Assembly (NCBI RefSeq): GCF_963457605.1
Contig: NZ_OY735139.1
Span: 744,001-808,000, forward strand
DNA length: 64,000 nt
DNA from: an uncultured Gellertiella sp.
GTDB lineage: Bacteria > Pseudomonadota > Alphaproteobacteria > Rhizobiales > Rhizobiaceae
Direction: 5' to 3'
Numbering within the stretch: the first letter of the stretch is position 1; the number at the start of each line of letters is the position of its first letter. Below the pieces are notes generated by a model. That model saw only the letters and a list, made by a program, of their open reading frames with translations, was not told the DNA's origin and ran no database searches. Positions 1 to 64,000 of this stretch are shown piece after piece. The position numbers and the translations under genes were made by a program.

Positions 1-1
1 G

Positions 2-136
2 GCCCTCGGCCATGATGTCGGCAAGATCGACGGCATTCTCGGCTCCGGCACCCGCATCGCCATCCAGAAGGAACAGCAGAGCCATGGCCTTCCCGCCGAT
101 GGCTGGGCGACACGCGCCCTGCTCGACGCTCTCTGA
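2..136 (+). CDS. Lytic murein transglycosylase, C-terminal end only (partial)
   Basis: The window opens inside a gene; the last 44 codons can be read in frame from base 2 to TGA at 134-136. The peptide contains GHDVGKIDGILGSGTR followed by LPADGW, the closing part of a PG_binding_1 peptidoglycan-binding domain as found at the C-terminus of alphaproteobacterial MltB-type lytic transglycosylases. Such enzymes cleave the glycan strand of murein in the periplasm and leave 1,6-anhydro ends. The catalytic domain lies outside the window, so the assignment rests on the binding repeat alone and another peptidoglycan-binding hydrolase is possible. Confidence 0.6.
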   Translation, partial: ALGHDVGKIDGILGSGTRIAIQKEQQSHGLPADGWATRALLDAL

Positions 137-237
137 GCCCATCCCCACACCACCCGAAATGTTGACGACGACACGTTTCGGGTGGCCGTGGTGCCTGCTC
201 CGGGCCTATACATGCGGCAGGCCAAGGAGCAACTGCC

Positions 238-1173
238 ATGACATCACCCCGCCCCTCCCCCCCGATGACACCTCTCGCCTGGGCGCTGCTGGTGCTGCTT
301 GGCCTGATCTGGGGCGGGTCGTTCTTCTTTGCGCGGATTGCCGTCCAGCACGTGCCGCCCTTCACGCTGGTGCTGCTGAGGTTGTCTATGGCAGCATTTG
401 CCCTGCATCTTTACATCTTCGGGCGCTATGACCTCTATGCCTCGCTGAAGGCCCACTGGAAATCCTTCCTTTTCCTCGGGCTGATCAACAACGCGCTGCC
501 GCATTCGCTGCTCTTCCTCGGCCAGATCCACCTCTCCGCCGGGCTCGCCGCGATCCTCAATGCGACCACACCGATCTGGACCGTCATCATCGCCAACAAG
601 GCGACGAAGGACGAGCGCTTTACCCCGGCCAAGCTCGCGGGCTGCCTGATCGGCCTCACAGGAACCGCGGTTCTGATCGGCCCTGCCGCCTTCGCCCGGA
701 CCGGCATACCGCTCTGGGCGCTGCTGTTTCCGATCGGCGCATCGATCTCCTATGGCTGTGCGGCGGTGTTCGGCAGGCGTTTTCGCGCCCTGCCCTCGCC
801 CGTGACGGCGGCCGGGCAGCTCACCGCCTCCTCGCTGATCATGCTGCCGGTTTCGCTGATCACCGACCGGCCCTGGACACTGGCGGTGCCGCCGATGACG
901 ACGGTGCTCGCCGTGCTCGGCCTCGCGCTGCTCTGCACCGCCTTCGCCTATATCCTGTTCTTCCGCATCATCACGCTGGCAGGCGCCACCAATGTTTCGC
1001 TGGTCACCCTGCTGGTTCCGCCCGGCGCCATCCTGCTCGGCGCTTTGTTCCTCGGCGAGCGGCTTGCCGCAAATGCGATAATCGGCATGGGGCTGATCGC
1101 GCTCGGCCTGCTCGTGCTCGATAACCGGATGGTTAAAATTTTATCAATCAGCCGAAAGACTTCGGCGTCGTGA
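238..1173 (+). CDS. EamA/DMT-superfamily transporter
   Basis: A 311-residue polytopic inner-membrane protein with about ten hydrophobic helices arranged as two EamA repeats (roughly residues 14-145 and 155-290). The first helix carries the usual LGLIWGGSFFF signature and the fifth ends with a tryptophan-rich GIPLWALLFPIG stretch. DMT/EamA proteins mostly export amino acids or other small metabolites; the substrate cannot be read from sequence. The start is well supported by AAGGAG seven to eight bases upstream of the ATG. It stands alone, about 100 bases after the transglycosylase gene and unrelated to what follows. Confidence 0.88.
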   Translation: MTSPRPSPPMTPLAWALLVLLGLIWGGSFFFARIAVQHVPPFTLVLLRLSMAAFALHLYIFGRYDLYASLKAHWKSFLFLGLINNALPHSLLFLGQIHLSAGLAAILNATTPIWTVIIANKATKDERFTPAKLAGCLIGLTGTAVLIGPAAFARTGIPLWALLFPIGASISYGCAAVFGRRFRALPSPVTAAGQLTASSLIMLPVSLITDRPWTLAVPPMTTVLAVLGLALLCTAFAYILFFRIITLAGATNVSLVTLLVPPGAILLGALFLGERLAANAIIGMGLIALGLLVLDNRMVKILSISRKTSAS

Positions 1174-1426
1174 CGACGGAACGCGGCTCGAATTGATACA
1201 ACCATGAGCTGTTTTGATATGACGCAAACAGAACATCAAATGCCGGAACGGTTTCTGGTTAACCACCCGTCAACCACATGAAAATTTATTCCCCATTATA
1301 ATCAAATGGTTGCAATCTCTTCGTTTCGATTTTTGCCGGGCGTTGCTGCATCGCAGGATAGAAACCCCTTGGCGAAAGCCATGTTTCCGCCATATCATGG
1401 CAAGGTAAACAGCCAGGGAGGCCACC

Positions 1427-1504
1427 ATGGGACTCACCAATTCCTTCAATGCGCTTCTGGTCGGTGCTGCGTTTGTCTTCGTTGCCGCGATGCTGTTCAT
1501 CTAG
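1427..1504 (+). CDS. 25-residue single-helix membrane peptide
   Basis: A short frame, ATG at 1427 to TAG at 1502-1504, encodes MGLTNSFNALLVGAAFVFVA followed by AMLFI. Nearly all of it is one hydrophobic helix, so it is predicted to sit in the inner membrane. The start has a strong ribosome-binding site (AGGGAGG, six to seven bases upstream). The stop codon is made by the first bases of the mosaic repeat that begins at 1501. A TTAA-N7-TCAA half-match to the CtrA consensus lies at 1259-1273. The function is unknown; the clean translation signals and hydrophobic pattern argue that it is real despite its size. Confidence 0.6.
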   Translation: MGLTNSFNALLVGAAFVFVAAMLFI

Positions 1505-1641
1505 AGTTTGTCAGGGAAAAGTGGAATCCGGTTTTCCCGCTCAAACTTGTTTGAGCGCTCAAACTTGTTTGAGCGAAAAGACAAACGACAACAAGGGGAG
1601 CCAGAGTCTGGCTGGTTCAATATGAACCTGACAGACTCTGG
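1501..1641 (+). repeat. Mosaic hairpin element, copy A (modules L-M-M-R)
   Basis: Starts CTAGAGTTTGTCAGG and ends with CCTGACAGACTCTGG, i.e. inverted termini. It contains the left hairpin (GGGAAAA...TTTTCCC), two tandem copies of the small palindrome GCTCAAACTTGTTTGAGC, and the right hairpin (AGAGTCTG...CAGACTCT around a GGTTCAATATGAACC core). Other copies lie at 3812, 23749, 24319, 35191 and 56095. The organisation resembles rhizobial intergenic mosaic elements (RIME), but identity with RIME1 was not verified. Confidence 0.85.
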
Positions 1642-1701
1642 CGTCACAAGGGCGGAAGACACATCCATGGCCTCTGAATTTCAGAGTGCCCGCGAATTTT
1701 G

Positions 1702-1736
1702 AAAAAGGGCACCGGATCGCTTCCGGTGCCCTTTTT
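1702..1736 (-). terminator. Bidirectional Rho-independent terminator after metF
   Basis: An 11-bp GC-rich stem (GGGCACCGGA ... TCCGGTGCCC) with a TCGC tetraloop is flanked by A5 on the left and T5 on the right, so it can end transcription from either side. It sits 11 bases beyond the metF stop on the minus strand. Confidence 0.85.
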
Positions 1737-1746
1737 GCGCAGAGTG

Positions 1747-2655
1747 TTATGCGGCGCAGAGATGCAAGGGCAGGATGCGGCGATAGCCGAGGCGTTCCAG
1801 AGTGCCGTTGACGAGGCTGGCGCGGTTCATGGTGTAGAGGTGGAATTCGGTGACGCCCCGCCGGGCGAGATCGGCGATCTGGGCGGCGGCGACATCGCAG
1901 GCAATCGCCTCATGCAGGGCGGCATTGTCCTCGCTGCCCTCAAAACGTGCCTCCAGCCATTGCGGCACGCTCGCGCCGCACAGCCCGGCAAAGCGTTTCA
2001 GCTGCGTGATGTTCTGCACCAGCATGATGCCGGGAACGACCGGGATCTCGATCCCCCGGGCGCGCACCTGGTCGAGATAGCGCGCAAACAGGTCATTGTC
2101 GAAGAAGAACTGGGTCAGCGCCCGGCTCGCGCCATTTTCGGCCTTCAGCGCCAGCATTTCGATATCGGCGGCGGCATCGGCGCTCTCGGGATGCTTTTCC
2201 GGATAGGCGGAAACGGAAATGTCGAAATCCGGATCGATGGCCTTGAGACCCGCCACCAGATCGGCGGCATTGCGGTAGCCATCGGGATGCGGCTGGTAGC
2301 GGGCACCGACGCCTGCCGGCGGATCACCGCGAAGCGCCACGAAGCGGCGGCAGCCGGCGGCCTTGAAGGCGGCAACGGTAGCGGCGACCTCCCGCCGTGT
2401 GGCCCCGACACAGGTCAGGTGCGAGGCGGTGCGCAGCGGGGTTTCGTCGAGCAGCCGCGACACGGTCGCAAGCGTCGGAGCCTGGGTGGTGCCGCCTGCC
2501 CCGTAGGTGACGGAGACGAAGTCCGGGTTCCAGCTGGCAAGCTCGGAGATCGTCGTCCACAGCTGGTCTTCGGCATCAGGGGTTTTCGGCGGAAAGAATT
2601 CGAAGGAAAAGCGCAGGCGTCCACGGGTGGCGGCATCGAGGGAGATTGGCGTCAT
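1747..2655 (-). CDS. metF: 5,10-methylenetetrahydrofolate reductase
   Basis: This 302-residue flavoprotein reduces 5,10-methylene-THF to 5-methyl-THF, the methyl donor for methionine synthase. FEFFPPKT at residues 18-25 holds the catalytic glutamate (E19). YGAGG (51-55) and LRGDPP (108-113, with the FAD-binding aspartate) are further MTHFR signatures, and the length matches bacterial MetF. The start is set by AAGGAG ahead of the ATG; that ribosome-binding site lies inside the end of the upstream regulator gene, whose stop is only two bases away. The two genes are therefore almost certainly co-transcribed. A strong terminator closes the unit. Confidence 0.95.
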   Translation of the reverse strand: MTPISLDAATRGRLRFSFEFFPPKTPDAEDQLWTTISELASWNPDFVSVTYGAGGTTQAPTLATVSRLLDETPLRTASHLTCVGATRREVAATVAAFKAAGCRRFVALRGDPPAGVGARYQPHPDGYRNAADLVAGLKAIDPDFDISVSAYPEKHPESADAAADIEMLALKAENGASRALTQFFFDNDLFARYLDQVRARGIEIPVVPGIMLVQNITQLKRFAGLCGASVPQWLEARFEGSEDNAALHEAIACDVAAAQIADLARRGVTEFHLYTMNRASLVNGTLERLGYRRILPLHLCAA

Positions 2656-2657
2656 GG

Positions 2658-3683
2658 CTAACGGCTCCTTGCAAGATGGGGAGTGGAGTGCCCTTCCCGT
2701 CCTTCGGACGGAAGCGGCCGCTTGTCACGTGCAAGCCAGAGCGTCACGGTGAGCGTCTGGCTGCCCTGTTTTTCTGTCGAGAGATCCACCGCATCGACCA
2801 CATCGAGGCCGGACCGGTGCAGCCAGTCGGCCATGGTCGGGTGGGAAAAGCCGAGGCGGACATGGGCATGTTCGTCGCGGAGATATTCAAGCCCGTGCGG
2901 CGCCAGATCGACAATGGCCAGCCGACCGCCGGGCTTCAGCATTCGCGCCGCTTCGGTGATGGCAAGTTCCGGCTGGTCGAGGAAATGCAGCACCTGATGG
3001 ATGATGACGAGATCGAACTCCTGGCCTTCGAGCGGCAGGTTGAAGATATCGCCATGGCGCACCGTGGCATGGGTGACATTGGCGCGGTCGAGATTGGCAC
3101 GCGCCACCGCCAGCATGTCGCGGCTGGCGTCGATGCCGGTGGCGCGGCGGTATTGCCCGCTCAACAATTCAAGAATGCGGCCGGTGCCGGTGCCGAGGTC
3201 GAGAAGTGCCTCGATCTTTTCCGGTCCGACCAGCTTCTGCAGCGCGGCCTCCACATCGGCGTCGCTGACATGCAGCCGGCGCAACTCGTCCCAGTCCGCC
3301 GCATGGCGGCTGAAATAGGCCTGTGCCCGCTCGGCACGTACCTGCTTGACGGAGGTTAGCCGCTCGCTGTCACGCAACAGCACCGGATCATTTTCAGACG
3401 CGGCCCGCAGGAGTTGCCGCACCAGAGCGGCGGTGCGGCCTTCCTGCTTGAGCCGGAAATAGGCCCAGGCCCCCTCCTGGTAACGGTCGATCAAGGCGAC
3501 CTCACCAAGAAGTTTGAGGTGGCGGGAAATGCGGGGCTGTGACTGGCCGAGAATTTCGGTAAGGTCGGTCACCGTCAGGTCTCCCTGCGACAACAGGGCG
3601 AGCAGCCGCAGCCGCGTCGGCTCCCCCGATGCCTTGAGGATGTCAACCAGATCGTCCAAACCGAATTTTACCAGGTCAGCCAT
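2658..3683 (-). CDS. ArsR-family regulator fused to a SAM-dependent methyltransferase domain
   Basis: A 341-residue, two-domain protein. Residues 1-95 form an ArsR winged helix (recognition helix near SQPRISRHLKLL, 49-60) without the cysteines of metal sensors. Residues 120-310 form a class I methyltransferase fold with the SAM-binding glycine motif LDLGTGTGR at 161-169. Proteins of this type next to metF are known in alphaproteobacteria, and the ArsR-family regulator SahR is reported to control methionine-cycle genes in response to S-adenosylhomocysteine. By inference this protein senses SAM or SAH and controls the metF operon and itself. A perfect 16-bp palindrome lies 22 bases ahead of its start. 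Whether the methyltransferase domain is catalytic is not known. Confidence 0.85.
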   Translation of the reverse strand: MADLVKFGLDDLVDILKASGEPTRLRLLALLSQGDLTVTDLTEILGQSQPRISRHLKLLGEVALIDRYQEGAWAYFRLKQEGRTAALVRQLLRAASENDPVLLRDSERLTSVKQVRAERAQAYFSRHAADWDELRRLHVSDADVEAALQKLVGPEKIEALLDLGTGTGRILELLSGQYRRATGIDASRDMLAVARANLDRANVTHATVRHGDIFNLPLEGQEFDLVIIHQVLHFLDQPELAITEAARMLKPGGRLAIVDLAPHGLEYLRDEHAHVRLGFSHPTMADWLHRSGLDVVDAVDLSTEKQGSQTLTVTLWLARDKRPLPSEGREGHSTPHLARSR

Positions 3684-3704
3684 GCAAATTCACCCAATCA
3701 AGAT

Positions 3705-3720
3705 ATAAAGATATCTTTAT
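3705..3720. promoter_or_regulatory. Candidate operator for the ArsR-methyltransferase/metF operon
   Basis: ATAAAGATATCTTTAT is a perfect 16-bp palindrome placed 22-37 bases upstream of the regulator's start codon, in an AT-rich patch that contrasts with the surrounding GC-rich DNA. AT-rich imperfect palindromes with AAAGAT/ATCTTT arms are the kind of site ArsR-type methionine regulators use. Autoregulation is inferred from position. Confidence 0.55.
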
Positions 3721-3811
3721 GTGATTTTTGAAGATGGCGCAAGAGGGAAATTTTTCGTCGGTTTTGATTGGAAGCGACAGTGGGCGGTTCCGCCAGCCTT
3801 GACCTGAACCG

Positions 3812-3917
3812 CTAGAGTTTGTCAGGGAAAAGTGGAATCCGGTTTTCCCGATACTGGCAAACGAAATCAAGGAGGGCTAGAGTCTGTCTGGTTCAATATG
3901 AACCTGACAGACTCTAG
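3812..3917 (+). repeat. Mosaic hairpin element, copy B (modules L-R)
   Basis: A 106-bp copy with intact CTAGAG... and ...CTCTAG ends. It has the left hairpin, a short linker (ATACTGGCAAACGAAATCAA) in place of the M palindrome, and the right hairpin with core GGTTCAATATGAACC. It is the simplest complete copy in the window and defines the basic unit. Confidence 0.85.
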
Positions 3918-3950
3918 CAAGGGCGTTCCGGACAGGGCGTCCAACACGCA

Positions 3951-3975
3951 AAAAGCCCGTCTCGCGACGGGCTTT
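3951..3975 (-). terminator. Rho-independent terminator after fpr
   Basis: AAAGCCCGTC-TCGC-GACGGGCTTT stem-loop, 27 bases beyond the fpr stop on the minus strand, followed in that direction by a T-rich tract. Confidence 0.8.
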
Positions 3976-4002
3976 GGCAAAACTCCGAACTATCGCAATA
4001 CC

Positions 4003-4815
4003 TTACCCGACAAAGGCCCGTTCAATGACGAATTCGCCGGGCTTGTTGTTGGCGCCTTCGGTGAGGCCGGCCTGTTCGAGCAAGGCCTTGGTATCCTTGA
4101 GCATGGCGGTCGAGCCGCAGATCATGCCGCGATCAACGGCGGGGTCGAGCGGCGGCACGCCCAGATCGGCATAGAGCTTGCCGGAGCCCATCAGGTCGGT
4201 GATCCGGCCCTGGAAGGGGTAGTCCTCGCGGGTCACGGTCGCATAGTGGCGAAGCTTGTCGCCGACGATCTCCGACAGCATCTCGTTGGAACGGATCTCC
4301 TCGATCAGGTCGAAACCATATTTCAGTTCGGCGACTTCCCGGCAGGTATGGGTGAGGATCACCTCGTCGAACTTCTCATAGGTCTCGGGATCGCGGATCA
4401 GGCTGGCGAAGGGCGCAATGCCCGTGCCGGTCGAAAACATGTAGAGCCGCTTGCCGGGGGTCAGCGCATCGAGCACCAGCGTGCCGGTCGGCTTCTTGCG
4501 CATCAGCACCGTGTCGCCCGGCTGGATCTTCTGGAGATGCTGGGTCAGCGGGCCGTCCGGCACCTTGATCGAGAAGAATTCCAGCTCCTCGTCCCAGGAG
4601 GGGCTGGCAATCGAATAGGCGCGATAGATCGGCTTGCCCTCGACCATCAGGCCGATCATCGCAAACTCGCCGGAGCGGAAGCGAAAGCCATCAGGCCGGG
4701 TCATGCGGAAGCGGAACAGGTGGTCGGTATAATGCGTGACGCTCAGCACCGTCTCGGCATAGACGCCGGCGGGAATGGTGGCCGTGAAATCTTCGGTCTT
4801 GGCGGGAGCGTTCAT
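4003..4815 (-). CDS. fpr: Ferredoxin--NADP(+) reductase
   Basis: A 270-residue soluble flavoenzyme that exchanges electrons between NADPH and ferredoxin or flavodoxin. RAYSI (65-69) is the FAD-binding RxYS motif, GTGIAPF (130-136) binds the NADP pyrophosphate, and the C-terminus FVIERAFVG is characteristic of the bacterial Fpr subclass, in which the terminal residues stack on FAD. It is monocistronic, with its own terminator and a 270-base upstream region containing three spaced FNR/FixK-like boxes. Its position beside the sulfite reductase operon suggests, without proof, a role in supplying low-potential electrons to that enzyme. Confidence 0.93.
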   Translation of the reverse strand: MNAPAKTEDFTATIPAGVYAETVLSVTHYTDHLFRFRMTRPDGFRFRSGEFAMIGLMVEGKPIYRAYSIASPSWDEELEFFSIKVPDGPLTQHLQKIQPGDTVLMRKKPTGTLVLDALTPGKRLYMFSTGTGIAPFASLIRDPETYEKFDEVILTHTCREVAELKYGFDLIEEIRSNEMLSEIVGDKLRHYATVTREDYPFQGRITDLMGSGKLYADLGVPPLDPAVDRGMICGSTAMLKDTKALLEQAGLTEGANNKPGEFVIERAFVG

Positions 4816-4966
4816 GCGCGGTCGGTCCTGGTTCTTCCGATTGAAGGGCGTGCGTTAGGCAGATAATACATGTTGCACTGCAAGGAAAGGTAAAGCGTTC
4901 CACGCCTTGCCCAAGCCGGGGAAATTATCCTCCGCATGCCGATCATGCACCCCTGACGGCATACCG

Positions 4967-5038
4967 CCTTGATCCCGGTCAAGGTCGCAGCCTTGACCCC
5001 GGTCAAAGCAGCAGTCTTGTCCGCAATCAACGGCAAAG
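4967..5038. repeat. 24-bp tandem repeat (x3) carrying FNR/FixK-like boxes
   Basis: Three 24-bp units begin at 4967, 4991 and 5015; the first two are near identical and the third is diverged. Each contains a TTGAY-N4-RTCAA type dyad: TTGATCCCGGTCAA (4969), TTGACCCCGGTCAA (4993) and TTGTCCGCAATCAA (5017). The FNR/FixK/Nnr family consensus is TTGAT-N4-ATCAA. The array lies 154-223 bases upstream of the fpr start and just beyond the end of the sulfite operon. The regulatory role is inferred. Confidence 0.6.
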
Positions 5039-5086
5039 GCGGCCCGTTTGCAGGGGGCCGCCTTCAAACTGACAGGCTCGGACGTC

Positions 5087-5587
5087 TCAGGCGAGCCGCC
5101 GCCAGCTGTAGGAGCCGGCCTCGCCCGAGGCCAGAGCCGTCGGCTGGTAGTGCTGGGCAATCCCCGGCAACCGTCCTTCACCCAGTCGCTTGATGGCCGT
5201 CGGATTGGTGACGGCAAAGCTGGTGAAGCCGCAGCGCAGCATGTGCGGGAGTGGATCGATCAGCACATCGCCGACCGCGCGGATATCGCCGCCAAAGCCA
5301 AGCCGGCTGCGCAAAAGCGAGGCGTGGCTGAAGCCCCTGCCGTCGCTGAAGGCCGGGAAGGAGATGGCGACCAGCGCGATCCGGTCGAGATAGGGGGCGA
5401 GTTTCTGCACGTCATCGGCGGGCCTGATCAGCACGGCAAGTCCCGCCTCGTTCGAGCTTTCCGCATGCGCGATGAAATCGGCTAGCGGCAGCACGGGCTT
5501 CTCCCCCTCGCCCGCCTTGTCCGTTTCGGTCTCGATCACCCAGGGGTCGTTGTCGACAAAACCTGCTTGCGTCCAGAGCTTGGTCAT
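5087..5587 (-). CDS. DUF934 protein, sulfite-reduction associated
   Basis: A 166-residue protein of the DUF934 family, recognised from the core RADD/DRIALVAISFPAFSDGRGFS and the segment HASLLRSRLGFGGDIRAVGDV. The family nearly always accompanies sulfite reductase in proteobacteria lacking a flavoprotein CysJ, and is thought to help deliver electrons or assemble the enzyme; no activity is established. The start at 5587 is chosen because of its GGAG ribosome-binding site; a longer frame to 5626 would run into cysI. It is the last gene of the four-gene minus-strand operon, ten bases after cysI. Confidence 0.87.
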   Translation of the reverse strand: MTKLWTQAGFVDNDPWVIETETDKAGEGEKPVLPLADFIAHAESSNEAGLAVLIRPADDVQKLAPYLDRIALVAISFPAFSDGRGFSHASLLRSRLGFGGDIRAVGDVLIDPLPHMLRCGFTSFAVTNPTAIKRLGEGRLPGIAQHYQPTALASGEAGSYSWRRLA

Positions 5588-5597
5588 GGATCTCTCC

Positions 5598-7271
5598 TTA
5601 TTCCGCAGCTTCGGCGGCAGTGCCATAAAGGGCCGTCTTGAACGGCTGCGGACCGACGCGGCGATAGGCGGTCAGGAAGGTTTCCTTCGCATCCAGCCGC
5701 AGGCCGAGATAGGTGTCGACAATCGTCTCGATCGCGTCGGTCACCCGCTCCGGCTCGAAGCCGCGGCCGATGATTTCGCCGATCGAGGTGTTCTCGTCGC
5801 CGGAACCGCCGAGTGTGATCTGGTAGAGTTCCGCCCCCTTCTTCTCAACACCCAGAAGCCCGATATGGCCGACATGGTGGTGGCCGCAGGCATTGATGCA
5901 GCCGGAGATCTTGATCTTCAGCTCGCCGATCTCGGCCTGCCGCTCGGGCGCGCCAAAGCGGCTGGAAATCTCCTGCGACAGCGGGATCGAGCGGGCATTG
6001 GCGAGCGCGCAATAATCGAGCCCCGGGCAGGCGATGATATCGGTGATCAGACCGGAATTGGCTGTCGCAAGTCCCGCCGCCACCAGCGCCCGGTAGACCG
6101 GCTCCAGATCGGCAAGTGCCACATGCGGCAGAACCAGGTTCTGCTCGTGGGTGACGCGGATTTCGTCCAGCGCAAACTCTTCGGCAATATCGGCAACCGC
6201 TTCCATCTGCACGTCGGTGGCGTCGCCCGGAATGCCGCCAATCGGCTTCAGCGAAATCGTCACCATGCCGTAATCGGGATGCTTGTGCGGCTGCACGTTC
6301 TGGCCGACCCATCGGGCGAAGTCGGGGTCGCGCTTCTTCCATTCCGCAAGGCTTGCCCAGCCTTCGGCCCGCGCTGCCAGCTCCGGGGGGGCGAAATAGG
6401 CGGAAATCGCCTGGATATCGGCCTCGGGCAGCTTCAGCTCGGTGTCGCGCAGCTCGGCAAATTCCGCCTCGACCTGGCGGGCGAGTTCTTCCGTGCCGGT
6501 CTCGTGCACGAGGATCTTGATGCGCGCCTTGTACTTGTTGTCACGGCGGCCATTCAGGTTATAGACCCGCATGATGGCGGTGATATAGGAGAGAAGATCG
6601 GCTTCCGGCAGGAAGTCCTTGAGCTTCTTGGCAATCATCGGGGTACGCCCCTGGCCGCCGCCGACATAGACGGCAAAGCCCAGCTCGCCCTCACCGTTCT
6701 TCTTCAGATGCAGGCCGATATCATGCACCTGGATGGCGGCACGGTCGCGCTCGGCACCGGTGACGGCAATCTTGAACTTGCGCGGCAGGAACGAGAATTC
6801 CGGATGCACGGACGACCACTGCCTGAGGATCTCCGCATAGGGACGGGGATCGGCGACTTCATCCTGTGCGGCTCCGGCGAAATGATCGGCGGTGACATTG
6901 CGGATGCAATTGCCCGAGGTCTGGATCGCATGCATTTCGACGGTGGCAAGCTCGGCCAGGATATCCGGCGTATCCGACAGTTTCGGCCAGTTGTACTGGA
7001 TGTTCTGCCGGGTGGTGAAATGGCCGTAGCCCCGGTCATACTTCCGCGCGACATGGGCAAGCATCCGCATCTGGGCGGCGTTCAGCGTGCCATAGGGAAT
7101 GGCGACGCGCAGCATATAGGCATGCAGCTGCAGATAGACGCCATTCATCAGCCGCAATGGCCGGAAGGCATCCTCGGCAATGTCGCCCGACAGGCGGCGT
7201 TCCACCTGATCGCGGAACTGCGCGACACGGGCTTCCACGAAGGCGTGGTCGAATTCATCGTAACGGTACAT
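5598..7271 (-). CDS. cysI: Assimilatory sulfite reductase (ferredoxin/NADPH hemoprotein subunit)
   Basis: A 557-residue siroheme/[4Fe-4S] enzyme that reduces sulfite to sulfide by six electrons. The duplicated ferredoxin-like and nitrite/sulfite-reductase domains are present. The cluster ligands are C415 and C421 (ACPGLDYCALAN) and C458 and C462 (SGCINACGHHHVGH), the classic CX5C...CX3C pattern. The proximity of CPG and CINACGHH indicates the short sulfite/nitrite reductase class. Because siroheme synthase lies two genes upstream and no nitrate or nitrite transport genes are near, a sulfite substrate is favoured. No CysJ flavoprotein is encoded here, so ferredoxin or DUF934-mediated electron supply is likely. 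Confidence 0.93.
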   Translation of the reverse strand: MYRYDEFDHAFVEARVAQFRDQVERRLSGDIAEDAFRPLRLMNGVYLQLHAYMLRVAIPYGTLNAAQMRMLAHVARKYDRGYGHFTTRQNIQYNWPKLSDTPDILAELATVEMHAIQTSGNCIRNVTADHFAGAAQDEVADPRPYAEILRQWSSVHPEFSFLPRKFKIAVTGAERDRAAIQVHDIGLHLKKNGEGELGFAVYVGGGQGRTPMIAKKLKDFLPEADLLSYITAIMRVYNLNGRRDNKYKARIKILVHETGTEELARQVEAEFAELRDTELKLPEADIQAISAYFAPPELAARAEGWASLAEWKKRDPDFARWVGQNVQPHKHPDYGMVTISLKPIGGIPGDATDVQMEAVADIAEEFALDEIRVTHEQNLVLPHVALADLEPVYRALVAAGLATANSGLITDIIACPGLDYCALANARSIPLSQEISSRFGAPERQAEIGELKIKISGCINACGHHHVGHIGLLGVEKKGAELYQITLGGSGDENTSIGEIIGRGFEPERVTDAIETIVDTYLGLRLDAKETFLTAYRRVGPQPFKTALYGTAAEAAE

Positions 7272-7279
7272 GAGGCCCC

Positions 7280-7594
7280 TCAGGCAGCAATAAAATCAGC
7301 ATCGGCGACGGGATAGCCCGGCGCATATTCCATGGTCGGACCTTCTGCCCGGATGCGCTCGCGCAGTCTGAGCGGACGCAGGCGACCATTGACCTCGGCG
7401 ACATCGATGACATTGACATCGAGCACCAGATTGGCGGCGAAATCGCGGCTGCCGATCTCTTCCAGCGACTTCACCGCTTCCGCATGGCGGGCCACCAGTG
7501 CCTCCTGCAGGTTTTCGGTCCACCCGCCATCGGCGTTCAGCCATACGGAAATGCCATCCGTCAAGCGGTTTCCAGTCAAAACTTTATCAGCCAT
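7280..7594 (-). CDS. DUF2849 protein
   Basis: A 104-residue protein of the DUF2849 family, almost always found between siroheme synthase and sulfite reductase in Rhizobiales. Recognisable segments are SVWLNADGGWTENL and LRPLRLRERIRAEGPT; no catalytic motif is visible. It is encoded two bases after cysG and eight bases before cysI, so it is translated from the same transcript. A chaperone or cofactor-handling role in sulfite reduction is plausible from context only. Confidence 0.85.
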   Translation of the reverse strand: MADKVLTGNRLTDGISVWLNADGGWTENLQEALVARHAEAVKSLEEIGSRDFAANLVLDVNVIDVAEVNGRLRPLRLRERIRAEGPTMEYAPGYPVADADFIAA

Positions 7595-7596
7595 GA

Positions 7597-9033
7597 TCAG
7601 TTCCTTACCATTTCCCGGGCCGCGACAGGGCGGCGGACCAGCGCTTCCGACTGGTCAAAATTGGCACCCGCCACCGCATCGCCGATGATCACCATGACAG
7701 GGCCGGTGAGTTCATCGCGAAATTCGAGGTCGGGCAGGTCTTTCAGCGTGCCATGCAGCAGCCGCCGGTTCTTGCGGCTGGCATTTTCGACAACGGCAAC
7801 GGTCGTATCCCGGGCAAGGCCGGCGTCCATCAGCCGTCCGGCCACCGAGGCGGCAACCGACCGGCCCATGTAGACGGCAATGGTGGCACCCGAGATCGCA
7901 AGGCTCGCCCAGTCGGGCAGCACGTCGCCGGCCAGGTCATGGCCGGTGGTGAAGATCAGCGACGAGGCGACACCGCGCAGCGTCAGCGGCAGCTCGAAAT
8001 CGGCAGCAGCGGCAAAGGCCGAGGTGATGCCGGGAACGATTTCATAGGAAACACCGGCCTCGCGCAGCGCCGCCATTTCTTCCATGGCACGCCCGTAAAT
8101 CAGGGGATCGCCGGATTTCAGCCGCACCACCCGCTTGCCTTCCAGCCCGAGCCTGACCAGCAGCGCGCTGATTTCGGCCTGCGATTTCGAATGGCAACCC
8201 TTGCGCTTGCCGACGGAAATCCGCTCGGCGTCGCGGCGGCCCATGTCGACGATTTCCTGCGGCACCAGCGCATCGAAAACCAGCACATCGGCTTCCATCA
8301 TCACCCGCTGGGCGCGCAGCGTCAGGAGGTCTTCCGCCCCCGGCCCTGCCCCCACCAGCCAGACATGGCCTTCCGGCCTGTCGCTGGCGCGCAGCAGCCG
8401 GGTCGCCGACCGGCGTGCGGCGCTGAGGTCGCCCTGATGGACGGCTTCGGCCACGGAGCCCGAAAAGAACCGCCGCCAGAAGATCCGCCGCGCCACGCCC
8501 TTCGGCAGCAGTCGTTCGACCGCGCGGCGATACTGACTGGCCAGCGTCGCCAGCCGCCCGAGCGAGGGCGCGAGCATCTGGTCGATCTCGGCCCGGATCA
8601 TCTGTGCCAGTACCGGCCCCGCCCCTTCGGTGCCGATGGCAACCGAGACCGGGGCGCGATTGACCAGCGCCGGGGTGATGAAATCGCAATGGTCCGGCTG
8701 GTCGACCGCATTGGCCGGCACTTTCCCGGCCCGCGCCGCCGCCACGATCTCGCGGTCGAGCGCCGGATTGCCGGTCGCGGCAAACACCAGCGTCATGCCA
8801 CTGACCTGCGCCGCATCGAAACGGGCTGGCACATGGGCGATCCCTTCGGCTTCCAGAAAGGCGCGATAGGACGGCTCCGGGTTTTCGGCATAGGCGACAA
8901 TCCGGGCGGTGGTGTTTTTCAGCAAGCGGGCCTTGGCATGGGCTTCATCGCCCTCGCCGAACACGGCGACGGTCTTTCCGGCGACACGGAAAAACGCCGG
9001 GAAGGTGTTCAGCTGATCTCTCGCCTCTGGCAT
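7597..9033 (-). CDS. cysG: Siroheme synthase (dehydrogenase/ferrochelatase + uroporphyrinogen-III methyltransferase)
   Basis: A fused enzyme of about 478 residues that makes siroheme from uroporphyrinogen III for CysI. The N-terminal half carries the CysG_N Rossmann domain (AVFGEGDEAHAKARLL; FAATGNPALD). The C-terminal half is a SUMT domain (VWLVGAGPGAEDLLTLRA, then VVRLKSGDPLIYGRAMEE and EIVPGITSA). It is the promoter-proximal gene of the operon cysG-DUF2849-cysI-DUF934. The start at 9033 is preferred for its AGGA box; an in-frame ATG at 9051 is the alternative, and the frame extends further upstream without supporting signals. Confidence 0.93.
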   Translation of the reverse strand: MPEARDQLNTFPAFFRVAGKTVAVFGEGDEAHAKARLLKNTTARIVAYAENPEPSYRAFLEAEGIAHVPARFDAAQVSGMTLVFAATGNPALDREIVAAARAGKVPANAVDQPDHCDFITPALVNRAPVSVAIGTEGAGPVLAQMIRAEIDQMLAPSLGRLATLASQYRRAVERLLPKGVARRIFWRRFFSGSVAEAVHQGDLSAARRSATRLLRASDRPEGHVWLVGAGPGAEDLLTLRAQRVMMEADVLVFDALVPQEIVDMGRRDAERISVGKRKGCHSKSQAEISALLVRLGLEGKRVVRLKSGDPLIYGRAMEEMAALREAGVSYEIVPGITSAFAAAADFELPLTLRGVASSLIFTTGHDLAGDVLPDWASLAISGATIAVYMGRSVAASVAGRLMDAGLARDTTVAVVENASRKNRRLLHGTLKDLPDLEFRDELTGPVMVIIGDAVAGANFDQSEALVRRPVAAREMVRN

Positions 9034-9329
9034 GTGATGGTCCTGTCTCATGAGGCCGCAACTATCGCCTTTTGTCGCAATATATTGAAGAAACAGAAAT
9101 TCCTGCGCTGTTCCGTCCCGGTATTTCTGTGCTCGCTCCCCGCCATTCCGGAGCAAATCTCACCCGGCGGGCCATAACGGCTGCGGCGGGCGGAGACAAG
9201 GGGATAGTCCGGAAAGAGGCCGGGGAGATGCCCGGGAAGATGCCCGGGAAGATGATTGACTCCTCGTGGCTTTTGCTTTGAGGTGCGGACCAGACCGCTA
9301 AAACATTCGCCCTTCAAGGAAGTTCCGCC

Positions 9330-9917
9330 GTGTCCGACCCGTCCCTTGCCCCGCGCCTCCTCGATGTCCTTGAAAACGATATCATTCCGCTGACACGAAA
9401 AGGCGTGGTGCTCGGCAACAAGGTGTTCGGGGCGGCCGTGTTGCGCAAATCCGACCTGTCGCTGGTGCTGGCCGAAACCAACAACGAGCTGGAAAACCCG
9501 CTCTGGCACGGCGAGGTGCATCTGCTGAAGCGCTTCTATGAGCTTGGCGAACGGCCCGACACCCGCGACCTGATCTTTTTCTCCACCCACGAGCCCTGCA
9601 CGATGTGCATGTCGGCGATCACCTGGGCGGGCTTTGACAATTTCAGCTATTTCTTCTCCTACGAGGACAGCCGTGACGCCTTTGCCATTCCGCATGACCT
9701 GAAGATCCTGAAGGACGTGTTCGGGCTGGAACCGGGCGGCTATCGCAAGACCAATGCCTTCTGGCATTCCGCCTCCGTCGCCGAGATGGTGGCGGCATCG
9801 CCGGAGCCGCAGAAATCCGCGCTTGCTGCCCGGATGGACCGCATCCGCGCCACCTATGCCGGGCTGTCCGAGACCTACCAGCAGTCCAAATCCGGCAATT
9901 CCATTCCGCTGAACTGA
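9330..9917 (+). CDS. Nucleoside/nucleotide deaminase-family protein
   Basis: A 195-residue zinc-dependent deaminase of the cytidine/deoxycytidylate superfamily. H60-G-E62 supplies the zinc histidine and the proton-shuttling glutamate, and PC90-T-M-C93 supplies the two zinc cysteines. It is larger than TadA and lacks TadA's typical N-terminus, so guanine-, cytosine- or another base-deaminating activity is possible; the substrate is not clear. It begins with GTG behind AAGGAAG and ends eight bases before mazG, so the two are probably co-transcribed as a nucleotide-sanitation pair. Confidence 0.82.
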   Translation: MSDPSLAPRLLDVLENDIIPLTRKGVVLGNKVFGAAVLRKSDLSLVLAETNNELENPLWHGEVHLLKRFYELGERPDTRDLIFFSTHEPCTMCMSAITWAGFDNFSYFFSYEDSRDAFAIPHDLKILKDVFGLEPGGYRKTNAFWHSASVAEMVAASPEPQKSALAARMDRIRATYAGLSETYQQSKSGNSIPLN

Positions 9918-9924
9918 GCATCCC

Positions 9925-10773
9925 ATGACCATCACCCCTTCCGGCGACATCCAGCGCCTCCTCGAGATCATGGCGGCGCTGCGCACGCCTGAGACCGGCT
10001 GCCCCTGGGACCTCGTCCAGAGTTTCGAGACCATCAAGACCTATACGCTGGAGGAGGCCTATGAGGTGGCCGATGCCATCGAGCGGCGGGACATGGATGA
10101 CCTGTGCGAGGAGCTGGGCGACCTGCTGCTGCAGGTGGTGTTTCATGCCCGCATGGCGGAAGAGGCGGGCGACTTTGCTTTCGGGGATGTGGTCCGGGCG
10201 ATCACCACCAAGATGATCCGCCGCCATCCGCATGTCTTTGCCCGCTCCGGCGCCGACACGCCTGATGCGGTGAAGCTGCAATGGGACGAGATCAAGCAGC
10301 AGGAAAAGCGCGAACGTGCCGAACGCCGGGCCCGGCGCGGCGTGACGGAAGAAGCCAAATCAGGTCATCTCGGCAGCGTGCAGCGCAGTTTCCCGGCGCT
10401 GACCGAGGCACTGAAATTGCAGGAACAGGCAGCGAAAGTCGGTTTCGACTGGTCGACCGCCGAGCCGATCCTCGACAAGATCGAGGAGGAAATCGGCGAA
10501 TTGCGCGCCGCCCTGAAACAGGGCCGCCCTGACCGGGTTGCCGACGAACTCGGCGACCTGATCTTTGCCACCGTCAATATCGGTCGCCACGTCCGGGCCG
10601 ATCCGGAAATGGCGCTACGCGGCACCAATACCAAATTCCGCCGCCGCTTTTCCCATATCGAACAACAGCTTGCCGCCCATGGCGAAACACTGGAGGGTGC
10701 CACGCTGGAGCGGATGGAGGAGCTTTGGCAGCAGGCAAAAGGGCTGGAAAAGGACGGCAGCCGTTCAACGTGA
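9925..10773 (+). CDS. mazG: Nucleoside triphosphate pyrophosphohydrolase MazG
   Basis: A 282-residue all-alpha NTP pyrophosphohydrolase with two tandem MazG domains, as in E. coli MazG. Each has the metal-binding EExxE...ExxD pattern: EEAYE/EELGD around residues 43-66, and EEEIGE/DELGD in the second half. The enzyme hydrolyses canonical and damaged (d)NTPs to NMP and PPi. The neighbouring deaminase eight bases upstream fits nucleotide-pool cleaning. It converges on hflX, whose stop is only 24 bases away. Confidence 0.95.
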   Translation: MTITPSGDIQRLLEIMAALRTPETGCPWDLVQSFETIKTYTLEEAYEVADAIERRDMDDLCEELGDLLLQVVFHARMAEEAGDFAFGDVVRAITTKMIRRHPHVFARSGADTPDAVKLQWDEIKQQEKRERAERRARRGVTEEAKSGHLGSVQRSFPALTEALKLQEQAAKVGFDWSTAEPILDKIEEEIGELRAALKQGRPDRVADELGDLIFATVNIGRHVRADPEMALRGTNTKFRRRFSHIEQQLAAHGETLEGATLERMEELWQQAKGLEKDGSRST

Positions 10774-10796
10774 GGTGACGGCGACCGGAGACACAC

Positions 10797-12242
10797 TCAC
10801 CAGTCCTGCTTTGGCCTGGCATTGCCCATGCGGCCATCGAGTTCGAGGGACTGGCTTTCGGTGAGGCGGAGGTCGAGGCGGACGGAACCGTCTTCGAGGT
10901 CTTCGCGCTCGTCCACCGCCGCATTGCTGTACACCCAGGGCAGGAGTTTCAGCTGGTCGGCACGCAGCACCACGCTGGTTTCGGTCATCACGCCGGACAG
11001 GCGGCGCTGGATCTCTTGCATCAGGCGGTCGAGACCGGTGCCGGTGATGGCGGAAACCGCAATGGCGTTCTCCGTCGTCCCGGCCTTCTGGACGAGGGTT
11101 TCGGCGGCTTCCGGGTCGAGCCGGTCGATCTTGTTCCAGACTTCGATGATCCGGGCGCTGCGGTCCTTGTCGTCAATGCCGAGATCATCAAGGATGCGGT
11201 TGACGTCGCCGGCCTGTGCGCCATTGTCGGGATCGGAGAGATCGCGGACATGCAGGATGATGTCGGCTTCCAGCACCTCTTCCAGCGTTGCCCGGAAGGC
11301 GGCGACCAGATGGGTCGGGAGGTCGGAGATGAAACCCACCGTATCCGACAGGATGACGGTGCGGCCATGCGGCAGTTTCATGCGGCGCAGCGTCGGGTCG
11401 AGCGTGGCAAACAGCATGTCTTCGGCAAGCACCCCTGCCCCGGTGATCCGGTTGAACAAAGTCGATTTCCCGGCATTGGTATAGCCGACCAGCGCCACGA
11501 TCGGATGCGGCACCTTGCGGCGCTTGGCGCGATGCAACTGGCGGGTGCGCACCACCTGCTCCAGTTCGCGCTCCAGCCGGATGATCTTTTCCTGCAGCAT
11601 GCGCCGGTCGGCCTCGATCTGGGTTTCACCGGGACCACCCATGAAGCCCGCACCACCGCGCTGACGCTCAAGGTGGGTCCAGGAGCGCACCAGACGGCCC
11701 TTCTGATAGTTGAGATGGGCAAGCTCCACCTGCAGCGTGCCCTCCTTGGTGGAGGCGCGACGACCGAAGATTTCGAGGATCAGGCCGGTGCGGTCGATGA
11801 CCTTGGCATTCCACGCCTTTTCCAGATTGCGCTGCTGCACCGGGGTCAGGGGATGGTCGACAATGACAAGTCCGGCATTGTGCTCTTCCAGCTTTTCGCC
11901 GATTTCCTCGATCTTGCCGGTGCCAAGCAGCGTCGCCGGGCGCGGCGCGGTGATCGGCACGATCAGGCCTTCGGCAATCTCGAGCTCGATGGCGCGGGCA
12001 AGGCCGATTGCCTCTTCAAGCCGCGCCTCGTTCGAGCGGACCGGCGGCAGCGGTGCGGCATCCAGCGCCTGGCCGCGCGCCGGGCGACCCTGCTGCTTCA
12101 GCACGGGAATGATGACGATGGCACACATGTCATCGCGGTGCCGCTCTTCAACGGGAATGATCGATTCGGTCGTGGTGTCGCGAGTGGTAATGGTGCTTGT
12201 CCTGCTTGGCTGGTTGTTTCCGGCAAGGCCGGTCTTCGTCAA
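10797..12242 (-). CDS. hflX: GTPase HflX
   Basis: A ribosome-binding GTPase of up to 481 residues. The N-terminal HflX domain is followed by the coiled linker containing GGPGETQIEADRRML, and then the G domain with G1 GYTNAGKST, switch II DTVGFISDLP and G4 NKID. HflX splits stalled 70S ribosomes under stress. Location downstream of hfq is conserved. The start is uncertain: the longest frame begins with TTG at 12242 and no clear ribosome-binding site. A second possibility is the ATT of the ITTRDTTTES segment (near 12193), preceded by AGGA. Confidence 0.93.
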   Translation of the reverse strand: MTKTGLAGNNQPSRTSTITTRDTTTESIIPVEERHRDDMCAIVIIPVLKQQGRPARGQALDAAPLPPVRSNEARLEEAIGLARAIELEIAEGLIVPITAPRPATLLGTGKIEEIGEKLEEHNAGLVIVDHPLTPVQQRNLEKAWNAKVIDRTGLILEIFGRRASTKEGTLQVELAHLNYQKGRLVRSWTHLERQRGGAGFMGGPGETQIEADRRMLQEKIIRLERELEQVVRTRQLHRAKRRKVPHPIVALVGYTNAGKSTLFNRITGAGVLAEDMLFATLDPTLRRMKLPHGRTVILSDTVGFISDLPTHLVAAFRATLEEVLEADIILHVRDLSDPDNGAQAGDVNRILDDLGIDDKDRSARIIEVWNKIDRLDPEAAETLVQKAGTTENAIAVSAITGTGLDRLMQEIQRRLSGVMTETSVVLRADQLKLLPWVYSNAAVDEREDLEDGSVRLDLRLTESQSLELDGRMGNARPKQDW

Positions 12243-12270
12243 TGCTGACCGGAAGGTGAGGTCCGAACAG

Positions 12271-12294
12271 AAAAAGCGCGCCTGGACGGCGCGC
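12271..12294 (-). terminator. Rho-independent terminator between hfq and hflX
   Basis: GCGCGCC-TGGAC-GGCGCGC stem followed, on the minus strand, by T5. It would end or attenuate the hfq transcript before hflX. Confidence 0.7.
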
Positions 12295-12356
12295 GTGGTT
12301 TCAGTGAGATGGTTCCCCGCCTGTCACCCGTCAAGGGGACAAGCCAACCGGTTCGA

Positions 12357-12599
12357 TCAGGAAGCCTGTTCCTCGGATTCAAACATCTGCATCGGCTGGC
12401 CGGGCATGATGGTGGAAATCGCATGCTTGTAGACCAGCTGCGAGTGGCCGTCGCGGCGCAGCAACACGCAGAAATTATCAAAAGATGTGACAACGCCGGT
12501 GAGCTTGACACCGTTGATCAGAAATATTGTCAGGGAAATCTTCTGCTTGCGAACTGTATTGAGAAACAAGTCCTGCAAGTTCTGAGAACGTTCCGCCAT
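12357..12599 (-). CDS. hfq: RNA chaperone Hfq
   Basis: An 80-residue Sm-like hexameric RNA chaperone that pairs small RNAs with mRNAs. The Sm1 motif ([17 protein letters not shown]) and Sm2 motif ([11 protein letters not shown]) are intact. QNLQDLFLN at the N-terminus is the distal/proximal-face signature, and the short acidic tail (ESEEQAS) is typical of rhizobial Hfq. It lies downstream of the ntrYX-dat group and upstream of hflX, the conserved order. Confidence 0.97.
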
Positions 12600-12710
12600 G
12601 GCGCCGATTCTTTCTATCGTTCTTGCCGGTTCGACGACCGGATCATTTCATATGTCCACCCACGGGTCGAAACCATGCCCCCTCGCATGCCACGCCCCGG
12701 AAATTGAGTA

Positions 12711-13574
12711 TCAAATCGGCGTCTTTTCCGCAATGTCGAAAAAGGCTTCGCGTATTTTCTGTGAGGTGCTGCCGGGGTGGCCATTGGCGACCGGCTGGCC
12801 GTCGATGGAAACCACGGGAAAACAGATACTTGTGGCGGCGGTGATGAAGACTTCGCGTGCTGCCCGCATCTCTTCGACGCTGAAGCGGCGTTCTTCAACG
12901 GCAATTCCAAGCCGGGCGGTGATATCCATCAGGGTTGTGCGGGTGACACCCTTCAGGATCCCCTGATCGGCAGGCCGGGTGACCAGAACGCCGTTGCCGT
13001 CGACGATCCAGACATTGGTCGCCGCCCCCTCGGTCACCATGCCCCCGGCATCGACATAGATCGCTTCCGCAGCCCCTGCTTCCTTCGCCTGCTGGCGTGC
13101 CATGCAGTTGGGAAGCAGGCCAACGGTCTTGATGTCGACGCGGTCCCAGCGGTTGTCGGGAAGCGTGATGACGCCGATGCCATTCATATTCTTGCGGGCA
13201 ATGATCGAGGGATCGGTGCTTTTCGCGGTCACCACCACCGTCATCGGCGTGCCCGGCGGCGGAAACACGTGGTCGCGGCGCGCGGCACCGCGCGTCACCT
13301 GGAGGTAGTAGAGGCCGTTCTTCACGTGATTGCGGCGCAGCACCTCGCGGATCACCTGGGTCAGCGCTGCCCGGCTCATCGGCATCGCCATGCCGAGTTC
13401 GCCAAGCGAGCGTTCGAGGCGGTTGAGGTGGCGGGTGAGATCGACGATGAAGCCGTGGCGGACCTCGCAGACTTCATAGACGCCATCGGCAAACTGAAAG
13501 CCCCGGTCCTCCACATGTACCGCCGCGTCCGTATGGCGGTCATAGCGTCCATTCACATAGGCAATTCTCGGCAT
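12711..13574 (-). CDS. dat: D-amino-acid aminotransferase (class IV)
   Basis: A 287-residue fold-type IV PLP enzyme. K149 in DIKTVGLLPN is the Schiff-base lysine, and E182 in MVTEGAATN is the residue that contacts the pyridine nitrogen. RGFQFADGVYE near the N-terminus is typical of D-amino-acid transaminases rather than IlvE. It would interconvert D-alanine/2-oxoglutarate and pyruvate/D-glutamate, supplying precursors for cell wall or using D-amino acids. Its place between ntrX and hfq is a conserved rhizobial arrangement. Confidence 0.88.
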   Translation of the reverse strand: MPRIAYVNGRYDRHTDAAVHVEDRGFQFADGVYEVCEVRHGFIVDLTRHLNRLERSLGELGMAMPMSRAALTQVIREVLRRNHVKNGLYYLQVTRGAARRDHVFPPPGTPMTVVVTAKSTDPSIIARKNMNGIGVITLPDNRWDRVDIKTVGLLPNCMARQQAKEAGAAEAIYVDAGGMVTEGAATNVWIVDGNGVLVTRPADQGILKGVTRTTLMDITARLGIAVEERRFSVEEMRAAREVFITAATSICFPVVSIDGQPVANGHPGSTSQKIREAFFDIAEKTPI

Positions 13575-13628
13575 GGGGTCCTCGGCGGTATGAGGGATGG
13601 ATGGGAGGAAGGAGACAGCGGCGTCCGG

Positions 13629-14998
13629 TCAGACGCCGAGGGATTTCAGCTTGCGATGCAGGGCGGAACGCTCCATGCCGACAAATTCGGCAGTGCGCGA
13701 GATATTGCCGCCGAAACGGTTGATCTGTGCCACCAGATAATCACGCTCGAACATTTCGCGGGCCTCGCGCAGCGGCAGGGTCATGATGTGGTAATCGCTG
13801 TTGCCGGAGACTTTCGGCAACATGTCGCCGAGGTCGGTCGGCAGCATGTCGGCGGTGATCGCCGTCCCCGGACCGTCGGTGCTGGCAAGGATCATCAGCC
13901 GCTCGATATTGTTGCGCAGCTGGCGGATATTGCCGGCCAGTCATGGGCCTGCAGCACCGCCATCGCGTCATCGCCGATCTTGCGGGCCTTGATGCCAGCC
14001 TGTTCGGAAATCTGCCGCATGAACATGTCGACCAGAAACGGAATGTCCTCCCGGCGCTCGGCCAGTGGCGGCACGCGGATCGGCACCACCGCCAGCCGGT
14101 GATAGAGATCCTCGCGGAACGTGCCCTCGGCGATATGGCTTTCCAGGTGATAGGCGGTGGAGGAAATGATCCGCACATCCACCTTCACCCGCTTGGAGCC
14201 GCCGACCCGTTCGAATTGCTGGTCGACCAGCACGCGGAGAATCTTGTTCTGGGTCTCGCGCGGCATTTCGCCGACTTCGTCGAGATAGAGAATGCCGCGA
14301 TGCGCCTCTTCCAGCGCGCCGATCTTGCGGGCCTGGCCGGGGGCCCCTTCCGTGCCGAACAGCGCCACTTCCATGCGGTCAGGGGTGATGGCGGCGGCAT
14401 TCAGCGCCACGAAGGGACCGGTGGCACGCGAGGACTTGCGGTGAATCAGCCGGGCGACCAGTTCCTTGCCGGAGCCGGAGGGGCCGAGGATCATGATGCG
14501 GCTGTTGGTCGGCGAGACCTTCTCGATGGTCTGGCGCAGCTGCGAGACGGCAACCGAGGTGCCGACCAGTTCGGCATGGTCGCCTGCCCGCTTCTTCAGC
14601 TCGCTGACTTCCTTGCGCAGTTTCGAGGTTTCGAGCGCCCGTTCGGCAACGAGGATCAGCCGGTCGGCCTTGAACGGCTTTTCGATGAAATCGAAGGCGC
14701 CCCGGCGCAGTGCCGAGACGGCGGTTTCGATATTGCCATGGCCCGAAATCATCACCACCGGCAGATCCGGATGGCGGGCCTTGATTTCGTCAAGCAGGGC
14801 GAGACCGTCGAGCTTGCTGCCCTGCATCCAGATATCGAGGAAGACCAGACGCGGCACGCGGTCGGAAATCGCCGCCAGAGCGCTGTCGCTGTCATGGGCG
14901 GTGCGGGTCTCGTGGCCCTCGTCGGAGAGAATGCCCGATACGATCTCGCGGATGTCTTCTTCGTCATCGACGACCAGGATGTCAGACGCCATCGGCAT
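13629..14998 (-). pseudogene. ntrX: Nitrogen regulator NtrX, interrupted by a single-base frameshift
   Basis: A sigma-54-type response regulator split over two frames. The first frame (14998-13895) holds the receiver domain (phospho-acceptor D55 in FLDIWM) and the AAA+ domain (Walker A GPSGSGKE, 172-179), without a GAFTGA loop, as is normal for NtrX. It runs normally to AHDWP and then reads an unrelated tail. The second frame (13895-13629) resumes exactly with the expected sequence MILASTDGPGT and carries the Fis-type helix-turn-helix (RTAEFVGMERSALHRKLKSL). Restoring one G in the GG run at about 13933-13935 (TGGCCGG(G)CAATATC) gives the normal DWPGNIRQLRNN. Either a homopolymer sequencing error or a true mutation explains it. 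Confidence 0.85.
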
Positions 14999-17240
14999 AT
15001 TCCTTGTTTTTCTTGTCCTGCATCAGCGCCTGATCGAGGCGCGGCAGGAGTACCCGGATCATGGCACCACGGCCATGGTCGAATTCGGCAGGCGCATCAT
15101 GCAGTTCGATCTGCCCGCCATGCTCCTCTATGATCTTCTTGACGATGGCGAGGCCAAGGCCGGTGCCCTTCTCCCGCATCGTCATGTAGGGCTCGAGAAT
15201 CCGGTGGCGGTTTTCCTGCGGCAGGCCACGGCCGTTGTCGATGATATCGACCAGGAACTGGTCGCGCTCCGGATCGAAATGCGAGCGGACGAGAACCCGG
15301 CCCTCGCCGCGCCCCTCCTCGCCTGCCACGGATTCGATGGATTCGACGGCGTTCTTGATCAGATTGCCAAAGGCCTGCCCCAGCATCCGCCCGTCGAACA
15401 GGCCGATCTGCGCGACCTCGTCAAATTCGCGCTCGAAGGCGATGTGGGTCGTGCCCATCTCGCGCAGGAACATCGCGTCGCGCAGGATCTCGCGCAGGTC
15501 GCTGTCCTGCTTGGTCGGCTTCGGCATCCGGGCAAAGGCGGAGAATTCGTCGACCATCCGCCCGATGTCGCCAACCTGCCGGACAATCGTGTCGGTGCAC
15601 TGGTCGAAGACGGGCCGGTCGGCCTCGGCGATCTGCTTGCCGAAGCGCCGCCGGATGCGCTCGGCCGAGAGCTGGATCGGGGTCAGCGGATTCTTGATTT
15701 CATGGGCAATGCGCCGCGCCACATCGGCCCAGGCGGTCGAGCGCTGGGCGATCACCAGATCGGTGATGTCATCGAGCGTAATGACGAAACTGTCGGAGGT
15801 ATCGCGGGTTTCCTCGCGCGTCACCTGCACCGAAAGCGTGCGCTCCTTGCCGGTGCGCACCAGATCGATCTGCTTGCGGAAATCGCTGCGGGCCCGCCCG
15901 GCGGCTTCCGTCAGCACCGCATCGACCTCGGGCGCAATTTCGCCCAGACTCTTGCCAAGCAGATCTTCCGCCTTGCGGCCCAAAAGGATTTCGGCGGACG
16001 GATTGACGATGGTGATCCGCCGGTCCTCCTCGACGCCGATCACGGCTGCGGTCACGCCGGACAGTACCGCCTCGATGAAACGCCGGCGGTCGTCCACTTC
16101 ATCCTTGGCTTCGAGAATTTCGTCGCGCTGGGTGCGGATTTCGGTGATCATCTTGTTGAAGGTGCGCGACAGGCTGCCGACATCGCCATCGGCGGCGCGC
16201 ACCGGCACCACGACATTCATGTTGCCGGCCGCCACGCTGTCCGCCGCATTGATCAACAGGCGGATCGGCCGGACGATCCGGTCGGCAACGGCAATCGCCG
16301 TCCAGATGGCGGCGAGCAGCACGATCAGCGCAAAGCCGAGATAGAGCACGGCAAAGGCCACCTGAAGCGAGGTCCGGTTTGCCTCCATCGCCTCGTATTC
16401 GGCGGAATTGGCCTTCACCTCGTGCATGGCCCGCATCACATTCGGATCCACCGCCCGGATCGTGTAGAGATGGGCACCGGTGATGTCCTTCAGTTGCATG
16501 ATGGCGCCGACAAGGTTGGTCTCGCCCGGCGGGATCAGTGTCGGCTGGCCTGCCAGCGACGAGGCCAGCGCATCCTTTGGCACCGCAGGCAACGGGTTTT
16601 CCGTCTTGATATTGGCCGCAACGATGACCGAACCGTCAGCCCGCAACAGTGACGCCCCGAGAATGCCGCGACCACGGGCCTGACGGGTCAGGAGTTCGAT
16701 GAAACCGTTGCGATCCAAATTGAACAGCACCCGGTTGTGGTCGAGATCATTGGCCATTGCCAGTGTCTGGCCCTGCAGATAGGCCGCGTTTTCCAGCACA
16801 TAGGCCTGGGCCACATTCATCGAATTGCGCACGATCGACTGGGTCCGCAGGGAGAACCAGCGATCCAGACCGACACTCAGCGTCAGGCTGGCAAAAATCG
16901 CCACGAGGATGGCGGGGGTGATGGCAACGATGGAAAACAGCGCGACGATGCGCACATGCAGGCGCGCGGCAGCCCGGCCACGGTTGCGGGCCTTCCACAG
17001 ACGGCCGATCTCCCTGACGATCAGGAAAATCAGCCCGAGGACAAACAGCGAGTTCAGCACGGCGGAGGCGATGACAACCGGTCGGGTCGGTGCAAGCGGC
17101 GTCACGCCAAGCAGCACGAACAGGGTCAGGACCGCGCAGATCAGCGCGCCCGCCGCAAGCCCGAGGCCGGGTATGGCGAAACGGGCACGCCGGTCCCGGG
17201 TGCCGCCCGCTCCCTCGTCCTCGTCTGATGCCGTCAGCAT
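14982..17240 (-). CDS. ntrY: Sensor histidine kinase NtrY
   Basis: A 752-residue membrane kinase. Two N-terminal hydrophobic helices (LAAGALICAVLTLFVLL; NSLFVLGLIFLIVREI) are followed by a third, a periplasmic sensor region and a fourth (VLYLGFALIVLLAAIWTAI), and then HAMP, PAS (residues ~390-480), HisKA with the phospho-accepting H in [13 protein letters not shown], and HATPase_c (NLIKNAVES, DNGRGLP, GTGLGLAIVKKI). It phosphorylates NtrX and takes part in nitrogen and redox signalling. The start at 17240 follows GGGGGA; the longer frame lacks a ribosome-binding site. The stop overlaps the ntrX start by 17 bases. Confidence 0.94.
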   Translation of the reverse strand: MLTASDEDEGAGGTRDRRARFAIPGLGLAAGALICAVLTLFVLLGVTPLAPTRPVVIASAVLNSLFVLGLIFLIVREIGRLWKARNRGRAAARLHVRIVALFSIVAITPAILVAIFASLTLSVGLDRWFSLRTQSIVRNSMNVAQAYVLENAAYLQGQTLAMANDLDHNRVLFNLDRNGFIELLTRQARGRGILGASLLRADGSVIVAANIKTENPLPAVPKDALASSLAGQPTLIPPGETNLVGAIMQLKDITGAHLYTIRAVDPNVMRAMHEVKANSAEYEAMEANRTSLQVAFAVLYLGFALIVLLAAIWTAIAVADRIVRPIRLLINAADSVAAGNMNVVVPVRAADGDVGSLSRTFNKMITEIRTQRDEILEAKDEVDDRRRFIEAVLSGVTAAVIGVEEDRRITIVNPSAEILLGRKAEDLLGKSLGEIAPEVDAVLTEAAGRARSDFRKQIDLVRTGKERTLSVQVTREETRDTSDSFVITLDDITDLVIAQRSTAWADVARRIAHEIKNPLTPIQLSAERIRRRFGKQIAEADRPVFDQCTDTIVRQVGDIGRMVDEFSAFARMPKPTKQDSDLREILRDAMFLREMGTTHIAFEREFDEVAQIGLFDGRMLGQAFGNLIKNAVESIESVAGEEGRGEGRVLVRSHFDPERDQFLVDIIDNGRGLPQENRHRILEPYMTMREKGTGLGLAIVKKIIEEHGGQIELHDAPAEFDHGRGAMIRVLLPRLDQALMQDKKNKEYADGV

Positions 17241-17396
17241 GTTAATCCCCCACCGCCCACAGACGGTTTTCCCTGCGTCTGCCTGCCTATGCCGCAGCGC
17301 CTTTCCAGCCTGCACCCGACCCGAGTCAGGTCACGCGAAGACCGTGTCTTTCAAGCAACGCATTGTGGCGAAAATGCAACGCGGGGCAATCCAAAG

Positions 17397-18863
17397 TCAA
17401 GCATGGCGGCTGTCGCGATAGACGGAAATGCCGAGATCGCGAATTTTCTTGCGCAATGTGTTGCGGTTCATGCCGAGCAGGTCGGCAGCGCGGATCTGGT
17501 TTCCGCCAGTGGCGGCGAGCGCCGCCATGATCAGGGGATGTTCGACCTCGACCAGAACCCGGTCATAGAGGCCCGGCGGCGGCAGATCCGCACCAAAACC
17601 GGCAAAATACCGACCGACCGCCTGTTCGATCAGCTGACGGATGCTAAGCGGTCCGTCCCGTTCCCCGGACCGCTCCCCCGGTCGCTCAGACTGGGCGGGC
17701 GCACTGACCGGCGGATAGAGTTCCGCCTCCACGGTTTCCCGGCCGATCACATCCTGCGGATAGAGCGCCACCAGGCGGCGGACGAGGTTTTCGAGTTCAC
17801 GGACATTGCCCGGCCAGTCATAGGCTTTCATCGCATCGACTGCCGCGACATCGAAGCGTTTCGAGCCCAGCCCCTCGCGTTCCGAAACCGTGGCGAAATG
17901 GCGGACGAGATCGGGAATATCCTCGCTTCGATCCCGCAGCGGTGGCAGGCGCAACGGCACGACATTCAGGCGGTAGAACAGATCTTCGCGGAACTGGCCC
18001 TGCTGGATCGAGTGTTTCAGATCCTTGTTGGTGGCCGCCACGATCCGAACATTGGTGCGGATCGGCGTGCGGCCGCCGACGGTCATGTATTCGCCCTGCT
18101 GCAGCACCCGGAGCAGCCGGGTCTGGGCATCCATCGGCATGTCGCCGATTTCGTCGAGAAACAGCGTGCCGCCCTCGGCCTGTTCGAAGCGACCACTGGA
18201 GCGGGCCTGCGCGCCGGTAAAGGAGCCCTTCTCGTGGCCGAACAGTTCCGATTCGATCAGGTCACGCGGGATCGCCGCCATGTTGATCGCCACGAAGGGA
18301 CCCTTGCGGCGCTTGCCGTAATCATGCAGGGCGCGGGCCACCAGCTCCTTGCCCGTACCGGATTCGCCGGTGATCATCAGCGTCAGATCGGTCTGCATCA
18401 TCCGGGCGAGCACCCGGTAGACATCCTGCATTGCTGCCGAACGGCCCACCAGCGGCATGCCGTCCTGCGCATCGTCGTCGCGGCGGGTGATCGCCTTCTT
18501 CGGCTCGGCCAGCGCCCTGCCGATGATGGCAATCAGTTCCTTGAGATCGAAGGGCTTGGGCAGATAGTCGTAGGCCCCCTTTTCCGAAGCGGTGATGGCG
18601 GTCATGAAGGTGTTCTGGGCACTCATAACCACCACGGGCAGATCGGGCCGCGCCTTCTTGATGCGCGGCAGCATGTCGAAGGCATTTTCATCCGGCATGA
18701 TCACATCGGTCACCACCAGATTGCCCTCGCCTGCCGCCACCCAGCGCCAGAGGGTCGCGGCATTGGAGGTAACCCGGACATCATAGCCTGCCCGGCTCAA
18801 GGCCTGGTTGAGCACGGTGCGGATCGCGGCATCGTCATCGGCGACAAGAATGGTGGCGGTCAT
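17397..18863 (-). CDS. ntrC: Nitrogen regulation protein NR(I), NtrC
   Basis: A 488-residue sigma-54 activator: receiver domain (phospho-acceptor D53 in [10 protein letters not shown]), AAA+ domain with Walker A GESGTGKE and a sigma-54 contact loop GSFTGA (a variant of GAFTGA), and a C-terminal Fis-type helix-turn-helix ([20 protein letters not shown]). It activates nitrogen-assimilation genes when NtrB phosphorylates it. The start with GGGGGAG upstream lies two bases after the ntrB stop, so translation is probably coupled. A proline/serine/glutamate-rich linker ([20 protein letters not shown]) joins the last two domains. Confidence 0.96.
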
Positions 18864-18865
18864 CT

Positions 18866-20002
18866 TCAAACTCCCCCGGTCCTGGTGATGGACGGCTCCT
18901 CCGCCTCCATGCCGCCGCGCGACACCGGCATCAGCACGCGAAACACCGTCTTGCTGGCATGGCTGTCGCATTCGACGATGCCGCCGTGATCACCGATGAT
19001 CTTTGCCACCAGCGCCAGTCCCAGCCCGGAGCCGTTGGTCTTGGTGGTGATGAAGGGATCGAAGAGATGCGGCAGGATATCGGCGGGCACGCCCGGCCCG
19101 TTGTCCTGCACGCAGAATTCCAGCGGCAGCGATACTTTTTCACGGCTCCCGGCGACCGAAAGCCGGATGCCGGGCCGATAGGCTGTCGTCAGCAGGATTT
19201 CGCCGCCCGCCCGTTCGCCGATGGCCTCCGCCGCATTCTTCACCAGATTGAGAAACACCTGGATCAGCTGGTCGCGGTTGGCAAGCACCGGCGGCAGCGA
19301 GGGGTCGTAGATCTCGGCAATCCGGATATGGCGGGCAAAACCCGCCTGCGCCAGCACCTTCACATGTTCCAGCACGGAATGAATGTTGACCGGGGTCCGG
19401 TCGACGGGCCGGTCATCGGAAAACACTTCCATGCGGTCGACCAGCGAGACGATCCGGTCGGTCTCGTCGCAGATCAGCCGGGTAAGCGCACCATCTTCCG
19501 GCCCCACCGACATTTCGAGCAGCTGCGCCGCCCCCCTGATGCCCGAGAGCGGGTTCTTGATTTCATGCGCCAGCATCGAGGCGAGCCCCGACACCGAGCG
19601 CGCCGCGCCGCGGTGGGTGAGCTGCCGGTCGATCTTGTCGGCCATGGTCCGTTCCTGGATGACCACCACCACCGAACCCGGCCTGCCCGGCACGGGAGCG
19701 GCATAGATATCCACCAGCTTTTCCTGCCCGAGGCGGGGCGAACTCAGGTCCACCCGGTATTCGTTGACCGGCGAATTGCGGTCGCGCACCTGCTCGAGCA
19801 GCGACAGCAGGGGGCTGTGGGACGGAATGAAATTGCCGATGTGGTAGCGGGCGAGATGCGCGGCACTCGCGGCAAGGAAAGCCTCCGCCTCGCCATTGGC
19901 AAAGCGGATGATCCCGACCTGATCGACCATGATGACGGGATTGCGGATGGCATTGAGCACGGTCGCGGCCAGTGCATCGGTGGAGGTGTCGGGATCGCTC
20001 AT
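18866..20002 (-). CDS. ntrB: Nitrogen regulation sensor kinase NR(II), NtrB
   Basis: A 378-residue cytosolic histidine kinase with no membrane helices: PAS domain (residues 10-120), HisKA with H146 in [13 protein letters not shown], and HATPase_c with [22 protein letters not shown] and [12 protein letters not shown]. With PII protein it sets the phosphorylation state of NtrC according to nitrogen supply. Its ATG overlaps the dusB stop (ATGA), and the same dusB-ntrB-ntrC arrangement is conserved across Rhizobiales. Confidence 0.96.
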
Positions 20003-21015
20003 GCCGCCTCCACATTTGGCCTTGCCCGATGGGCGGGGTTTTCGAGCGCGGCATGAAACAGCCGTTCAGCCTCGCCCGCCTGCCGTTCGGTCATGATTTT
20101 CGCCTTGTCGGCAGCGGGAAGGCCGGGGGCGTGATGGCCCAGATACCAGCCGAGATGCTTGCGCGCATGGCGCACCGCCGTCGCCTCGCCGTAAAATTCC
20201 AGCATGGCGCGGTAATGGCCGCAGGCGATGTCGACGATATCCTCCTCTGTCGGCGCAGGATGACCGGCAAGCACGCCCGCATGCCAGGGCCGTCCCTGGC
20301 AGGAACGCCCGACCATCACCGCATCCGCCCCGGATTGCGCGAGCATCGCCCGTGCATCGGCCAGCGTCCCGACATCGCCATTGGCGATCAGCGGCAGCGA
20401 GATCGCCTCGCGCACCTTCAGGATCGCCCGCCAGTCGGCCTTGCCCTCATAGAATTGCATGCGGGTGCGGCCATGCACCGTGATCAGCCTTGCGCCTGCA
20501 GCCTCGGCGCGGGCGGCAATCAGCGGTGCATTCAGGCTGTCATGGTCCCAGCCGAGCCGCATCTTGACGGTCACCGGCACCGACACCGCCTTCACGGTCG
20601 CCTCGATCAACCCGATCGCATGGTCGGGGTCGCGCATCAGGGCGGAACCGGAATAGCCGCCGATCACCTTCTTGGCCGGGCAGCCCATGTTGATGTCGAT
20701 GATATCCGCGCCGTTGGCCTCCGCGATCCGGGCAGCTTCCGCCATGTAAAAGGCTTCGCGCCCGGCAAGCTGCACCATATGCGGCCGAATGCCGGCCCCT
20801 TTCAGCCGTGCCCAGGATTCGCCGTGGTTATGGGCAAGCTCGCGGCTCGCCACCATTTCGGTAACGACCAGCCCCGCACCATGCGCCCAGGCCAGCTGCC
20901 GGAACGGCAGGTCGGTGACCCCCGACATCGGCGCAAGGATCACCCGGTTGCGGATGGAAACCGGTCCGATCTGAAAAGCGGTGGCGAGATCTGGCAATGG
21001 CACGGAACAATCCAT
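19999..21015 (-). CDS. dusB: tRNA-dihydrouridine synthase B
   Basis: A 338-residue FMN enzyme (TIM barrel plus helical C-terminus) that reduces specific uridines in the tRNA D-loop. [12 protein letters not shown] near residue 28, the catalytic cysteine motif NMGCPAKKV, and [14 protein letters not shown] are DusB signatures. It is the first gene of the dusB-ntrB-ntrC operon. The start at 21015 ([10 protein letters not shown]) gives the usual length; the frame continues to 21123 but through sequence without family resemblance or a ribosome-binding site. Confidence 0.94.
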
Positions 21016-21215
21016 TTTGATTATCTTTGAGGCAACATTGTTTACTGCATCAAATTTAATCATCAATGGCAGCCCCTGCCAAGTGAAATCGGGCCGGGGC
21101 AAGTGACAGGGGATCAGGCGCAACGCAAGGCGTCACAGCCGCACCGCGATTTTCCGGCGGTTCGCGGGCTATGTGATATTCCTGCCGACAACAGCAGGGA
21201 ATGCTGATATGCATA

Positions 21216-21482
21216 ATACCAAAGATCATTGATAGGAACCCATTGGACCGGATCGATTTCGGTTTCCGGCCAGGAGAAAACCGCAGTCGGACCCGAAGGT
21301 CCGGCGAGGATTTTCGACGCCGTCCGGAAGCCGAAAGCGACCGGTCGCGGGTGGCAGGGAAATCGGCCACCGGAGGGCGTCGAAATCCTCGTGCGATGCA
21401 AACAGCATCGCCCTCCGGTCTTCTCCTGCCCGGTAACCGTTACCCTGCCATCCAATGGGTTCCTGTCAATGATCTTTGGTAT
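21216..21482 (+). repeat. 267-bp palindromic element with 32-bp terminal inverted repeats, copy 1
   Basis: Left arm starts ATACCAAAGATCATTGATAG, and the right arm is its reverse complement with one mismatch over 32 bases. Inside are further matching arms (CAGGAGAAAACCG near the left, CTTCTCCTG near the right; CGAGGATTTTCGACG against CGTCGAAATCCTCG), and small hairpins GGACC-CGAA-GGTCC and GCGATGC-AAACA-GCATCGC. It encodes no protein. A second copy with compensated changes is at 58580. It is MITE-like and non-autonomous; no parent transposase is seen here. Confidence 0.88.
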
Positions 21483-21737
21483 AAGGGGATCGAGAGCAGA
21501 AGCAGCAGGCGCCTGTACCAGCGAGGCGCGCTGGGGAGGATGAGCCACACCGGGCGGCGCGAACCAGTTCGCGCGAAGGCAAGGGCTTTGCCCTCGATCA
21601 GGAGTGAAACGCATGTGGTTCCTACCCTTGAGTATCACGCTTACGATAGAGAAAACCCGCACGAGCTGGTCAATGACCGTGCGGGTTCGATTCTTTAGCT
21701 AGGCGAAAAGGGGGGCGGGTTCTCGCCCGTCCTCCAC
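21483..21737. other. Structured non-coding stretch between the palindromic element and ispDF
   Basis: No convincing gene, but several stem-loops: GCGCGAAC-CA-GTTCGCGC (21557-21574), GGCAA-GGGCT-TTGCC (21578-21592) extended by a CGA/TCG pair, CCAGCG-AGGCG-CGCTGG, and a longer pairing of GAGCCACA (21542) with TGTGGTTC (21614). A 29-codon frame at 21613-21702 has a good AGGAG site but ends in the terminator-like hairpin and has no recognisable product. Transcription direction is unclear. Confidence 0.35.
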
Positions 21738-21738
21738 T
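21652..21738 (-). ncRNA. Candidate small RNA with own promoter and terminator
   Basis: On the minus strand a good promoter (21745-21773) is followed by about 87 bases holding a first hairpin (GGGCGAGAACCCGCCC) and then a terminator-type stem AACCCGCACG...CGTGCGGGTT (21654-21687, containing an inner GGTCA-T-TGACC hairpin) followed by TTTTCTCT. There is no open reading frame of note. The layout (promoter, two hairpins, U-rich end) is that of a trans-acting sRNA; I do not recognise a known family. Confidence 0.42.
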
Positions 21739-21744
21739 CCCGCA

Positions 21745-21773
21745 ATATAGACGTCGTCATCGGGCTTGACAAG
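21745..21773 (-). promoter_or_regulatory. Candidate sigma-70 promoter, minus strand
   Basis: Read on the minus strand: -35 CTTGTC (21768-21773), a spacer of exactly 17 bases, and -10 CTATAT (21745-21750). This closely matches the rhizobial consensus CTTGAC-N17-CTATAT. Predicted start near 21738. It could drive the sRNA or supply a long leader to dusB. Confidence 0.55.
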
Positions 21774-21929
21774 ACACCGCTAATGCTCCGGCGGAATGAT
21801 CATTTTTCCCTTATGCCACATTCGGGAAAACCGGCAATTGCGCGCAAAACTTCGTTTGCGCTCTTTGCCTGACAAACTATAACCCGGCGCAAAGGCAGTG
21901 TTCCGTTCAAACCCATGTTGCAGGATCCC

Positions 21930-23132
21930 ATGACCGCATCGCATCGTTACGGTATCGTCATTGTCGCCGCCGGTCGCGGCGAACGGGCTGGCGCTTCCGG
22001 GGAAGGACCGAAACAGTATCGCAAGATCGGCGGTCGTCCAGTGATCGCGCGAACCCTGGAAGTGTTTGCGAGCTGGCCCGGTACGGCAAGGCTTGTGGTG
22101 GTGATTCATCCCGACGACGCCGCGCTTTGTGCCCGGGCGCTTGAGGATGTGCCGGCAGATCCCCGCCTCAAGATCGTCACTGGCGGTGCCTCGCGCCAGC
22201 AGAGCGTCCGCAACGGGCTCGAAGCGCTCGGCGACTGCGGGATTTCGCATGTGCTGATCCAGGATGCGGTGCGACCCTTTGTCGATCACGCGCTGCTGGA
22301 CCGGGTGGCGGACTGTCTGGAAGCGGGGGCGGTCGCCGCCCTACCCGCCATGCCGGTTGCCGATACGCTGAAGCGGGGCTCGCCAGACGGGCTGGTGATG
22401 GAAACGGTGGCGCGCAGCGGCCTCTACGCCGCCCAGACCCCGCAGGCATTCGCCTACCAGCCGATCCTCGACGCGCACCGCAAGGCTGCCGAAAGTTCTG
22501 CCTACGAATTTACCGACGACGCCTCGATTGCAGAATGGGCGGGAATGCCGGTACGCTTCGTCGAGGGCAGCCCTGATAACATCAAGCTCACCGTGAAGCG
22601 GGATATCGCCATGGCCGATGAAAAACTCTCTTCCGTGCTGCCGGATGTGCGCACCGGCAACGGCTATGACGTGCACCAGCTGGTTCCCGGTGATGGCGTG
22701 ACGCTCTGCGGAATCTTCATTCCGCATGACCAGACGCTGCTCGGCCATTCCGATGCCGATGTGGCGCTGCATGCCCTGACCGACGCGCTGCTCGCCACCT
22801 GCGGTGCCGGCGATATCGGCGACCATTTTCCGCCTTCCGACATGCAGTGGAAGGGGGCGGCCTCGCGCATTTTCCTCGAACATGCGGCAAAAATCGTCCG
22901 CGACAACGGCGGGATGATCATGAATGCCGATATTTCCCTGATCGCCGAAGCCCCGAAAGTCGGTCCGCATCGCGCGGCGATGCGCCAGGCGCTGTCAGAC
23001 ATGCTGGGTATCGCGCTGGAACGCTGTTCGGTGAAGGCCACCACCAACGAAAAGATCGGCTTTGTCGGCCGTCGCGAAGGCATTGCGGCGATTGCGACGG
23101 CGACCGTGGTTTATGGCGGACGCCCGGCATGA
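21930..23132 (+). CDS. ispDF: Bifunctional IspD/IspF (MEP pathway)
   Basis: About 400 residues combining two non-consecutive steps of isoprenoid precursor synthesis. IspD (residues ~1-230) is the CDP-ME synthase, with [23 protein letters not shown] and IQDAVRPF. IspF (residues ~235-400) is the MECDP synthase, with the zinc motif [21 protein letters not shown] and a C-terminal [12 protein letters not shown]. The fusion is typical of alphaproteobacteria. The start at 21930 is preferred (AGGA ahead of it); an ATG 15 bases upstream is in frame. The stop overlaps the next gene (ATGA). Confidence 0.95.
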
Positions 23133-23632
23133 GCCCCTATCCCGACGATATCGAGGCGCTTGCCCGGAAGATCGTTTTCCGCTTCATCGCCCTCGGCTGG
23201 CGAATTGCCACGGCGGAGTCCTGTACCGGCGGGCTGATTGCCGGGGCGCTGACCGACATCGCCGGTTCCTCGGCGGTGGTCGACCGGGGATTCGTCACCT
23301 ACAGCAACGAAGCGAAGGTCGACATGCTCGGCGTTTCGCAAACAACTCTTGCCGAATTCGGTGCCGTCTCGCGCCAGACCGCCCTGCAAATGGCCGCAGG
23401 CGCGCTCAGCCGCTCCCGCGCCGATGTGGCGGTGGCAGTGACGGGCATCGCCGGCCCCGGCGGCGGCTCTCCCGAAAAGCCGGTCGGCCTTGTCCACCTC
23501 GCGGCAAAAGCCCGCGACGGCCGCTCCCTCCACCACGAAATGCACTATGGCGACCTCGGTCGCGATGGCATCCGTCGGGCGACAGTCAGGACTGCGCTGG
23601 AGATGCTGGGGGAACTGGGCGGCGTAGGGTGA
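23129..23632 (+). CDS. pncC: CinA-family nicotinamide-nucleotide amidohydrolase
   Basis: A 167-residue protein corresponding to the C-terminal amidase domain of CinA alone. TAESCTGG (28-35, nucleophile S31) and [17 protein letters not shown] are diagnostic. It hydrolyses NMN to nicotinic acid mononucleotide in pyridine-nucleotide recycling. Translation is coupled to ispDF through a four-base ATGA overlap. Confidence 0.93.
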
Positions 23633-23748
23633 ATGGATTTACGTAATCACGGGTTGCCGGGCATTTACCTCAAGCTGAATTTTTAGCAGGATTGTCCGAC
23701 CTCAACCGGGAGAATCACGTTGATCGGCATTCGGCTTTTTACCCATTC

Positions 23749-23799
23749 CTAGAGTTTGTCAGGGAAAACCGGATTCCACTTTTCCCTGACAAACTCTAG
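23749..23799. repeat. Mosaic hairpin element, copy C (L fused to inverted L)
   Basis: A perfect 51-base palindromic unit: 20 bases beginning CTAGAGTTTGTCAGGGAAAA, an 11-base loop CCGGATTCCAC, then the exact reverse complement ending in CTCTAG. It amounts to two left ends of the mosaic element joined head to head, with the M and R modules missing. The following membrane-protein fragment begins at its right edge. Confidence 0.85.
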
Positions 23800-23800
23800 C

Positions 23801-24322
23801 TGGCATCGATATATCCTGCTGGAAGAACAACCTCTCCGAAGCGCCCATGTGACCCGGATGGCCAGCTACTTCTTCGCCGGACTGCGGTTCTGGCTTGTCC
23901 TGATGGCCATCAGCCTGGTCACGGGGTTTCTGGCGGCCGTCCTGTCGGCTGTGTTCAAGAATTTCATTGTGATCATCCTGGCGTTCGGCATCCTTTATCT
24001 GGTCCTTTTGACGGCCGCACTCCGGTTTTCGAGCGCCTTGCCGGGCTTTGCCCTTGGAACACTCGACTCGGCCTTCGACGGCTGGCGCATGACGAGAGGC
24101 CAGACCCGAGATATTGCAATTGCCGGTGTTTTGACGCTGCTGGTGTATTTTACGGTAGGCCTCCTGCAAGGCCTTACATATATCGGTCTGGCGAAATTTC
24201 CGGGATCAACCGCAATGGACATCTGGACGATAACACCGGTCCAGATTGCACTTTTTGTGGCACAACAGTGGTTTTTGGGCATGCTCTCCCTGTCGCTGAT
24301 CACCACCCTTTACGGCTACTAG
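23801..24322 (+). pseudogene. Membrane-protein fragment bracketed by two mosaic elements
   Basis: The readable frame starts directly at the edge of element copy C with WHRYILLEE, a motif that in a rhizobial membrane-protein family lies in the middle of the protein after an N-terminal membrane region. About 174 codons remain with four hydrophobic helices, ending TTLYGY and a TAG contributed by element copy D. Relatives, as I recall them, continue a few residues further. The N-terminal part therefore appears lost. An internal ATG at 23858 could still give a 154-residue product; the formal frame also runs back through the repeat to a TTG at 23756. No function can be assigned. Confidence 0.55.
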
Positions 24323-24422
24323 AGTCTGTCAGGTTCTTATTGAACCAGACAGACTCTAGTGCCCTTTGTTTTCGTTTGTCTTTTCGGGAAAACCGGATTC
24401 CACTTTTCCCTGACAAACTCTA
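24319..24422 (-). repeat. Mosaic hairpin element, copy D (inverted, R-L)
   Basis: In reverse orientation: a 41-base right hairpin (CTAGAGTCTGTC ... GACAGACTCTAG), a linker with TTTTCGTTTGTC, then the left hairpin ending ...CTGACAAACTCTA. With copy C it brackets the membrane-protein fragment in inverted orientation. Confidence 0.85.
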
Positions 24423-24481
24423 TTTCGAAAAACGCGACCTCGCCTGATCACCGGGCAAGCCCCGTCCCCACCAGAAACGCA

Positions 24482-24514
24482 AAATCCCGCCGGAAAGCTG
24501 TTCCGGCGGGATTT
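24482..24514 (-). terminator. Rho-independent terminator after ettA
   Basis: A 14-bp stem AAATCCCGCCGGAA-AGCTG-TTCCGGCGGGATTT, A-rich on one side and T-rich on the other, 25 bases beyond the ettA stop on the minus strand; it can serve both directions. Confidence 0.85.
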
Positions 24515-24539
24515 CTGTTCGTGAGACCGTGTCGGGCGG

Positions 24540-26189
24540 TCAGCGCGTCAGGCGCTTGTAGGTTACCCGGTGCGGATTGATGCTGTCGACGCCGAGGCGG
24601 CGCATCTTGTCCTTTTCGTAGTCTTCGAAGTTGCCTTCGAACCATTCCACATGGCTGTCGCCTTCGAAAGCGAGGATATGGGTGGCGAGACGGTCGAGGA
24701 ACATGCGGTCGTGCGAGATGATCACCGCGCAGCCTGCGAAGTTTTCCAGCGCATCTTCGAGCGCTGCCAGGGTTTCCGTATCGAGGTCGTTGGTGGGTTC
24801 GTCGAGCAGCAGCACGTTGCCGCCGGCCTTCAGCATCTTGGCCAGATGCACGCGGTTACGCTGGCCGCCCGAAAGCGTGCCGACCTTCTGCTGCTGGTCG
24901 CCGCCCTTGAAGTTGAAGGCACCGCAATAGGCGCGGGAATTCACCTCATGCTTGCCGAGCTTCAGTATGTCGTTGCCGCCGGAAATTTCCTCCCAGACGG
25001 TCTTGTTGGCCTCCAGCGTGTCGCGGCTCTGGTCGACATAGCCGAGCTGCACCGTGTCGCCGACGCGGATCGAGCCGCTGTCGGGCTGTTCCTGGCCGGT
25101 GATCATCCGGAACAGCGTGGTTTTGCCCGCACCGTTCGGGCCGATGACGCCGACAATGCCGCCGGGCGGCAGCTTGAAGTTCAGGCCTTCGATCAGCACC
25201 CGGTCGCCATAGGCCTTGGTGAGGTTTTCCGCCTCGATCACCACCTGGCCGAGCCGCTCGCCGACCGGGATGACGATCTGTGCATCGCCGGGACGGCGGT
25301 TTTCCGCTGCCGCCACCAGATCGTCATAGGCGCGGATACGGGCCTTGGACTTGGCCTGGCGGGCCTTCGGGCTCTTGGCCATCCATTCCTGTTCGCGGGC
25401 AATCGCCTTCTGGCGGCTGTCGTCCTCGCGGCCTTCCTGCAGCATGCGCTTGGCCTTGGCACCGATATAGGCGGAATAATTGCCCTCATAGGGAATGCCG
25501 CGGCCGCGGTCGAGTTCGAGAATCCAGCCGGTGACATTGTCGAGGAAGTAGCGGTCGTGGGTGATCATCATCACCGCGCCGGGATATTCGCGCAGGTGCT
25601 TTTCGAGCCAGGCGATGGTTTCGGCGTCGAGATGGTTGGTGGGTTCGTCGAGCAGCAGCAGGTCGGGCTTCGACAGAAGCAGCTTGCAGAGCGCCACACG
25701 GCGGCGTTCACCGCCCGAAAGGCCTTCGACGGCACTGTCGCCGGGCGGGCAGCGCAGCGCGTCCATTGCCATTTCCACCTGGCTTTCGAGATCCCAGAGG
25801 TTCTGGCCATCGATGATGTCCTGCAGGCGCGCGCCCTCATCCGCCGTCTCGTCGGAATAGTTCATCATCAGTTCGTTGTAGCGGTCGAGGATCGCGGTCT
25901 TGGCGGCAACGCCTTCCATGACATTCTCAAGCACGGTCTTGGCCGGATCGAGCTGCGGCTCCTGCGGGAGATAGCCGAGCGTCGCGCCTTCGGCGAGCCA
26001 GGCTTCGCCGGTATATTCCCTGTCGAGACCGGCCATGATGCGCAGCACGGTGGACTTGCCCGCGCCGTTCGGGCCGAGAATGCCGATCTTGGCATCGGGG
26101 TAGAAGGAAAGGTGGATGTTTTCCAGTACCTTCTTGTTGCCATAGGCCTTGTTGAGGCCGGACATGTGATAGATGAACTGACGTGCCAT
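24540..26189 (-). CDS. ettA: Energy-dependent translational throttle protein EttA (ABC-F ATPase)
   Basis: A 549-residue soluble ABC-F protein with two ATP-binding cassettes (GPNGAGKS and GPNGAGKT Walker [16 protein letters not shown] and [15 protein letters not shown] signatures; [11 protein letters not shown] and [11 protein letters not shown] Walker B) and no membrane segment. The linker with the charged [17 protein letters not shown] helix is the EttA type. EttA binds the ribosomal E site and gates entry into elongation according to ATP/ADP ratio. The start at MARQFIYHM gives the usual length; upstream codons of the longer frame show no similarity. Confidence 0.94.
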
Positions 26190-26383
26190 GGACCGCTCTG
26201 CTCCGCGCGAATTCCGGTGAAAGGGATGTTTTGCCGCTATGTAGGCGAAATGGGGCTGGGGAGCAATGCGCGAATGCGGCATTGATGATGGACACCTGCA
26301 CAGTTGCTGTTGAACTTTGCCCGCAAATCCCGTTTGCTGGCCCGGCAGTCCCGCCTGATGCCGCCCCGCCGGAGTTCCCGCTG

Positions 26384-27316
26384 ATGTTCCAGGATACCCG
26401 CCACCTGAAGAGCCCGACCGGGGCGACGCTTGCCTGGCACCATGCCGAGGCGAAGGACACGCCGCGCGGCATCATCCTGATCTCGCACGGCCTTGCCGAG
26501 CATGCCCGGCGCTACCAGCGTTTTGCCACGACCATGGCCGAAACCGGCTATCATGTCTTTGCCCATGATCATCGCGGCCATGGCGAAACCACCGCCCCCG
26601 ATGCGCCGCTGGGCCGCTTTGCCGCAAGGGATGGCGTGGAGGCCGTCATGGCCGATGTGATGGCGGTCCGGGAGATGGCGGTCGACCTGCATCCCGGCCT
26701 GCCGGTCATCCTGTTCGGCCATTCCATGGGCGGGCTGATCAGCCTCAACACCGCCGTCACCCATCCCGACGCCTTTCAGGGCGTCACGGTCTGGAACAGC
26801 AATTTCAGGGCAGGCCTTGCCGGGCGCGCCGCACTGGCGATCCTTGCCGTCGAGCGCATGCTGCTCGGCTCCGACGTGCCGAGCGCCCTGCTGCCGAAAC
26901 TGACCTTTCAGGCCTGGGGCAAGGCGATCCCCGGCCACCGCACGCTGTTTGACTGGCTGAGCAACATTCCGGCGGAGGTCGATGCCTATATCGCCGATCC
27001 GCTCTGCGGCTTCGATGCCAGCGTGTCGCTGTGGCGAGATATATTTGCGATGATGTACCGCGCCCCCGCACCGGAATGGCTGGCACGGCTGCGTCCGAAT
27101 TTCCCGCTCAATCTGGTCGGTGGCGGGCAGGATCCGGCCACGGACCGGGGAAAAGCGGTGACATTTCTGGCAAATCATTTGAAGAAGGCGGGATTCTCCC
27201 GTATCACCACCGAGATATATCAGAACGCCCGGCACGAGACCCTGAACGATATCGTCGCCGACAAGGCAACCTTGAATTTTGCCGCCTGGTGCGGGCGGAT
27301 CACGGCGCAGGCCTGA
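26384..27316 (+). CDS. Alpha/beta hydrolase, lysophospholipase/monoacylglycerol lipase type
   Basis: A 310-residue serine hydrolase of the Hydrolase_4 group. GHSMGG holds nucleophile S114, [12 protein letters not shown] (33-44) forms the oxyanion region, HDHRGHGET follows, and NARHETLND near the C-terminus carries the catalytic histidine. The family cleaves lysophospholipids or monoacylglycerols (PldB-like). There is no signal peptide, so it is cytosolic. The start at 26384 is supported by GGAG nine bases upstream; the longer frame from 26183 overlaps ettA. Confidence 0.88.
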
Positions 27317-27361
27317 GCCCGCATCGCGCCCGGTGACGGCATGAGGACCGGGAAAGATCGG

Positions 27362-28345
27362 ATGGCTGAACCCGAAAAAAGGCAGGACGACAGGCACGGC
27401 GCCGCGCCCGCCGTCCGGCCCGTCGACAATATCACCCTCGGGCTGGTGCTGATGTTCGTCTCGGTGATCATCGCGCCGATGATCGACGTGTTCGGCAAGC
27501 TCGCCACCGCCACCATCCCGCCCGCCGAGGTCGCCTTCTTCCGCTTTCTCTTCCAGTCGCTGCTGATGCTGCCCTTCGTGCTGCATCACGGCACCTGGCG
27601 GCAGATCACCTTGCGGCGCATGCCGATGCATGCGTTTCGCGGCGCGATTCTGGCGATCTCGATGATAGCCTTCGTCACCACGCTGCGGGTCATGGCAGTG
27701 GCCGATGCCATCGCCATCTTCTTCGTCGAGCCGATCATGCTGACCATTCTCGGCGGCCTGTTCCTGAAGGAAACCATCGGCTGGCGGCGCTACATGGCCT
27801 GCGCGGTCGGCTTTGGCGGCGCGATGCTGATCATCCGGCCAAGCTTCAACGAAATCGGACTGGTGGCCATCCTGCCCGTCGTCACCGCCTTCGGCATTGC
27901 CGTCTTTGCGCTTCTGACCCGGGTCCTCGCCCATCGCGAAGATGCCTGGTCGATGCAGATGCAGACCGGCATCTGGGGTGCGGTCTTTTGCGGCGTGCTG
28001 CTGTTTTTCGGCCATGGCACCGGCTCGGTTCTGTTTGACCCGGTCATCCCCGGTCTCAAGGGTCTCTCCGAAACATTTGGCGTCGGGGTCTGGGCCACCG
28101 TCTCCGGCACCTTTGCCATCTATGCCTATCGCAATGCCCCCGCCGCGACGCTCGCCCCGATGCAATATTTCGAAATCGTCTGCGCCACCGTGGTCGGCTG
28201 GCTGGTGTTCGGCGATTTCCCCGATACGATCAAATGGCTGGGCATATCGATCATCATCGCGTCCGGCCTGTTCATCCTGTGGCGGGAACGGGTGGTGGCC
28301 GCACGAATTTCCGCCCTTTCCGCCCAATCGGCCTTCAATCCATGA
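27362..28345 (+). CDS. EamA/DMT-family transporter
   Basis: A protein of about 327 residues with ten predicted helices in two EamA repeats. The N-terminus is charged (EPEKRQDDRHG) and cytosolic. Features such as ADAIAIFFVEPIMLTILGG and PAATLAPMQYFEIVCATVVGW match the RarD/YdcZ-like 'S-adenosylmethionine uptake/DMT' branch common in alphaproteobacteria. The substrate is unknown. The ATG at 27362 is preceded by GGGAAAG; the ATG at 27341 is an alternative. It lies 45 bases after the hydrolase and may share its transcript. Confidence 0.85.
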   Translation: MAEPEKRQDDRHGAAPAVRPVDNITLGLVLMFVSVIIAPMIDVFGKLATATIPPAEVAFFRFLFQSLLMLPFVLHHGTWRQITLRRMPMHAFRGAILAISMIAFVTTLRVMAVADAIAIFFVEPIMLTILGGLFLKETIGWRRYMACAVGFGGAMLIIRPSFNEIGLVAILPVVTAFGIAVFALLTRVLAHREDAWSMQMQTGIWGAVFCGVLLFFGHGTGSVLFDPVIPGLKGLSETFGVGVWATVSGTFAIYAYRNAPAATLAPMQYFEIVCATVVGWLVFGDFPDTIKWLGISIIIASGLFILWRERVVAARISALSAQSAFNP

Positions 28346-28479
28346 AGCAAAGGTTGAACGGCTGAGAGAATCCGGCAAATATTCACCGATAAGCCCCGGA
28401 GTTTATTGATTTTTGTTACGTTGCCGCGTGGCCGCCACGCGCTCCGGAACGGATAAAGGGCTGATAACAGAAGGTTTTC

Positions 28480-29682
28480 ATGAGCATGGTGACTGCATCC
28501 AGACCGCCCCTGTCAGGCATTCGCGTGATCGAGCTGGCGCGCATTCTCGCCGGGCCATGGGCAGGCCAGATGCTGGCCGACATGGGGGCCGACGTCATCA
28601 AGGTCGAAAATCCCGGCACCGGCGACGATACGCGCGGCTGGGGCCCGCCTTTTGTCGAGGGGGCCGATGGCACGCCGCTTTCTGCCGCCTATTACCATGC
28701 CGCCAATCGCGGCAAGCGGTCGATCACGGTCGATTTTGCCCGGCCCGAGGGCCAGGAGATCATCCGGCGGCTGGTCGCGACCGCCGATGTGGTGATCGAG
28801 AATTTCAAGGCGGGGGGCCTGAAGAAATACGGGCTCGATTTCGACAGCCTGAAGCAGATCAACCCGAAGCTGGTCTATTGCTCGATCACCGGCTTTGGCC
28901 AGACCGGCCCCTATGCGCCGAATGCCGGCTATGACTATATCATCCAGGGCATGTCGGGCTTCATGTCGGTGACCGGCGAAAAGGACGGCCAGCCGATGAA
29001 GGCGGGCGTCGCGGTTGCCGATATCTTCACCGGCGTCTACGCCGTCACCGCCATTCAGGCCGCCCTCATTCATGCGATGCGCACCGGCGAGGGCCAGCAG
29101 GTCGACATGGCGCTGTTCGACGTGCTGGCTGCCGTGATGGCCAACCAGAACATGAATTACCTGATATCAGGCGTCTCGCCGACCCGGCTCGGCAATGCCC
29201 ATCCGAATATCGCGCCTTACGAAGTGGTGCCGACATCCGACGGCTACCTGATCCTGGCGGTCGGCAATGACGGGCAGTTCCGCAAATTCTGCGCCTTCGC
29301 CCATCTCGACCATCTCGCCGATGACGAGCGCTATCAAACCAATGCTGCCCGGGTGAAGAACCGCGCGACGCTGAGCCCCATCGTGCAGGCCGAGACGGCG
29401 AAATGGACCAAGGCCGAACTGCTCGCCGCCTGCGAGGCGAATGGCGTCCCTGCCGGTGCCATCAATACGGTCGCCGAAATGTTTGCCGATCCGCAGATCG
29501 TGGCGCGGGGCATGCGCATCGACCTTGACGACCGGGACGGCAATTCGATCCCCGGCGTTCGCACCCCCATCGTGATGTCGGCAACGCCGCTTGCCTATCA
29601 GCGCCCCAGCCCGCGCCTTGGCGAACACGGCGATGACATTCTCGCAGAACTGAAAGCTCTGGAAGAAAAGAGAGACCAATGA
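28480..29682 (+). CDS. CaiB/BaiF family III CoA-transferase
   Basis: A 400-residue enzyme that moves CoA between carboxylic acids. The N-terminal LSGIRVIELARILAGPWAGQ, ADVIKVENP, and NRGKRSITVDF are family III hallmarks; the conserved aspartate of AGVAVADIFTG is the expected acyl-anhydride-forming residue. The partner substrate cannot be deduced. The stop overlaps the ThDP-enzyme gene by four bases (ATGA), so the two probably act in one pathway, as the formyl-CoA transferase/oxalyl-CoA decarboxylase pair does. Confidence 0.88.
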   Translation: MSMVTASRPPLSGIRVIELARILAGPWAGQMLADMGADVIKVENPGTGDDTRGWGPPFVEGADGTPLSAAYYHAANRGKRSITVDFARPEGQEIIRRLVATADVVIENFKAGGLKKYGLDFDSLKQINPKLVYCSITGFGQTGPYAPNAGYDYIIQGMSGFMSVTGEKDGQPMKAGVAVADIFTGVYAVTAIQAALIHAMRTGEGQQVDMALFDVLAAVMANQNMNYLISGVSPTRLGNAHPNIAPYEVVPTSDGYLILAVGNDGQFRKFCAFAHLDHLADDERYQTNAARVKNRATLSPIVQAETAKWTKAELLAACEANGVPAGAINTVAEMFADPQIVARGMRIDLDDRDGNSIPGVRTPIVMSATPLAYQRPSPRLGEHGDDILAELKALEEKRDQ

Positions 29683-31331
29683 CGAAGACCGGTGGTGAAC
29701 TTGTAGTCGAGGCCCTGAAGGCCAATGGCGTCCGGCGGATTGCCTGCGTGCCGGGAGAAAGCTACCTGGCGGTGCTCGATGCGCTTGTTGATACGGATAT
29801 CGACGTGCTGGTCTGCCGCCAGGAAGGCGGCGCGGCGATGATGGCGGATGCCTGGGGACGGCTGACCGGCGAGCCCGGCATCTGCATGGTCACCCGTGGC
29901 CCCGGTGCCACCAATGCCTCGGCGGGCCTGCACATTGCCCGGCAGGACAGCATTCCGATGATCCTGTTCATCGGCCAGGTGCAGCGCGACGCCCGCGAGC
30001 GCGAAGCCTTCCAGGAGGTCGAATATCGCCGCGCCTTTACCGAATTTGCCAAATGGGTCGGCGAGATCGATGACGCCCGCCGTATCCCGGAATTCATCAG
30101 CCGCGCCTTCTCGGTCGCCACGTCAGGCCGCCCCGGCCCGGTGGTGCTGACACTGCCGGAAGACATGCTGGTCGACCGGGTGGAAGCACCCGCCGCCCGT
30201 CCCAGCCTGAAGGTCGAAGGCCATCCCGGCCCTGGCCAGATCAGGGCGCTGCAGGGCCTGCTCGACAAGGCCAGACGCCCGGTTGCCATCCTTGGCGGCA
30301 CCCGCTGGACGGCAGAGGCGGTCCGGGATTTCGAGGCCTTTGCCAGCCGCTACCGCCTGCCGGTCGCCTGCTCCTTCCGCCGCCAGATGCTGTTTGACCA
30401 TACTCACCCCTGCTACGCGGGAGACAGCGGCATCGGCATCAACCCGGCGCTGGCGAACGAGATCCGCGACGCGGACCTGGTGCTGCTGATCGGTGGCCGC
30501 TATTCGGAAATGCCCTCCTCCGGCTATACGCTGATGGACATTCCCTATCCCAGGCAGACGCTGGTGCATGTCTATCCCGATCCGGACGAGCTTGGCCGGG
30601 TCTATCAGGCCGATCTGGCGATTGCCGCAGCCCCTTGCGATTTCGTCGCCAGCCTCGCCAGTCTCGCGCCTTCGGGCGAACCGGTCTGGGCATCCCGCAC
30701 CGACACCATGCACGCGGCCTATCTCACCTGGTCGACGCCCCCGAAGGCCGGGCCGGGACCGGTGCAGATGGGGCCGATCATGGACTGGATCGAGGCCAAT
30801 ACCGCAACCGACACGATCTTCACCAACGGAGCCGGCAATTACGCCACCTGGGTGCACCGCTTCCACCGTTTCCGCGCCTTCAACACCCAGGCCGCCCCCT
30901 GTTCGGGCTCGATGGGCTACGGCCTGCCGGCCGCGGTGGCGGCGAAGAAACTGTTCCCCGCGCGCGAGGTGATATGCTTTGCCGGTGACGGCTGCTTCAT
31001 GATGCATGGCCAGGAATTCGCCACCGCCGTGCGCTACAATCTGCCGATCATCACCGTTCTGGTGAACAACGGCATCTATGGCACGATCCGCATGCACCAG
31101 GAACGCGACTATCCCGGCCGCGTCAGCGCCACCGGCCTCACCAACCCCGACTTTGCCGCCTTTGCCCGCGCCTATGGCGGCCATGGCGAAACGGTGACGC
31201 AAACCTCCGAATTCGCCGGTGCATTCCTGCGCGCCCGCGCCAGCGGCAAACCGTCAATCATCGAAGTCCAGCTCGACCCCGAGGCCATCACCCCGACGCG
31301 GACGCTGAGCGACATTCGCGACAAGAGGTGA
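29679..31331 (+). CDS. Thiamine-diphosphate-dependent enzyme (acetolactate synthase/decarboxylase family)
   Basis: A 550-residue three-domain ThDP enzyme: N-terminal Pyr domain with the catalytic glutamate in CRQEGGAAMMADA, central Rossmann-like domain, and C-terminal PP domain with FAGDGCFMMHGQEFATAVRYN, the GDG...N motif binding ThDP-Mg. It is shorter than biosynthetic IlvB and lacks a nearby small subunit, so a catabolic decarboxylase or ligase is more likely than branched-chain synthesis. Translational coupling to a CoA-transferase suggests an acyl-CoA-linked substrate. A strong terminator follows 16 bases after the stop. Confidence 0.85.
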   Translation: MTKTGGELVVEALKANGVRRIACVPGESYLAVLDALVDTDIDVLVCRQEGGAAMMADAWGRLTGEPGICMVTRGPGATNASAGLHIARQDSIPMILFIGQVQRDAREREAFQEVEYRRAFTEFAKWVGEIDDARRIPEFISRAFSVATSGRPGPVVLTLPEDMLVDRVEAPAARPSLKVEGHPGPGQIRALQGLLDKARRPVAILGGTRWTAEAVRDFEAFASRYRLPVACSFRRQMLFDHTHPCYAGDSGIGINPALANEIRDADLVLLIGGRYSEMPSSGYTLMDIPYPRQTLVHVYPDPDELGRVYQADLAIAAAPCDFVASLASLAPSGEPVWASRTDTMHAAYLTWSTPPKAGPGPVQMGPIMDWIEANTATDTIFTNGAGNYATWVHRFHRFRAFNTQAAPCSGSMGYGLPAAVAAKKLFPAREVICFAGDGCFMMHGQEFATAVRYNLPIITVLVNNGIYGTIRMHQERDYPGRVSATGLTNPDFAAFARAYGGHGETVTQTSEFAGAFLRARASGKPSIIEVQLDPEAITPTRTLSDIRDKR

Positions 31332-31347
31332 CCTCTCGCCAGACAGC

Positions 31348-31379
31348 AAAACGCCCGGCTGATAACCGGGCGTTTTTTT
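31348..31379 (+). terminator. Rho-independent terminator
   Basis: AACGCCCGG-CTGATAA-CCGGGCGTT followed by T7, directly after the ThDP-enzyme gene. Confidence 0.88.
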
Positions 31380-31455
31380 GGGGATTTGGGATGGCCCCGG
31401 TATCTTCATATGCCGCCTGCCCCGGGCGAACGGCCAGAAGGGGTTGCCCCTCCCC

Positions 31456-31797
31456 TCAGATCGCGGCGGTGATGATGAATTCGACCTTGTAATCCGGGGT
31501 GGCAAGGGCTGCCTGCGAGGTGGCGCGGGCCGGGGTGTTGGCCGGGTCGACCCAGGCTTCCCAGACAGCGTTCATTTCGGCGAAAGTCGAGATGTCGGAG
31601 AGATAGATGATTGCCTGCAGGATCTTCGACTTGTCGGTACCGGCAAGCGCCAGCAGCCGGTCGACTTCAGCAAGGGCCGTGCGCGACTGGTCGGCGACGG
31701 TGGCACCTTCGGCAACCTGGCCTGCGACATAAACGGTGTTGCCGTGGACGACGGCCTGGCTCATGCGGCGGCCGGGTTCGATACGCGTGATGGTCAT
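31456..31797 (-). CDS. ridA: RidA-family enamine/imine deaminase
   Basis: A 113-residue YjgF/YER057c/UK114-family trimer-forming protein that hydrolyses reactive enamines and imines released by PLP enzymes. VYVAGQVAEGATVADQSR matches the family's central strand, and RATSQAALATPDYKVEFIITA is the C-terminal region; the usual active-site arginine of RidA proper (in the R-x-x-x-x-x-LP context) is changed to RATSQAALA, so it belongs to a variant subfamily. The start at 31797 follows AAGGAG. It is the last of four minus-strand genes (33569-31456). Confidence 0.85.
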   Translation of the reverse strand: MTITRIEPGRRMSQAVVHGNTVYVAGQVAEGATVADQSRTALAEVDRLLALAGTDKSKILQAIIYLSDISTFAEMNAVWEAWVDPANTPARATSQAALATPDYKVEFIITAAI

Positions 31798-31823
31798 GAT
31801 GGGCTCCTTGACGATTTGGAAAC

Positions 31824-32162
31824 TCAGTTCCGGATGTGGGATGTCTGCTGGTAGATGGCGGTGGAGCGTGCACCGGAGCGGCAATAACCGAGCATCGGGC
31901 GTTCCATCGTGTCGAGCGCGTCGACCATGCCGCTCACCGCTTCCGCCGTCACGCCCATCGGGCCGACGGGAATATGGGCGATGGTCAGCCCCAGTTCCCG
32001 GGCCCGCGCGGCGATCAGCGCAAAGTCGGGCTGGTCGGGGCTTTCATGATCAGGACGGTGGCAGACGATCGACCTGAAGCCGAGCGCCTTGATCTGGTCG
32101 AGATCCTCGACGGTGATTTGACCCGAAACGGCGTAGTTCGCATCCACCTGCCTGATATCCAT
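31824..32162 (-). CDS. TIGR01244-family phosphatase / sulfurtransferase-like protein
   Basis: A 112-residue member of the DUF442 (TIGR01244) group with a protein-tyrosine-phosphatase-like fold. The P-loop CRSGARST (C-X5-R) is intact near residue 98, and PDHESPDQP follows the first strands. The same domain is fused to a beta-lactamase-like sulfur dioxygenase in other rhizobia (Blh), where it deals with sulfide; here it stands alone, so the role is open. The start at 32162 has GGGAG upstream. Confidence 0.85.
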   Translation of the reverse strand: MDIRQVDANYAVSGQITVEDLDQIKALGFRSIVCHRPDHESPDQPDFALIAARARELGLTIAHIPVGPMGVTAEAVSGMVDALDTMERPMLGYCRSGARSTAIYQQTSHIRN

Positions 32163-32239
32163 GGCGCATTCTCCCATTGGCGATTGGGTTTTCGTTTAAA
32201 GCCCCGGCGCCATGCCGTCAACGCGAACCGCGTCGGCGC

Positions 32240-33088
32240 TCATGCAGAAAACGAAAAGCGCAGGCCATAGGCGCGGCTGTCGCCGGGCTGAAGCAGCGTC
32301 AGCTCGCCCGCTGCCTCCAGTACCGGTCGCTTTTCCCAGCGATGGCTGACGGGCTCGATGCCGAAGACATTGATGCCCGGCCGCTGGTTGCGCCAGACCT
32401 GGAGGAAGGGAAGTGACGCCGAGTCAAACATCACCCGCAGCGTCAGCCCGCCAGCGCCCGGCACCGGGCCAAGCCGCACCTCCGCCCAGCCCTCCCCCTC
32501 ACCCGCAGGCACGCAGAACACCCCGCCGGGATCGTCGAAGAACCGCCAGGGCATGCCGCCCCTCGCCAGCATTTCCCCTTCCAGCCGCGTCTCGGCCGCA
32601 AACAGCCGCCCGCCGATATTCATGTGATAGAGCATCATCGGCGCGAAGGGTTTCGAGCCTGAATTGGTGAGCCGGTCGGCCAGATGCACGACACCGCGTT
32701 CATCGACATGCCATTGCCGTTCGATCAGACCCACACCGCCTGCGGCCAGATGCACCGGGATGCGGGCCGAACAGGACATTCCATCATCGGCAACACGGAT
32801 GTCCTGCGCGGGATGCGAGGCGGCGGAACCATGCAGGGGATAGTGCCCCTCCCCCGCATCGAAGGGTTCGGGATGGCGGGCATGGTCCGGCCCGGCGGTA
32901 AACAGAAAGCCCTGCAAGGAATGCCAGATGCGGGGATCACCATCATCGACGATCTCCAGCCCCGGTGCCCAGTCGGTGCCACCGGCAAATACCGAGCGCA
33001 GATCCAGCACCGAACCCGGATCGAGTTCGATCACCGGACCGGGGGAATGGCCAAGGCGGATAACCGGGGCAAGGGCGTGTTGGTGCAT
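32240..33088 (-). CDS. DUF4432 aldose-1-epimerase-like protein
   Basis: A 282-residue beta-sandwich protein of the galactose-mutarotase superfamily (DUF4432). GEGHYPLHGSAASHPA contains the conserved HG pair, MMLYHMNIGG the central histidine, and PGINVFGIEPVSH the Glu expected as catalytic base in mutarotases. It probably interconverts sugar anomers or isomerises sugars. It starts one base after the MarR gene stop; regulator and enzyme are likely co-transcribed. Confidence 0.83.
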   Translation of the reverse strand: MHQHALAPVIRLGHSPGPVIELDPGSVLDLRSVFAGGTDWAPGLEIVDDGDPRIWHSLQGFLFTAGPDHARHPEPFDAGEGHYPLHGSAASHPAQDIRVADDGMSCSARIPVHLAAGGVGLIERQWHVDERGVVHLADRLTNSGSKPFAPMMLYHMNIGGRLFAAETRLEGEMLARGGMPWRFFDDPGGVFCVPAGEGEGWAEVRLGPVPGAGGLTLRVMFDSASLPFLQVWRNQRPGINVFGIEPVSHRWEKRPVLEAAGELTLLQPGDSRAYGLRFSFSA

Positions 33089-33089
33089 C

Positions 33090-33569
33090 TCAAGGGGCCT
33101 CCTGCCCCAGTCCGCAGATCAGGTCAGCTTCGACATTCGTGACCAGTTCGACCAGCCGCGCCACCTCGGCAAGACCTGCGATGCGGCCGAGAAACCTCTC
33201 ATAATCGCTGCCGCAGGCGGAGATGGTGGCAAGCCGCGCGCTTCCGGCCTCGCTTGCATGCAGACGCTCGACCCGGCGGTCGCTGCCATCCCGGCTGCGC
33301 AGCACCAGCCCCTGGTGCTCGAGGGTCGAAATCGCCCGGCTGACGGTGGCCTTGCCAAGGCCGGTGCTGGCCGCGATATCACGTGCGGTCGTGCCGGATT
33401 GCCTGACCAGTGCCGACAGGATGCACCACTCGACGAAACCGCCGTCAAAATCCCCGGCGGACCGCTCGAAAAAGTCGGCAGAGAGCCGTTGCGCCAGCCG
33501 GTGCAGTCGGTAAGGCAGGAACTGTTCCAGGTCGAAGCCGGTTCCACTTTGTGCCGTGTGTCCGGCCAT
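33090..33569 (-). CDS. MarR-family transcriptional regulator
   Basis: A 159-residue winged-helix repressor. The recognition helix and wing are visible as GLGKATVSRAISTLEHQGLVL followed by RSRDGSDRRVERLHAS (the DxRxxxxxLT-type wing with R-V-E-R-L). It is directly upstream of, and probably co-transcribed with, the mutarotase-like gene, which it may regulate; the ligand is unknown. Confidence 0.88.
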   Translation of the reverse strand: MAGHTAQSGTGFDLEQFLPYRLHRLAQRLSADFFERSAGDFDGGFVEWCILSALVRQSGTTARDIAASTGLGKATVSRAISTLEHQGLVLRSRDGSDRRVERLHASEAGSARLATISACGSDYERFLGRIAGLAEVARLVELVTNVEADLICGLGQEAP

Positions 33570-33778
33570 GCTGTTGTCCTCGCGCCGCAGGGGCTGGCAG
33601 CCTGAAACGGGACGCAGCCTGAATGTCCCGTCACGCTTCCCCTTCCGGTTTCGGCGCGGAGAGCCGGTTTTCCGGGAACTCCACCCGCCGCCGCGAGATT
33701 ATAACGGGGAAGATTAAAACTTTATTCACCAAGTTTTCACCATTACCATATTAGCGTCGAAATTCATGTGTCTTAGAC

Positions 33779-33793
33779 TTAACAAACTCTTAC
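33779..33793 (+). promoter_or_regulatory. CtrA-like half-matched site upstream of the L,D-transpeptidase
   Basis: TTAA-N7-TTAC, one base away from the CtrA consensus TTAA-N7-TTAA, 18 bases ahead of the start codon in an AT-rich leader. Cell-wall genes are frequent CtrA targets in alphaproteobacteria. Tentative. Confidence 0.25.
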
Positions 33794-33810
33794 ACCATGG
33801 AAGAACCGCA

Positions 33811-35193
33811 ATGCGTCGCGCATCAAACCGCCTGCTTCTGGCCCTGCTCGGAAGTGCTGCTTTTCTCGTTGCCGGGTCTGCCGGGGCGCAGGACAGCTAC
33901 GCGCGCGGCGATGTGGTGCTGATGGCACCCGACGGCTCGCTGCTCGACTATGTGCCCGCCCCGGATGAAGTGGTGGTGCGCTATAACCGTAAGGGCCAGC
34001 GCGTGCTTCTTGCGCCCGATGGCCAGATGATTGCCATCGAAGTGCCGGCGGACCGCTATTTCAACGGCGATGTGCCGCAGGTGGACGGCGGTGCCTTTGA
34101 CCAGGGCTCGACAGCTTCGGCCTATCCTGAAGATGACAACGGCCTTGCAACCGGCTCGATCCCCCGCGATGGCGGCGGGCTCAGGGATTTGCCCGACGAT
34201 CAGGCCTTTCCCGATCAGGGCGCGGCACCGGACGATTCCGCCTCGCTCGACCCGAACAATCCCGACCAGAACCCCTATGGCGCGGGCTCCGGCCAGAATG
34301 CCGAAGGCCTGCAGATGCCGCCCGAGGCCGCAGCCCCGATCACCACGAAATCGAAGCCGGAAATCACCGCGCTGCAGGTGCTGCTCGACCGCGGCGGCTC
34401 CTCGCCCGGCGTGATCGACGGCAAGAACGGTGCCAATGTGGCGAAGGCGCTTGCTGCGTGGGAACAGGTGAACGGCGAAAAGCTCGACCCCAACAATACC
34501 GATGACATTCTGGAGCGGCTACGGCTGTCCGGCGGCTTGCCGATCACCGCCTACACGATCACCCCAGCCGATGCCGCCGGTCCCTATGTCGCGGCGATTC
34601 CCGAGGACTATTCGCAAAAAGCGCTTTTGCCCGGACTGAACTATACGACCGTCACCGAAATGCTCGCCGAGCGCTTTCACATGGACGAAGCCTACCTCAA
34701 GGAACTCAATCCGGGCGTCGATTTCACCATTCCCGGCACGACGATCAAGGTGGTCAATCCCGGCCCGCCGAAGACGGGCGCCGTCACCCGCGTGCTGGCC
34801 GACAAGGCCCGAAAGCAGGTCTTTGCCTTCGGGGCGAATGGGCAACTGGTGGCGGCCTATCCGGCCAGCATCGGCTCCAGCGATACGCCGTCGCCCTCGG
34901 GCATCGTCCAGGTGCAGCGCATCGCCTTCAATCCGGGCTATACCTACAATCCGAAGATCAATTTCCAGCAGGGTGCCAACAACAAGGTGCTGACCATTCC
35001 GCCCGGCCCGAACGGCCCGGTCGGCACCGTCTGGATCGCGCTGTCAAAGCCGACCTACGGCATTCACGGCACGCCGGAACCCTCCAAGATCGGCAAGACC
35101 CAGAGCCATGGCTGCATTCGCCTGACCAACTGGGATGCCACCGAACTCGGCAAGATGCTGAGCCCCGGCGTCACGGTCGAATTCGTCGAATAG
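33811..35193 (+). CDS. L,D-transpeptidase (YkuD) with N-terminal signal peptide
   Basis: A 460-residue exported cell-wall enzyme. A signal peptide (RRASNRLLLALLGSAAFLVA, cleavage after AGA-QD) is followed by a variable acidic Pro/Asp-rich region, a peptidoglycan-binding-like segment (EITALQVLLDRGGSSPGVID, ~200-250), and the YkuD domain with H419 and SHGC435IR. It forms 3-3 cross-links in peptidoglycan or links lipoproteins to it, important in polar-growing Rhizobiales. The start at 33811 has GGAAGA upstream; the frame from 33766 would precede the signal peptide. The TAG stop is the first codon-length of a mosaic-element remnant. Confidence 0.92.
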   Translation: MRRASNRLLLALLGSAAFLVAGSAGAQDSYARGDVVLMAPDGSLLDYVPAPDEVVVRYNRKGQRVLLAPDGQMIAIEVPADRYFNGDVPQVDGGAFDQGSTASAYPEDDNGLATGSIPRDGGGLRDLPDDQAFPDQGAAPDDSASLDPNNPDQNPYGAGSGQNAEGLQMPPEAAAPITTKSKPEITALQVLLDRGGSSPGVIDGKNGANVAKALAAWEQVNGEKLDPNNTDDILERLRLSGGLPITAYTITPADAAGPYVAAIPEDYSQKALLPGLNYTTVTEMLAERFHMDEAYLKELNPGVDFTIPGTTIKVVNPGPPKTGAVTRVLADKARKQVFAFGANGQLVAAYPASIGSSDTPSPSGIVQVQRIAFNPGYTYNPKINFQQGANNKVLTIPPGPNGPVGTVWIALSKPTYGIHGTPEPSKIGKTQSHGCIRLTNWDATELGKMLSPGVTVEFVE

Positions 35194-35210
35194 GGTTTGT
35201 CAGGGAAAAC
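35191..35210 (+). repeat. Mosaic hairpin element, remnant E (left end only)
   Basis: TAGGGTTTGTCAGGGAAAAC matches the first 19-20 bases of the element (one change), then similarity stops. It begins with the stop codon of the L,D-transpeptidase gene. Confidence 0.6.
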
Positions 35211-35290
35211 ACGCAACGGGATCGCCCTCGCAGCGTCCTCGCAGGAAAGCCCCCTTCCCGCAAAAGACTGCGAAGGCGACAGGCAAGCCG

Positions 35291-36010
35291 TCAGGCAGCC
35301 CAGGCGGGCAGGCGGAAGAAGCGCTTCGGTTCGCTGCGGGCAAGGACCATCGAGGGCAGCAGACCGCGCACTTCCTGCGCGAGGCTCTGGGCATTTTCCT
35401 GCGCCTTGTCGAGATTGCTGACCTTGGCCGGATCCATGCCATAGAGATTGCCGCCGCAATCGAAAATGTCCCGAAAGGCGCTGCGCTCGGCAATGGTGGT
35501 GTTGAGCACATTGACGCCGCGATGGGCAAGCAGCCCCTTGATTGTCATCATCGCCCGGGTGGTGACCATGGCGCTGACCCGGGTGAGCACGACGGAATGG
35601 GCAATCGAGATATGCGCCTTGTCTTCGAGAAGCCGGATCAGGTCGAGGATCTGCGCCGCCCCCCGTGCATCCATCGCGCACCCCTGAACCGGGATCAGCA
35701 CGTGATCGGACAGGCCGATGGCCGTTGTCACCAGCGCATCGCGGGCACCGGCGAGATCGATGACGAAGAAGTCGGTTTTCGCCTTCAGCTCGAGGATGTG
35801 ATAGGGCAGCGATGCACAGGTGACCTCGGAAATGACGGTAAGGTTCTTCAGAGTGCCGGTGAGTTCCGCCCAGCTGGTGATCCAGCGCTGCGGATCGGCA
35901 TCGAGAATGACGACGCGATTGCCCTGCCGGGCCAGTTCCGTCGCCAGAATGAGCGCCGCCGTCGTCTTGCCCGCGCCACCCTTGGCATTGGCCAGTGAAA
36001 TGATTGCCAT
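35291..36010 (-). CDS. ParA-family ATPase, VirC1-like
   Basis: A 239-residue deviant-Walker ATPase: KGGAGKTT (10-17) is the P-loop with the signature lysine, LDADPQRWITSW gives the A' motif, and FFVIDLAGARDALV the Walker B region. The short length, the DADPQRWITSWAE pattern and the late ERSAFRDIFDCGG segment resemble the VirC1/orphan ParA group rather than chromosome-partitioning ParA, and no parB or parS is adjacent. Such proteins position cargo on membrane or nucleoid. The ATG at 36010 follows AAGGGG; the longer frame lacks support. Confidence 0.82.
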   Translation of the reverse strand: MAIISLANAKGGAGKTTAALILATELARQGNRVVILDADPQRWITSWAELTGTLKNLTVISEVTCASLPYHILELKAKTDFFVIDLAGARDALVTTAIGLSDHVLIPVQGCAMDARGAAQILDLIRLLEDKAHISIAHSVVLTRVSAMVTTRAMMTIKGLLAHRGVNVLNTTIAERSAFRDIFDCGGNLYGMDPAKVSNLDKAQENAQSLAQEVRGLLPSMVLARSEPKRFFRLPAWAA

Positions 36011-36360
36011 GGAGATAACCCCTTGTTTTGAACGGAGCCGGGTCATCGCTCCTTGCTGCACCTGCCCACTTGGTGCTTTCCGTAACTGCACTCTTGCGGT
36101 TTATGGTTAATGAAATGCTAATTTCGCAATCGTAGTTTACAAGCAATTTCTCGTAACCCGGCGAAAAATGACACCGGAACGTGCGGCGCGGATGTGGGGG
36201 AGTGCTGCGGGTGAGGAGCCTGGCCGGTTTTGCTGTTGCCACAGGGATAGCCGTGGCAATCGGTTAAAGAAGCGATGACGTGTTGCGCCACGCGTTTTCC
36301 TGCCCCGGGTTTACCCACACCCCTGCCCCTGTCCACAACTCCGGCCACCCTTCCCCCAAC
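36011..36360. other. Intergenic stretch, no gene recognised
   Basis: About 350 bases between the ParA-like gene and the Fe-ADH terminator. The first half has an AT-rich tract (around GGTTAATGAAATGCTAATTT, 36104-36123) that is the likely ParA promoter region; the second half is GC-rich without a frame I would call coding. Confidence 0.5.
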
Positions 36361-36394
36361 AAAAATCCCCCGGCAAGCGACCCGCCGGGGGATT
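36361..36394 (-). terminator. Rho-independent terminator after the Fe-ADH gene
   Basis: AATCCCCCGGC ... GCCGGGGGATT stem with a nine-base loop; on the minus strand it is followed by T5. It lies 23 bases beyond the ADH stop and closes the five-gene minus-strand unit. Confidence 0.82.
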
Positions 36395-36416
36395 GTCGGT
36401 TTGCCGTCCGAAAGCG

Positions 36417-37562
36417 TCAGAAGCAGTCGCGGAACAGCGCCCTGGTGTTGTCGAGCGTCATGGCGACGGGGTTGCCGCCGGCGCTCGGGTCTTCGATGGC
36501 CATGGCGGCGAGTTCGTCGATGCGGTCACTGGCAACGCCGAAGGCGGTGAGGTTTTCCGGCACGCCGAGGCTGGCGCGCAGGTCCAGCACATAGGTGTAG
36601 AAGCCGTCAAACCCGCCATTGATGCCGAGATAGGCGGCAGCCCGCGCGATCCGGTCCTCGATGACGGCGCGGTTGAAGCGCAGCACCGGCGGCATGACCA
36701 CGGCATTGGTCATGCCGTGATGGGTGTTGTAGACCGCGCCAATCGGGTGCGACAGCGCATGGATGGCACCGAGCCCCTTCTGGAAGGCGACGGCGCCCAT
36801 GGCAGCGGCGCTCATCATGTTGGTGCGGGCTTCAAGATCGGTACCGTCAGCATAGGCGCGCGGCAGGTATTCCTTGACCAGCCGCATGCCTTCGAGCGCA
36901 ATGCCCTGCGACATCGGGTGATAGAAGGGCGAGGAATAGGCTTCCAGGCAATGGGCGAAGGCATCCATGCCGGTGCCGGCGGTGATGATCTTCGGCATGC
37001 CGACGGTCAGTTCCGGATCGCAGATGACGATGCCGGGCAGGAACTTCGGATGGAAGATGATCTTCTTCACATGGGTGACCGAATTGGTGATCACCGAGGC
37101 GCGGCCGACTTCCGAACCGGTGCCCGCCGTGGTCGGCACGGCAACGATCGGCGCGATGCCTTCGACCGAGGCTCGGGTCCACCAGTCGCCCACATCCTCG
37201 AAATCCCAGACCGGACGGTTCTGGCCGACCATGAAGGCCACGCATTTGCCGAGGTCGAGGCCGGAGCCGCCGCCGAAGGCGACCACGCCATCATGGCCGC
37301 CGTCGCGATAGGCCTTGATCCCGGCGTCGAGATTGATCTCGTTCGGGTTCGGATCGACATCGGCAAACAGGCCGCGGCCAAGCCCGGCGGCGTCGAGAAT
37401 GTCGAGCGCCCCTTGCGTGATCGCCATTTTCGCCAGCCCCCGGTCGGTGACCAGCAGCGGCTTCTTCATGCCGAGCGCCTTGCAGGCATCGGCGAGTTCC
37501 TTGATCCGGCCGGCACCCATCTTGATGGCGGTCGGATAGCTCCAGTTGGCGGTGATGCTCAT
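36417..37562 (-). CDS. Iron-containing alcohol dehydrogenase
   Basis: A 381-residue NAD(P)-dependent group III ADH. GGGSGLDLGK is the nucleotide-binding region, and metal ligands come from TGMDAFAHCLEAY (Asp and His), HALSHPIGAVYNTHHG (two His). Its start overlaps the ALDH stop (ATGA), so the two enzymes are made together, suggesting consecutive oxidation of an alcohol to aldehyde to acid. With the upstream glutamine-synthetase-like ligase, a gamma-glutamyl amino alcohol such as gamma-glutamylethanolamide is a plausible substrate; this is inference. Confidence 0.9.
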   Translation of the reverse strand: MSITANWSYPTAIKMGAGRIKELADACKALGMKKPLLVTDRGLAKMAITQGALDILDAAGLGRGLFADVDPNPNEINLDAGIKAYRDGGHDGVVAFGGGSGLDLGKCVAFMVGQNRPVWDFEDVGDWWTRASVEGIAPIVAVPTTAGTGSEVGRASVITNSVTHVKKIIFHPKFLPGIVICDPELTVGMPKIITAGTGMDAFAHCLEAYSSPFYHPMSQGIALEGMRLVKEYLPRAYADGTDLEARTNMMSAAAMGAVAFQKGLGAIHALSHPIGAVYNTHHGMTNAVVMPPVLRFNRAVIEDRIARAAAYLGINGGFDGFYTYVLDLRASLGVPENLTAFGVASDRIDELAAMAIEDPSAGGNPVAMTLDNTRALFRDCF

Positions 37563-38944
37563 GCCAGTACTTTCTTCAGGTGATAGGATTTCGGGCGGGT
37601 GAGGTTCTGGAAGCCGAGCACGGAGAGCGAGCCGCCCTTGCCGGTTTCCTTGCAGCCGGTCCAGCAGAGCGCGGGATCGAGATAGTCGGCGCGGTTCATG
37701 AACACGGTGCCGGTCTCGATGTCGCGGCCGATGCGGGCGGCACGCCCGGGATCCTGCGTCCAGAGCGATGCGGTGAGGCCATAGGGGCTGTCATTCATCA
37801 GGTCCAGCGCTTCGGCGTCGCTCTTCACCTTCATGATGCCGACCACGGGGCCAAAGCTTTCCTCGCGCATCACGGTCATGGAATGATCGACATTGACGAG
37901 GATCTGCGGGGCGAGATAGGCGCCGCCATCATCCGCCGGGAACAGGCTCTGGTCGACCAGCCCCTTCGCGCCCTTGGCAAGGGCTTCGGCGATCTGGCTG
38001 CGCACCGTTGCAGCAAAGCGCTTGTTGGCCATCGGGCCGAGCGTCGTTTCCTGCTCCAGCGGATTGCCGAGCTTGTAGGCGGAGGCAAAGGCCACCGACT
38101 TCTCGACGAATGCGTCGAACAGGCTTTCATGCACATAGACGCGCTCGATGCCGCAGCAGCACTGGCCGGCATTGAAGAAGGCACCATCCATCAGCGTGTC
38201 GACGGCGGCGTCGAGATTGGCGTCCTCCATCACATAGCCCGGATCCTTGCCGCCGAGTTCGAGGCCGAGGCCGTTGAACGTGCCGGCTGCGGCCCGCTCG
38301 ATGGCGCGGCCACCGGCGACGGAGCCGGTGAAATTGATGAAGTTGAAATTGTTGTCGGCAATCAGTGCCGAGGTGGTGTCATGGTCGAGGAACAGGTTGA
38401 CGAACACGTCATCCGGCACACCCGCCTCGACAAAGGCCCGCACCATGCGCTCGCCGACCAGCAGCGTCTGGCTGGCATGCTTGATCACCACCACATTGCC
38501 CGCCATCAGGGCGGGGGCGATGGTGTTGATCGCCGTCATGTAGGGATAGTTCCACGGCGCGATGACGAAGACCACGCCATGCGGCTCGCGCTCGATGCGG
38601 CGCTCGAATGTGGCGCTGTCTTCCACCACGTAGGGGGCAAGGCTGTCGGCGGCAATCGAGGCCACATAGTTGGAGCGCTCGTTGAAGCCGCGGAATTCGC
38701 CGCCATAGCGCACCGGACGGCCCATCTGCCAGGCGATTTCCGGCACGACCTCACCGGCCATTTCATTGAGGCGGGCAACGCCCTTCAGCACCAGCTGCAC
38801 CCGGTCTTCGAGCGGGCGGCGGGCCCAGGTCTTCTGGGCCTTGCGGGCCCGCGCAATCTCGGCCTTGGCCGCCGCAAATGCCATCGCCGGACGCTCGGCA
38901 TAAACCTCACCATTCACCGGTGAGATACATTGAATCATCGTCAT
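37559..38944 (-). CDS. NAD-dependent aldehyde dehydrogenase
   Basis: A 461-residue ALDH. APWNYPYMTAINTIAPALMAGN is the nucleotide-binding segment, LGLELGGKDPGYV carries the general-base glutamate, and FFNAGQCCCGIERVY the catalytic cysteine (the middle one of three adjacent cysteines by alignment to GQxC). It would oxidise the aldehyde formed by the neighbouring ADH. The gene follows the GS-like gene after a 180-base gap that contains a weak hairpin (39077-39098), so partial attenuation between them is possible. Confidence 0.9.
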   Translation of the reverse strand: MTMIQCISPVNGEVYAERPAMAFAAAKAEIARARKAQKTWARRPLEDRVQLVLKGVARLNEMAGEVVPEIAWQMGRPVRYGGEFRGFNERSNYVASIAADSLAPYVVEDSATFERRIEREPHGVVFVIAPWNYPYMTAINTIAPALMAGNVVVIKHASQTLLVGERMVRAFVEAGVPDDVFVNLFLDHDTTSALIADNNFNFINFTGSVAGGRAIERAAAGTFNGLGLELGGKDPGYVMEDANLDAAVDTLMDGAFFNAGQCCCGIERVYVHESLFDAFVEKSVAFASAYKLGNPLEQETTLGPMANKRFAATVRSQIAEALAKGAKGLVDQSLFPADDGGAYLAPQILVNVDHSMTVMREESFGPVVGIMKVKSDAEALDLMNDSPYGLTASLWTQDPGRAARIGRDIETGTVFMNRADYLDPALCWTGCKETGKGGSLSVLGFQNLTRPKSYHLKKVLA

Positions 38945-39124
38945 CTTTTATGCTCCACACGATATTGATGTCATGGACATTGATAAGCTCTGGCCCGGTA
39001 TTCTCCAAGCGGGAGCTGGGCATTTTCAGGTGTTCACGACCGTAGATACTGTCGCATCAGGCCGAAACGACAGGGAAACCGGCCCAGGAGGGCCGGTTGC
39101 GCCGTTGCGGGATCGAAAGGGCCA

Positions 39125-40492
39125 TCAGGCCCGTTCAAAGCCGCGCGCCACCTCCCAGTCGGTGATGCGGCGGTCGTATTCTTCCTGTTCCCATTCCGCA
39201 GCGCGGGTATAGTGGTCGATGACGTCATCGCCGAAGGCTGCGCGCAGCATAGGGGAATTGGTCATGACCTCGGTGGCATGGCGCAGCGTGCGCGGGATTT
39301 CGCGGATGTCCTTGCCGCCATAGGCATCGCCCTCGAACGGGGCTTCAAGCTCCAGCTTCCGCTCGATCCCGTCGATTCCGGCGGCCAGCAGCGCTGCCAT
39401 CGACAGATAGGGGTTGAGATCGGAGCCGCCGACGCGGCATTCGATGCGGATGCCCTTGGTGCCTTCGCCGCACAGGCGGTAGCCGGCGGTGCGGTTGTCC
39501 TTCGACCAGACGGCCTTGGTCGGCGCGAAGGTGCCCGCCATGAAGCGCTTGTAGGAATTGATGTAGGGCGCGAGGAAATAGGTGATCTCGCTCGCATGGG
39601 TGAGCAGGCCCGCCACATAATGGCGCATCAGCTCCGACATGCCGTATCTGGCGTCCTTGTCGAAGAACAACGGCTTGCCGTCGAGGCTCCACAGCGACTG
39701 GTGGACATGCGAGGAGGAGCCTGCGGAATTGTAGTTCCACTTGGCGAGGAAGGTGATCGCCTTGCCGCGCGACCAGGCGATTTCCTTGCAGCCATTCTTG
39801 ATGATGGCGTGCTGGTCGGCGGAGGTCACGGCTTCCGCATAGCGGACATTGATTTCTTCCTGGCCGGGCGAGGCCTCGCCCTTGGAATTTTCGACGGTGA
39901 TGCCAGCCCCCTGCAGGCCCTTGCGGATCGCCCGCATCACGTCTTCTTCCTTGGTGGTCTGGAAGATGTGGTAATCCTCGTTATAGCCGGAAACCGGCTG
40001 CAGGTCGCGGTAGCCCGAGGCGCGCGCATCGTCATAGGTCTGGTCGAACAGGAAGAATTCCAGTTCCGACGCCATGAAGGCCTTCATGCCCATGGCTTCC
40101 AGCCGCCTGACCTGCTTCTTCAGGATGGCGCGCGGCGAATGCGGCACTTCCTGATGGGTGTGGTGGTCGAGCATGTCGCAGAGAACGAGGGCGGTGCCTT
40201 CGAGCCACGGAATGCGGCGCAGCGTCGACAGGTCCGGCTTCATCGTATAGTCGCCATAGCCCTTTTCCCAGCTGGTCGACTTGTAGCCGGGGACGGTTTC
40301 CATCTCCATGTCGGTTGCCAGCAGGTAGTTGCAGCTGTGGGTTTCTTCCCAGGCGCTGTCGACGAAATATTCCGCCTGAAAACGCTTGCCCATCAGCCGG
40401 CCCTGCATGTCGACCTGGCAGGCGAGAACGGTATCGATGCGCCCTTCGGCAACATCCTTCTTCAAATCTTCAAAACTGTAGGTGGTGCTCAT
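39125..40492 (-). CDS. Glutamine-synthetase-like gamma-glutamyl-amine ligase
   Basis: A 455-residue member of the glutamine synthetase superfamily of the PuuA/GlnT type, which joins glutamate through its gamma-carboxyl to an amine at the cost of ATP. Signatures are ASELEFFLFD (metal-binding Glu), GEASPGQEEINVRYAEAV, the ATP region KWNYNSAGSSSHVHQSL, and NRTAGYRLCGEGTKGIRIECR. It lacks the conserved adenylylation-loop features of GlnA. Surrounded by an amino acid/amine permease, ALDH, ADH and an amidohydrolase, it most likely glutamylates an imported amine to protect it during oxidation. Confidence 0.88.
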   Translation of the reverse strand: MSTTYSFEDLKKDVAEGRIDTVLACQVDMQGRLMGKRFQAEYFVDSAWEETHSCNYLLATDMEMETVPGYKSTSWEKGYGDYTMKPDLSTLRRIPWLEGTALVLCDMLDHHTHQEVPHSPRAILKKQVRRLEAMGMKAFMASELEFFLFDQTYDDARASGYRDLQPVSGYNEDYHIFQTTKEEDVMRAIRKGLQGAGITVENSKGEASPGQEEINVRYAEAVTSADQHAIIKNGCKEIAWSRGKAITFLAKWNYNSAGSSSHVHQSLWSLDGKPLFFDKDARYGMSELMRHYVAGLLTHASEITYFLAPYINSYKRFMAGTFAPTKAVWSKDNRTAGYRLCGEGTKGIRIECRVGGSDLNPYLSMAALLAAGIDGIERKLELEAPFEGDAYGGKDIREIPRTLRHATEVMTNSPMLRAAFGDDVIDHYTRAAEWEQEEYDRRITDWEVARGFERA

Positions 40493-40647
40493 CTTCGTGT
40501 TTCTCGCCCGTTTTTAAATCCCCTCCTCCCGCGTGAAGCGAATAGGGGCCCTTGCCGGCAGGCTGTTTCGCCCACCTGCTCCCTTGCATGTCGTGTCTGG
40601 TGGAGAGGCCGCGACAACCCGCGGCCTCCCGAAGTCGTGTCAGGTAT

Positions 40648-42186
40648 TCAGGCGCCGATGGCCTGTTCAGCGGCAGCGATTTCCGACTGGCGTGCCTTCA
40701 CCGCGGCGTCAGTCAGGGGCGGACCCTGGAACCGGCGTCTCTCGAAGGCAAACCACACGACGACCAGCGCGGCGATCAGTCCGGCGAGGAAGTAGCCGAC
40801 CAGCTGATACGGCGGCTGGAAGCCGACGAAGGCCAGGATCGCGCCGCCGATAAGGGCGACGACACCGATAGGTTTCGACCACATGCCGAGATTGAACGGG
40901 CCCTTCTTGGTCCAGCTCTTGCCTTCAGCGAGGAGACCTGCGCCAATCGGCATGATGTAGGAAACGTAGAGGAACACCGCGCAACCCGACGACAGGATGA
41001 TGTAGGCGTTGGCGTTGTTGCCGGCGACGTAGCCGAGGATGAAGCACAGGATTGCACCGACGATGATCGCCGGACCCGGGGTGCGGTATTTCGGGTTGAC
41101 CTGCTTCAGCCAGCCCGATGCGCCCGGAATGCCGCCGTCACGGGCAAAGGCGAAGATCATGCGCGACAGCGAAGTCATGCCCGCCAGAGCGCAGAGGAAG
41201 TTTGCAGCGACGATACCGACCGAAATGACATATTTCAGCACCTGTGGCATGTGGCTGGAGTCGAGCGTATAGGCAAAAACCGACGAGCCCTTGGCCGCAC
41301 CTTCGTCGACGCTCGGCATGGCGAGCAGTACGGCAGCAACCAGAAGCCAGCCGAACACGCCCGACCAGAACACCGCATTCAGCATGCCCTTCGGCACGGC
41401 GCGCTGGGCATCTACGGTTTCTTCCGATGTATGGGCGGAAGCGTCAAAACCGGTGACCGTGTAGCAGACATGCAGGAGACCCAGCACGAAAGCATAGAAG
41501 ATGCTTTGCGTCGCAGGCCAGGTGCCGGCACCCGGATCGCCCGTATAGTTCTTGAAGGTGACGAGGCGCGAGAAATCAAGCGGCACCGGCGAACCGAAGA
41601 ACAGGCCAAGAATGATGATGACCGAGACGGCCAGGATCAGATAGCCGGAGAAATCGGTGAGCAGTGAGGTGACGCGAATGCCCGCATAGTTCATCACCGC
41701 CTGAATGAGGGTGATGACACCGACGGCAATCGTCAGATGCGTGCCGGTGAAACTGTTGGGGTCCATGCCCATCATGCCGACCAGGATCAGGTCGCGCAGC
41801 AGCAGGTAGACGCCGTAGTTTACCGAGGCCACCACGAACAGCAGGCCGAACAGGTTGATCCAGGCCGTTGCCCAGCCCCAGCCACGACCGCCAAGGATTG
41901 AGGACCAGTGATAGAGGCCGCCGGCGGTCGGGTAAGCGGAAGCGATCTGGCCCATCGAGGCAGCAACCACCAGCGCGAAGACCGAACCGACAACCCAGCC
42001 GATGCCGATCGATGCACCACCGGCAGCGCCCAGCGCGACCGTATAGGCTCCGATGCCGCCTGCCAGAATGCAGATGATGGAGAATGAAATGGCGAAATTC
42101 GAAAAACCACTCATGCTGCGCGCCAGTTCCTGCGCATAGCCCATGGAGTGGAGGTGTTTTGCATCATCGTCAAGATGGCTGCTCAT
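40648..42186 (-). CDS. APC-superfamily amino acid/amine permease
   Basis: A 512-residue inner-membrane transporter with about twelve helices. The N-terminal FSNFAISFSIICILAGGIGAYT and GWVVGSVFALVVAASMGQIASAYPTAGG are APC family signatures (amino acid/choline/GABA permease subgroup). The start at 42186 follows a GGGGG ribosome-binding site; the frame to 42225 lacks one. It lies between the ligase and amidohydrolase genes and presumably imports the amine or amino compound the cluster degrades. Confidence 0.9.
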   Translation of the reverse strand: MSSHLDDDAKHLHSMGYAQELARSMSGFSNFAISFSIICILAGGIGAYTVALGAAGGASIGIGWVVGSVFALVVAASMGQIASAYPTAGGLYHWSSILGGRGWGWATAWINLFGLLFVVASVNYGVYLLLRDLILVGMMGMDPNSFTGTHLTIAVGVITLIQAVMNYAGIRVTSLLTDFSGYLILAVSVIIILGLFFGSPVPLDFSRLVTFKNYTGDPGAGTWPATQSIFYAFVLGLLHVCYTVTGFDASAHTSEETVDAQRAVPKGMLNAVFWSGVFGWLLVAAVLLAMPSVDEGAAKGSSVFAYTLDSSHMPQVLKYVISVGIVAANFLCALAGMTSLSRMIFAFARDGGIPGASGWLKQVNPKYRTPGPAIIVGAILCFILGYVAGNNANAYIILSSGCAVFLYVSYIMPIGAGLLAEGKSWTKKGPFNLGMWSKPIGVVALIGGAILAFVGFQPPYQLVGYFLAGLIAALVVVWFAFERRRFQGPPLTDAAVKARQSEIAAAEQAIGA

Positions 42187-42314
42187 GGCAGATTGCCCCC
42201 TGTTTCCCTCGAGTTTCCGCGACATTGCGAAAACTTCCTCTTCTTTAAAACACGTTACGTGCCGAGGCCCGTACCGCCCGCATTGCTGCTCCCGGGTCTT
42301 GTTGTCGCCGCACT

Positions 42315-43103
42315 TCAGAGCGCCTTGCCCAGAAGATCCGCAAGCAGGCCGGCCATGACCCTCTGGCCGTCCTTTTCCTGTATCAGGTCGTTGCGCACCT
42401 CGATCATGACATTCCGCAGACCGTGGGCGAGACCATGCTTGACGAGCGTATGGGTGACGCCATCGGCGGGTCCATAGGGCTCGTTGCGCCTGACATTCTG
42501 CGTCAAGCCTGCGGCGGCGGCAAGCATTCTGTCGGCAAGACGTGAGTCCGCGTCATGCAGGATGCCGATCTCCACCGTGCGGGCCTTGCCCATGTAGACG
42601 GGCGTAAAGGAATGCATGGTGACGATCACTGTCTCCTGCCCCCGCGCCTGGCGGGCGGCAATGCAATCGTCAATCGCCGCATGAAAGGGCAGATACAATC
42701 CCTCGGTGCGCTCCAGCCGGTCAGCGGCGCAAAGATCCCGGTTGCCGGGGATCTCGTAGATCTCGCTTGTTTCAGGCATCGCGCCCGGCGCCTCCGGTGG
42801 GCGGTTGCAATCATAGGCAAGGCGCGAAAAGCGCTGATGAATCAGCGTTGCATCGAGGCGGCGCGCCATCTCTTCGGCGACGCCAAGCGCACCCGGATCC
42901 CAGGCGATGTGGCTTTTCAGCGCCGCATCCGCAAGCCCCAGACTACCCAGTTTTTGGGGGAGTGTGTGCGAGGCATGCTCGCAGATCAGCAGCACGGGAC
43001 CCGGTGCCGCCGGATTGACCACGGCAACGGGAGATCCCTCCCCCTCCGTCAGAAGCCCCTGCCGATCCTGCATGCCGTCACGCCCCGCCCAATTCCTGCC
43101 CAT
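42315..43103 (-). CDS. N-formylglutamate amidohydrolase family protein
   Basis: A 262-residue FGase-family metalloamidase. LLICEHASHTLP holds the first metal ligands, HIAWDPGALGVAEEMARRL follows, VIVTMHSFTPVYMG and VEIGILHDADSRLA complete the active site. HutG-type enzymes deformylate N-formylglutamate; in this setting it could instead hydrolyse the N-(gamma-glutamyl) intermediate at the end of the pathway, which is conjecture. It is the first gene of the minus-strand unit, divergent from the RpiR regulator. The start is 43103 or, 30 bases in, MQDRQG. Confidence 0.85.
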   Translation of the reverse strand: MGRNWAGRDGMQDRQGLLTEGEGSPVAVVNPAAPGPVLLICEHASHTLPQKLGSLGLADAALKSHIAWDPGALGVAEEMARRLDATLIHQRFSRLAYDCNRPPEAPGAMPETSEIYEIPGNRDLCAADRLERTEGLYLPFHAAIDDCIAARQARGQETVIVTMHSFTPVYMGKARTVEIGILHDADSRLADRMLAAAAGLTQNVRRNEPYGPADGVTHTLVKHGLAHGLRNVMIEVRNDLIQEKDGQRVMAGLLADLLGKAL

Positions 43104-43142
43104 CGGTTAACGCAGAAAAGAATTCTTCACGATTGCCTCGCT

Positions 43143-43185
43143 GTCAACGGGGTTCTGAAAATTTCTTTTCAAAAATCCCGTTGAC
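43143..43185. promoter_or_regulatory. Nested palindrome, candidate RpiR operator
   Basis: An outer dyad GTCAACGGG (43143-43151) / CCCGTTGAC (43177-43185) surrounds an inner dyad TGAAAA-TTTC-TTTTCA (43156-43171), both centred on the same point near 43164. It sits in the 154-base divergent gap, 40 bases from the amidohydrolase start. TGAAA/TTTCA type dyads are typical RpiR-family sites. A possible -35 TTGACT for the RpiR gene starts at the right arm. Confidence 0.55.
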
Positions 43186-43257
43186 TCCTGTCACAATCCA
43201 GTTTTTTAATCTGTCATAAAGCCCGGCATAAGACCGGCTACGGGGAGCAGGCGACAC

Positions 43258-44130
43258 TTGTCCAGCGCGGCAAAAACAGTTTCAGACGTCATACACGGCC
43301 ATTTCGACTCGCTGACGCGGGCCGAGCGGCAGCTGGCGGACAGTCTGCTGGACAATTACCCGGTCTCCGGCCTGGGCAGCATCACCACGGTCGCGGAAAA
43401 TGCCGGGGTGTCGACGCCCACGGTTGCGCGGATGGTGCAGAAGCTCGGCTACAAGGGCTATGCAGAATTCCAGTCGCATTTGCATCTGGAGCTTGAAGAG
43501 ACCCTTTCAAATCCGATCACAAAGCATGACCGCTGGGCGCTGAACGCGCCGGGCACCCATGTGATCAACCGTTTTGCCGATGCGATCATGGGCAACCTGC
43601 GCCAGACGCTGAGCGATCTCGAGCCGCAGTCCTTCGACGCCGCCGCCACCCTTCTCGCCGACCGCAAGCGCAGCATCTATTTCGCCGGCGGCCGCATCAC
43701 CGGCGTCGTCGCGCAATATTTCTTCAATCACATGCAGGTCATTCGCCAGAACTGCGTGATGATCTCCGCCAATTCCAGTTCATGGCCGCAATATGTGCTG
43801 AACATGAACGAGGGCGACGTGCTCGTCATCTTCGACATTCGCCGCTACGAGGTGGAAATGGCGACGCTGGCGGAGATTGCCCGGGCGCGCGGCGTCGAGA
43901 TCGTGCTGTTTACCGATCAATGGGTGTCGCCCGTCGCCAAGCACGCCCGCCACACCTTTCGTGCCCGCATCGAAGTGCCTTCCGCATGGGACAGTTCCGT
44001 CGTGACGCTGTTCGTGGTCGAGGCGCTGATCGAGGCCGTACAGAATGCGACCTGGGACGATACCAGGGAGCGGATCAGGACATTGGAGGGCCTGTTCGAA
44101 CAGACGCGCCTGTTCAGGAGGCCGGGCTAG
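43258..44130 (+). CDS. MurR/RpiR-family transcriptional regulator
   Basis: A 290-residue regulator with an N-terminal HTH_6 domain (LTRAERQLADSLLDN; AENAGVSTPTVARMVQKLGYKGYAEF) and a C-terminal SIS domain (residues ~125-260) that in this family binds phosphosugars or other ligands. It begins with TTG behind GGGAG. Divergent from the amine-degradation unit and followed on the same strand by an ABC importer, it probably controls both through the palindrome in the gap. Confidence 0.9.
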   Translation: MSSAAKTVSDVIHGHFDSLTRAERQLADSLLDNYPVSGLGSITTVAENAGVSTPTVARMVQKLGYKGYAEFQSHLHLELEETLSNPITKHDRWALNAPGTHVINRFADAIMGNLRQTLSDLEPQSFDAAATLLADRKRSIYFAGGRITGVVAQYFFNHMQVIRQNCVMISANSSSWPQYVLNMNEGDVLVIFDIRRYEVEMATLAEIARARGVEIVLFTDQWVSPVAKHARHTFRARIEVPSAWDSSVVTLFVVEALIEAVQNATWDDTRERIRTLEGLFEQTRLFRRPG

Positions 44131-44356
44131 TCCCGTCACAAACGCGCGGTGCAAGCGGACAGTCCGCCTTTGCCCGAAGGAAGGACCAGGGAGGAATATA
44201 GCTTTAAATCCAGTCATTTCGCTCGGTGAGCGAAGCCTGTTTCTGTGTCCCGGAGACGAGAATGCCCGATTGGGCTGCCCGCCTGCGGGATGTCACATGA
44301 CTTTCATGCAAGAGAAGTAACAGCAGCAAGCTGTCCAACACATAAGGAGAAGACCA

Positions 44357-45460
44357 GTGCTTACAAACGCTCGCAAAATCCTGTCGCTTTCGACCGCGAT
44401 CCTCATTGCGTCGGCATCGTTTGCCGCTGCCGACAACATGGACGCCCTTGTCAAGGCTGCCCAGGGCGAAGGCACGCTGACCACCATCGCGCTTCCCCAT
44501 GACTGGTGCGGCTATGGTGCCGTGATCGACGGCTTCAAGGCGAAATACGGCCTGAAGGTCAACGAACTCAACCCCGATGCCGGCTCCGGCGACGAAGTCG
44601 AAGCTATCAAGGCCAACAAGGGAAACACCGGCGACCAGGCCCCTGACGTGATCGACGTCGGTCTGTCCTTCGGCCCGTCGTCCAAGAAGGACGGCCTGAT
44701 CCAGCCCTACAAGGTCGCCACCTGGGATTCGATCCCCGACACCGCCAAGGATGCCGACGGCGCCTGGTACGGCGACTACTACGGCGTGATGGCCTTTGAA
44801 GTGAACAAGGACATCGTCAAGGAAAGCCCGAAGGACTGGGCCGACCTGCAGAAGCCGGAATTTGCCAACATGGTGGCGCTTGCCGGTGACCCGCGCACCG
44901 CCAACCAGGCGATCTCGGGCGTCTTTGCCGCCGGTCTCTCGGCCTCGGGCGGCGATGTTGCCAAGGCTGGCGATGCCGGTCTCGGCTTCTTCAAGGACCT
45001 GCATGCCAAGGGCAATTTCGTGCCCGTCATCGGCAAGTCCGCACCGCTCGCCCAGGGCACGACCCCGGTCATCCTGCGCTGGGACTACAATGCGCTTGCC
45101 GACCGCGACACGCTGAAGGGCAATCCTGACGTTGACGTCGTGATCCCGGCTTCGGGCGTCGTTGCCGGTGTCTACGTGCAGGCGATCTCCGCCTTCGCTC
45201 CGCACCCGAATGCTGCCAAGCTCTGGATGGAATACCTCTATTCCGACGAAGGCCAGCTCGCATGGCTGAAGGGCTACTGCCACCCGATCCGCTTCAACGA
45301 TCTGGTGAAGAACGGCAAGGTTCCGCAGGACCTGCTCGACAAGCTGCCGCCGGCCGCCGCCTATGAAAAGGCCGTGTTCCCGACGCTCGACGAACAGTCG
45401 GCATACAAGGATACGATCACCAAGGGCTGGGACTCTGTCGTCGGCGCCGACGTAAAGTAA
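44357..45460 (+). CDS. ABC transporter substrate-binding protein (extracellular family 1)
   Basis: A 367-residue periplasmic binding protein. A Sec signal peptide (LTNARKILSLSTAILIASAS, cleavage after FAAA) precedes a two-lobed family 1 solute-binding domain of the polyamine/iron type (PotD/AfuA-like). It begins with GTG after AAGGAG. A hairpin terminator directly after it would reduce expression of the membrane components relative to the binding protein, a usual stoichiometry device. The ligand is not known; a polyamine-like or amino compound fits the locus. Confidence 0.9.
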   Translation: MLTNARKILSLSTAILIASASFAAADNMDALVKAAQGEGTLTTIALPHDWCGYGAVIDGFKAKYGLKVNELNPDAGSGDEVEAIKANKGNTGDQAPDVIDVGLSFGPSSKKDGLIQPYKVATWDSIPDTAKDADGAWYGDYYGVMAFEVNKDIVKESPKDWADLQKPEFANMVALAGDPRTANQAISGVFAAGLSASGGDVAKAGDAGLGFFKDLHAKGNFVPVIGKSAPLAQGTTPVILRWDYNALADRDTLKGNPDVDVVIPASGVVAGVYVQAISAFAPHPNAAKLWMEYLYSDEGQLAWLKGYCHPIRFNDLVKNGKVPQDLLDKLPPAAAYEKAVFPTLDEQSAYKDTITKGWDSVVGADVK

Positions 45461-45477
45461 TCCTCTCGCGGCCATCA

Positions 45478-45512
45478 GGCCTTCCCGCCACCGTGCGGGG
45501 AGGCCGTTTTTT
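45478..45512 (+). terminator. Intercistronic hairpin/partial terminator after the binding-protein gene
   Basis: GGCCTTCCCGC-CACCGT-GCGGGGAGGCC followed by GT6, between the binding protein and first permease genes. It likely stabilises the upstream mRNA and attenuates the downstream genes. Confidence 0.82.
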
Positions 45513-45547
45513 CACGATGCCGTTTTCATCCAAGGATTTCAGGAACC

Positions 45548-46426
45548 ATGACGGTACCTCCCTCGCAACCGCTCTTGAACCGGAAAAAGCTGCTCGACTG
45601 GGCGGGCGTCACGCCCTTCATCCTGTTTTCGGTGATGTTCCTGCTGGCCCCGACGCTCTATCTCGTCACCGGCGCGTTTCTCAACGCCGACGGCCATCTG
45701 ACCTTTGAAAACATCCTCGGCCTGTTCACCCCGAAGATCCTCGCCTCCTATTCGATCAGCGTGAAGATCAGCCTCGCCTCCGCCTTCGGCGGATCGCTGA
45801 TCGGCTTCTTCCTCGCCTGGGCGGTGGTGCTGGGCGGATTGCCGGGCTGGATCCGCTCCGGCCTGCTGACCTTTTCCGGCGTCGCCTCGAACTTTGCCGG
45901 CGTGCCGCTCGCCTTTGCCTTTCTCGCCACGCTTGGCCGCACCGGCCTGGTCACCATCCTCTTGCGCGACTGGTTCGGCTTCAATCTCTACGCGACCGGC
46001 TTCAATCTCCTGAGCTTCCTCGGCCTGACGCTGACCTACATGTATTTCCAGATCCCGCTGATGGTGCTGATCATCACGCCGGCCCTCGACGGGCTGAAGA
46101 AGGAATGGCGTGAGGCGGCGGAAATACTCGGCGCCAACAATGTCCAGTACTGGACGCGGGTGGTGATGCCGATCCTGTTTCCGAGCATTCTCGGCACCTT
46201 CCTGCTGCTGTTTGCCAATTCCTTCGGGGCAATCGCCACCGCGATCTCGCTGACCGGCAGCACCTTCAACATCGTGCCGATCCAGCTTTACGCCCAGATC
46301 CGTGGCGACGTGCTGCACAATGCCAATCTCGGCTATGCGCTGGCACTCGGCATGATCATCATCACCGGCCTGTCCAACCTTGTCTATATCTGGATGCGCA
46401 TGCGCGCCGAACGGTGGCAGAAATGA
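45548..46426 (+). CDS. ABC transporter permease (PotB-like)
   Basis: A 292-residue BPD_transp_1 membrane protein with six hydrophobic helices. The EAA loop EWREAAEILGANNVQYWTRV contacts the ATPase. It overlaps the second permease gene by four bases (ATGA). With its partner it would form the heterodimeric membrane channel of an importer of the spermidine/putrescine/2-aminoethylphosphonate class. Confidence 0.92.
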   Translation: MTVPPSQPLLNRKKLLDWAGVTPFILFSVMFLLAPTLYLVTGAFLNADGHLTFENILGLFTPKILASYSISVKISLASAFGGSLIGFFLAWAVVLGGLPGWIRSGLLTFSGVASNFAGVPLAFAFLATLGRTGLVTILLRDWFGFNLYATGFNLLSFLGLTLTYMYFQIPLMVLIITPALDGLKKEWREAAEILGANNVQYWTRVVMPILFPSILGTFLLLFANSFGAIATAISLTGSTFNIVPIQLYAQIRGDVLHNANLGYALALGMIIITGLSNLVYIWMRMRAERWQK

Positions 46427-47211
46427 AGAAAAACACCCTTGGAGCCTGGGCCATCATCCTGTTCGGCGCCTCCTATTTCGTCCTGCCGCTGATCGCGACC
46501 TTCGAATTCTCGATGCGGATGCGGCGTGGCGAATACAGTTTCGATGCCTACCGCTCGGTGTTTTCCGACGTGCAGTTCCGCGATTCCTTCAGCTATTCGA
46601 TCCTGATGGCGGTTCTGACCATCCTGTTCGGCATGCTGCTTGTGGTGCCGACCGCCTACTGGGTGCGGCTGCGGCTGCCGCAGTTCCGTCCGGTGGTGGA
46701 ATTCGTGACGCTGCTGCCGCTGGTCATTCCAGCCATCGTGCTGGTCTTCGGCTATCTCCGGATCTACAATTCCTCCTCGCTGATCCCCTTTACCGGCTCG
46801 GCACGCGGCACCGACCTGCTGCTGCTGTTTTCCTTCATGACGCTGTCCCTGCCCTACATGTACCGCTCGGTCGATACCGCGATGCGGACCATCGATGTCA
46901 ACACCCTGACGGAAGCCGCCCAGAGCCTTGGCGCGCCCTGGCGCACCATCCTGTTTCGCTGCATATTCCCGAATGTGATGAGCGGCGTGCTGTCCGGGGC
47001 CTTCATCACCTTTGCCATCGTCATCGGCGAGTTCACCATGCCCTCGCTGCTGAACCGCCCGGCCTTCGGCCCCTACCTGCAACTGATCGGCGCCAACCGG
47101 GCCTACGAGCCCTCGGCACTCGCCATCATTGCCTTCGCCATCACCTGGATCAGCATCGGCATCCTGCAGCTCGCATCCCGTTTCAACAAGGCCGCTCCGG
47201 CCAGGCCCTGA
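46423..47211 (+). CDS. ABC transporter permease (PotC-like)
   Basis: A 262-residue BPD_transp_1 protein with six helices; its EAA loop reads LTEAAQSLGAPWRTILFR. The start at 46423 (MKKNTLGAW) overlaps the previous stop, and the alternative ATG nine bases earlier lies inside it. It is the second half of the channel for this importer. Confidence 0.92.
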   Translation: MKKNTLGAWAIILFGASYFVLPLIATFEFSMRMRRGEYSFDAYRSVFSDVQFRDSFSYSILMAVLTILFGMLLVVPTAYWVRLRLPQFRPVVEFVTLLPLVIPAIVLVFGYLRIYNSSSLIPFTGSARGTDLLLLFSFMTLSLPYMYRSVDTAMRTIDVNTLTEAAQSLGAPWRTILFRCIFPNVMSGVLSGAFITFAIVIGEFTMPSLLNRPAFGPYLQLIGANRAYEPSALAIIAFAITWISIGILQLASRFNKAAPARP

Positions 47212-47228
47212 TTTCAAGAGATCACCCC

Positions 47229-48290
47229 ATGTCCTTTCTCGAGCTTTCCGCCATCAAGAAGAATTTCGGCTCCGTCCAGGTCGTGCATGATTTCAACATG
47301 TCGATCGAAAAGGGAGAATTCGTCTCCTTCCTCGGGCCGTCGGGCTGCGGCAAGACCACCATCCTCAGGATGATCGCCGGCTTCGAGACGCCCTCCTCCG
47401 GCACCGTGCGGATCAACAATGTCGACCAGAACACGCTGAAGCCGAACCAGCGCAATATCGGCATGGTGTTCCAGGCCTATGCGCTGTTTCCCAACATGTC
47501 GGTCTTCGACAATGTCGCCTTCGGGCTGAAGGTCGCGGGCATGGCGAGGGCCGATATCGCGGCCCGGGTGAAGGAGATGCTGGGGCTGATCAAGCTCGAC
47601 CATCTCGCCGAGCGCTATCCCTACCAGATGTCTGGCGGCCAGCAGCAGCGCGTGGCGCTCGCCCGGGCGCTGGCGGTCAAGCCGCAGGTGCTGCTGCTCG
47701 ACGAACCGCTTTCGGCGCTCGATGCCAAAATCCGCGTGTCGCTGCGCGAGGAAATCCGGCTGATCCAGCGCCAGCTCGGCATCACCACCGTCTTCGTCAC
47801 CCATGACCAGGAAGAGGCCCTGTCGATTTCCGACCGGATCGTGGTGATGAATGCCGGGCGCGCCGACCAGATCGGCACGCCGTCTGATATCTACAACAAG
47901 CCCGCCACCCGCTTCGTCGCCTCCTTCGTCGGCACGCTGAACCTGATCGACGGCACGGTGGAAGATCCCGCCGCAAACCGGGTCCGGATCGGCACCCGGT
48001 CGATCACGCTGCGCGAGCCGATCGCAGGCCTCAAGGGCGGCGACAAGGTGTCGATGGCGCTGCGCCCGGAAGCGGCTTCGCTCGCCGCATCGTCGCGCAC
48101 CGACACCGCCATACCCGGCGAGGTGATTGCCTCGAGCTTCCTCGGCTCGGTGATCCGCACCCGCCTGAAAGTCGGCGACAACGTCATTTCCTTCGACATG
48201 TTCAACGACCCCGCCGTCGTCCCCGCCAAATCCGGCGAAACCGTCACCCTCCACTTCGCCGCCCGCGACCTGCTGGTGATCCGGGATTGA
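47229..48290 (+). CDS. ABC transporter ATP-binding protein (PotA-like)
   Basis: A 353-residue importer ATPase: Walker A GPSGCGKTT (~37-45), Q-loop MVFQAYALFPNM, signature MSGGQQQRVALARAL, Walker B VLLLDEPLSALD, H-loop VFVTHDQEEAL, and a C-terminal TOBE domain (residues ~275-350). It completes the four-gene importer (binding protein, two permeases, ATPase). It converges on the GlxA-type regulator gene four bases later. Confidence 0.94.
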   Translation: MSFLELSAIKKNFGSVQVVHDFNMSIEKGEFVSFLGPSGCGKTTILRMIAGFETPSSGTVRINNVDQNTLKPNQRNIGMVFQAYALFPNMSVFDNVAFGLKVAGMARADIAARVKEMLGLIKLDHLAERYPYQMSGGQQQRVALARALAVKPQVLLLDEPLSALDAKIRVSLREEIRLIQRQLGITTVFVTHDQEEALSISDRIVVMNAGRADQIGTPSDIYNKPATRFVASFVGTLNLIDGTVEDPAANRVRIGTRSITLREPIAGLKGGDKVSMALRPEAASLAASSRTDTAIPGEVIASSFLGSVIRTRLKVGDNVISFDMFNDPAVVPAKSGETVTLHFAARDLLVIRD

Positions 48291-48294
48291 GGTC

Positions 48295-49266
48295 CTACCC
48301 CTTGCCCTGCAGGCGCTTGCGGGTTTCGCTGGCGCTTTCGCGGAAATGGGCGCGATAGGCGCGGGAGAAGGCGGAGGCGGAGTTGAAGCCGGTGGCAAGC
48401 GCTATATCGGCAAAGGCGAGACGGGTCTCGATGACCTTGCGCCGCGCCGCGTTGAGGCGAACCGCGAGATAGTGGACATGCGGGCCGACGCCGATCATCT
48501 CCTGGAACAGCGCCTGCAGATGCCGGGCGCTGACTCCCACCCTTTTTGATAGCCGCGACAGAAGCAGCGGCTGTTCGATGTTTTCTTCCATCAGCCGCAC
48601 CGCCTCGCTGACCCTGCCATCCACCATTCTGAGGCTGCCGGTCGATGGCATGGCGGTGGTTTCGGCCCGGAAGCCCGCCTGCTCGTAGATGAACAGCCGC
48701 GACACCTCGAGCGCCAGCGAATAGCCCTGCCTGCGGCGGATGATTTCCAGCATCAGGTCCAGCGTCGGCAGGGATCCGCCGGTGGTGATCCGCTTGCCGT
48801 CGATCACGTAGCGGTCGCGCACCATCTGGATCTCGGGATAGGCGCTGGCGAAATCCTCGAAATCCTCCCAGTGGGTGGTGGCCGAAAACCGGTCGAGCAG
48901 GCTTGATTCGGCCAGCAGCCAGGTACCGGATTCGATCCCCACCATCATCCTGCGGTGCCGGGCGGTCTTCGACAGCAGCATCTTCAGCTGCGAGGTCGCC
49001 GCATCCCGCCAGCTGTAGCTGGAAACCACGAACAGCGGCGCCGTCTCCTTGTCCGGGCGGAAAGGTCCGTCGACCGGAATGGGAATGCGGCTGCGGGTCT
49101 CTATCGGCTTTCCATCCGGCGAAAAGATCCGCCAGCGGTAGAGATCCATGCCCGCGCTGCGGTTGGCGGCGCGCAGCGGCTCGATCACCGAGGCGAGCAG
49201 CAGCAGATTGGTGTCCGGCACCACCAGAATGTCGATGTCGAGCGTCTCGGATGTGGTATTGAACAT
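48295..49266 (-). CDS. GlxA/CdhR-type AraC-family regulator
   Basis: A 323-residue regulator with an N-terminal DJ-1/PfpI-like amidotransferase-fold domain (residues 8-180, catalytically degenerate: MVGIESGTWLLAE in place of the nucleophile elbow) and a C-terminal double AraC helix-turn-helix (LSRLSKRVGVSARHLQALF; FADIALATGFNSASAFSRAY). This architecture is shared with the carnitine regulator CdhR and GbdR. It is divergent from the carnitine genes across 115 bases and probably activates them. The start at 49266 gives the family length; the frame extends to 49512 into the divergent gene. Confidence 0.88.
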   Translation of the reverse strand: MFNTTSETLDIDILVVPDTNLLLLASVIEPLRAANRSAGMDLYRWRIFSPDGKPIETRSRIPIPVDGPFRPDKETAPLFVVSSYSWRDAATSQLKMLLSKTARHRRMMVGIESGTWLLAESSLLDRFSATTHWEDFEDFASAYPEIQMVRDRYVIDGKRITTGGSLPTLDLMLEIIRRRQGYSLALEVSRLFIYEQAGFRAETTAMPSTGSLRMVDGRVSEAVRLMEENIEQPLLLSRLSKRVGVSARHLQALFQEMIGVGPHVHYLAVRLNAARRKVIETRLAFADIALATGFNSASAFSRAYRAHFRESASETRKRLQGKG

Positions 49267-49381
49267 CCGGTCAATATTCCTCGGACTTCCGATTTTGTCA
49301 ATTATCCCTCCGGTTTCGCAAAGCATCACGGGGTGGATTCCGACGAGATATCGCCGATCAAACCATCTGGGAGATAGTACC

Positions 49382-50284
49382 GTGCCCCTTTCCATGAACC
49401 GCGATGTATTCATCACCGCCGCCATCACCGGCGCCGGCGACACGACGTCCAAGTCCGCGCATGTGCCGATCACGCCGAAGCAGATCGCCGACAGCGCCAT
49501 CGATGCCGCCAAGGCCGGTGCAGCCGTCGTCCATTGCCACGTGCGTGACCCCGAGACCGGTGCGGCTGCCCGTGGCCTCGACCTCTACAGGGAAGTCACC
49601 GACCGCATCCGTTCGGCTGATATCGACGTGGTGCTGAACCTCACCGCCGGCATGGGCGGCGACCTGGTATTCGGCAATGTCGAAGCGCCGTTCCCGCTCA
49701 ATGAAAAGGCCACCGACATGGCCGGCGCCACCGAGCGCGTCCGGCATGTGGCCGAGTGCCTGCCGGAAATCTGCACGCTCGATTGCGGCACCATGAATTT
49801 CTCGCTCGGCGACTACGTCATGACCAACACGCCGTCGATGCTGCGTGCCATGGCCAAGATGATGACCGATCTCGGCGTGCGTCCGGAAATCGAAGCCTTC
49901 GACACCGGCCATCTCTGGTTCGCCAAGCAGCTGGTCGAAGAAGGCCTGATCGAAGATCCGGTGCTGATCCAGCTCTGCATGGGCATTCCGTGGGGTGCGC
50001 CCGATGACCTCAACACCTTCATGGCGATGGTCAACAACGTGCCGTCGAGCTGGACCTTCTCGGCCTTCTCGATCGGCCGCAACGCGCTCGCCTATCCGGC
50101 AGCAGCCGTGCTGGCCGGCGGCAATGTCCGCGTCGGCCTCGAAGACAACCTCTATATCGGCAAGGGCCAGCTCGCCACCAATGCCCAGCTGGTCGAAAAG
50201 GCCGTTGGCGTCATCGAAGGCATGGGTGCCCGCATCATCGGCCCCGCCGAAGTCCGCAAGAAGCTGAAGCTCACCAAGCGCTGA
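49382..50284 (+). CDS. BKACE-family 3-dehydrocarnitine:acetyl-CoA cleavage enzyme
   Basis: A 300-residue TIM-barrel protein of the beta-keto acid cleavage (BKACE, DUF849) family, zinc dependent; AAVVHCHVRDPETG holds the two metal histidines, and EAFDTGHLWFAKQL and IPWGAPDDLNTF are family segments. In carnitine catabolism it converts 3-dehydrocarnitine plus acetyl-CoA to acetoacetate and betainyl-CoA. The neighbouring carnitine dehydrogenase/thioesterase makes this assignment strong. A GTG start at 49382 has GGGAG eight bases upstream; an ATG at 49394 is in frame. Confidence 0.88.
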   Translation: MPLSMNRDVFITAAITGAGDTTSKSAHVPITPKQIADSAIDAAKAGAAVVHCHVRDPETGAAARGLDLYREVTDRIRSADIDVVLNLTAGMGGDLVFGNVEAPFPLNEKATDMAGATERVRHVAECLPEICTLDCGTMNFSLGDYVMTNTPSMLRAMAKMMTDLGVRPEIEAFDTGHLWFAKQLVEEGLIEDPVLIQLCMGIPWGAPDDLNTFMAMVNNVPSSWTFSAFSIGRNALAYPAAAVLAGGNVRVGLEDNLYIGKGQLATNAQLVEKAVGVIEGMGARIIGPAEVRKKLKLTKR

Positions 50285-50364
50285 TATCCAGCGGGCAGCC
50301 CCTTTCCCCCGCGCCATCGGCAGGCGGGGGAAAGGGGCAACACCTCATTTCAGGGAAAGCACCC

Positions 50365-51855
50365 ATGAACAACTCTATCAAACAGGCGGCCTGCGTTGGC
50401 GGCGGCGTTATCGGCGGCGGCTGGATCGCCCGCTTCCTGCTGGCAGGCATCGACGTCAATGTCTTCGATCCGCATCCCGAATCCGAGCGGATCGTCAATG
50501 AAGTCCTGACCAATGCACGCCGTGCCTATGGCATGCTGACCCAGGCACCGCTGCCGAAGGAAGGCAAGCTCACCTTCTGCAAGAGCCTTGAAGAGGCCGT
50601 CAAGGATGCTGACTGGATTCAGGAATCCGTTCCGGAACGCCTCGACCTGAAGCGCGGCGTGCTGAACAAGATCGACGCTGCCGCCCGTCCGGATGCGCTG
50701 ATCGGCTCCTCCACCTCGGGCCTGATGCCATCCGACCTGCAGGCCGAGATGAAGCATCCCGAGCGGCTGTTCGTCGCCCATCCCTATAACCCCGTCTACC
50801 TGCTGCCGCTCGCCGAACTCGTTGGCGGCACCAAGACCGCCCGGGCAACGCTCGACGCCGCCAAGGCGAAGCTCGCCCCCATCGGCATGAAGGGCGTGAT
50901 CATCGCCAAGGAAATCGAAGCCTTTGTCGGTGACCGCCTGCTCGAAGCCGTCTGGCGCGAAGGCCTGTGGCTGATCAAGGACGATATCTGCGATACCGAA
51001 ACCCTTGACGACGTGATCCGCTATTCCTTCGGCATCCGCTGGGCGCAGATGGGCATGTTCGAAACCTACCGCATCGCCGGTGGCGAAGCCGGTATGCGCC
51101 ACTTCCTCGCCCAGTTCGGCCCGTGCCTGTCCTGGCCGTGGACCAAGCTGACCGATGTCGTCGATCTCAACGACGAGCTGGTGGGCAAGATCGCCGACCA
51201 GTCCGACGCCCAGTCGGGTGCCCGTGGCATCCGCGAGCTGGAGCGCATCCGCGACCAGAACCTGGCCGGCATCATGCAGGCGCTGAAGGCTGGCGACGAG
51301 GGCCGTGGCTGGGGTGCGGGCAAACTGCTCGCCGAATTCGAAAGCCATCTGTGGAAGCAGGCCCCGAAGCCGGTTCTCAACGTCTCGGAAGAGCCGATCC
51401 GCCTGCTCGAGGTCAACGTGCATCCGGCCTGGGTCGATTACAACGGCCACATGACCGAGCACCGCTACCTGCAGGTCTTCGGCGATACCAGCGATGCGCT
51501 GCTGCGCCTGATCGGCTCCGACCTCGACTACGTCGCCGGTGGCCACAGCTACTACACGGTCGAAACCCACATTCGCCATCTCGGCGAAGCCAAGCTCGGC
51601 CAGGCGCTCTATTCGACGACGCAGCTGCTCTCGCATGACGACAAGCGCCTGCACGTCTTCTCGCGCATCCATGATGCCGGGACCGGCGACCTGCTGGCAA
51701 CGGCGGAACAGATGCTGCTGCATGTCGACAGCAAGGCCGGCAAGTCCTGCCCCGCTGCCCCGGCCATTCTTGAAAACCTGAAGACCATCGCCGCCAGACA
51801 CGCAGGCCTCGCCACCCCTGAAGGTGCAGGCCGCAGCGTCGGGCAGAAGCGGTAA
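50365..51855 (+). CDS. lcdH: L-carnitine dehydrogenase fused to betainyl-CoA thioesterase
   Basis: A 496-residue two-enzyme fusion. Residues 1-~320 form a 3-hydroxyacyl-CoA-dehydrogenase-like unit (Rossmann GGGVIGGGWIA at 12-22; HPYNPVYLLPLAELVGG), which oxidises L-carnitine to 3-dehydrocarnitine with NAD. Residues ~350-480 are a hot-dog thioesterase (VHPAWVDYNGHMTEHRYLQV), which splits betainyl-CoA to glycine betaine and CoA. The fusion brackets the BKACE reaction encoded immediately upstream. It is described in rhizobia as the single-polypeptide CDH-TE form. Confidence 0.92.
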   Translation: MNNSIKQAACVGGGVIGGGWIARFLLAGIDVNVFDPHPESERIVNEVLTNARRAYGMLTQAPLPKEGKLTFCKSLEEAVKDADWIQESVPERLDLKRGVLNKIDAAARPDALIGSSTSGLMPSDLQAEMKHPERLFVAHPYNPVYLLPLAELVGGTKTARATLDAAKAKLAPIGMKGVIIAKEIEAFVGDRLLEAVWREGLWLIKDDICDTETLDDVIRYSFGIRWAQMGMFETYRIAGGEAGMRHFLAQFGPCLSWPWTKLTDVVDLNDELVGKIADQSDAQSGARGIRELERIRDQNLAGIMQALKAGDEGRGWGAGKLLAEFESHLWKQAPKPVLNVSEEPIRLLEVNVHPAWVDYNGHMTEHRYLQVFGDTSDALLRLIGSDLDYVAGGHSYYTVETHIRHLGEAKLGQALYSTTQLLSHDDKRLHVFSRIHDAGTGDLLATAEQMLLHVDSKAGKSCPAAPAILENLKTIAARHAGLATPEGAGRSVGQKR

Positions 51856-51930
51856 AGAGACCTCGGCGGGCCTGCCCCACCCCTTCGCGCATATCTGCAG
51901 TCTGCACTATGAGCGTCCCCCTCCCCTTCG

Positions 51931-51949
51931 CGCAAACCAGAGGTTTGCG
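51931..51949. repeat. Hairpin in the carnitine-cluster spacer
   Basis: CGCAAACC-AGA-GGTTTGCG, perfect 8-bp stem inside a 174-base spacer that also has a longer CCCCACCCC / GGGGTGGGG pairing (near 51880 and 51962). It could be a transcript-stabilising or attenuating structure between the dehydrogenase and acyl-CoA dehydrogenase genes; no T-run follows. Confidence 0.45.
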
Positions 51950-52029
51950 TTGGGACGGGGTCAGGGGTGGGGTCAGCCGCGCCGTCCCCCGGATTTCGTC
52001 CGACACACACTATTTGAAGGAAACGCAAG

Positions 52030-53190
52030 ATGCATTTCGGCTTGACTGAAGAACAGGACATGATCGTCAATACCGTGCGCACCTTCGTCGAGACGGAGCT
52101 TTATCCGCTTGAGAACGAAGTCGAGCGCACCGGGATCGTGCCGAAGGAAATCGGCATGGAAATCAAGCGCAAGAGCCTGGAACTCGGCTTTTACGCCTGC
52201 AACATGCCGCAGGATGTCGGCGGGGCCGGGCTTGACAACCTGACCTTCACGCTGGTCGAGCGCGAGCTTGGCCGCGCCTCGATGGGCCTTGCCGCCTATT
52301 TCGGCCGTCCCTCGGGCATCCTGATGGGCTGCAATGCCGAACAGCGCGAGCGCTACCTGATCCCCGCCGTCAAGGGCGAGAAATTCGATGCACTCGCCAT
52401 GACCGAGCCGGATGCTGGTTCCGACGTGCGCGGCATGAAGTGCTTTGCCAAGCCCGACGGCGGTGACTGGGTCGTCAACGGCACCAAACATTTCATCAGC
52501 CATGCCGATATCGCCGATTTCGTCATCGTCTTCATCGCCACCGGCGAAGAGCAGACGCCGCGCGGCCCGAAGAAGCTGATCACCTGCTTCCTCGTCGACC
52601 GCGGCACGCCGGGCTTTGAAATCCGCGAGGGCTATTCCTCGGTCTCCCATCGCGGCTACCACAATTGCATCCTCGACTTCACCGATTGCCGCCTGTCGTC
52701 GGCCCAGATCCTCGGCGAGCTGCACAAGGGTTTTGACCTTGCCAATGACTGGCTCTATGGCACCCGCCTGACGGTTGCCGCCTCCTGCGTCGGTCGCGCC
52801 CGCCGGGTCTTCGACCTTGCCCTTCCCTATGCGGCGGAACGCAAGCAGTTCGGCAAGGCCATCGGCGCCAACCAGGGCGTTTCCTTCAAGCTCGCCGACA
52901 TGATCACCGAGATCGACGCCGCCGACTGGCTGACCCTTGCCGGTGCCTGGCGTCTCGACCAGGGCCTGCCGTCGAACCGCGAGATTGCCTCGGCCAAGCT
53001 CTATGCCTCGGAAATGCTGGCCCGTGTCACCGACGAAGCCATCCAGATCTTCGGCGGCATGGGCCTGATGGACGATCTGCCGCTCGCCCGTTTCTGGCGC
53101 GATGCCCGCGTCGAGCGGATCTGGGACGGCACGTCGGAAATCCAGCGCCACATCATCAGCCGCGATCTCCTGCGGCCGCTCGGAGCGTAA
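52030..53190 (+). CDS. Acyl-CoA dehydrogenase, probable gamma-butyrobetainyl-CoA dehydrogenase
   Basis: A 386-residue FAD enzyme with the three ACAD domains. LAMTEPDAGSDVRGMKC is the FAD/substrate signature, and the C-terminal IFGGMGLMDDLPLARFWRDARVERIWDGTSEIQRHIISR is the second PROSITE pattern region (given here only in part by its key residues GGMG and WDGTSE). It would oxidise gamma-butyrobetainyl-CoA to crotonobetainyl-CoA. The next two genes (CoA ligase, CaiD-like hydratase) overlap by one and four bases, indicating one operon. Confidence 0.87.
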   Translation: MHFGLTEEQDMIVNTVRTFVETELYPLENEVERTGIVPKEIGMEIKRKSLELGFYACNMPQDVGGAGLDNLTFTLVERELGRASMGLAAYFGRPSGILMGCNAEQRERYLIPAVKGEKFDALAMTEPDAGSDVRGMKCFAKPDGGDWVVNGTKHFISHADIADFVIVFIATGEEQTPRGPKKLITCFLVDRGTPGFEIREGYSSVSHRGYHNCILDFTDCRLSSAQILGELHKGFDLANDWLYGTRLTVAASCVGRARRVFDLALPYAAERKQFGKAIGANQGVSFKLADMITEIDAADWLTLAGAWRLDQGLPSNREIASAKLYASEMLARVTDEAIQIFGGMGLMDDLPLARFWRDARVERIWDGTSEIQRHIISRDLLRPLGA

Positions 53191-55256
53191 TGATGGAACT
53201 CGACAGCCTCGACCGCCTGCTGCGCCCGAAAACCATTGCCGTGTTTGGCGGCAAGGAAGCCCGGCGCGTGATCTATCAATGCGACAAGATGGGCTTTGCC
53301 GGAGAAATCTGGCCGGTCCATCCGAAGGAAGACGAAATCGCCGGACGCAAGTGCTACCGCTCGGTGGCCGACCTGCCCTCCGCCCCCGATGCCGCCTTTG
53401 TCGGCGTCAACCGCAACCTTACCGTCGACATCGTCCGCCAGCTCTCCGAACGGGGTGCGGGCGGCGCGATCTGCTATGCCTCGGGCTTTCTCGAAGCCCA
53501 GTCGGAGCTTGCCGACGGCGCCGACCTGCAGAACGAACTGGTAAAGGCAGCAGGCCGGATGCGGATCATCGGTCCGAACTGCTACGGCATCGTCAACGCG
53601 CTCGATGGCGCATTGCTCTGGCCCGACCAGCACGGCATGATCCGCGTCGAAAAGGGCGTGGCGATCCTCACCCAGTCGTCGAATATCGTGCTCAATCTCA
53701 CCATGCAGACCCGTGGCCTGCCGATTGCCTATATCATGACCGCGGGCAACCAGGCCCAGTCCGGCCTGTCGGAAATGGCGATTGCCGCCCTCGAAGATCC
53801 GCGCGTCACCGCCCTCGGCCTGCATATCGAAGGCATCGACAGCGTCGAGGCGCTGGAGCGGCTGAGCCGCCGCTCGCGCGAGCTGAAGAAGCCGGTGGTG
53901 GCGCTGAAGGTCGGCAAGTCCGAGGCCGCCCAGAAGGCAACCGTCTCCCATACCGCGTCGCTGGCCGGCAACCATGCCGTTTCCTCCGCCCTGCTGAAGC
54001 GGCTCGGCATCGGCCAGGTGGCAAGCCTGCCGGTCATGCTCGAAACCCTGAAGCTGCTGCATGTCTATGGGCCGCTGTCCTCCTATGACATCTCCTCGAT
54101 GAGCTGTTCGGGGGGCGAGGCCTCGCTGATGTCCGACACCGCCCATGGTCGCAAGATCAATTTCCGGGCGCTGAAGACCGAGCAGCTTCCGGCGCTGCGC
54201 GAAAGCCTCGGCGAGATGGTGACGCTCGCCAATCCGCTCGATTACCACACCTTCGTCTGGGGCAATGAGGACCGGCAGGCCGCCGCCTTCACCGCGATGA
54301 TGCAGGGCGGCTATGCGCTGAACCTGATCGTGCTGGACTTCCCGCGCTCCGACCGCTGCACCTATGAAGACTGGTGGACGACGGTCAATGCCATGCGCCG
54401 GGCGAGTGCCGCCAACAATGGCGTGCCGGCAGGCTTCGTCGCCTCGATTGGCGAGAACATGCATGAGGACGTGGCCTTCAAGCTGATGGAAATGGGCATG
54501 GTGCCGCTCTGCGGCATCGACGAGGCGCTGACGGCGGCTGAAATCGCCGCCGATATCGGCCTTGCCTGGCGGACCCCTGCCCCGCAGCCGCTGTTGTCCG
54601 CCCGCCTGAAGGACGGCGACAGCGAGACCCTGTCGGAAGCCGAGGCCAAGGCCGAACTTGCCGCCCATGGCGTGCCGGTCCCGGCAGGCGTCACGGCCAA
54701 TACGCCCGAGGCGATTGCCGATGCGGCGGAAAAGCTCGGCTATCCCGTGGCGCTCAAGGGTCTGGGCGTTGCCCACAAGACCGAGGCCGGAGCCGTCAGG
54801 CTCAACCTCCAGTCCCGCGATGACGTACTGAAGGCGGCCCAGGCCATGGCGCATGTCGCCAGGGGCTATCTGGCGGAAAAGATGGTCGGCAAGCCGGTGG
54901 CCGAACTGATCATCGGCGCCACCAGCGATGCCGTTGCCGGTCCGGTCCTGACCGTCGGTGCCGGGGGCATCCTCGTCGAACTGATCGAGGACGCCGCCCT
55001 GCTGACGCTGCCGACCACCGACGCCGAAATCCGCGCCGCCATTTCCGGCCTGAAGATTTCGAAGCTGCTGACCGGCTATCGCGGCCAGGCAAAGGGCGAC
55101 ATCGAGGCCCTGGTCAGGACCGTGGCGGCAGCCGCCGCCTTCGTTACCGCCAATGCCGAACGGCTGGAAGAACTCGACATCAACCCGGTCATGGTGCTGC
55201 CCGAGGGGCAAGGTGCCGTTGCCGCAGACGCGCTGATCAGGAGGAAGACATCGTGA
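53190..55256 (+). CDS. NDP-forming acyl-CoA synthetase (acetate--CoA ligase family)
   Basis: A 688-residue fused alpha/beta ligase: CoA-binding domain (LLRPKTIAVFGG, residues 10-130), succinyl-CoA-ligase-like domain with the phosphohistidine in VSHTASLAG (about residue 253), and a C-terminal ATP-grasp domain (LAAHGVPVPAGV; GYPVALKGLGVAHKTEAGAV; ELDINPVMV). It probably activates gamma-butyrobetaine or crotonobetaine with CoA. This is unlike the AMP-forming CaiC/BbsG used in enterobacteria, so the substrate is assigned by context only. It has no acetyltransferase domain. Confidence 0.85.
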   Translation: MMELDSLDRLLRPKTIAVFGGKEARRVIYQCDKMGFAGEIWPVHPKEDEIAGRKCYRSVADLPSAPDAAFVGVNRNLTVDIVRQLSERGAGGAICYASGFLEAQSELADGADLQNELVKAAGRMRIIGPNCYGIVNALDGALLWPDQHGMIRVEKGVAILTQSSNIVLNLTMQTRGLPIAYIMTAGNQAQSGLSEMAIAALEDPRVTALGLHIEGIDSVEALERLSRRSRELKKPVVALKVGKSEAAQKATVSHTASLAGNHAVSSALLKRLGIGQVASLPVMLETLKLLHVYGPLSSYDISSMSCSGGEASLMSDTAHGRKINFRALKTEQLPALRESLGEMVTLANPLDYHTFVWGNEDRQAAAFTAMMQGGYALNLIVLDFPRSDRCTYEDWWTTVNAMRRASAANNGVPAGFVASIGENMHEDVAFKLMEMGMVPLCGIDEALTAAEIAADIGLAWRTPAPQPLLSARLKDGDSETLSEAEAKAELAAHGVPVPAGVTANTPEAIADAAEKLGYPVALKGLGVAHKTEAGAVRLNLQSRDDVLKAAQAMAHVARGYLAEKMVGKPVAELIIGATSDAVAGPVLTVGAGGILVELIEDAALLTLPTTDAEIRAAISGLKISKLLTGYRGQAKGDIEALVRTVAAAAAFVTANAERLEELDINPVMVLPEGQGAVAADALIRRKTS

Positions 55257-56038
55257 CCGCAGAGCCAATCCGCACCCGCCGCGAAGGCGGCATTCTCGAA
55301 GTGACGATGGACCGGCCGAAGGCCAATGCCATCGATCTCGCGACCTCGCGCATCATGGGCAGGATCTTCGCCGACTTCCGCGACGACCCCTCCCTGCGCG
55401 TTGCGATCATCACCGGGGCCGGCGAAAAGTTCTTCTGCCCCGGCTGGGACCTGAAGGCTGCCGCCGGTGGCGATGCGGTCGATGGCGATTACGGCATCGG
55501 CGGCTTTGGCGGCATGCAGGAACTGCGTGACCTCAACAAGCCGATCATCGCGGCGATCAACGGCATCTGCTGCGGCGGCGGTTTTGAAATCGCGCTGTCG
55601 ACCGACCTGATTCTCGCCGCCGAGCATGCGACCTTCGCCCTGCCGGAAATCCGCTCCGGCACGGTGGCGGATGCCGCCTCGATCAAGCTGCCGAAGCGCA
55701 TTCCCTACCATGTCGCGATGGACATGCTGCTGACCGGCCGCTGGCTTGACGCCAGTGAAGGCCACCGCTGGGGCTTCGTCAACGAGATCCTGCCCGCCGA
55801 CAAGCTGATGGCCCGCGCCTGGGAACTTGCCCGCCTGCTCGAAAGCGGCCCGCCGCTGGTCTATGCGGCGATCAAGGAAGTGGTGCGCGAGGCCGAAGGC
55901 TCGAAGTTCCAGGACGCCATGAACAAGGTCACCCGCCGCCAGCTGAAGACCGTCGACATCCTCTACGGCTCCGAAGACCAGCTGGAAGGCGCACGCGCCT
56001 TCGCCGAAAAGCGTGATCCGGTCTGGCAGGGCAAATAA
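55253..56038 (+). CDS. caiD: Enoyl-CoA hydratase, probable crotonobetainyl-CoA hydratase
   Basis: A 261-residue crotonase-fold enzyme. MDRPKANAIDLATS and ITGAGEKFFCPGWDLKAAAGG form the oxyanion hole, and PIIAAINGICCGGGFEIALSTD is the signature helix with LPEIRSGTVADAAS holding the second catalytic glutamate region. PGWDLKA and the 261-residue length match CaiD, which hydrates crotonobetainyl-CoA to L-carnitinyl-CoA. It starts with GTG after AGGAGG and overlaps the ligase stop by four bases. A strong terminator ends the operon. Confidence 0.87.
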   Translation: MTAEPIRTRREGGILEVTMDRPKANAIDLATSRIMGRIFADFRDDPSLRVAIITGAGEKFFCPGWDLKAAAGGDAVDGDYGIGGFGGMQELRDLNKPIIAAINGICCGGGFEIALSTDLILAAEHATFALPEIRSGTVADAASIKLPKRIPYHVAMDMLLTGRWLDASEGHRWGFVNEILPADKLMARAWELARLLESGPPLVYAAIKEVVREAEGSKFQDAMNKVTRRQLKTVDILYGSEDQLEGARAFAEKRDPVWQGK

Positions 56039-56067
56039 GCCCTCCAGGGACCTGACGCAGACATCAG

Positions 56068-56096
56068 CCGTGCATCCCCCCGGATGCACGGTTTTT
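56068..56096 (+). terminator. Rho-independent terminator of the carnitine operon
   Basis: CCGTGCATCC-CCCC-GGATGCACGG followed by T5; its T-run merges directly into the TTAGAG start of the next mosaic element. Confidence 0.88.
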
Positions 56097-56281
56097 AGAG
56101 TTTGTCAGGGAAAAGTGGAATCCGGTTTTCCCGCTCAAACTTGTTTGAGCGAAAGGACAAACGAAACCACAGAAAACCAGAGTCTATCTGGTTCAGTATG
56201 AACCTGACAGACTCTAACGCTCCTTGATTTCGTTTGTCTTTTCGGGAAAACCGGATTCCACTTTTCCCTGACAAACGCTAA
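56095..56281. repeat. Mosaic hairpin element, copy F/G (symmetric L-M-R-L')
   Basis: A forward copy (56095-56217) with left hairpin, one GCTCAAACTTGTTTGAGC palindrome and the right hairpin (GGTTCAGTATGAACC core) is followed by an inverted left half (to 56281), so one R hairpin serves two L arms. The inverted arm ends ...CTGACAAACGCTAAG, whose TAG (minus strand) is the stop codon of the adjacent ParB-like gene. Confidence 0.85.
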
Positions 56282-56889
56282 GGGCCGCACCAGCCGGGCA
56301 GGAAGCTTGCATCCTTGTGCCTGGCAATGTCCCATGCCGCCGCCAGTGCCTTTTTCGGATTGTCGCGGGCAAGGGTCGCATCCATCCGGTCGCGCAGATA
56401 GTCCGCCCAGAGGAATTCGGAAAACGGCGTGGTGTCCTTGGAATAGCCGCCCGCCTCGCGCAATTCGCCCGCCACCGAGCGGAAGGGGTCGTCGACCAGC
56501 CCTTCCACCGTCTTTGGCAGCGCCTCCGGCGATTGCCGCCTGCCCTTTTCGTCGAAAGGATGCAGCCAGGCGCGCTTGTCCATGAAGCGCAGGAATTCGT
56601 CCTTGCCGAGATGGGAGAGGCGGGCCTGCACCGCGACCAGCACCTTTTCCTGCCCCTCCTGGTGCAGGGCAAGGGCGAGGTGGTGATGGTCGACAAGGTA
56701 GAAGACATCCCCGGGGCCGACGACCACAGGCACCAGGTGATCGCCGAGAAAGGTCCCCTCCTCCCGCGCCGTCTTTTCCCGCCAGTTGTCGCGCTTGCGC
56801 TTCACCTCGCGGGCACCCATGGTGATCTGGGTCGGGCGCAGATCAAGGATCGGCACCAGTTTCAGGATCGGTTCCACACTCGACATCAC
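56278..56889 (-). CDS. ParB-like nuclease-domain protein
   Basis: A 203-residue protein of the ParBc_2 (putative ParB-like nuclease) family: an N-terminal LDLRPTQITMGAREVKRKR, then PVVVGPGDVFYLVDHHHLALAL, the sulfiredoxin/ParB-type core with the conserved DHHH cluster, then a basic helical tail. It is not a chromosome-partitioning ParB (no HTH). In this family the substrate is unknown. The stop codon is furnished by the inverted repeat arm; related proteins may extend a little further, so the last residues could be altered. Confidence 0.78.
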   Translation of the reverse strand: MMSSVEPILKLVPILDLRPTQITMGAREVKRKRDNWREKTAREEGTFLGDHLVPVVVGPGDVFYLVDHHHLALALHQEGQEKVLVAVQARLSHLGKDEFLRFMDKRAWLHPFDEKGRRQSPEALPKTVEGLVDDPFRSVAGELREAGGYSKDTTPFSEFLWADYLRDRMDATLARDNPKKALAAAWDIARHKDASFLPGWCGP

Positions 56890-56913
56890 GGTCTCCCCTT
56901 CATGTGCAGGCCG

Positions 56914-58542
56914 TCATGCGGGCCGGACGGGCTTTACGTCCATGGCCCGGACCGCGTCGTCGACGCTGTAGTAACACCGGGAGAGCAGATCCGTTTCACC
57001 GGCGAGCTCAAACAGGTCCCTCAGATGATCATGCACCCGGGCATAATGCAGCCTGAGACCGCGCGCCTGCAAGGACTGGTCGAATTCCGTCAGCTGGTCG
57101 AGCGCGGTCGTGTCGACATCGAAGCTTTCCTCAAGGCTGAGCACCACCCGGCGGATCGCCGGATCTTCGGCCACCCGCGCGGCCACGGTGCTGAGCACCG
57201 TATCGGCATTGGCGTAGAAAAGCGGCGCTGCCGGGCGGAAGACCGCCAGATCAGATGCCAACGCCGCATCGGGATGGCGGGCCGCATCGACATAATCACG
57301 CCCGCCGCCAAGCGGCGCGAGCCGGGCGATCACCGGAGCCGACAGCCGCCGCAGCAGGGCGATCAGCGACAGGACGATGGCAAGCAGCATGCCGTCGAGC
57401 ACGCCGAAGGTGAGAATGCCCGCCGCCGTGCCGAAAGCGAGGTAATTGTCGCGCCCGAGCCGCCAGAGCCGCAGGAACGGCTTCGGATCGAGCGCATGGG
57501 ACAGGGCGGCGATGATCACCGCGGCAGGCACCGGCTTCGGCAGGTCGGCAATCAGCCCGTGGCCGAAGACGACAAGCAGGGCCAGCGCCAGTGCCGCAAC
57601 CAGTCCCGCAAGCCTGCCCGATGCCCCTGCGGCCTGCGAGGCGGAGCCCGCCGAAAATCCGGCGCCCACTGGCATGCCGCCGGTAAGCGCGCTCGCCAGA
57701 TTGGCGGCGGCGAAGGCGGAAAGCTCGCGATTGGCGCTGACCCTGTCGCCATGGCTGAGCGCCAGGCTGCGCACCGTCCCCCAGGATTCGGCAAACAGGA
57801 TCAGCACCAGCGGCACGGCATATTGGGCAAGGCCCGACAGCACTGGCCAGTCGAGCGCGGGCAGGTCCGGCCAGGTGAGCCTCAGCCCGATGTCGCCGAC
57901 CATCTCCACCCCAAGGGCGGAAAGCCCTGCCAACCGCGACAGCGACACCCCCGCCACCAGCACGAGCAGCGGGCCCGGCACATGGCGAAAGCGCCGGACT
58001 GCGAGCAGAAACGCAAGTGACGCCGCCCCGAGCGCCAGGCTTGCCGCATGGACCTGCGGCAGGTGGTGGAACAGGTCCGCACCGAACGCCGCGAGATTGG
58101 TGCCTGACGCCCTGAAGCCGAGGAGATCCGGCAACTGGTGCAGGATGATGGTGACTGCCAGGCCGAAGGCAAAGCCCTTCAGCACGGGTCGCGAGATGAA
58201 GCCGGTCAGTCCGCCAAGCCGCAACAGCGCTGCGAGCAAAAACAACCCGCCGGTCAGCAGCACGATCCAGGTGGAAAAGCCCGCCCTTGCCGCAACGCCG
58301 CCCGGGATGGCGGCAAGGGTCGCGGCGAGAATGGCGGCGGAGGACGAGGTTGGCGCGACGATGGCAAAGCGGCTTTGCCCGACAGCCGCATAGGCCACCG
58401 CCCCCGCAATGCCGGCCAGGATGGCGCGTTCCGGCGGCAGGCCTGCGATCCCCGCATAGGCCACCGCCTCCGGCAGCATCAGGCCCGCGACCGAAAGCCC
58501 CGCCAGGCCATTGCGCCAAATCTCCAAATGCCGTCTCCGCAA
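56914..58542 (-). CDS. SulP-family anion transporter with STAS domain
   Basis: About 542 residues: ten to twelve hydrophobic helices beginning GLAGLSVAGLMLPEAVAYAG (family signature PEAVAYA), then a cytosolic STAS domain (residues ~430-535; VVLSLEESFDVDTTALDQL). SulP proteins carry sulfate, bicarbonate or dicarboxylates. The sequence upstream is a repeat: the longest frame begins with GTG at 58593, inside the terminal repeat of the palindromic element. A TTG at 58542 (LRRRHLEIWRN) is the better start for the family, though without a strong ribosome-binding site. The native 5' end may have been altered by the insertion. Confidence 0.85.
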   Translation of the reverse strand: MRRRHLEIWRNGLAGLSVAGLMLPEAVAYAGIAGLPPERAILAGIAGAVAYAAVGQSRFAIVAPTSSSAAILAATLAAIPGGVAARAGFSTWIVLLTGGLFLLAALLRLGGLTGFISRPVLKGFAFGLAVTIILHQLPDLLGFRASGTNLAAFGADLFHHLPQVHAASLALGAASLAFLLAVRRFRHVPGPLLVLVAGVSLSRLAGLSALGVEMVGDIGLRLTWPDLPALDWPVLSGLAQYAVPLVLILFAESWGTVRSLALSHGDRVSANRELSAFAAANLASALTGGMPVGAGFSAGSASQAAGASGRLAGLVAALALALLVVFGHGLIADLPKPVPAAVIIAALSHALDPKPFLRLWRLGRDNYLAFGTAAGILTFGVLDGMLLAIVLSLIALLRRLSAPVIARLAPLGGGRDYVDAARHPDAALASDLAVFRPAAPLFYANADTVLSTVAARVAEDPAIRRVVLSLEESFDVDTTALDQLTEFDQSLQARGLRLHYARVHDHLRDLFELAGETDLLSRCYYSVDDAVRAMDVKPVRPA

Positions 58543-58579
58543 CCATCGCCCCGGCGAAAAATCCGCCCCTGATTCTCTT

Positions 58580-58848
58580 ATACCAAGGATCACTGATGGG
58601 AACCCATTCGACCGGATCGATTTTGGCTTGCGGCCAGGAGAAAACCGCAGTCGGACCTACCGGTCCGGCGAGGATTTTCGACGCCGTCCGCAAGTCAAAA
58701 GCGACCGGCCCTCCGGGTGGCGTGGAATTCGGCCACCGGAGGGCGTCGAAATCCTCGGTCGATGCTCAAAGCATCGACCTGCGGTATTCTCCTGCCCGGT
58801 ATCCGTTTCCACGCCATCGAATGGGTTCCCATCAGTGATCCTTGGTAT
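58580..58848 (+). repeat. 269-bp palindromic element with 32-bp terminal inverted repeats, copy 2
   Basis: Left arm starts ATACCAAGGATCACTGATGG, and the right arm is its exact reverse complement over 32 bases. Internal paired arms (CAGGAGAAAACCGCAG / CTGCGGTATTCTCCTG) and hairpins (GGACC-TACC-GGTCC; GTCGATGC-TCAAA-GCATCGAC) match copy 1 in position, with base changes compensated on the opposite arm. It has the same orientation as copy 1, and its left end lies against the SulP gene. Confidence 0.9.
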
Positions 58849-59085
58849 TAGCATGGCAACCGGCAGACAAGAACGCGGCAGATCATCCCTCTGCAGGCGA
58901 ATACATCACCCGCTACCTGCGGGAAAACGCAGTCAGGCAAACGTCAAGCCGGGGCCGAATGCCGGTCTCGCCGGGTTTTTGCCGCAAATAGGCTGGGCAG
59001 AGTGCGCAACCCGCCTTGCCTTGGCCGCAAGTCGCCGGTTGAATGCTGGTAACCTGCCTCGTCCATCACCGCATGAAAGCCCGAG
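58849..59085. other. Leader of the CocE/NonD hydrolase gene
   Basis: 237 bases without a gene; contains GGCCGAATGCCGG-type short dyads and no repeat recognised elsewhere. Together with the palindromic element it forms the ~500-base gap between SulP and the hydrolase. Confidence 0.4.
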
Positions 59086-61083
59086 ATGACCGAACGCTCC
59101 TTTACCGTCATTGAAAACCATTGGATCACGCTTGAAGACGGCACGCGTCTTGCCGCCCGCATCTGGATGCCCGACAACAGCGAAGCCGATCCGGTGCCGG
59201 CCGTGTTCGAATTCCTGCCCTATCGCAAGGGCGACGGCACTTCGCCGCGCGATGAATCCACCTACCCGTCCTTTGCCGCCGCAGGCATAGCGGGGGTGCG
59301 GGTCGATATCCGTGGTTCGGGCGAAAGCGAGGGGGTGATCGATGGCGAATATACACCGCTGGAACTCGCCAATGCCTGCGAGCTGATCGCGTGGATCGCC
59401 GCACAGCCCTGGTGCAACGGCTCGGTCGGGATGATGGGGATTTCCTGGGGCGGCTTCAACTGCCTGCAGGTCGCAGCGCTGCGCCCCCCGGCCCTGAAGG
59501 CCATCATCTCGCTCGCCTCGACCGTCGACCGCTACAATGACGACATCCACTACAAGAACGGCTGTCACCTTTCTGCGCAGCTCTCCTGGGCGGCGACCAT
59601 GCTTGCTTACCAGTCCCGGTCTCCCGATCCGGCGCTGACCGGTGACCGCTGGCGCGAGATGTGGCTGGAGCGGCTGGAAAACGAGCCGTTCTTTCTGGAG
59701 GAATGGCTGGAGCACCAGCGCCGCGATGCCTTCTGGCAGCATGGTTCGGTGAACGAGGCTTTCGGGCGGATCGAAATCCCCGCCATGGTGATTGCCGGCT
59801 GGGCGGATGGCTACCGCAACACGCCGATGAAGGCGATCGAGGGCATGGGCTCGAAGGCCAAGGCGCTGATCGGCCCGTGGATTCACAAATATCCGCATTT
59901 CGCCTATCCCAAGCCCCGCGCCGATTTTCTCGGCGAGGCAATTGCCTGGTGGAACCGCTGGCTGCGCGGCGAGGAGACCGGCGTCGAGGCCCTGCCGCAG
60001 ATGCGCGCCTTCATTCTAGACGGCCCCCGCCCGGCGATCCGCCGCGATGTCGATCCCGGCTTCTGGATTGCCAAGGACGACTGGACCAGGGCCGAACCGC
60101 ATGTGCTGCATGTCGGCAGCGACAGTCGGCTCGCCGAAGGCCATCCCGGTGCCAATGCCGAGCGGCCGGTCTATCTGCGCTCGCCGCTCGATACCGGGGT
60201 GATGGCGGGCGAATATTTCACCGTCAAGCCGGATGCCGAAATGGCGGGCGACCAGCGTCTGGACGATGCGGGCTCGCTGACCTTCGAGACCTCGCCGCTC
60301 GACGAGGCGCAGGCCTTTCTTGGCGAGCCGGTCCTGACCCTCAGGCTCTCGACGTCGGCCCCGCTCGCCAATCTCGTGGCACGCATCGTCGATGTGCATC
60401 CCGATGGCGTCGCGACCCGGGTCAGCTTCGGCGTGCTCAACCTTGCCCATCGCCATTCGAATGCCGAGCCGGAAGCCATGCCCGAGGGCGAGATGGTCGA
60501 GATCCGCATGGTGCTCGATGCCTGCGGCTATCGCTTCGGCAAGGGGCACCGAATTCGCCTGTCGCTGTCGACCGCCTACTGGCCGCTGCTGGTGCCGCCG
60601 CCGGTCGATCCGGGCGTGACCTTTGACGCCGCCTCGCTGGCGCTGGCGCTGCCCGCACTCGGCGAGCACCGGCTGATCGAGGTGAAGGAACCGGACAATC
60701 CCGATCCGCTGCCCGACTATATCACGCTCACGCCTGCCATCTCGCAGCGCGGCGTCTACCGCGACCTCACCCGCCAGCGCACCGAATACCGGATTCTTGA
60801 GGATACCGGTCTCAGCGAACATCCCCAGAGCGGCTTTGCCAGCCGCGAATGCCGTCGCGAGACCTGGACCATCGCCCCCGACGATCCCCTGTCGGTCACC
60901 GGCAGCTGTCACCATACGACGGAAGCGCGGCGCGAGGGCTGGGCGGTGCGCACCGAATGCCGCGCCTCGATGCGGGCGACCGCAACGGACTGGCTGATCT
61001 CGGCCCGGGTATCGGCCTATGAGGGCGAAACGCTGGTCCACGAGAAGACGTGGGACAAGAGAATCCCGCGCGATTTCATGTGA
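59086..61083 (+). CDS. CocE/NonD-family hydrolase
   Basis: A 665-residue protein of the X-Pro dipeptidyl-peptidase/cocaine-esterase group: alpha/beta-hydrolase domain (residues ~10-300; DIRGSGESEG, nucleophile in MGISWGGFN, acid in WADGYRNTP, histidine in IGPWIHKYPH) and a C-terminal jelly-roll domain (~330-560) that shapes the active site. There is no signal peptide, so it is cytosolic. Substrates in the family are esters or peptides; none can be named. Its stop overlaps the convergent ACT-protein stop by eight bases. Confidence 0.88.
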   Translation: MTERSFTVIENHWITLEDGTRLAARIWMPDNSEADPVPAVFEFLPYRKGDGTSPRDESTYPSFAAAGIAGVRVDIRGSGESEGVIDGEYTPLELANACELIAWIAAQPWCNGSVGMMGISWGGFNCLQVAALRPPALKAIISLASTVDRYNDDIHYKNGCHLSAQLSWAATMLAYQSRSPDPALTGDRWREMWLERLENEPFFLEEWLEHQRRDAFWQHGSVNEAFGRIEIPAMVIAGWADGYRNTPMKAIEGMGSKAKALIGPWIHKYPHFAYPKPRADFLGEAIAWWNRWLRGEETGVEALPQMRAFILDGPRPAIRRDVDPGFWIAKDDWTRAEPHVLHVGSDSRLAEGHPGANAERPVYLRSPLDTGVMAGEYFTVKPDAEMAGDQRLDDAGSLTFETSPLDEAQAFLGEPVLTLRLSTSAPLANLVARIVDVHPDGVATRVSFGVLNLAHRHSNAEPEAMPEGEMVEIRMVLDACGYRFGKGHRIRLSLSTAYWPLLVPPPVDPGVTFDAASLALALPALGEHRLIEVKEPDNPDPLPDYITLTPAISQRGVYRDLTRQRTEYRILEDTGLSEHPQSGFASRECRRETWTIAPDDPLSVTGSCHHTTEARREGWAVRTECRASMRATATDWLISARVSAYEGETLVHEKTWDKRIPRDFM

Positions 61084-61471
61084 GCGCCTCAAGCACGCGG
61101 AGCGCCCGCTCCGCGTCCCCTGCCCCGACGAAGACATGATCATGATGGAAGGCGGCAACCACATTGGCGCTGATGCCATTGGCGGTCAGCGCCGCCGAAA
61201 TCGCCGCCGTCAGCCCGACAGCTTCCAGTGAGGAATGCACGGTCAGCGTGATCTGCCGCATCGCACCGGAGCGGGTGAGGCCCGCCGCGATGGCGCGCTC
61301 CTCCTCGACAATGAGCGTCAGCCCCTCGCTTTCCCGGAAAGTCGCCAGCGGCTGAAGCGGGGCAAGATCGAGAGATGCGGGCTCCGGAATGGTGGCGAAT
61401 ACATAGGTCTGCGGCTGGAGCGCGGGCTTCATGTTCTTCAGCAACAGGGTGAGATCGGTTTCGCCAGACAT
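61076..61471 (-). CDS. ACT-domain protein
   Basis: A 131-residue protein with two ACT-like halves (ACT_7 type): TLIVEEERAIAAGL and ITLTVHSSLEAVGLTAAISAAL, the latter with the typical V-x-S-L-E-A-x-G-L-T segment. Such proteins bind amino acids and may regulate partners; no catalytic domain is present. The start at 61471 (MSGETDLTLLL) follows AAGGAA; MRM six bases earlier would leave almost no spacing. Confidence 0.82.
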   Translation of the reverse strand: MSGETDLTLLLKNMKPALQPQTYVFATIPEPASLDLAPLQPLATFRESEGLTLIVEEERAIAAGLTRSGAMRQITLTVHSSLEAVGLTAAISAALTANGISANVVAAFHHDHVFVGAGDAERALRVLEALT

Positions 61472-61674
61472 CCGCATTTCCTTACCGGTTCGCCCTGTGC
61501 GCGATACCACAAATCGAATCTGAAATCAGCAGCTTGCCGGTCTTTGCGGATTCGGTTTGGCAGGGTTTTGATTCAATGTGTGAAGCCGTTCAGGTGAAAT
61601 GCAAGATGCCGCTTCAATCGGGGCCAATCCTGATTTAAACCGTTTGTATCATCTTTCCCTGTGGAGCCCGACAG

Positions 61675-62958
61675 ATGCCCTCAGCCCCGACCATCGAACG
61701 TGCCGACACCCTGCCCTGGACCGCGCGCCCTGCCCACCGTCGCTGGCTGGAGAATGAGGCCGAGCGGCTGTTCACGCTGTTCGGTCCGCACACGATCCAC
61801 CCGCGCGGCGGCTTTCGCGAGCTGGACCCGCATGGCGCACTGCGGCTGGAGGATGACCCGGCACGCGGCGTCCACATGAGCGCCCGCATGGTCCACTGCG
61901 CGGTGATCGGCGCGCTGCGCGGACGACCGGGCCTCGACGGGATGATCGATCACGGGATGTGGTCGATCTGGAACCGGCACCGCGACCATGACCGGGGCGG
62001 CTATGTCTGGGCGATCAACAATGAGGGGGCGCAGGACAGCACCAGGCAGGGCTATGGCCATGCCTTCGTGCTGCTCGCCGCCTCGTCCGCCAGCCTCATC
62101 GGCCACCCCCTGGCGGGCAACATGCTGGCCGATGTCACCGAGGTGCTGGTGAGCCGTTTCTGGGAGGAACGCCACGGCGCGATTGCCGAGGAATTTACCG
62201 CCGACTGGGGGCCGATGGGTCCCTATCGCGGCCAGAATTCCAACATGCACCTGACCGAGGCGCTGATGGCCGCCTTCGAGGCAACCGGCGAGCGGGACTA
62301 TCTCGACAAGGCCGAGCGGATTGCCGAGCTGATCATCCGCTGCCACGCGGCGGCCTGCGGCTACCGGCTGCCGGAGCATTTCACCGAGGACTGGCAGGTC
62401 GACGAGGCCTATTCCGGCCACGAGATGTTTCGCCCTTCCGGCACCACGCCCGGCCATTCGCTGGAATGGGCGCGGCTGCTGCTGCAGCTCTGGGCACTGT
62501 CCGGCAAGAACCGCGACTGGATGGCCGAGGCCGCCCGCGCGCTGTTCTTCCAGGCGATGTCGCTTGGCTGGGACAAGGAGCACGGCGGCTTCCACTACAC
62601 GCTCGACTGGGAAAACCGCCCGTCGCGTCCGGTCAAGCTCTGGTGGCCGCTCGCCGAAGGGGCAGGCGCCAGCGCCGTTCTCAACCGGCATTTTCCCGGC
62701 GAGTTCCACGAACAGAGCTACCGCAAGATCTGGAACCGGATCGCCGCCTCCTTCATCGATACCGTCAATGGCGGCTGGCACGAGGAGCGCAGCGCCGACC
62801 TCAAACCGTCAAACCACCTTTTCCATGGCAAGGCGGATATCTACCACGCGCTGCAGGCCTGCCTGATCCCGCTCTACCCCGCCGAAGGCAGCCTGACCAG
62901 GATGATCATCGCCGAAAACGACGCGCTGGCGGCAGCTGCGGGCGAGCCCGCCCCGTGA
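61675..62958 (+). CDS. AGE-family sugar epimerase/isomerase
   Basis: A 427-residue (alpha/alpha)6-barrel protein of the N-acylglucosamine 2-epimerase superfamily, closest in layout to mannose/sulfoquinovose-type aldose-ketose isomerases (YihS group): NSNMHLTEALMAAFEATGE, the active-site histidines in FRPSGTTPGHSLEWARLL and GKADIYHALQACL. It likely interconverts mannose and fructose or a related sugar. It stands alone, 164 bases after the ACT gene on the opposite strand. Confidence 0.87.
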   Translation: MPSAPTIERADTLPWTARPAHRRWLENEAERLFTLFGPHTIHPRGGFRELDPHGALRLEDDPARGVHMSARMVHCAVIGALRGRPGLDGMIDHGMWSIWNRHRDHDRGGYVWAINNEGAQDSTRQGYGHAFVLLAASSASLIGHPLAGNMLADVTEVLVSRFWEERHGAIAEEFTADWGPMGPYRGQNSNMHLTEALMAAFEATGERDYLDKAERIAELIIRCHAAACGYRLPEHFTEDWQVDEAYSGHEMFRPSGTTPGHSLEWARLLLQLWALSGKNRDWMAEAARALFFQAMSLGWDKEHGGFHYTLDWENRPSRPVKLWWPLAEGAGASAVLNRHFPGEFHEQSYRKIWNRIAASFIDTVNGGWHEERSADLKPSNHLFHGKADIYHALQACLIPLYPAEGSLTRMIIAENDALAAAAGEPAP

Positions 62959-62967
62959 CGGGGCCGA

Positions 62968-63465
62968 TCAGGCCTCCGGCAGGCGCAGGGCGATCGGATC
63001 CTGCTTGAGGAAGATCGCCAGCGCCTCCACCACCAGATTGTGGTCGTCGCGCTGCGGCAGTCCGGACACGGTGACGGCACCGATGCAGCCGGTGCCCTTG
63101 ACATGGATCGGGAAACTGCCGCCATGCGGGGCATAGTCGGCGCCGGGCAGGCCATATTTCTGCTCCACCGTCACCCCCTGGCGGGCAAGCTGCAATCCGA
63201 TGGCATAGCTGCTCTTCAGGAAGCGCAGCACCAGGTTCTGCTTGCGCCGGACCCAGTTGGCATTGTCGCGGGTCGAGCCCGGCAGCGCGGCATAGAAGGC
63301 GGGCATCGCATGCAGGGTGATGTCGATGACGACAGGCAGCTTGCGCGACGCCGCCATCTTGTGCAGCATCGAGCCCAGCTCGAAGGCCATGTCGAGATTG
63401 AAGCGGTCGAAGCACAGTTCCGCCTCCTGCCGCGCGATGCATTCGAGATCCCTGTCGATGGTCAT
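62968..63465 (-). CDS. Heme-degrading-domain protein (UPF0303, GlcG/HbpS-like)
   Basis: A 165-residue protein of the UPF0303 branch of the GlcG/HbpS superfamily: VVIDITLHAMPAFYAALPGS, NANWVRRKQNLVLRFLKSSY, and YAPHGGSFPIHVKGTGCIGAVTVSGLPQRDDH. HbpS-like proteins bind heme; GlcG occurs in glycolate operons. The start at 63465 follows GGGGGA. It lies convergent with the AGE-family gene, ten bases away. Confidence 0.85.
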   Translation of the reverse strand: MTIDRDLECIARQEAELCFDRFNLDMAFELGSMLHKMAASRKLPVVIDITLHAMPAFYAALPGSTRDNANWVRRKQNLVLRFLKSSYAIGLQLARQGVTVEQKYGLPGADYAPHGGSFPIHVKGTGCIGAVTVSGLPQRDDHNLVVEALAIFLKQDPIALRLPEA

Positions 63466-63538
63466 GTCGCTGTTCCCCCTGTTCGGTGACCAGAATGGGC
63501 CATGGATCGCGCGCGGGAAAGCCCCCGGTGCGGACTTT

Positions 63539-63973
63539 TCACAGGCTTGGCGCGCCGGGTTCGATCTTGAACACGGCATCGCCGACAAAGACGATGATGT
63601 AGCCGCCGCTTTCTTCCGCCGCCGCTGCCCATTGCCGGAACTGGCCGGCATGCGGTTCCCTCGTCCAGGCATCGGGAAAGGCCGGGTCGACCAGCACCGT
63701 CATCTGCTGGCCCTGGCCGTAGATCATCATCCCGGCCTTTGCCGGTTCCCATTCCGGCCCCAGCTCCGGGCTGGTCTTCCACAGGCAGAGGAAATCTCGG
63801 CAAAGCTTTGGCCGGGTTGCATAAATGCGGCAACCCTCCCCCTCCACGCAATGCTGGCAGAAGACATTGGCGGGCTTGTCGAAGGCCTCGATCTCCGGCA
63901 GGTGGCAGCAGAGCGTGCAGCTGCCGCAGGCGCGATCCGGAATTGGGATTGGCGAAACATCATGGTCCGTCAT
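63539..63973 (-). CDS. YkgJ-like cysteine-cluster protein
   Basis: A 144-residue protein with the YkgJ/CxxCxxCC pattern: CGSCTLCCHLPEI, then CQHCVEGEGCRIYATRPKLCRDFLCLW. The eight or more cysteines are spaced to bind zinc or an iron-sulfur cluster. Proteins of this family are widespread and uncharacterised. The gene is the last complete one, 74 bases upstream of the heme-domain gene on the same strand, and the window ends 27 bases beyond its start. Confidence 0.85.
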   Translation of the reverse strand: MTDHDVSPIPIPDRACGSCTLCCHLPEIEAFDKPANVFCQHCVEGEGCRIYATRPKLCRDFLCLWKTSPELGPEWEPAKAGMMIYGQGQQMTVLVDPAFPDAWTREPHAGQFRQWAAAAEESGGYIIVFVGDAVFKIEPGAPSL

Positions 63974-64000
63974 GCCGGGCTCACGTGCCGCAGAAGGTGC

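Follow-up and report, generated by a model that had tools for sequence, protein, structure and literature searches.

A gene-less mobile element with IS630-type ends and a body most likely kept foldable by selection

MITEs are usually viewed as passive deletion remnants. Insertion sequences (IS) of the IS630 family in general duplicate TA at the target, and those of the IS5/IS1031 group duplicate TNA. Among the palindromic repeats of bacteria, ERIC and YPAL form hairpins and most such repeats fold, while REP elements lie at the 3' ends of mRNAs and are not known to have terminal inverted repeats (TIRs) with target duplications. NEMIS, RUP and Correia are mentioned in PMC3733652 and PMC4853749, and REPs are given as 20-40 bp long (PMC3733652). 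For the Rhizobiaceae, PMC2245857 names the intergenic repeats RIME and Sm-1 to Sm-5.

Two palindromes, as first delimited 267 bp (copy 1) and 269 bp (copy 2) in length, are located in the window, that is, the whole stretch of 64,000 nucleotides analyzed. The element proper runs from TACC to GGTA and occupies 265 bp in copy 1 (21217-21481) and 267 bp in copy 2 (58581-58847); the outermost A and T of the palindromes are part of 3-bp target duplications (TAA/TAA and TTA/TTA). The outer 31-bp arms are matched at 30/31 positions in copy 1, with one T.G, and at 31/31 in copy 2. Copy 1 has divergent Dus-like and IspD/YgbB-like genes on either side, and copy 2 lies between a SulP-like transporter gene (- strand) and an S15 peptidase-like gene (+ strand). 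The parts of the two copies are as follows.

21214-21216, no strand: left target duplication TAA, copy 1
21217-21481, + strand: MITE copy 1, subfamily A, TACC...GGTA, 265 bp
21217-21247, + strand: left TIR (P1 5' strand), copy 1
21451-21481, - strand: right TIR (P1 3' strand), copy 1
21482-21484, no strand: right target duplication TAA, copy 1
58578-58580, no strand: left target duplication TTA, copy 2
58581-58847, + strand: MITE copy 2, subfamily B, TACC...GGTA, 267 bp
58581-58611, + strand: left TIR (P1 5' strand), copy 2
58612-58633, + strand: P2 5' strand, left arm stem, copy 2 (alignment columns 32-53, swap test)
58652-58667, + strand: hairpin P3 within left arm, copy 2 (CGGACC-TACC-GGTCCG)
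58688-58708, + strand: P2 3' strand, left arm stem, copy 2 (alignment columns 111-132)
58718-58739, + strand: P8 5' strand, right arm stem, copy 2 (alignment columns 144-166, swap test)
58760-58776, + strand: hairpin P6 within right arm, copy 2 (CGATGC-loop-GCATCG)
58796-58816, + strand: P8 3' strand, right arm stem, copy 2 (alignment columns 228-249)
58817-58847, - strand: right TIR (P1 3' strand), copy 2
58848-58850, no strand: right target duplication TTA, copy 2

The body of about 200 bp between the ends consists of two long hairpin arms that face each other, with a short inner hairpin in each. P6 is the best conserved helix, though it belonged to the search pattern by which relatives were collected. 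Letters of the internal loops are conserved as well (AGGAG-A-ACCGCAG ... GAGGATTTTCGACG, plus an inverted copy), and no IS sequence was recognized in the body. The original prediction had located both copies and quoted their arm pairs, and both were found as stated; that the arms differ between the copies with the changes compensated inside each was likewise borne out. Its view that the element has no coding capacity holds in so far as no conserved gene was seen inside it; chance open frames do run across the element. The accompanying statement that there is no transposase is right for the element itself, but there are related IS630-family IS, one of them resident in this genome.

This genome carries 15 copies that are full-length or nearly so, and 12 of them belong to one subfamily. 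Letter-by-letter comparison of eleven of the 12 gave 0-4 differences per copy from their consensus, in keeping with a recent burst. Being short (typically 267 bp), gene-less and bounded by 31-bp TIRs, the element is a MITE by its make-up. The flanks were examined at 70 distinct sites, with the ends picked without regard to the flanks and no bonus for equal ones. TNA stood on both sides at 56 sites, and its N was identical in 50 of the 56, against 19.6 expected. This test replaces an earlier count (TNA at 61 of 73 copies, with the same N on both sides in 56) in which equal flanks received a bonus of 1 and a few sites were counted twice. The 121 motif matches were reduced to 104 by dropping 17 too near the end of their locus, and some of those kept have wrong ends (internally deleted forms). 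This genome and genome G007 together supplied 17 copies, of which only 12 had identical 3-base flanks. The site context was often C-TNA-G: a C preceded the TNA at 29 sites and a G followed it at 28.

Empty sites were found for two copies. The copy L010 interrupts a PPK2 gene (Pfam PF03976) that is gapless and open in frame in 4/4 congeners, at 82-87% identity, and the site of L004 is empty in G007 (gapless alignment, 77%). The idea of an in-frame insertion in the PPK2 gene was dropped: the frame resumes behind the element, but there is a stop inside it. The palindromes are copies of a small mobile MITE that has no gene of its own, and the transposase that moves it is apparently encoded outside the element.

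At both termini the element looks like the right end of a group of IS630-family insertion sequences whose target duplication is TNA. The two window subfamilies have TIRs that share 21-26 of 33 positions with 10 such right ends. For subfamily B, the background of other TAC-started 33-mers from the 8-kb loci (n = 6894, MITE-like ends excluded) had a mean match of 10.5, a 99.9th percentile of 18 and a highest value of 23. A clade with the ends TACCAAGTCTC was less similar (15-19 of 33, versus 17-25 for the others). The 33-bp right-end consensus, TACnnnnnnTCAnTGATCAGAACCCnTnnGCCC, includes one spurious row. The IS630 partner was reached via a degenerate 935-bp relative in G294, which was among the matches listed. 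An IS630-family transposase was present on 11 plasmid loci, of which 9 had clear ends and, with a small bonus for equal flanks in the choice of ends, TNA duplications identical in 9/9 (TTA 6, TGA 2, TAA 1); no credible ends emerged for L243 and L293. The original prediction had proposed to look for a TIR match with a resident transposase: a resident IS630-family IS (L240), flanked by TTA/TTA, supplies one of the 10 right ends, and its transposase has an in-frame stop codon plus a frame change. A search of this genome for two transposase domains (DDE_Tnp_1 and DDE_3) gave no intact partner, nor did terminal pairs with up to 3 mismatches yield a partner of IS length. A transposase of this IS630-family group would cut and paste the element. 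These data point to a TNA-duplicating group within IS630, the targets of which coincide with stop codons read in either direction (TAA, TGA, TTA, TCA). Since one enzyme reads both TIRs of a MITE with IS630-type ends, the two outer 31-bp arms are expected to change in step.

The TNA duplication would also suit a MITE of the IS5/IS1031 group, and a resident DDE_Tnp_1 IS (L208) appears to have TAA on its flanks, set within CTAAG. However, the ends of this IS start with GAGCCTGACC, which we take to be of IS1031 type, and are unlike the TACCAA...TGAT...GAACCCAT of the element, which the IS630-family ends do resemble. An IS5/IS1031 partner was rejected on these termini, and we regard such an origin as extremely unlikely.

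Both copies are predicted to fold very stably, with energies of -171.5 kcal/mol for copy 1 (z = -14.2) and -174.4 kcal/mol for copy 2 (z = -15.6), and 0/200 shuffles folded as well. An alignment was made of 55 of the 60 reference elements; L159, in which part of the body is replaced, had been left out beforehand. In this alignment 91.4% of 4446 cells were paired, versus 78.2% after shuffling and 29-47% after sliding, with P8 partly misaligned (76% paired). Both sides had changed at 45/81 pairs (versus 33.2), many of these double changes being common to clades, and the covariation score was 0.336, versus 0.099 in column shuffles, which leave relatedness in. RNAalifold arrived unprompted at the same arm architecture. 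For single sequences, the minimum was the arm fold in 31/55 and an end-to-end rod in 23/55, with close energies; in copy 1 the rod scores better, its P4 pairs being partly out of register.

In a swap test across six clusters, the duplex energy of each strand with its own partner was compared with that obtained with the partners of other clades. Own and swapped values were -49.6 and -23.2 for P1, -28.0 and -20.9 for P2 (own partner better in 5/6 clusters), -31.2 and -19.1 for P8, and -10.0 and -6.4 for P3, versus -11.1 and -11.4 for control segments. The pairing between the arms (P4/P5), which makes up the rod's main stem, gave -44.5 and -42.5 (own better in 5/6 clusters) and was rejected as a covarying stem: its complementarity is high and its covariation little, and we read it as an inverted duplication of a conserved module. 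Along its whole length, element L002 matches its reverse complement at 72.7%. The claim that the inner hairpins also covary is supported by P2, P8 and P3, and independent variation of the arms, named as the outcome that would speak against the idea, was not what the larger alignment gave: the arms vary together. The proposal that covariation reflects a maintained fold stands for the inner arms, while the outer 31 bp are explained by the constraint on the TIRs. The evidence of a kept fold thus comes from the inner arms and not from the outermost stem, and the folded shape seems to matter.

Relatives occur beyond this genome in other Hyphomicrobiales (10/397 in one search), and presence is patchy, in 29/297 genomes of the Rhizobiaceae. 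The right-hand body recurs in type-2 elements that have other ends and another target; 40/40 of them match type 1 at E<=1e-3, versus 0 with reversed queries, although the pattern used to sample them lay inside the shared right-arm module. The genes around 89 copies, called with a home-made gene caller, were in tandem in 50 cases, convergent in 21 and divergent in 18, with no clear bias.

An ordinary MITE, with termini constrained by the transposase and a passive body in which the founder's pairing has simply not decayed, would also fold. MITEs often do, individual copies do decay, and many compensated differences are clade-wide and may go back to few events. However, P2, P8 and P3 differ among clades and yet pair inside each, where decay would break the pairing, and the right-arm module is common to elements with different ends and targets. 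We therefore find a passive body unlikely. Because the pairing in the arms was kept while the letters changed, selection in the lineages that multiply has most likely acted on the ability of the body to fold, and not on the termini alone.

Compensated changes could also result from a copying process, such as hairpin-templated strand switching or arm conversion, that needs no selection. Blocks of several bases do differ as a unit from clade to clade (this genome has GGAACC/GGTTCC where G007 has GATGAC/GTCATC), and related loci contain near-perfect palindromes (24-48 bp foldbacks and the arms of L229). However, the 11 near-identical resident copies contain eight stem substitutions (six distinct), none of them compensated, so the gene conversion of arms offered in the original prediction was not seen. 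A bulge and a mismatch next to paired columns are kept across clades (A36 in 52/55, A40 in 53, G125 in 48), which pure arm homogenization would erase, and the strand bias of mispairs described below is not predicted by strand copying. Copying is in our judgment an unlikely source of the pattern. We consider it probable, at roughly 80%, that the element is a non-autonomous MITE with IS630-type ends whose body is kept foldable by selection.

In the arms, wobble pairs and folding energy favor the strand that is read inward from each arm's own end; mispairs are uneven between the strands, and the asymmetry is mirrored between the arms (36 of the 40 type-2 elements were used for their strand counts). 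This preference tentatively suggests the folding of incoming transcripts. The whole element folds slightly better on the - strand, in 36/55 elements, 4/4 from this genome and 12/13 of the Ensifer cluster (mean -157.1, versus -154.4 for the + strand), while 12/25 of the largest cluster are better on +. This slight preference, the very stable fold and the covariation would be in line with selection on one transcribed RNA of the whole element that acts in trans like a small RNA. Against it, the preference is small on average and missing in the largest cluster, the arms favor opposite strands, and presence among genomes is patchy. No sigma-70-like promoter, the only promoter type covered by the scan, and no Rfam match were found in either window copy; the four Rfam matches in seven loci were all far below gathering scores. 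The single-RNA reading is thus disfavored and very unlikely. A scan for intrinsic terminators gave nothing in copy 1 and, at the edge of copy 2, a single weak site resembling a terminator. It is conceivable, though doubtful, that transposons carry the body as a two-faced RNA device in which each arm is selected as RNA on the strand read inward from its end. Whichever way the element is inserted, a transcript entering from either of the neighboring genes would then come first upon an arm that folds correctly. With insertions often located exactly at stop codons, the element would serve at mRNA 3' ends as a hairpin or insulator that works in both orientations, which would make it tolerable to the host or of use to it. 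Different transposon ends would have carried the device, and in some bacterial MITEs a selected RNA function would soften the effect of the insertion.

The original prediction had allowed for a known MITE or IS derivative: the element is a MITE with IS630-type ends, but no description of it was recognized in the literature searched, including passages of PMC2873474, PMC11092175 and PMC4853749. RIME and Sm-1 to Sm-5 are likewise repeats between genes of Rhizobiaceae, and the element may be one of them. With the IS630-family IS of Rhizobiaceae (for example those on S. meliloti pSmeAK21b, Ensifer canadensis pT173b and Pararhizobium gei p2) it shares the 33-bp right end and the TNA duplication; in contrast to these, it has no transposase gene, ends on both sides in the right-end type and contains no recognized IS sequence in its body. 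With REP/BIME it has in common palindromes outside genes. ERIC, Correia/NEMIS, YPAL and RUP share with it a length of 70-300 bp, terminal inverted repeats, the lack of a gene and a stable RNA fold, and have other ends and hosts. Unlike these, the element has two facing arms that covary across genera, contain conserved internal-loop motifs and are shared by elements with different ends. Whereas the interior of a MITE is usually taken for a passive remnant, here it is a fold that is conserved, covaries and turns up again with other transposon ends, and its arms seem tuned to opposite strands.

Both palindromic copies of the original prediction are present as described, and their folding is far above that of shuffled sequence (z −14.2 and −15.6):
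Window 21217-21481: copy 1, subfamily A, TACC...GGTA, 265 bp
Window 58581-58847: copy 2, subfamily B, TACC...GGTA, 267 bp
A search of their own genome (4.17 Mb, two contigs) gave, besides fragments, 15 copies of full or nearly full length, which fall into subfamily A (L001-L003, AAAGATCATTGATAGG) and subfamily B (L004-L015, AAGGATCACTGATGGG), with one copy of each inside the window. When 11 subfamily B copies were compared letter by letter, each showed 0-4 differences from the consensus, and the subfamily looks like the product of a recent burst. Shorter derivatives comprise 24-71 bp foldbacks sharing the ends of this gene-less mobile element (MITE) and single ends; the terminal pattern, at up to 3 mismatches, occurs 98 times in the genome versus 3 times for the reversed pattern. 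Loci L192, L226, L228, L199, L197, and L207 are foldbacks of about 18-57 bp with little beyond the two ends and a TNA on both sides, being either decay products or minimal mobile units.

Judged from its insertion sites, the MITE is mobile. The 3-bp target duplication, TNA, was found on both sides at 56 of 70 distinct MITE sites, and its middle base was identical in 50 of the 56, compared with 19.6 expected from composition. For this test only distinct sites were used and the ends were picked independently of the flanks; an earlier count, which gave a small bonus for equal flanks, had found the middle base equal in 56/61. Within the same 70 sites, a C precedes the TNA in 29 and a G follows it in 28. 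Empty sites were searched for among congeners with the joined flanks of 14 copies. One of these copies lies in a gene:
L010 1501-1769 (G000:C2:2439896-2440164, source genome): MITE copy inside the PPK2 gene, which is uninterrupted in four congeners
This site is contiguous in 4/4 congeners, the alignments having no gaps and 82-87% identity, and the reading frame is open across it in all four. Beyond the element the PPK2 frame resumes. The L004 site is gapless in the relative G007 (77%), and the L008 site is crossed by three congener loci (75-77%) with small indels, two of them with a 1-base indel next to the joint; the L008 flank is itself repeated, two paralogues in the source genome matching at 79-83%. 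About 60 bases to the left and 100 to the right of this insertion are part of another repeat with many matches in the source genome and congeners. For L007 there was a weaker spanning match in G004 (71%, at the level of the search match), and among the matches examined the remaining query sites gave no comparable evidence.

In 12 of 53 testable copies the TNA coincides exactly with a stop codon that terminates a coding-like frame (our own rule, based on frame length and third-base G+C), against 464 of 12039 TNA sites of the same loci at coding-like stops (binomial 7 × 10−7); since this control also counts sites inside coding sequence, from which insertions would be selected away, survivorship accounts for at least part of the excess. 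Two annotated cases fit: in Rhizobium sp. SSA_523 the last base of a gene is 2500 and the first base of the element 2501, and in Martelella a gene on the other strand terminates within the right-hand duplication.

Among the matches listed in a pattern search of 21 genomes, one pair of MITE-like ends lay 935 bp apart, in G294, and the stretch contains fragments of an IS630-type transposase that has decayed (HTH_29 and HTH_33 domains). One piece of this transposase matched 254 plasmid records by tblastn. Clear ends were seen in 9 of 11 fetched IS loci, and all nine, which include the same IS on related plasmids, are 1158-1161 bp long with identical TNA duplications. The right ends of the IS loci read TACnnnnnnTCAnTGATCAGAACCCnTnnGCCC, and both MITE ends resemble the IS630-family right end: to that of the S. 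meliloti IS, subfamily A matches at 26/33 and subfamily B at 24/33 positions, while other TAC-started 33-mers (n = 6894, MITE-like ends excluded) gave for the subfamily B end a mean of 10.5, a 99.9th percentile of 18, and a maximum of 23. The ends of other MITE clades match IS right ends at 17-25 positions and those of the TACCAAGTCTC clade at 15-19. A resident relative of the IS, L240, has TTA on both sides; its transposase carries an in-frame stop and a frame change, so an active transposase in the source genome is putative at most.

The fold was assessed on 55 full-length elements from family genomes and the listed matches of the named-genome scan. In the predicted structure an outer stem (P1, the 31-bp terminal inverted repeats) encloses two facing hairpin arms, P2 + P3 on the left and P8 + P6 on the right. 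This structure paired 91.4% of the cells, compared with 78.2% in shuffles and 29-47% in slid versions; changes on both sides were seen in 45 of 81 pairs (33.2 in shuffles), the covariation score was 0.336 (0.099 in shuffles), and RNAalifold, unprompted, returned the same arms. An end-to-end rod fold is close in energy to the arm fold. L002 matches its own reverse complement along its whole length, as might be seen after an inverted duplication. P6 is nearly invariant in the alignment and was part of the named-genome search pattern. Swapping each partner for those of other clades indicated that P1, P2, P3, and P8 co-evolve, with little co-evolution between the arm interiors.

The covariation had been taken as a sign of a maintained fold or of gene conversion between arms, and on this larger alignment the inner stems P2, P3, and P8 do co-vary between clades. 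Support for a maintained fold comes from the inner arms, which pair across clades, and not from most of the outer-arm changes: a transposon's two terminal inverted repeats are alike because a single enzyme recognizes them, which largely explains the outer changes. The inner arms are non-terminal and unlike each other, yet their pairing is kept across clades, and this is the part needing explanation. A copying mechanism behind the compensated changes is a fair rival, but none of eight stem substitutions in young copies was compensated, and one bulge and one mismatch have been kept. We have filed the element as a MITE whose interior is conserved and covaries. In one G007 copy (L036/L159) another short palindrome (TAGAGCATTTCC...GAAATGCTCTA) replaces part of the left arm. 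In Ensifer adhaerens SD006, the P6 loop of L221-L223 is enlarged by about 110 bases that can fold on their own; this form recurs at several places, and its ends are 377-378 bp apart.

The MITE body, by alignment, is not confined to one set of ends. Type 2 elements (about 307 bp, ends GAGC...GCTC) were found, among the matches listed, in assemblies of Ahrensia, Tepidamorphaceae, Cohaesibacteraceae, Rhodobiaceae, and others, and 26/40 have flanks YTA...TAR, equal to TA repeated within YTAR. All 40 extracted elements match the body of type 1, the family of the window copies, at E ≤ 1 × 10−3, chiefly in the right-arm module, which is partly a sampling condition as type 2 was sampled with a pattern from that module; the likeness that reaches past the pattern (as much as 72 bp at 87.5%) does not arise from the sampling. 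The 40 elements reversed gave no matches to type 1 bodies. The distribution is patchy: type 1 occurs in 29 of 297 family genomes, including the source genome and some with short matches only, and type 2, with one query, in 10 of 397 genomes of the order. Another relative, represented by L160 and L183, is about 270 bp long and has TAGAGC ends but not the same outer stem.

The two arms seem to differ in strand preference. On the + strand, left-arm mispairs are mostly G.U (62 versus 14 A.C in type 1, 44 versus 1 in type 2) whereas in the right arm A.C predominates, equivalent to G.U on the − strand (46 versus 11 and 35 versus 25); outer-stem mispairs are balanced in type 1 (43 versus 34) and unbalanced in type 2 (8 G.U, 67 A.C). 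Per hand-counted cluster, the left arm follows the G.U trend in 10/12 informative cases and the right arm its own in 9/10, jointly 19/22 (one-sided sign test, 4 × 10−4). By folding energy the left arm is better on + in 50/55 type 1 and 36/36 type 2 elements and the right arm better on − in 54/55 and 35/36; for type 1 stems alone, the figures are 40/55 and 49/55. Random 105-base genomic pieces have a between-strand SD of 6.3 kcal/mol, similar to the type 1 mean differences (−5.2 and 7.9), so the weight of this evidence rests on consistency, among elements that, being relatives, are not independent; a strong reading is not warranted. In freely folded arms the G.U counts are near-equal between strands (1.91/2.02 and 1.76/1.58), and the energy difference is partly due to conserved motifs found in both arms. 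Asymmetry is limited to a handful of positions (columns 47-49 and 160-162) that are probably homologous in the two arms and hence may descend from a single wobble site. The whole element has a mild strand preference, which slightly raises the low odds of the reading as a single RNA.

Rfam holds no family matching the MITE, and the literature searched, mostly outside subscription papers and the original RIME paper, gave no recognizable description; the MITE could be identical with a repeat named in that paper. Other repeats in the window look, by sequence, like MITEs belonging to a different IS630-family IS of the source genome (L232-L236, ends GAGTCTGTCAG, TA duplicated), and an Rfam match overlaps one of them:
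Window 1502-1639, 3813-3915, 23750-23805, 24318-24422, 56096-56280: other repeats, TAGAGTTTGTCAGGG..., AGAGTCTGTC...GACAGACTCT
Window 1404-1533: match to Atu_C9 (Rhizobiales sRNA, RF02503)
The Atu_C9 family may in part describe a mobile repeat.
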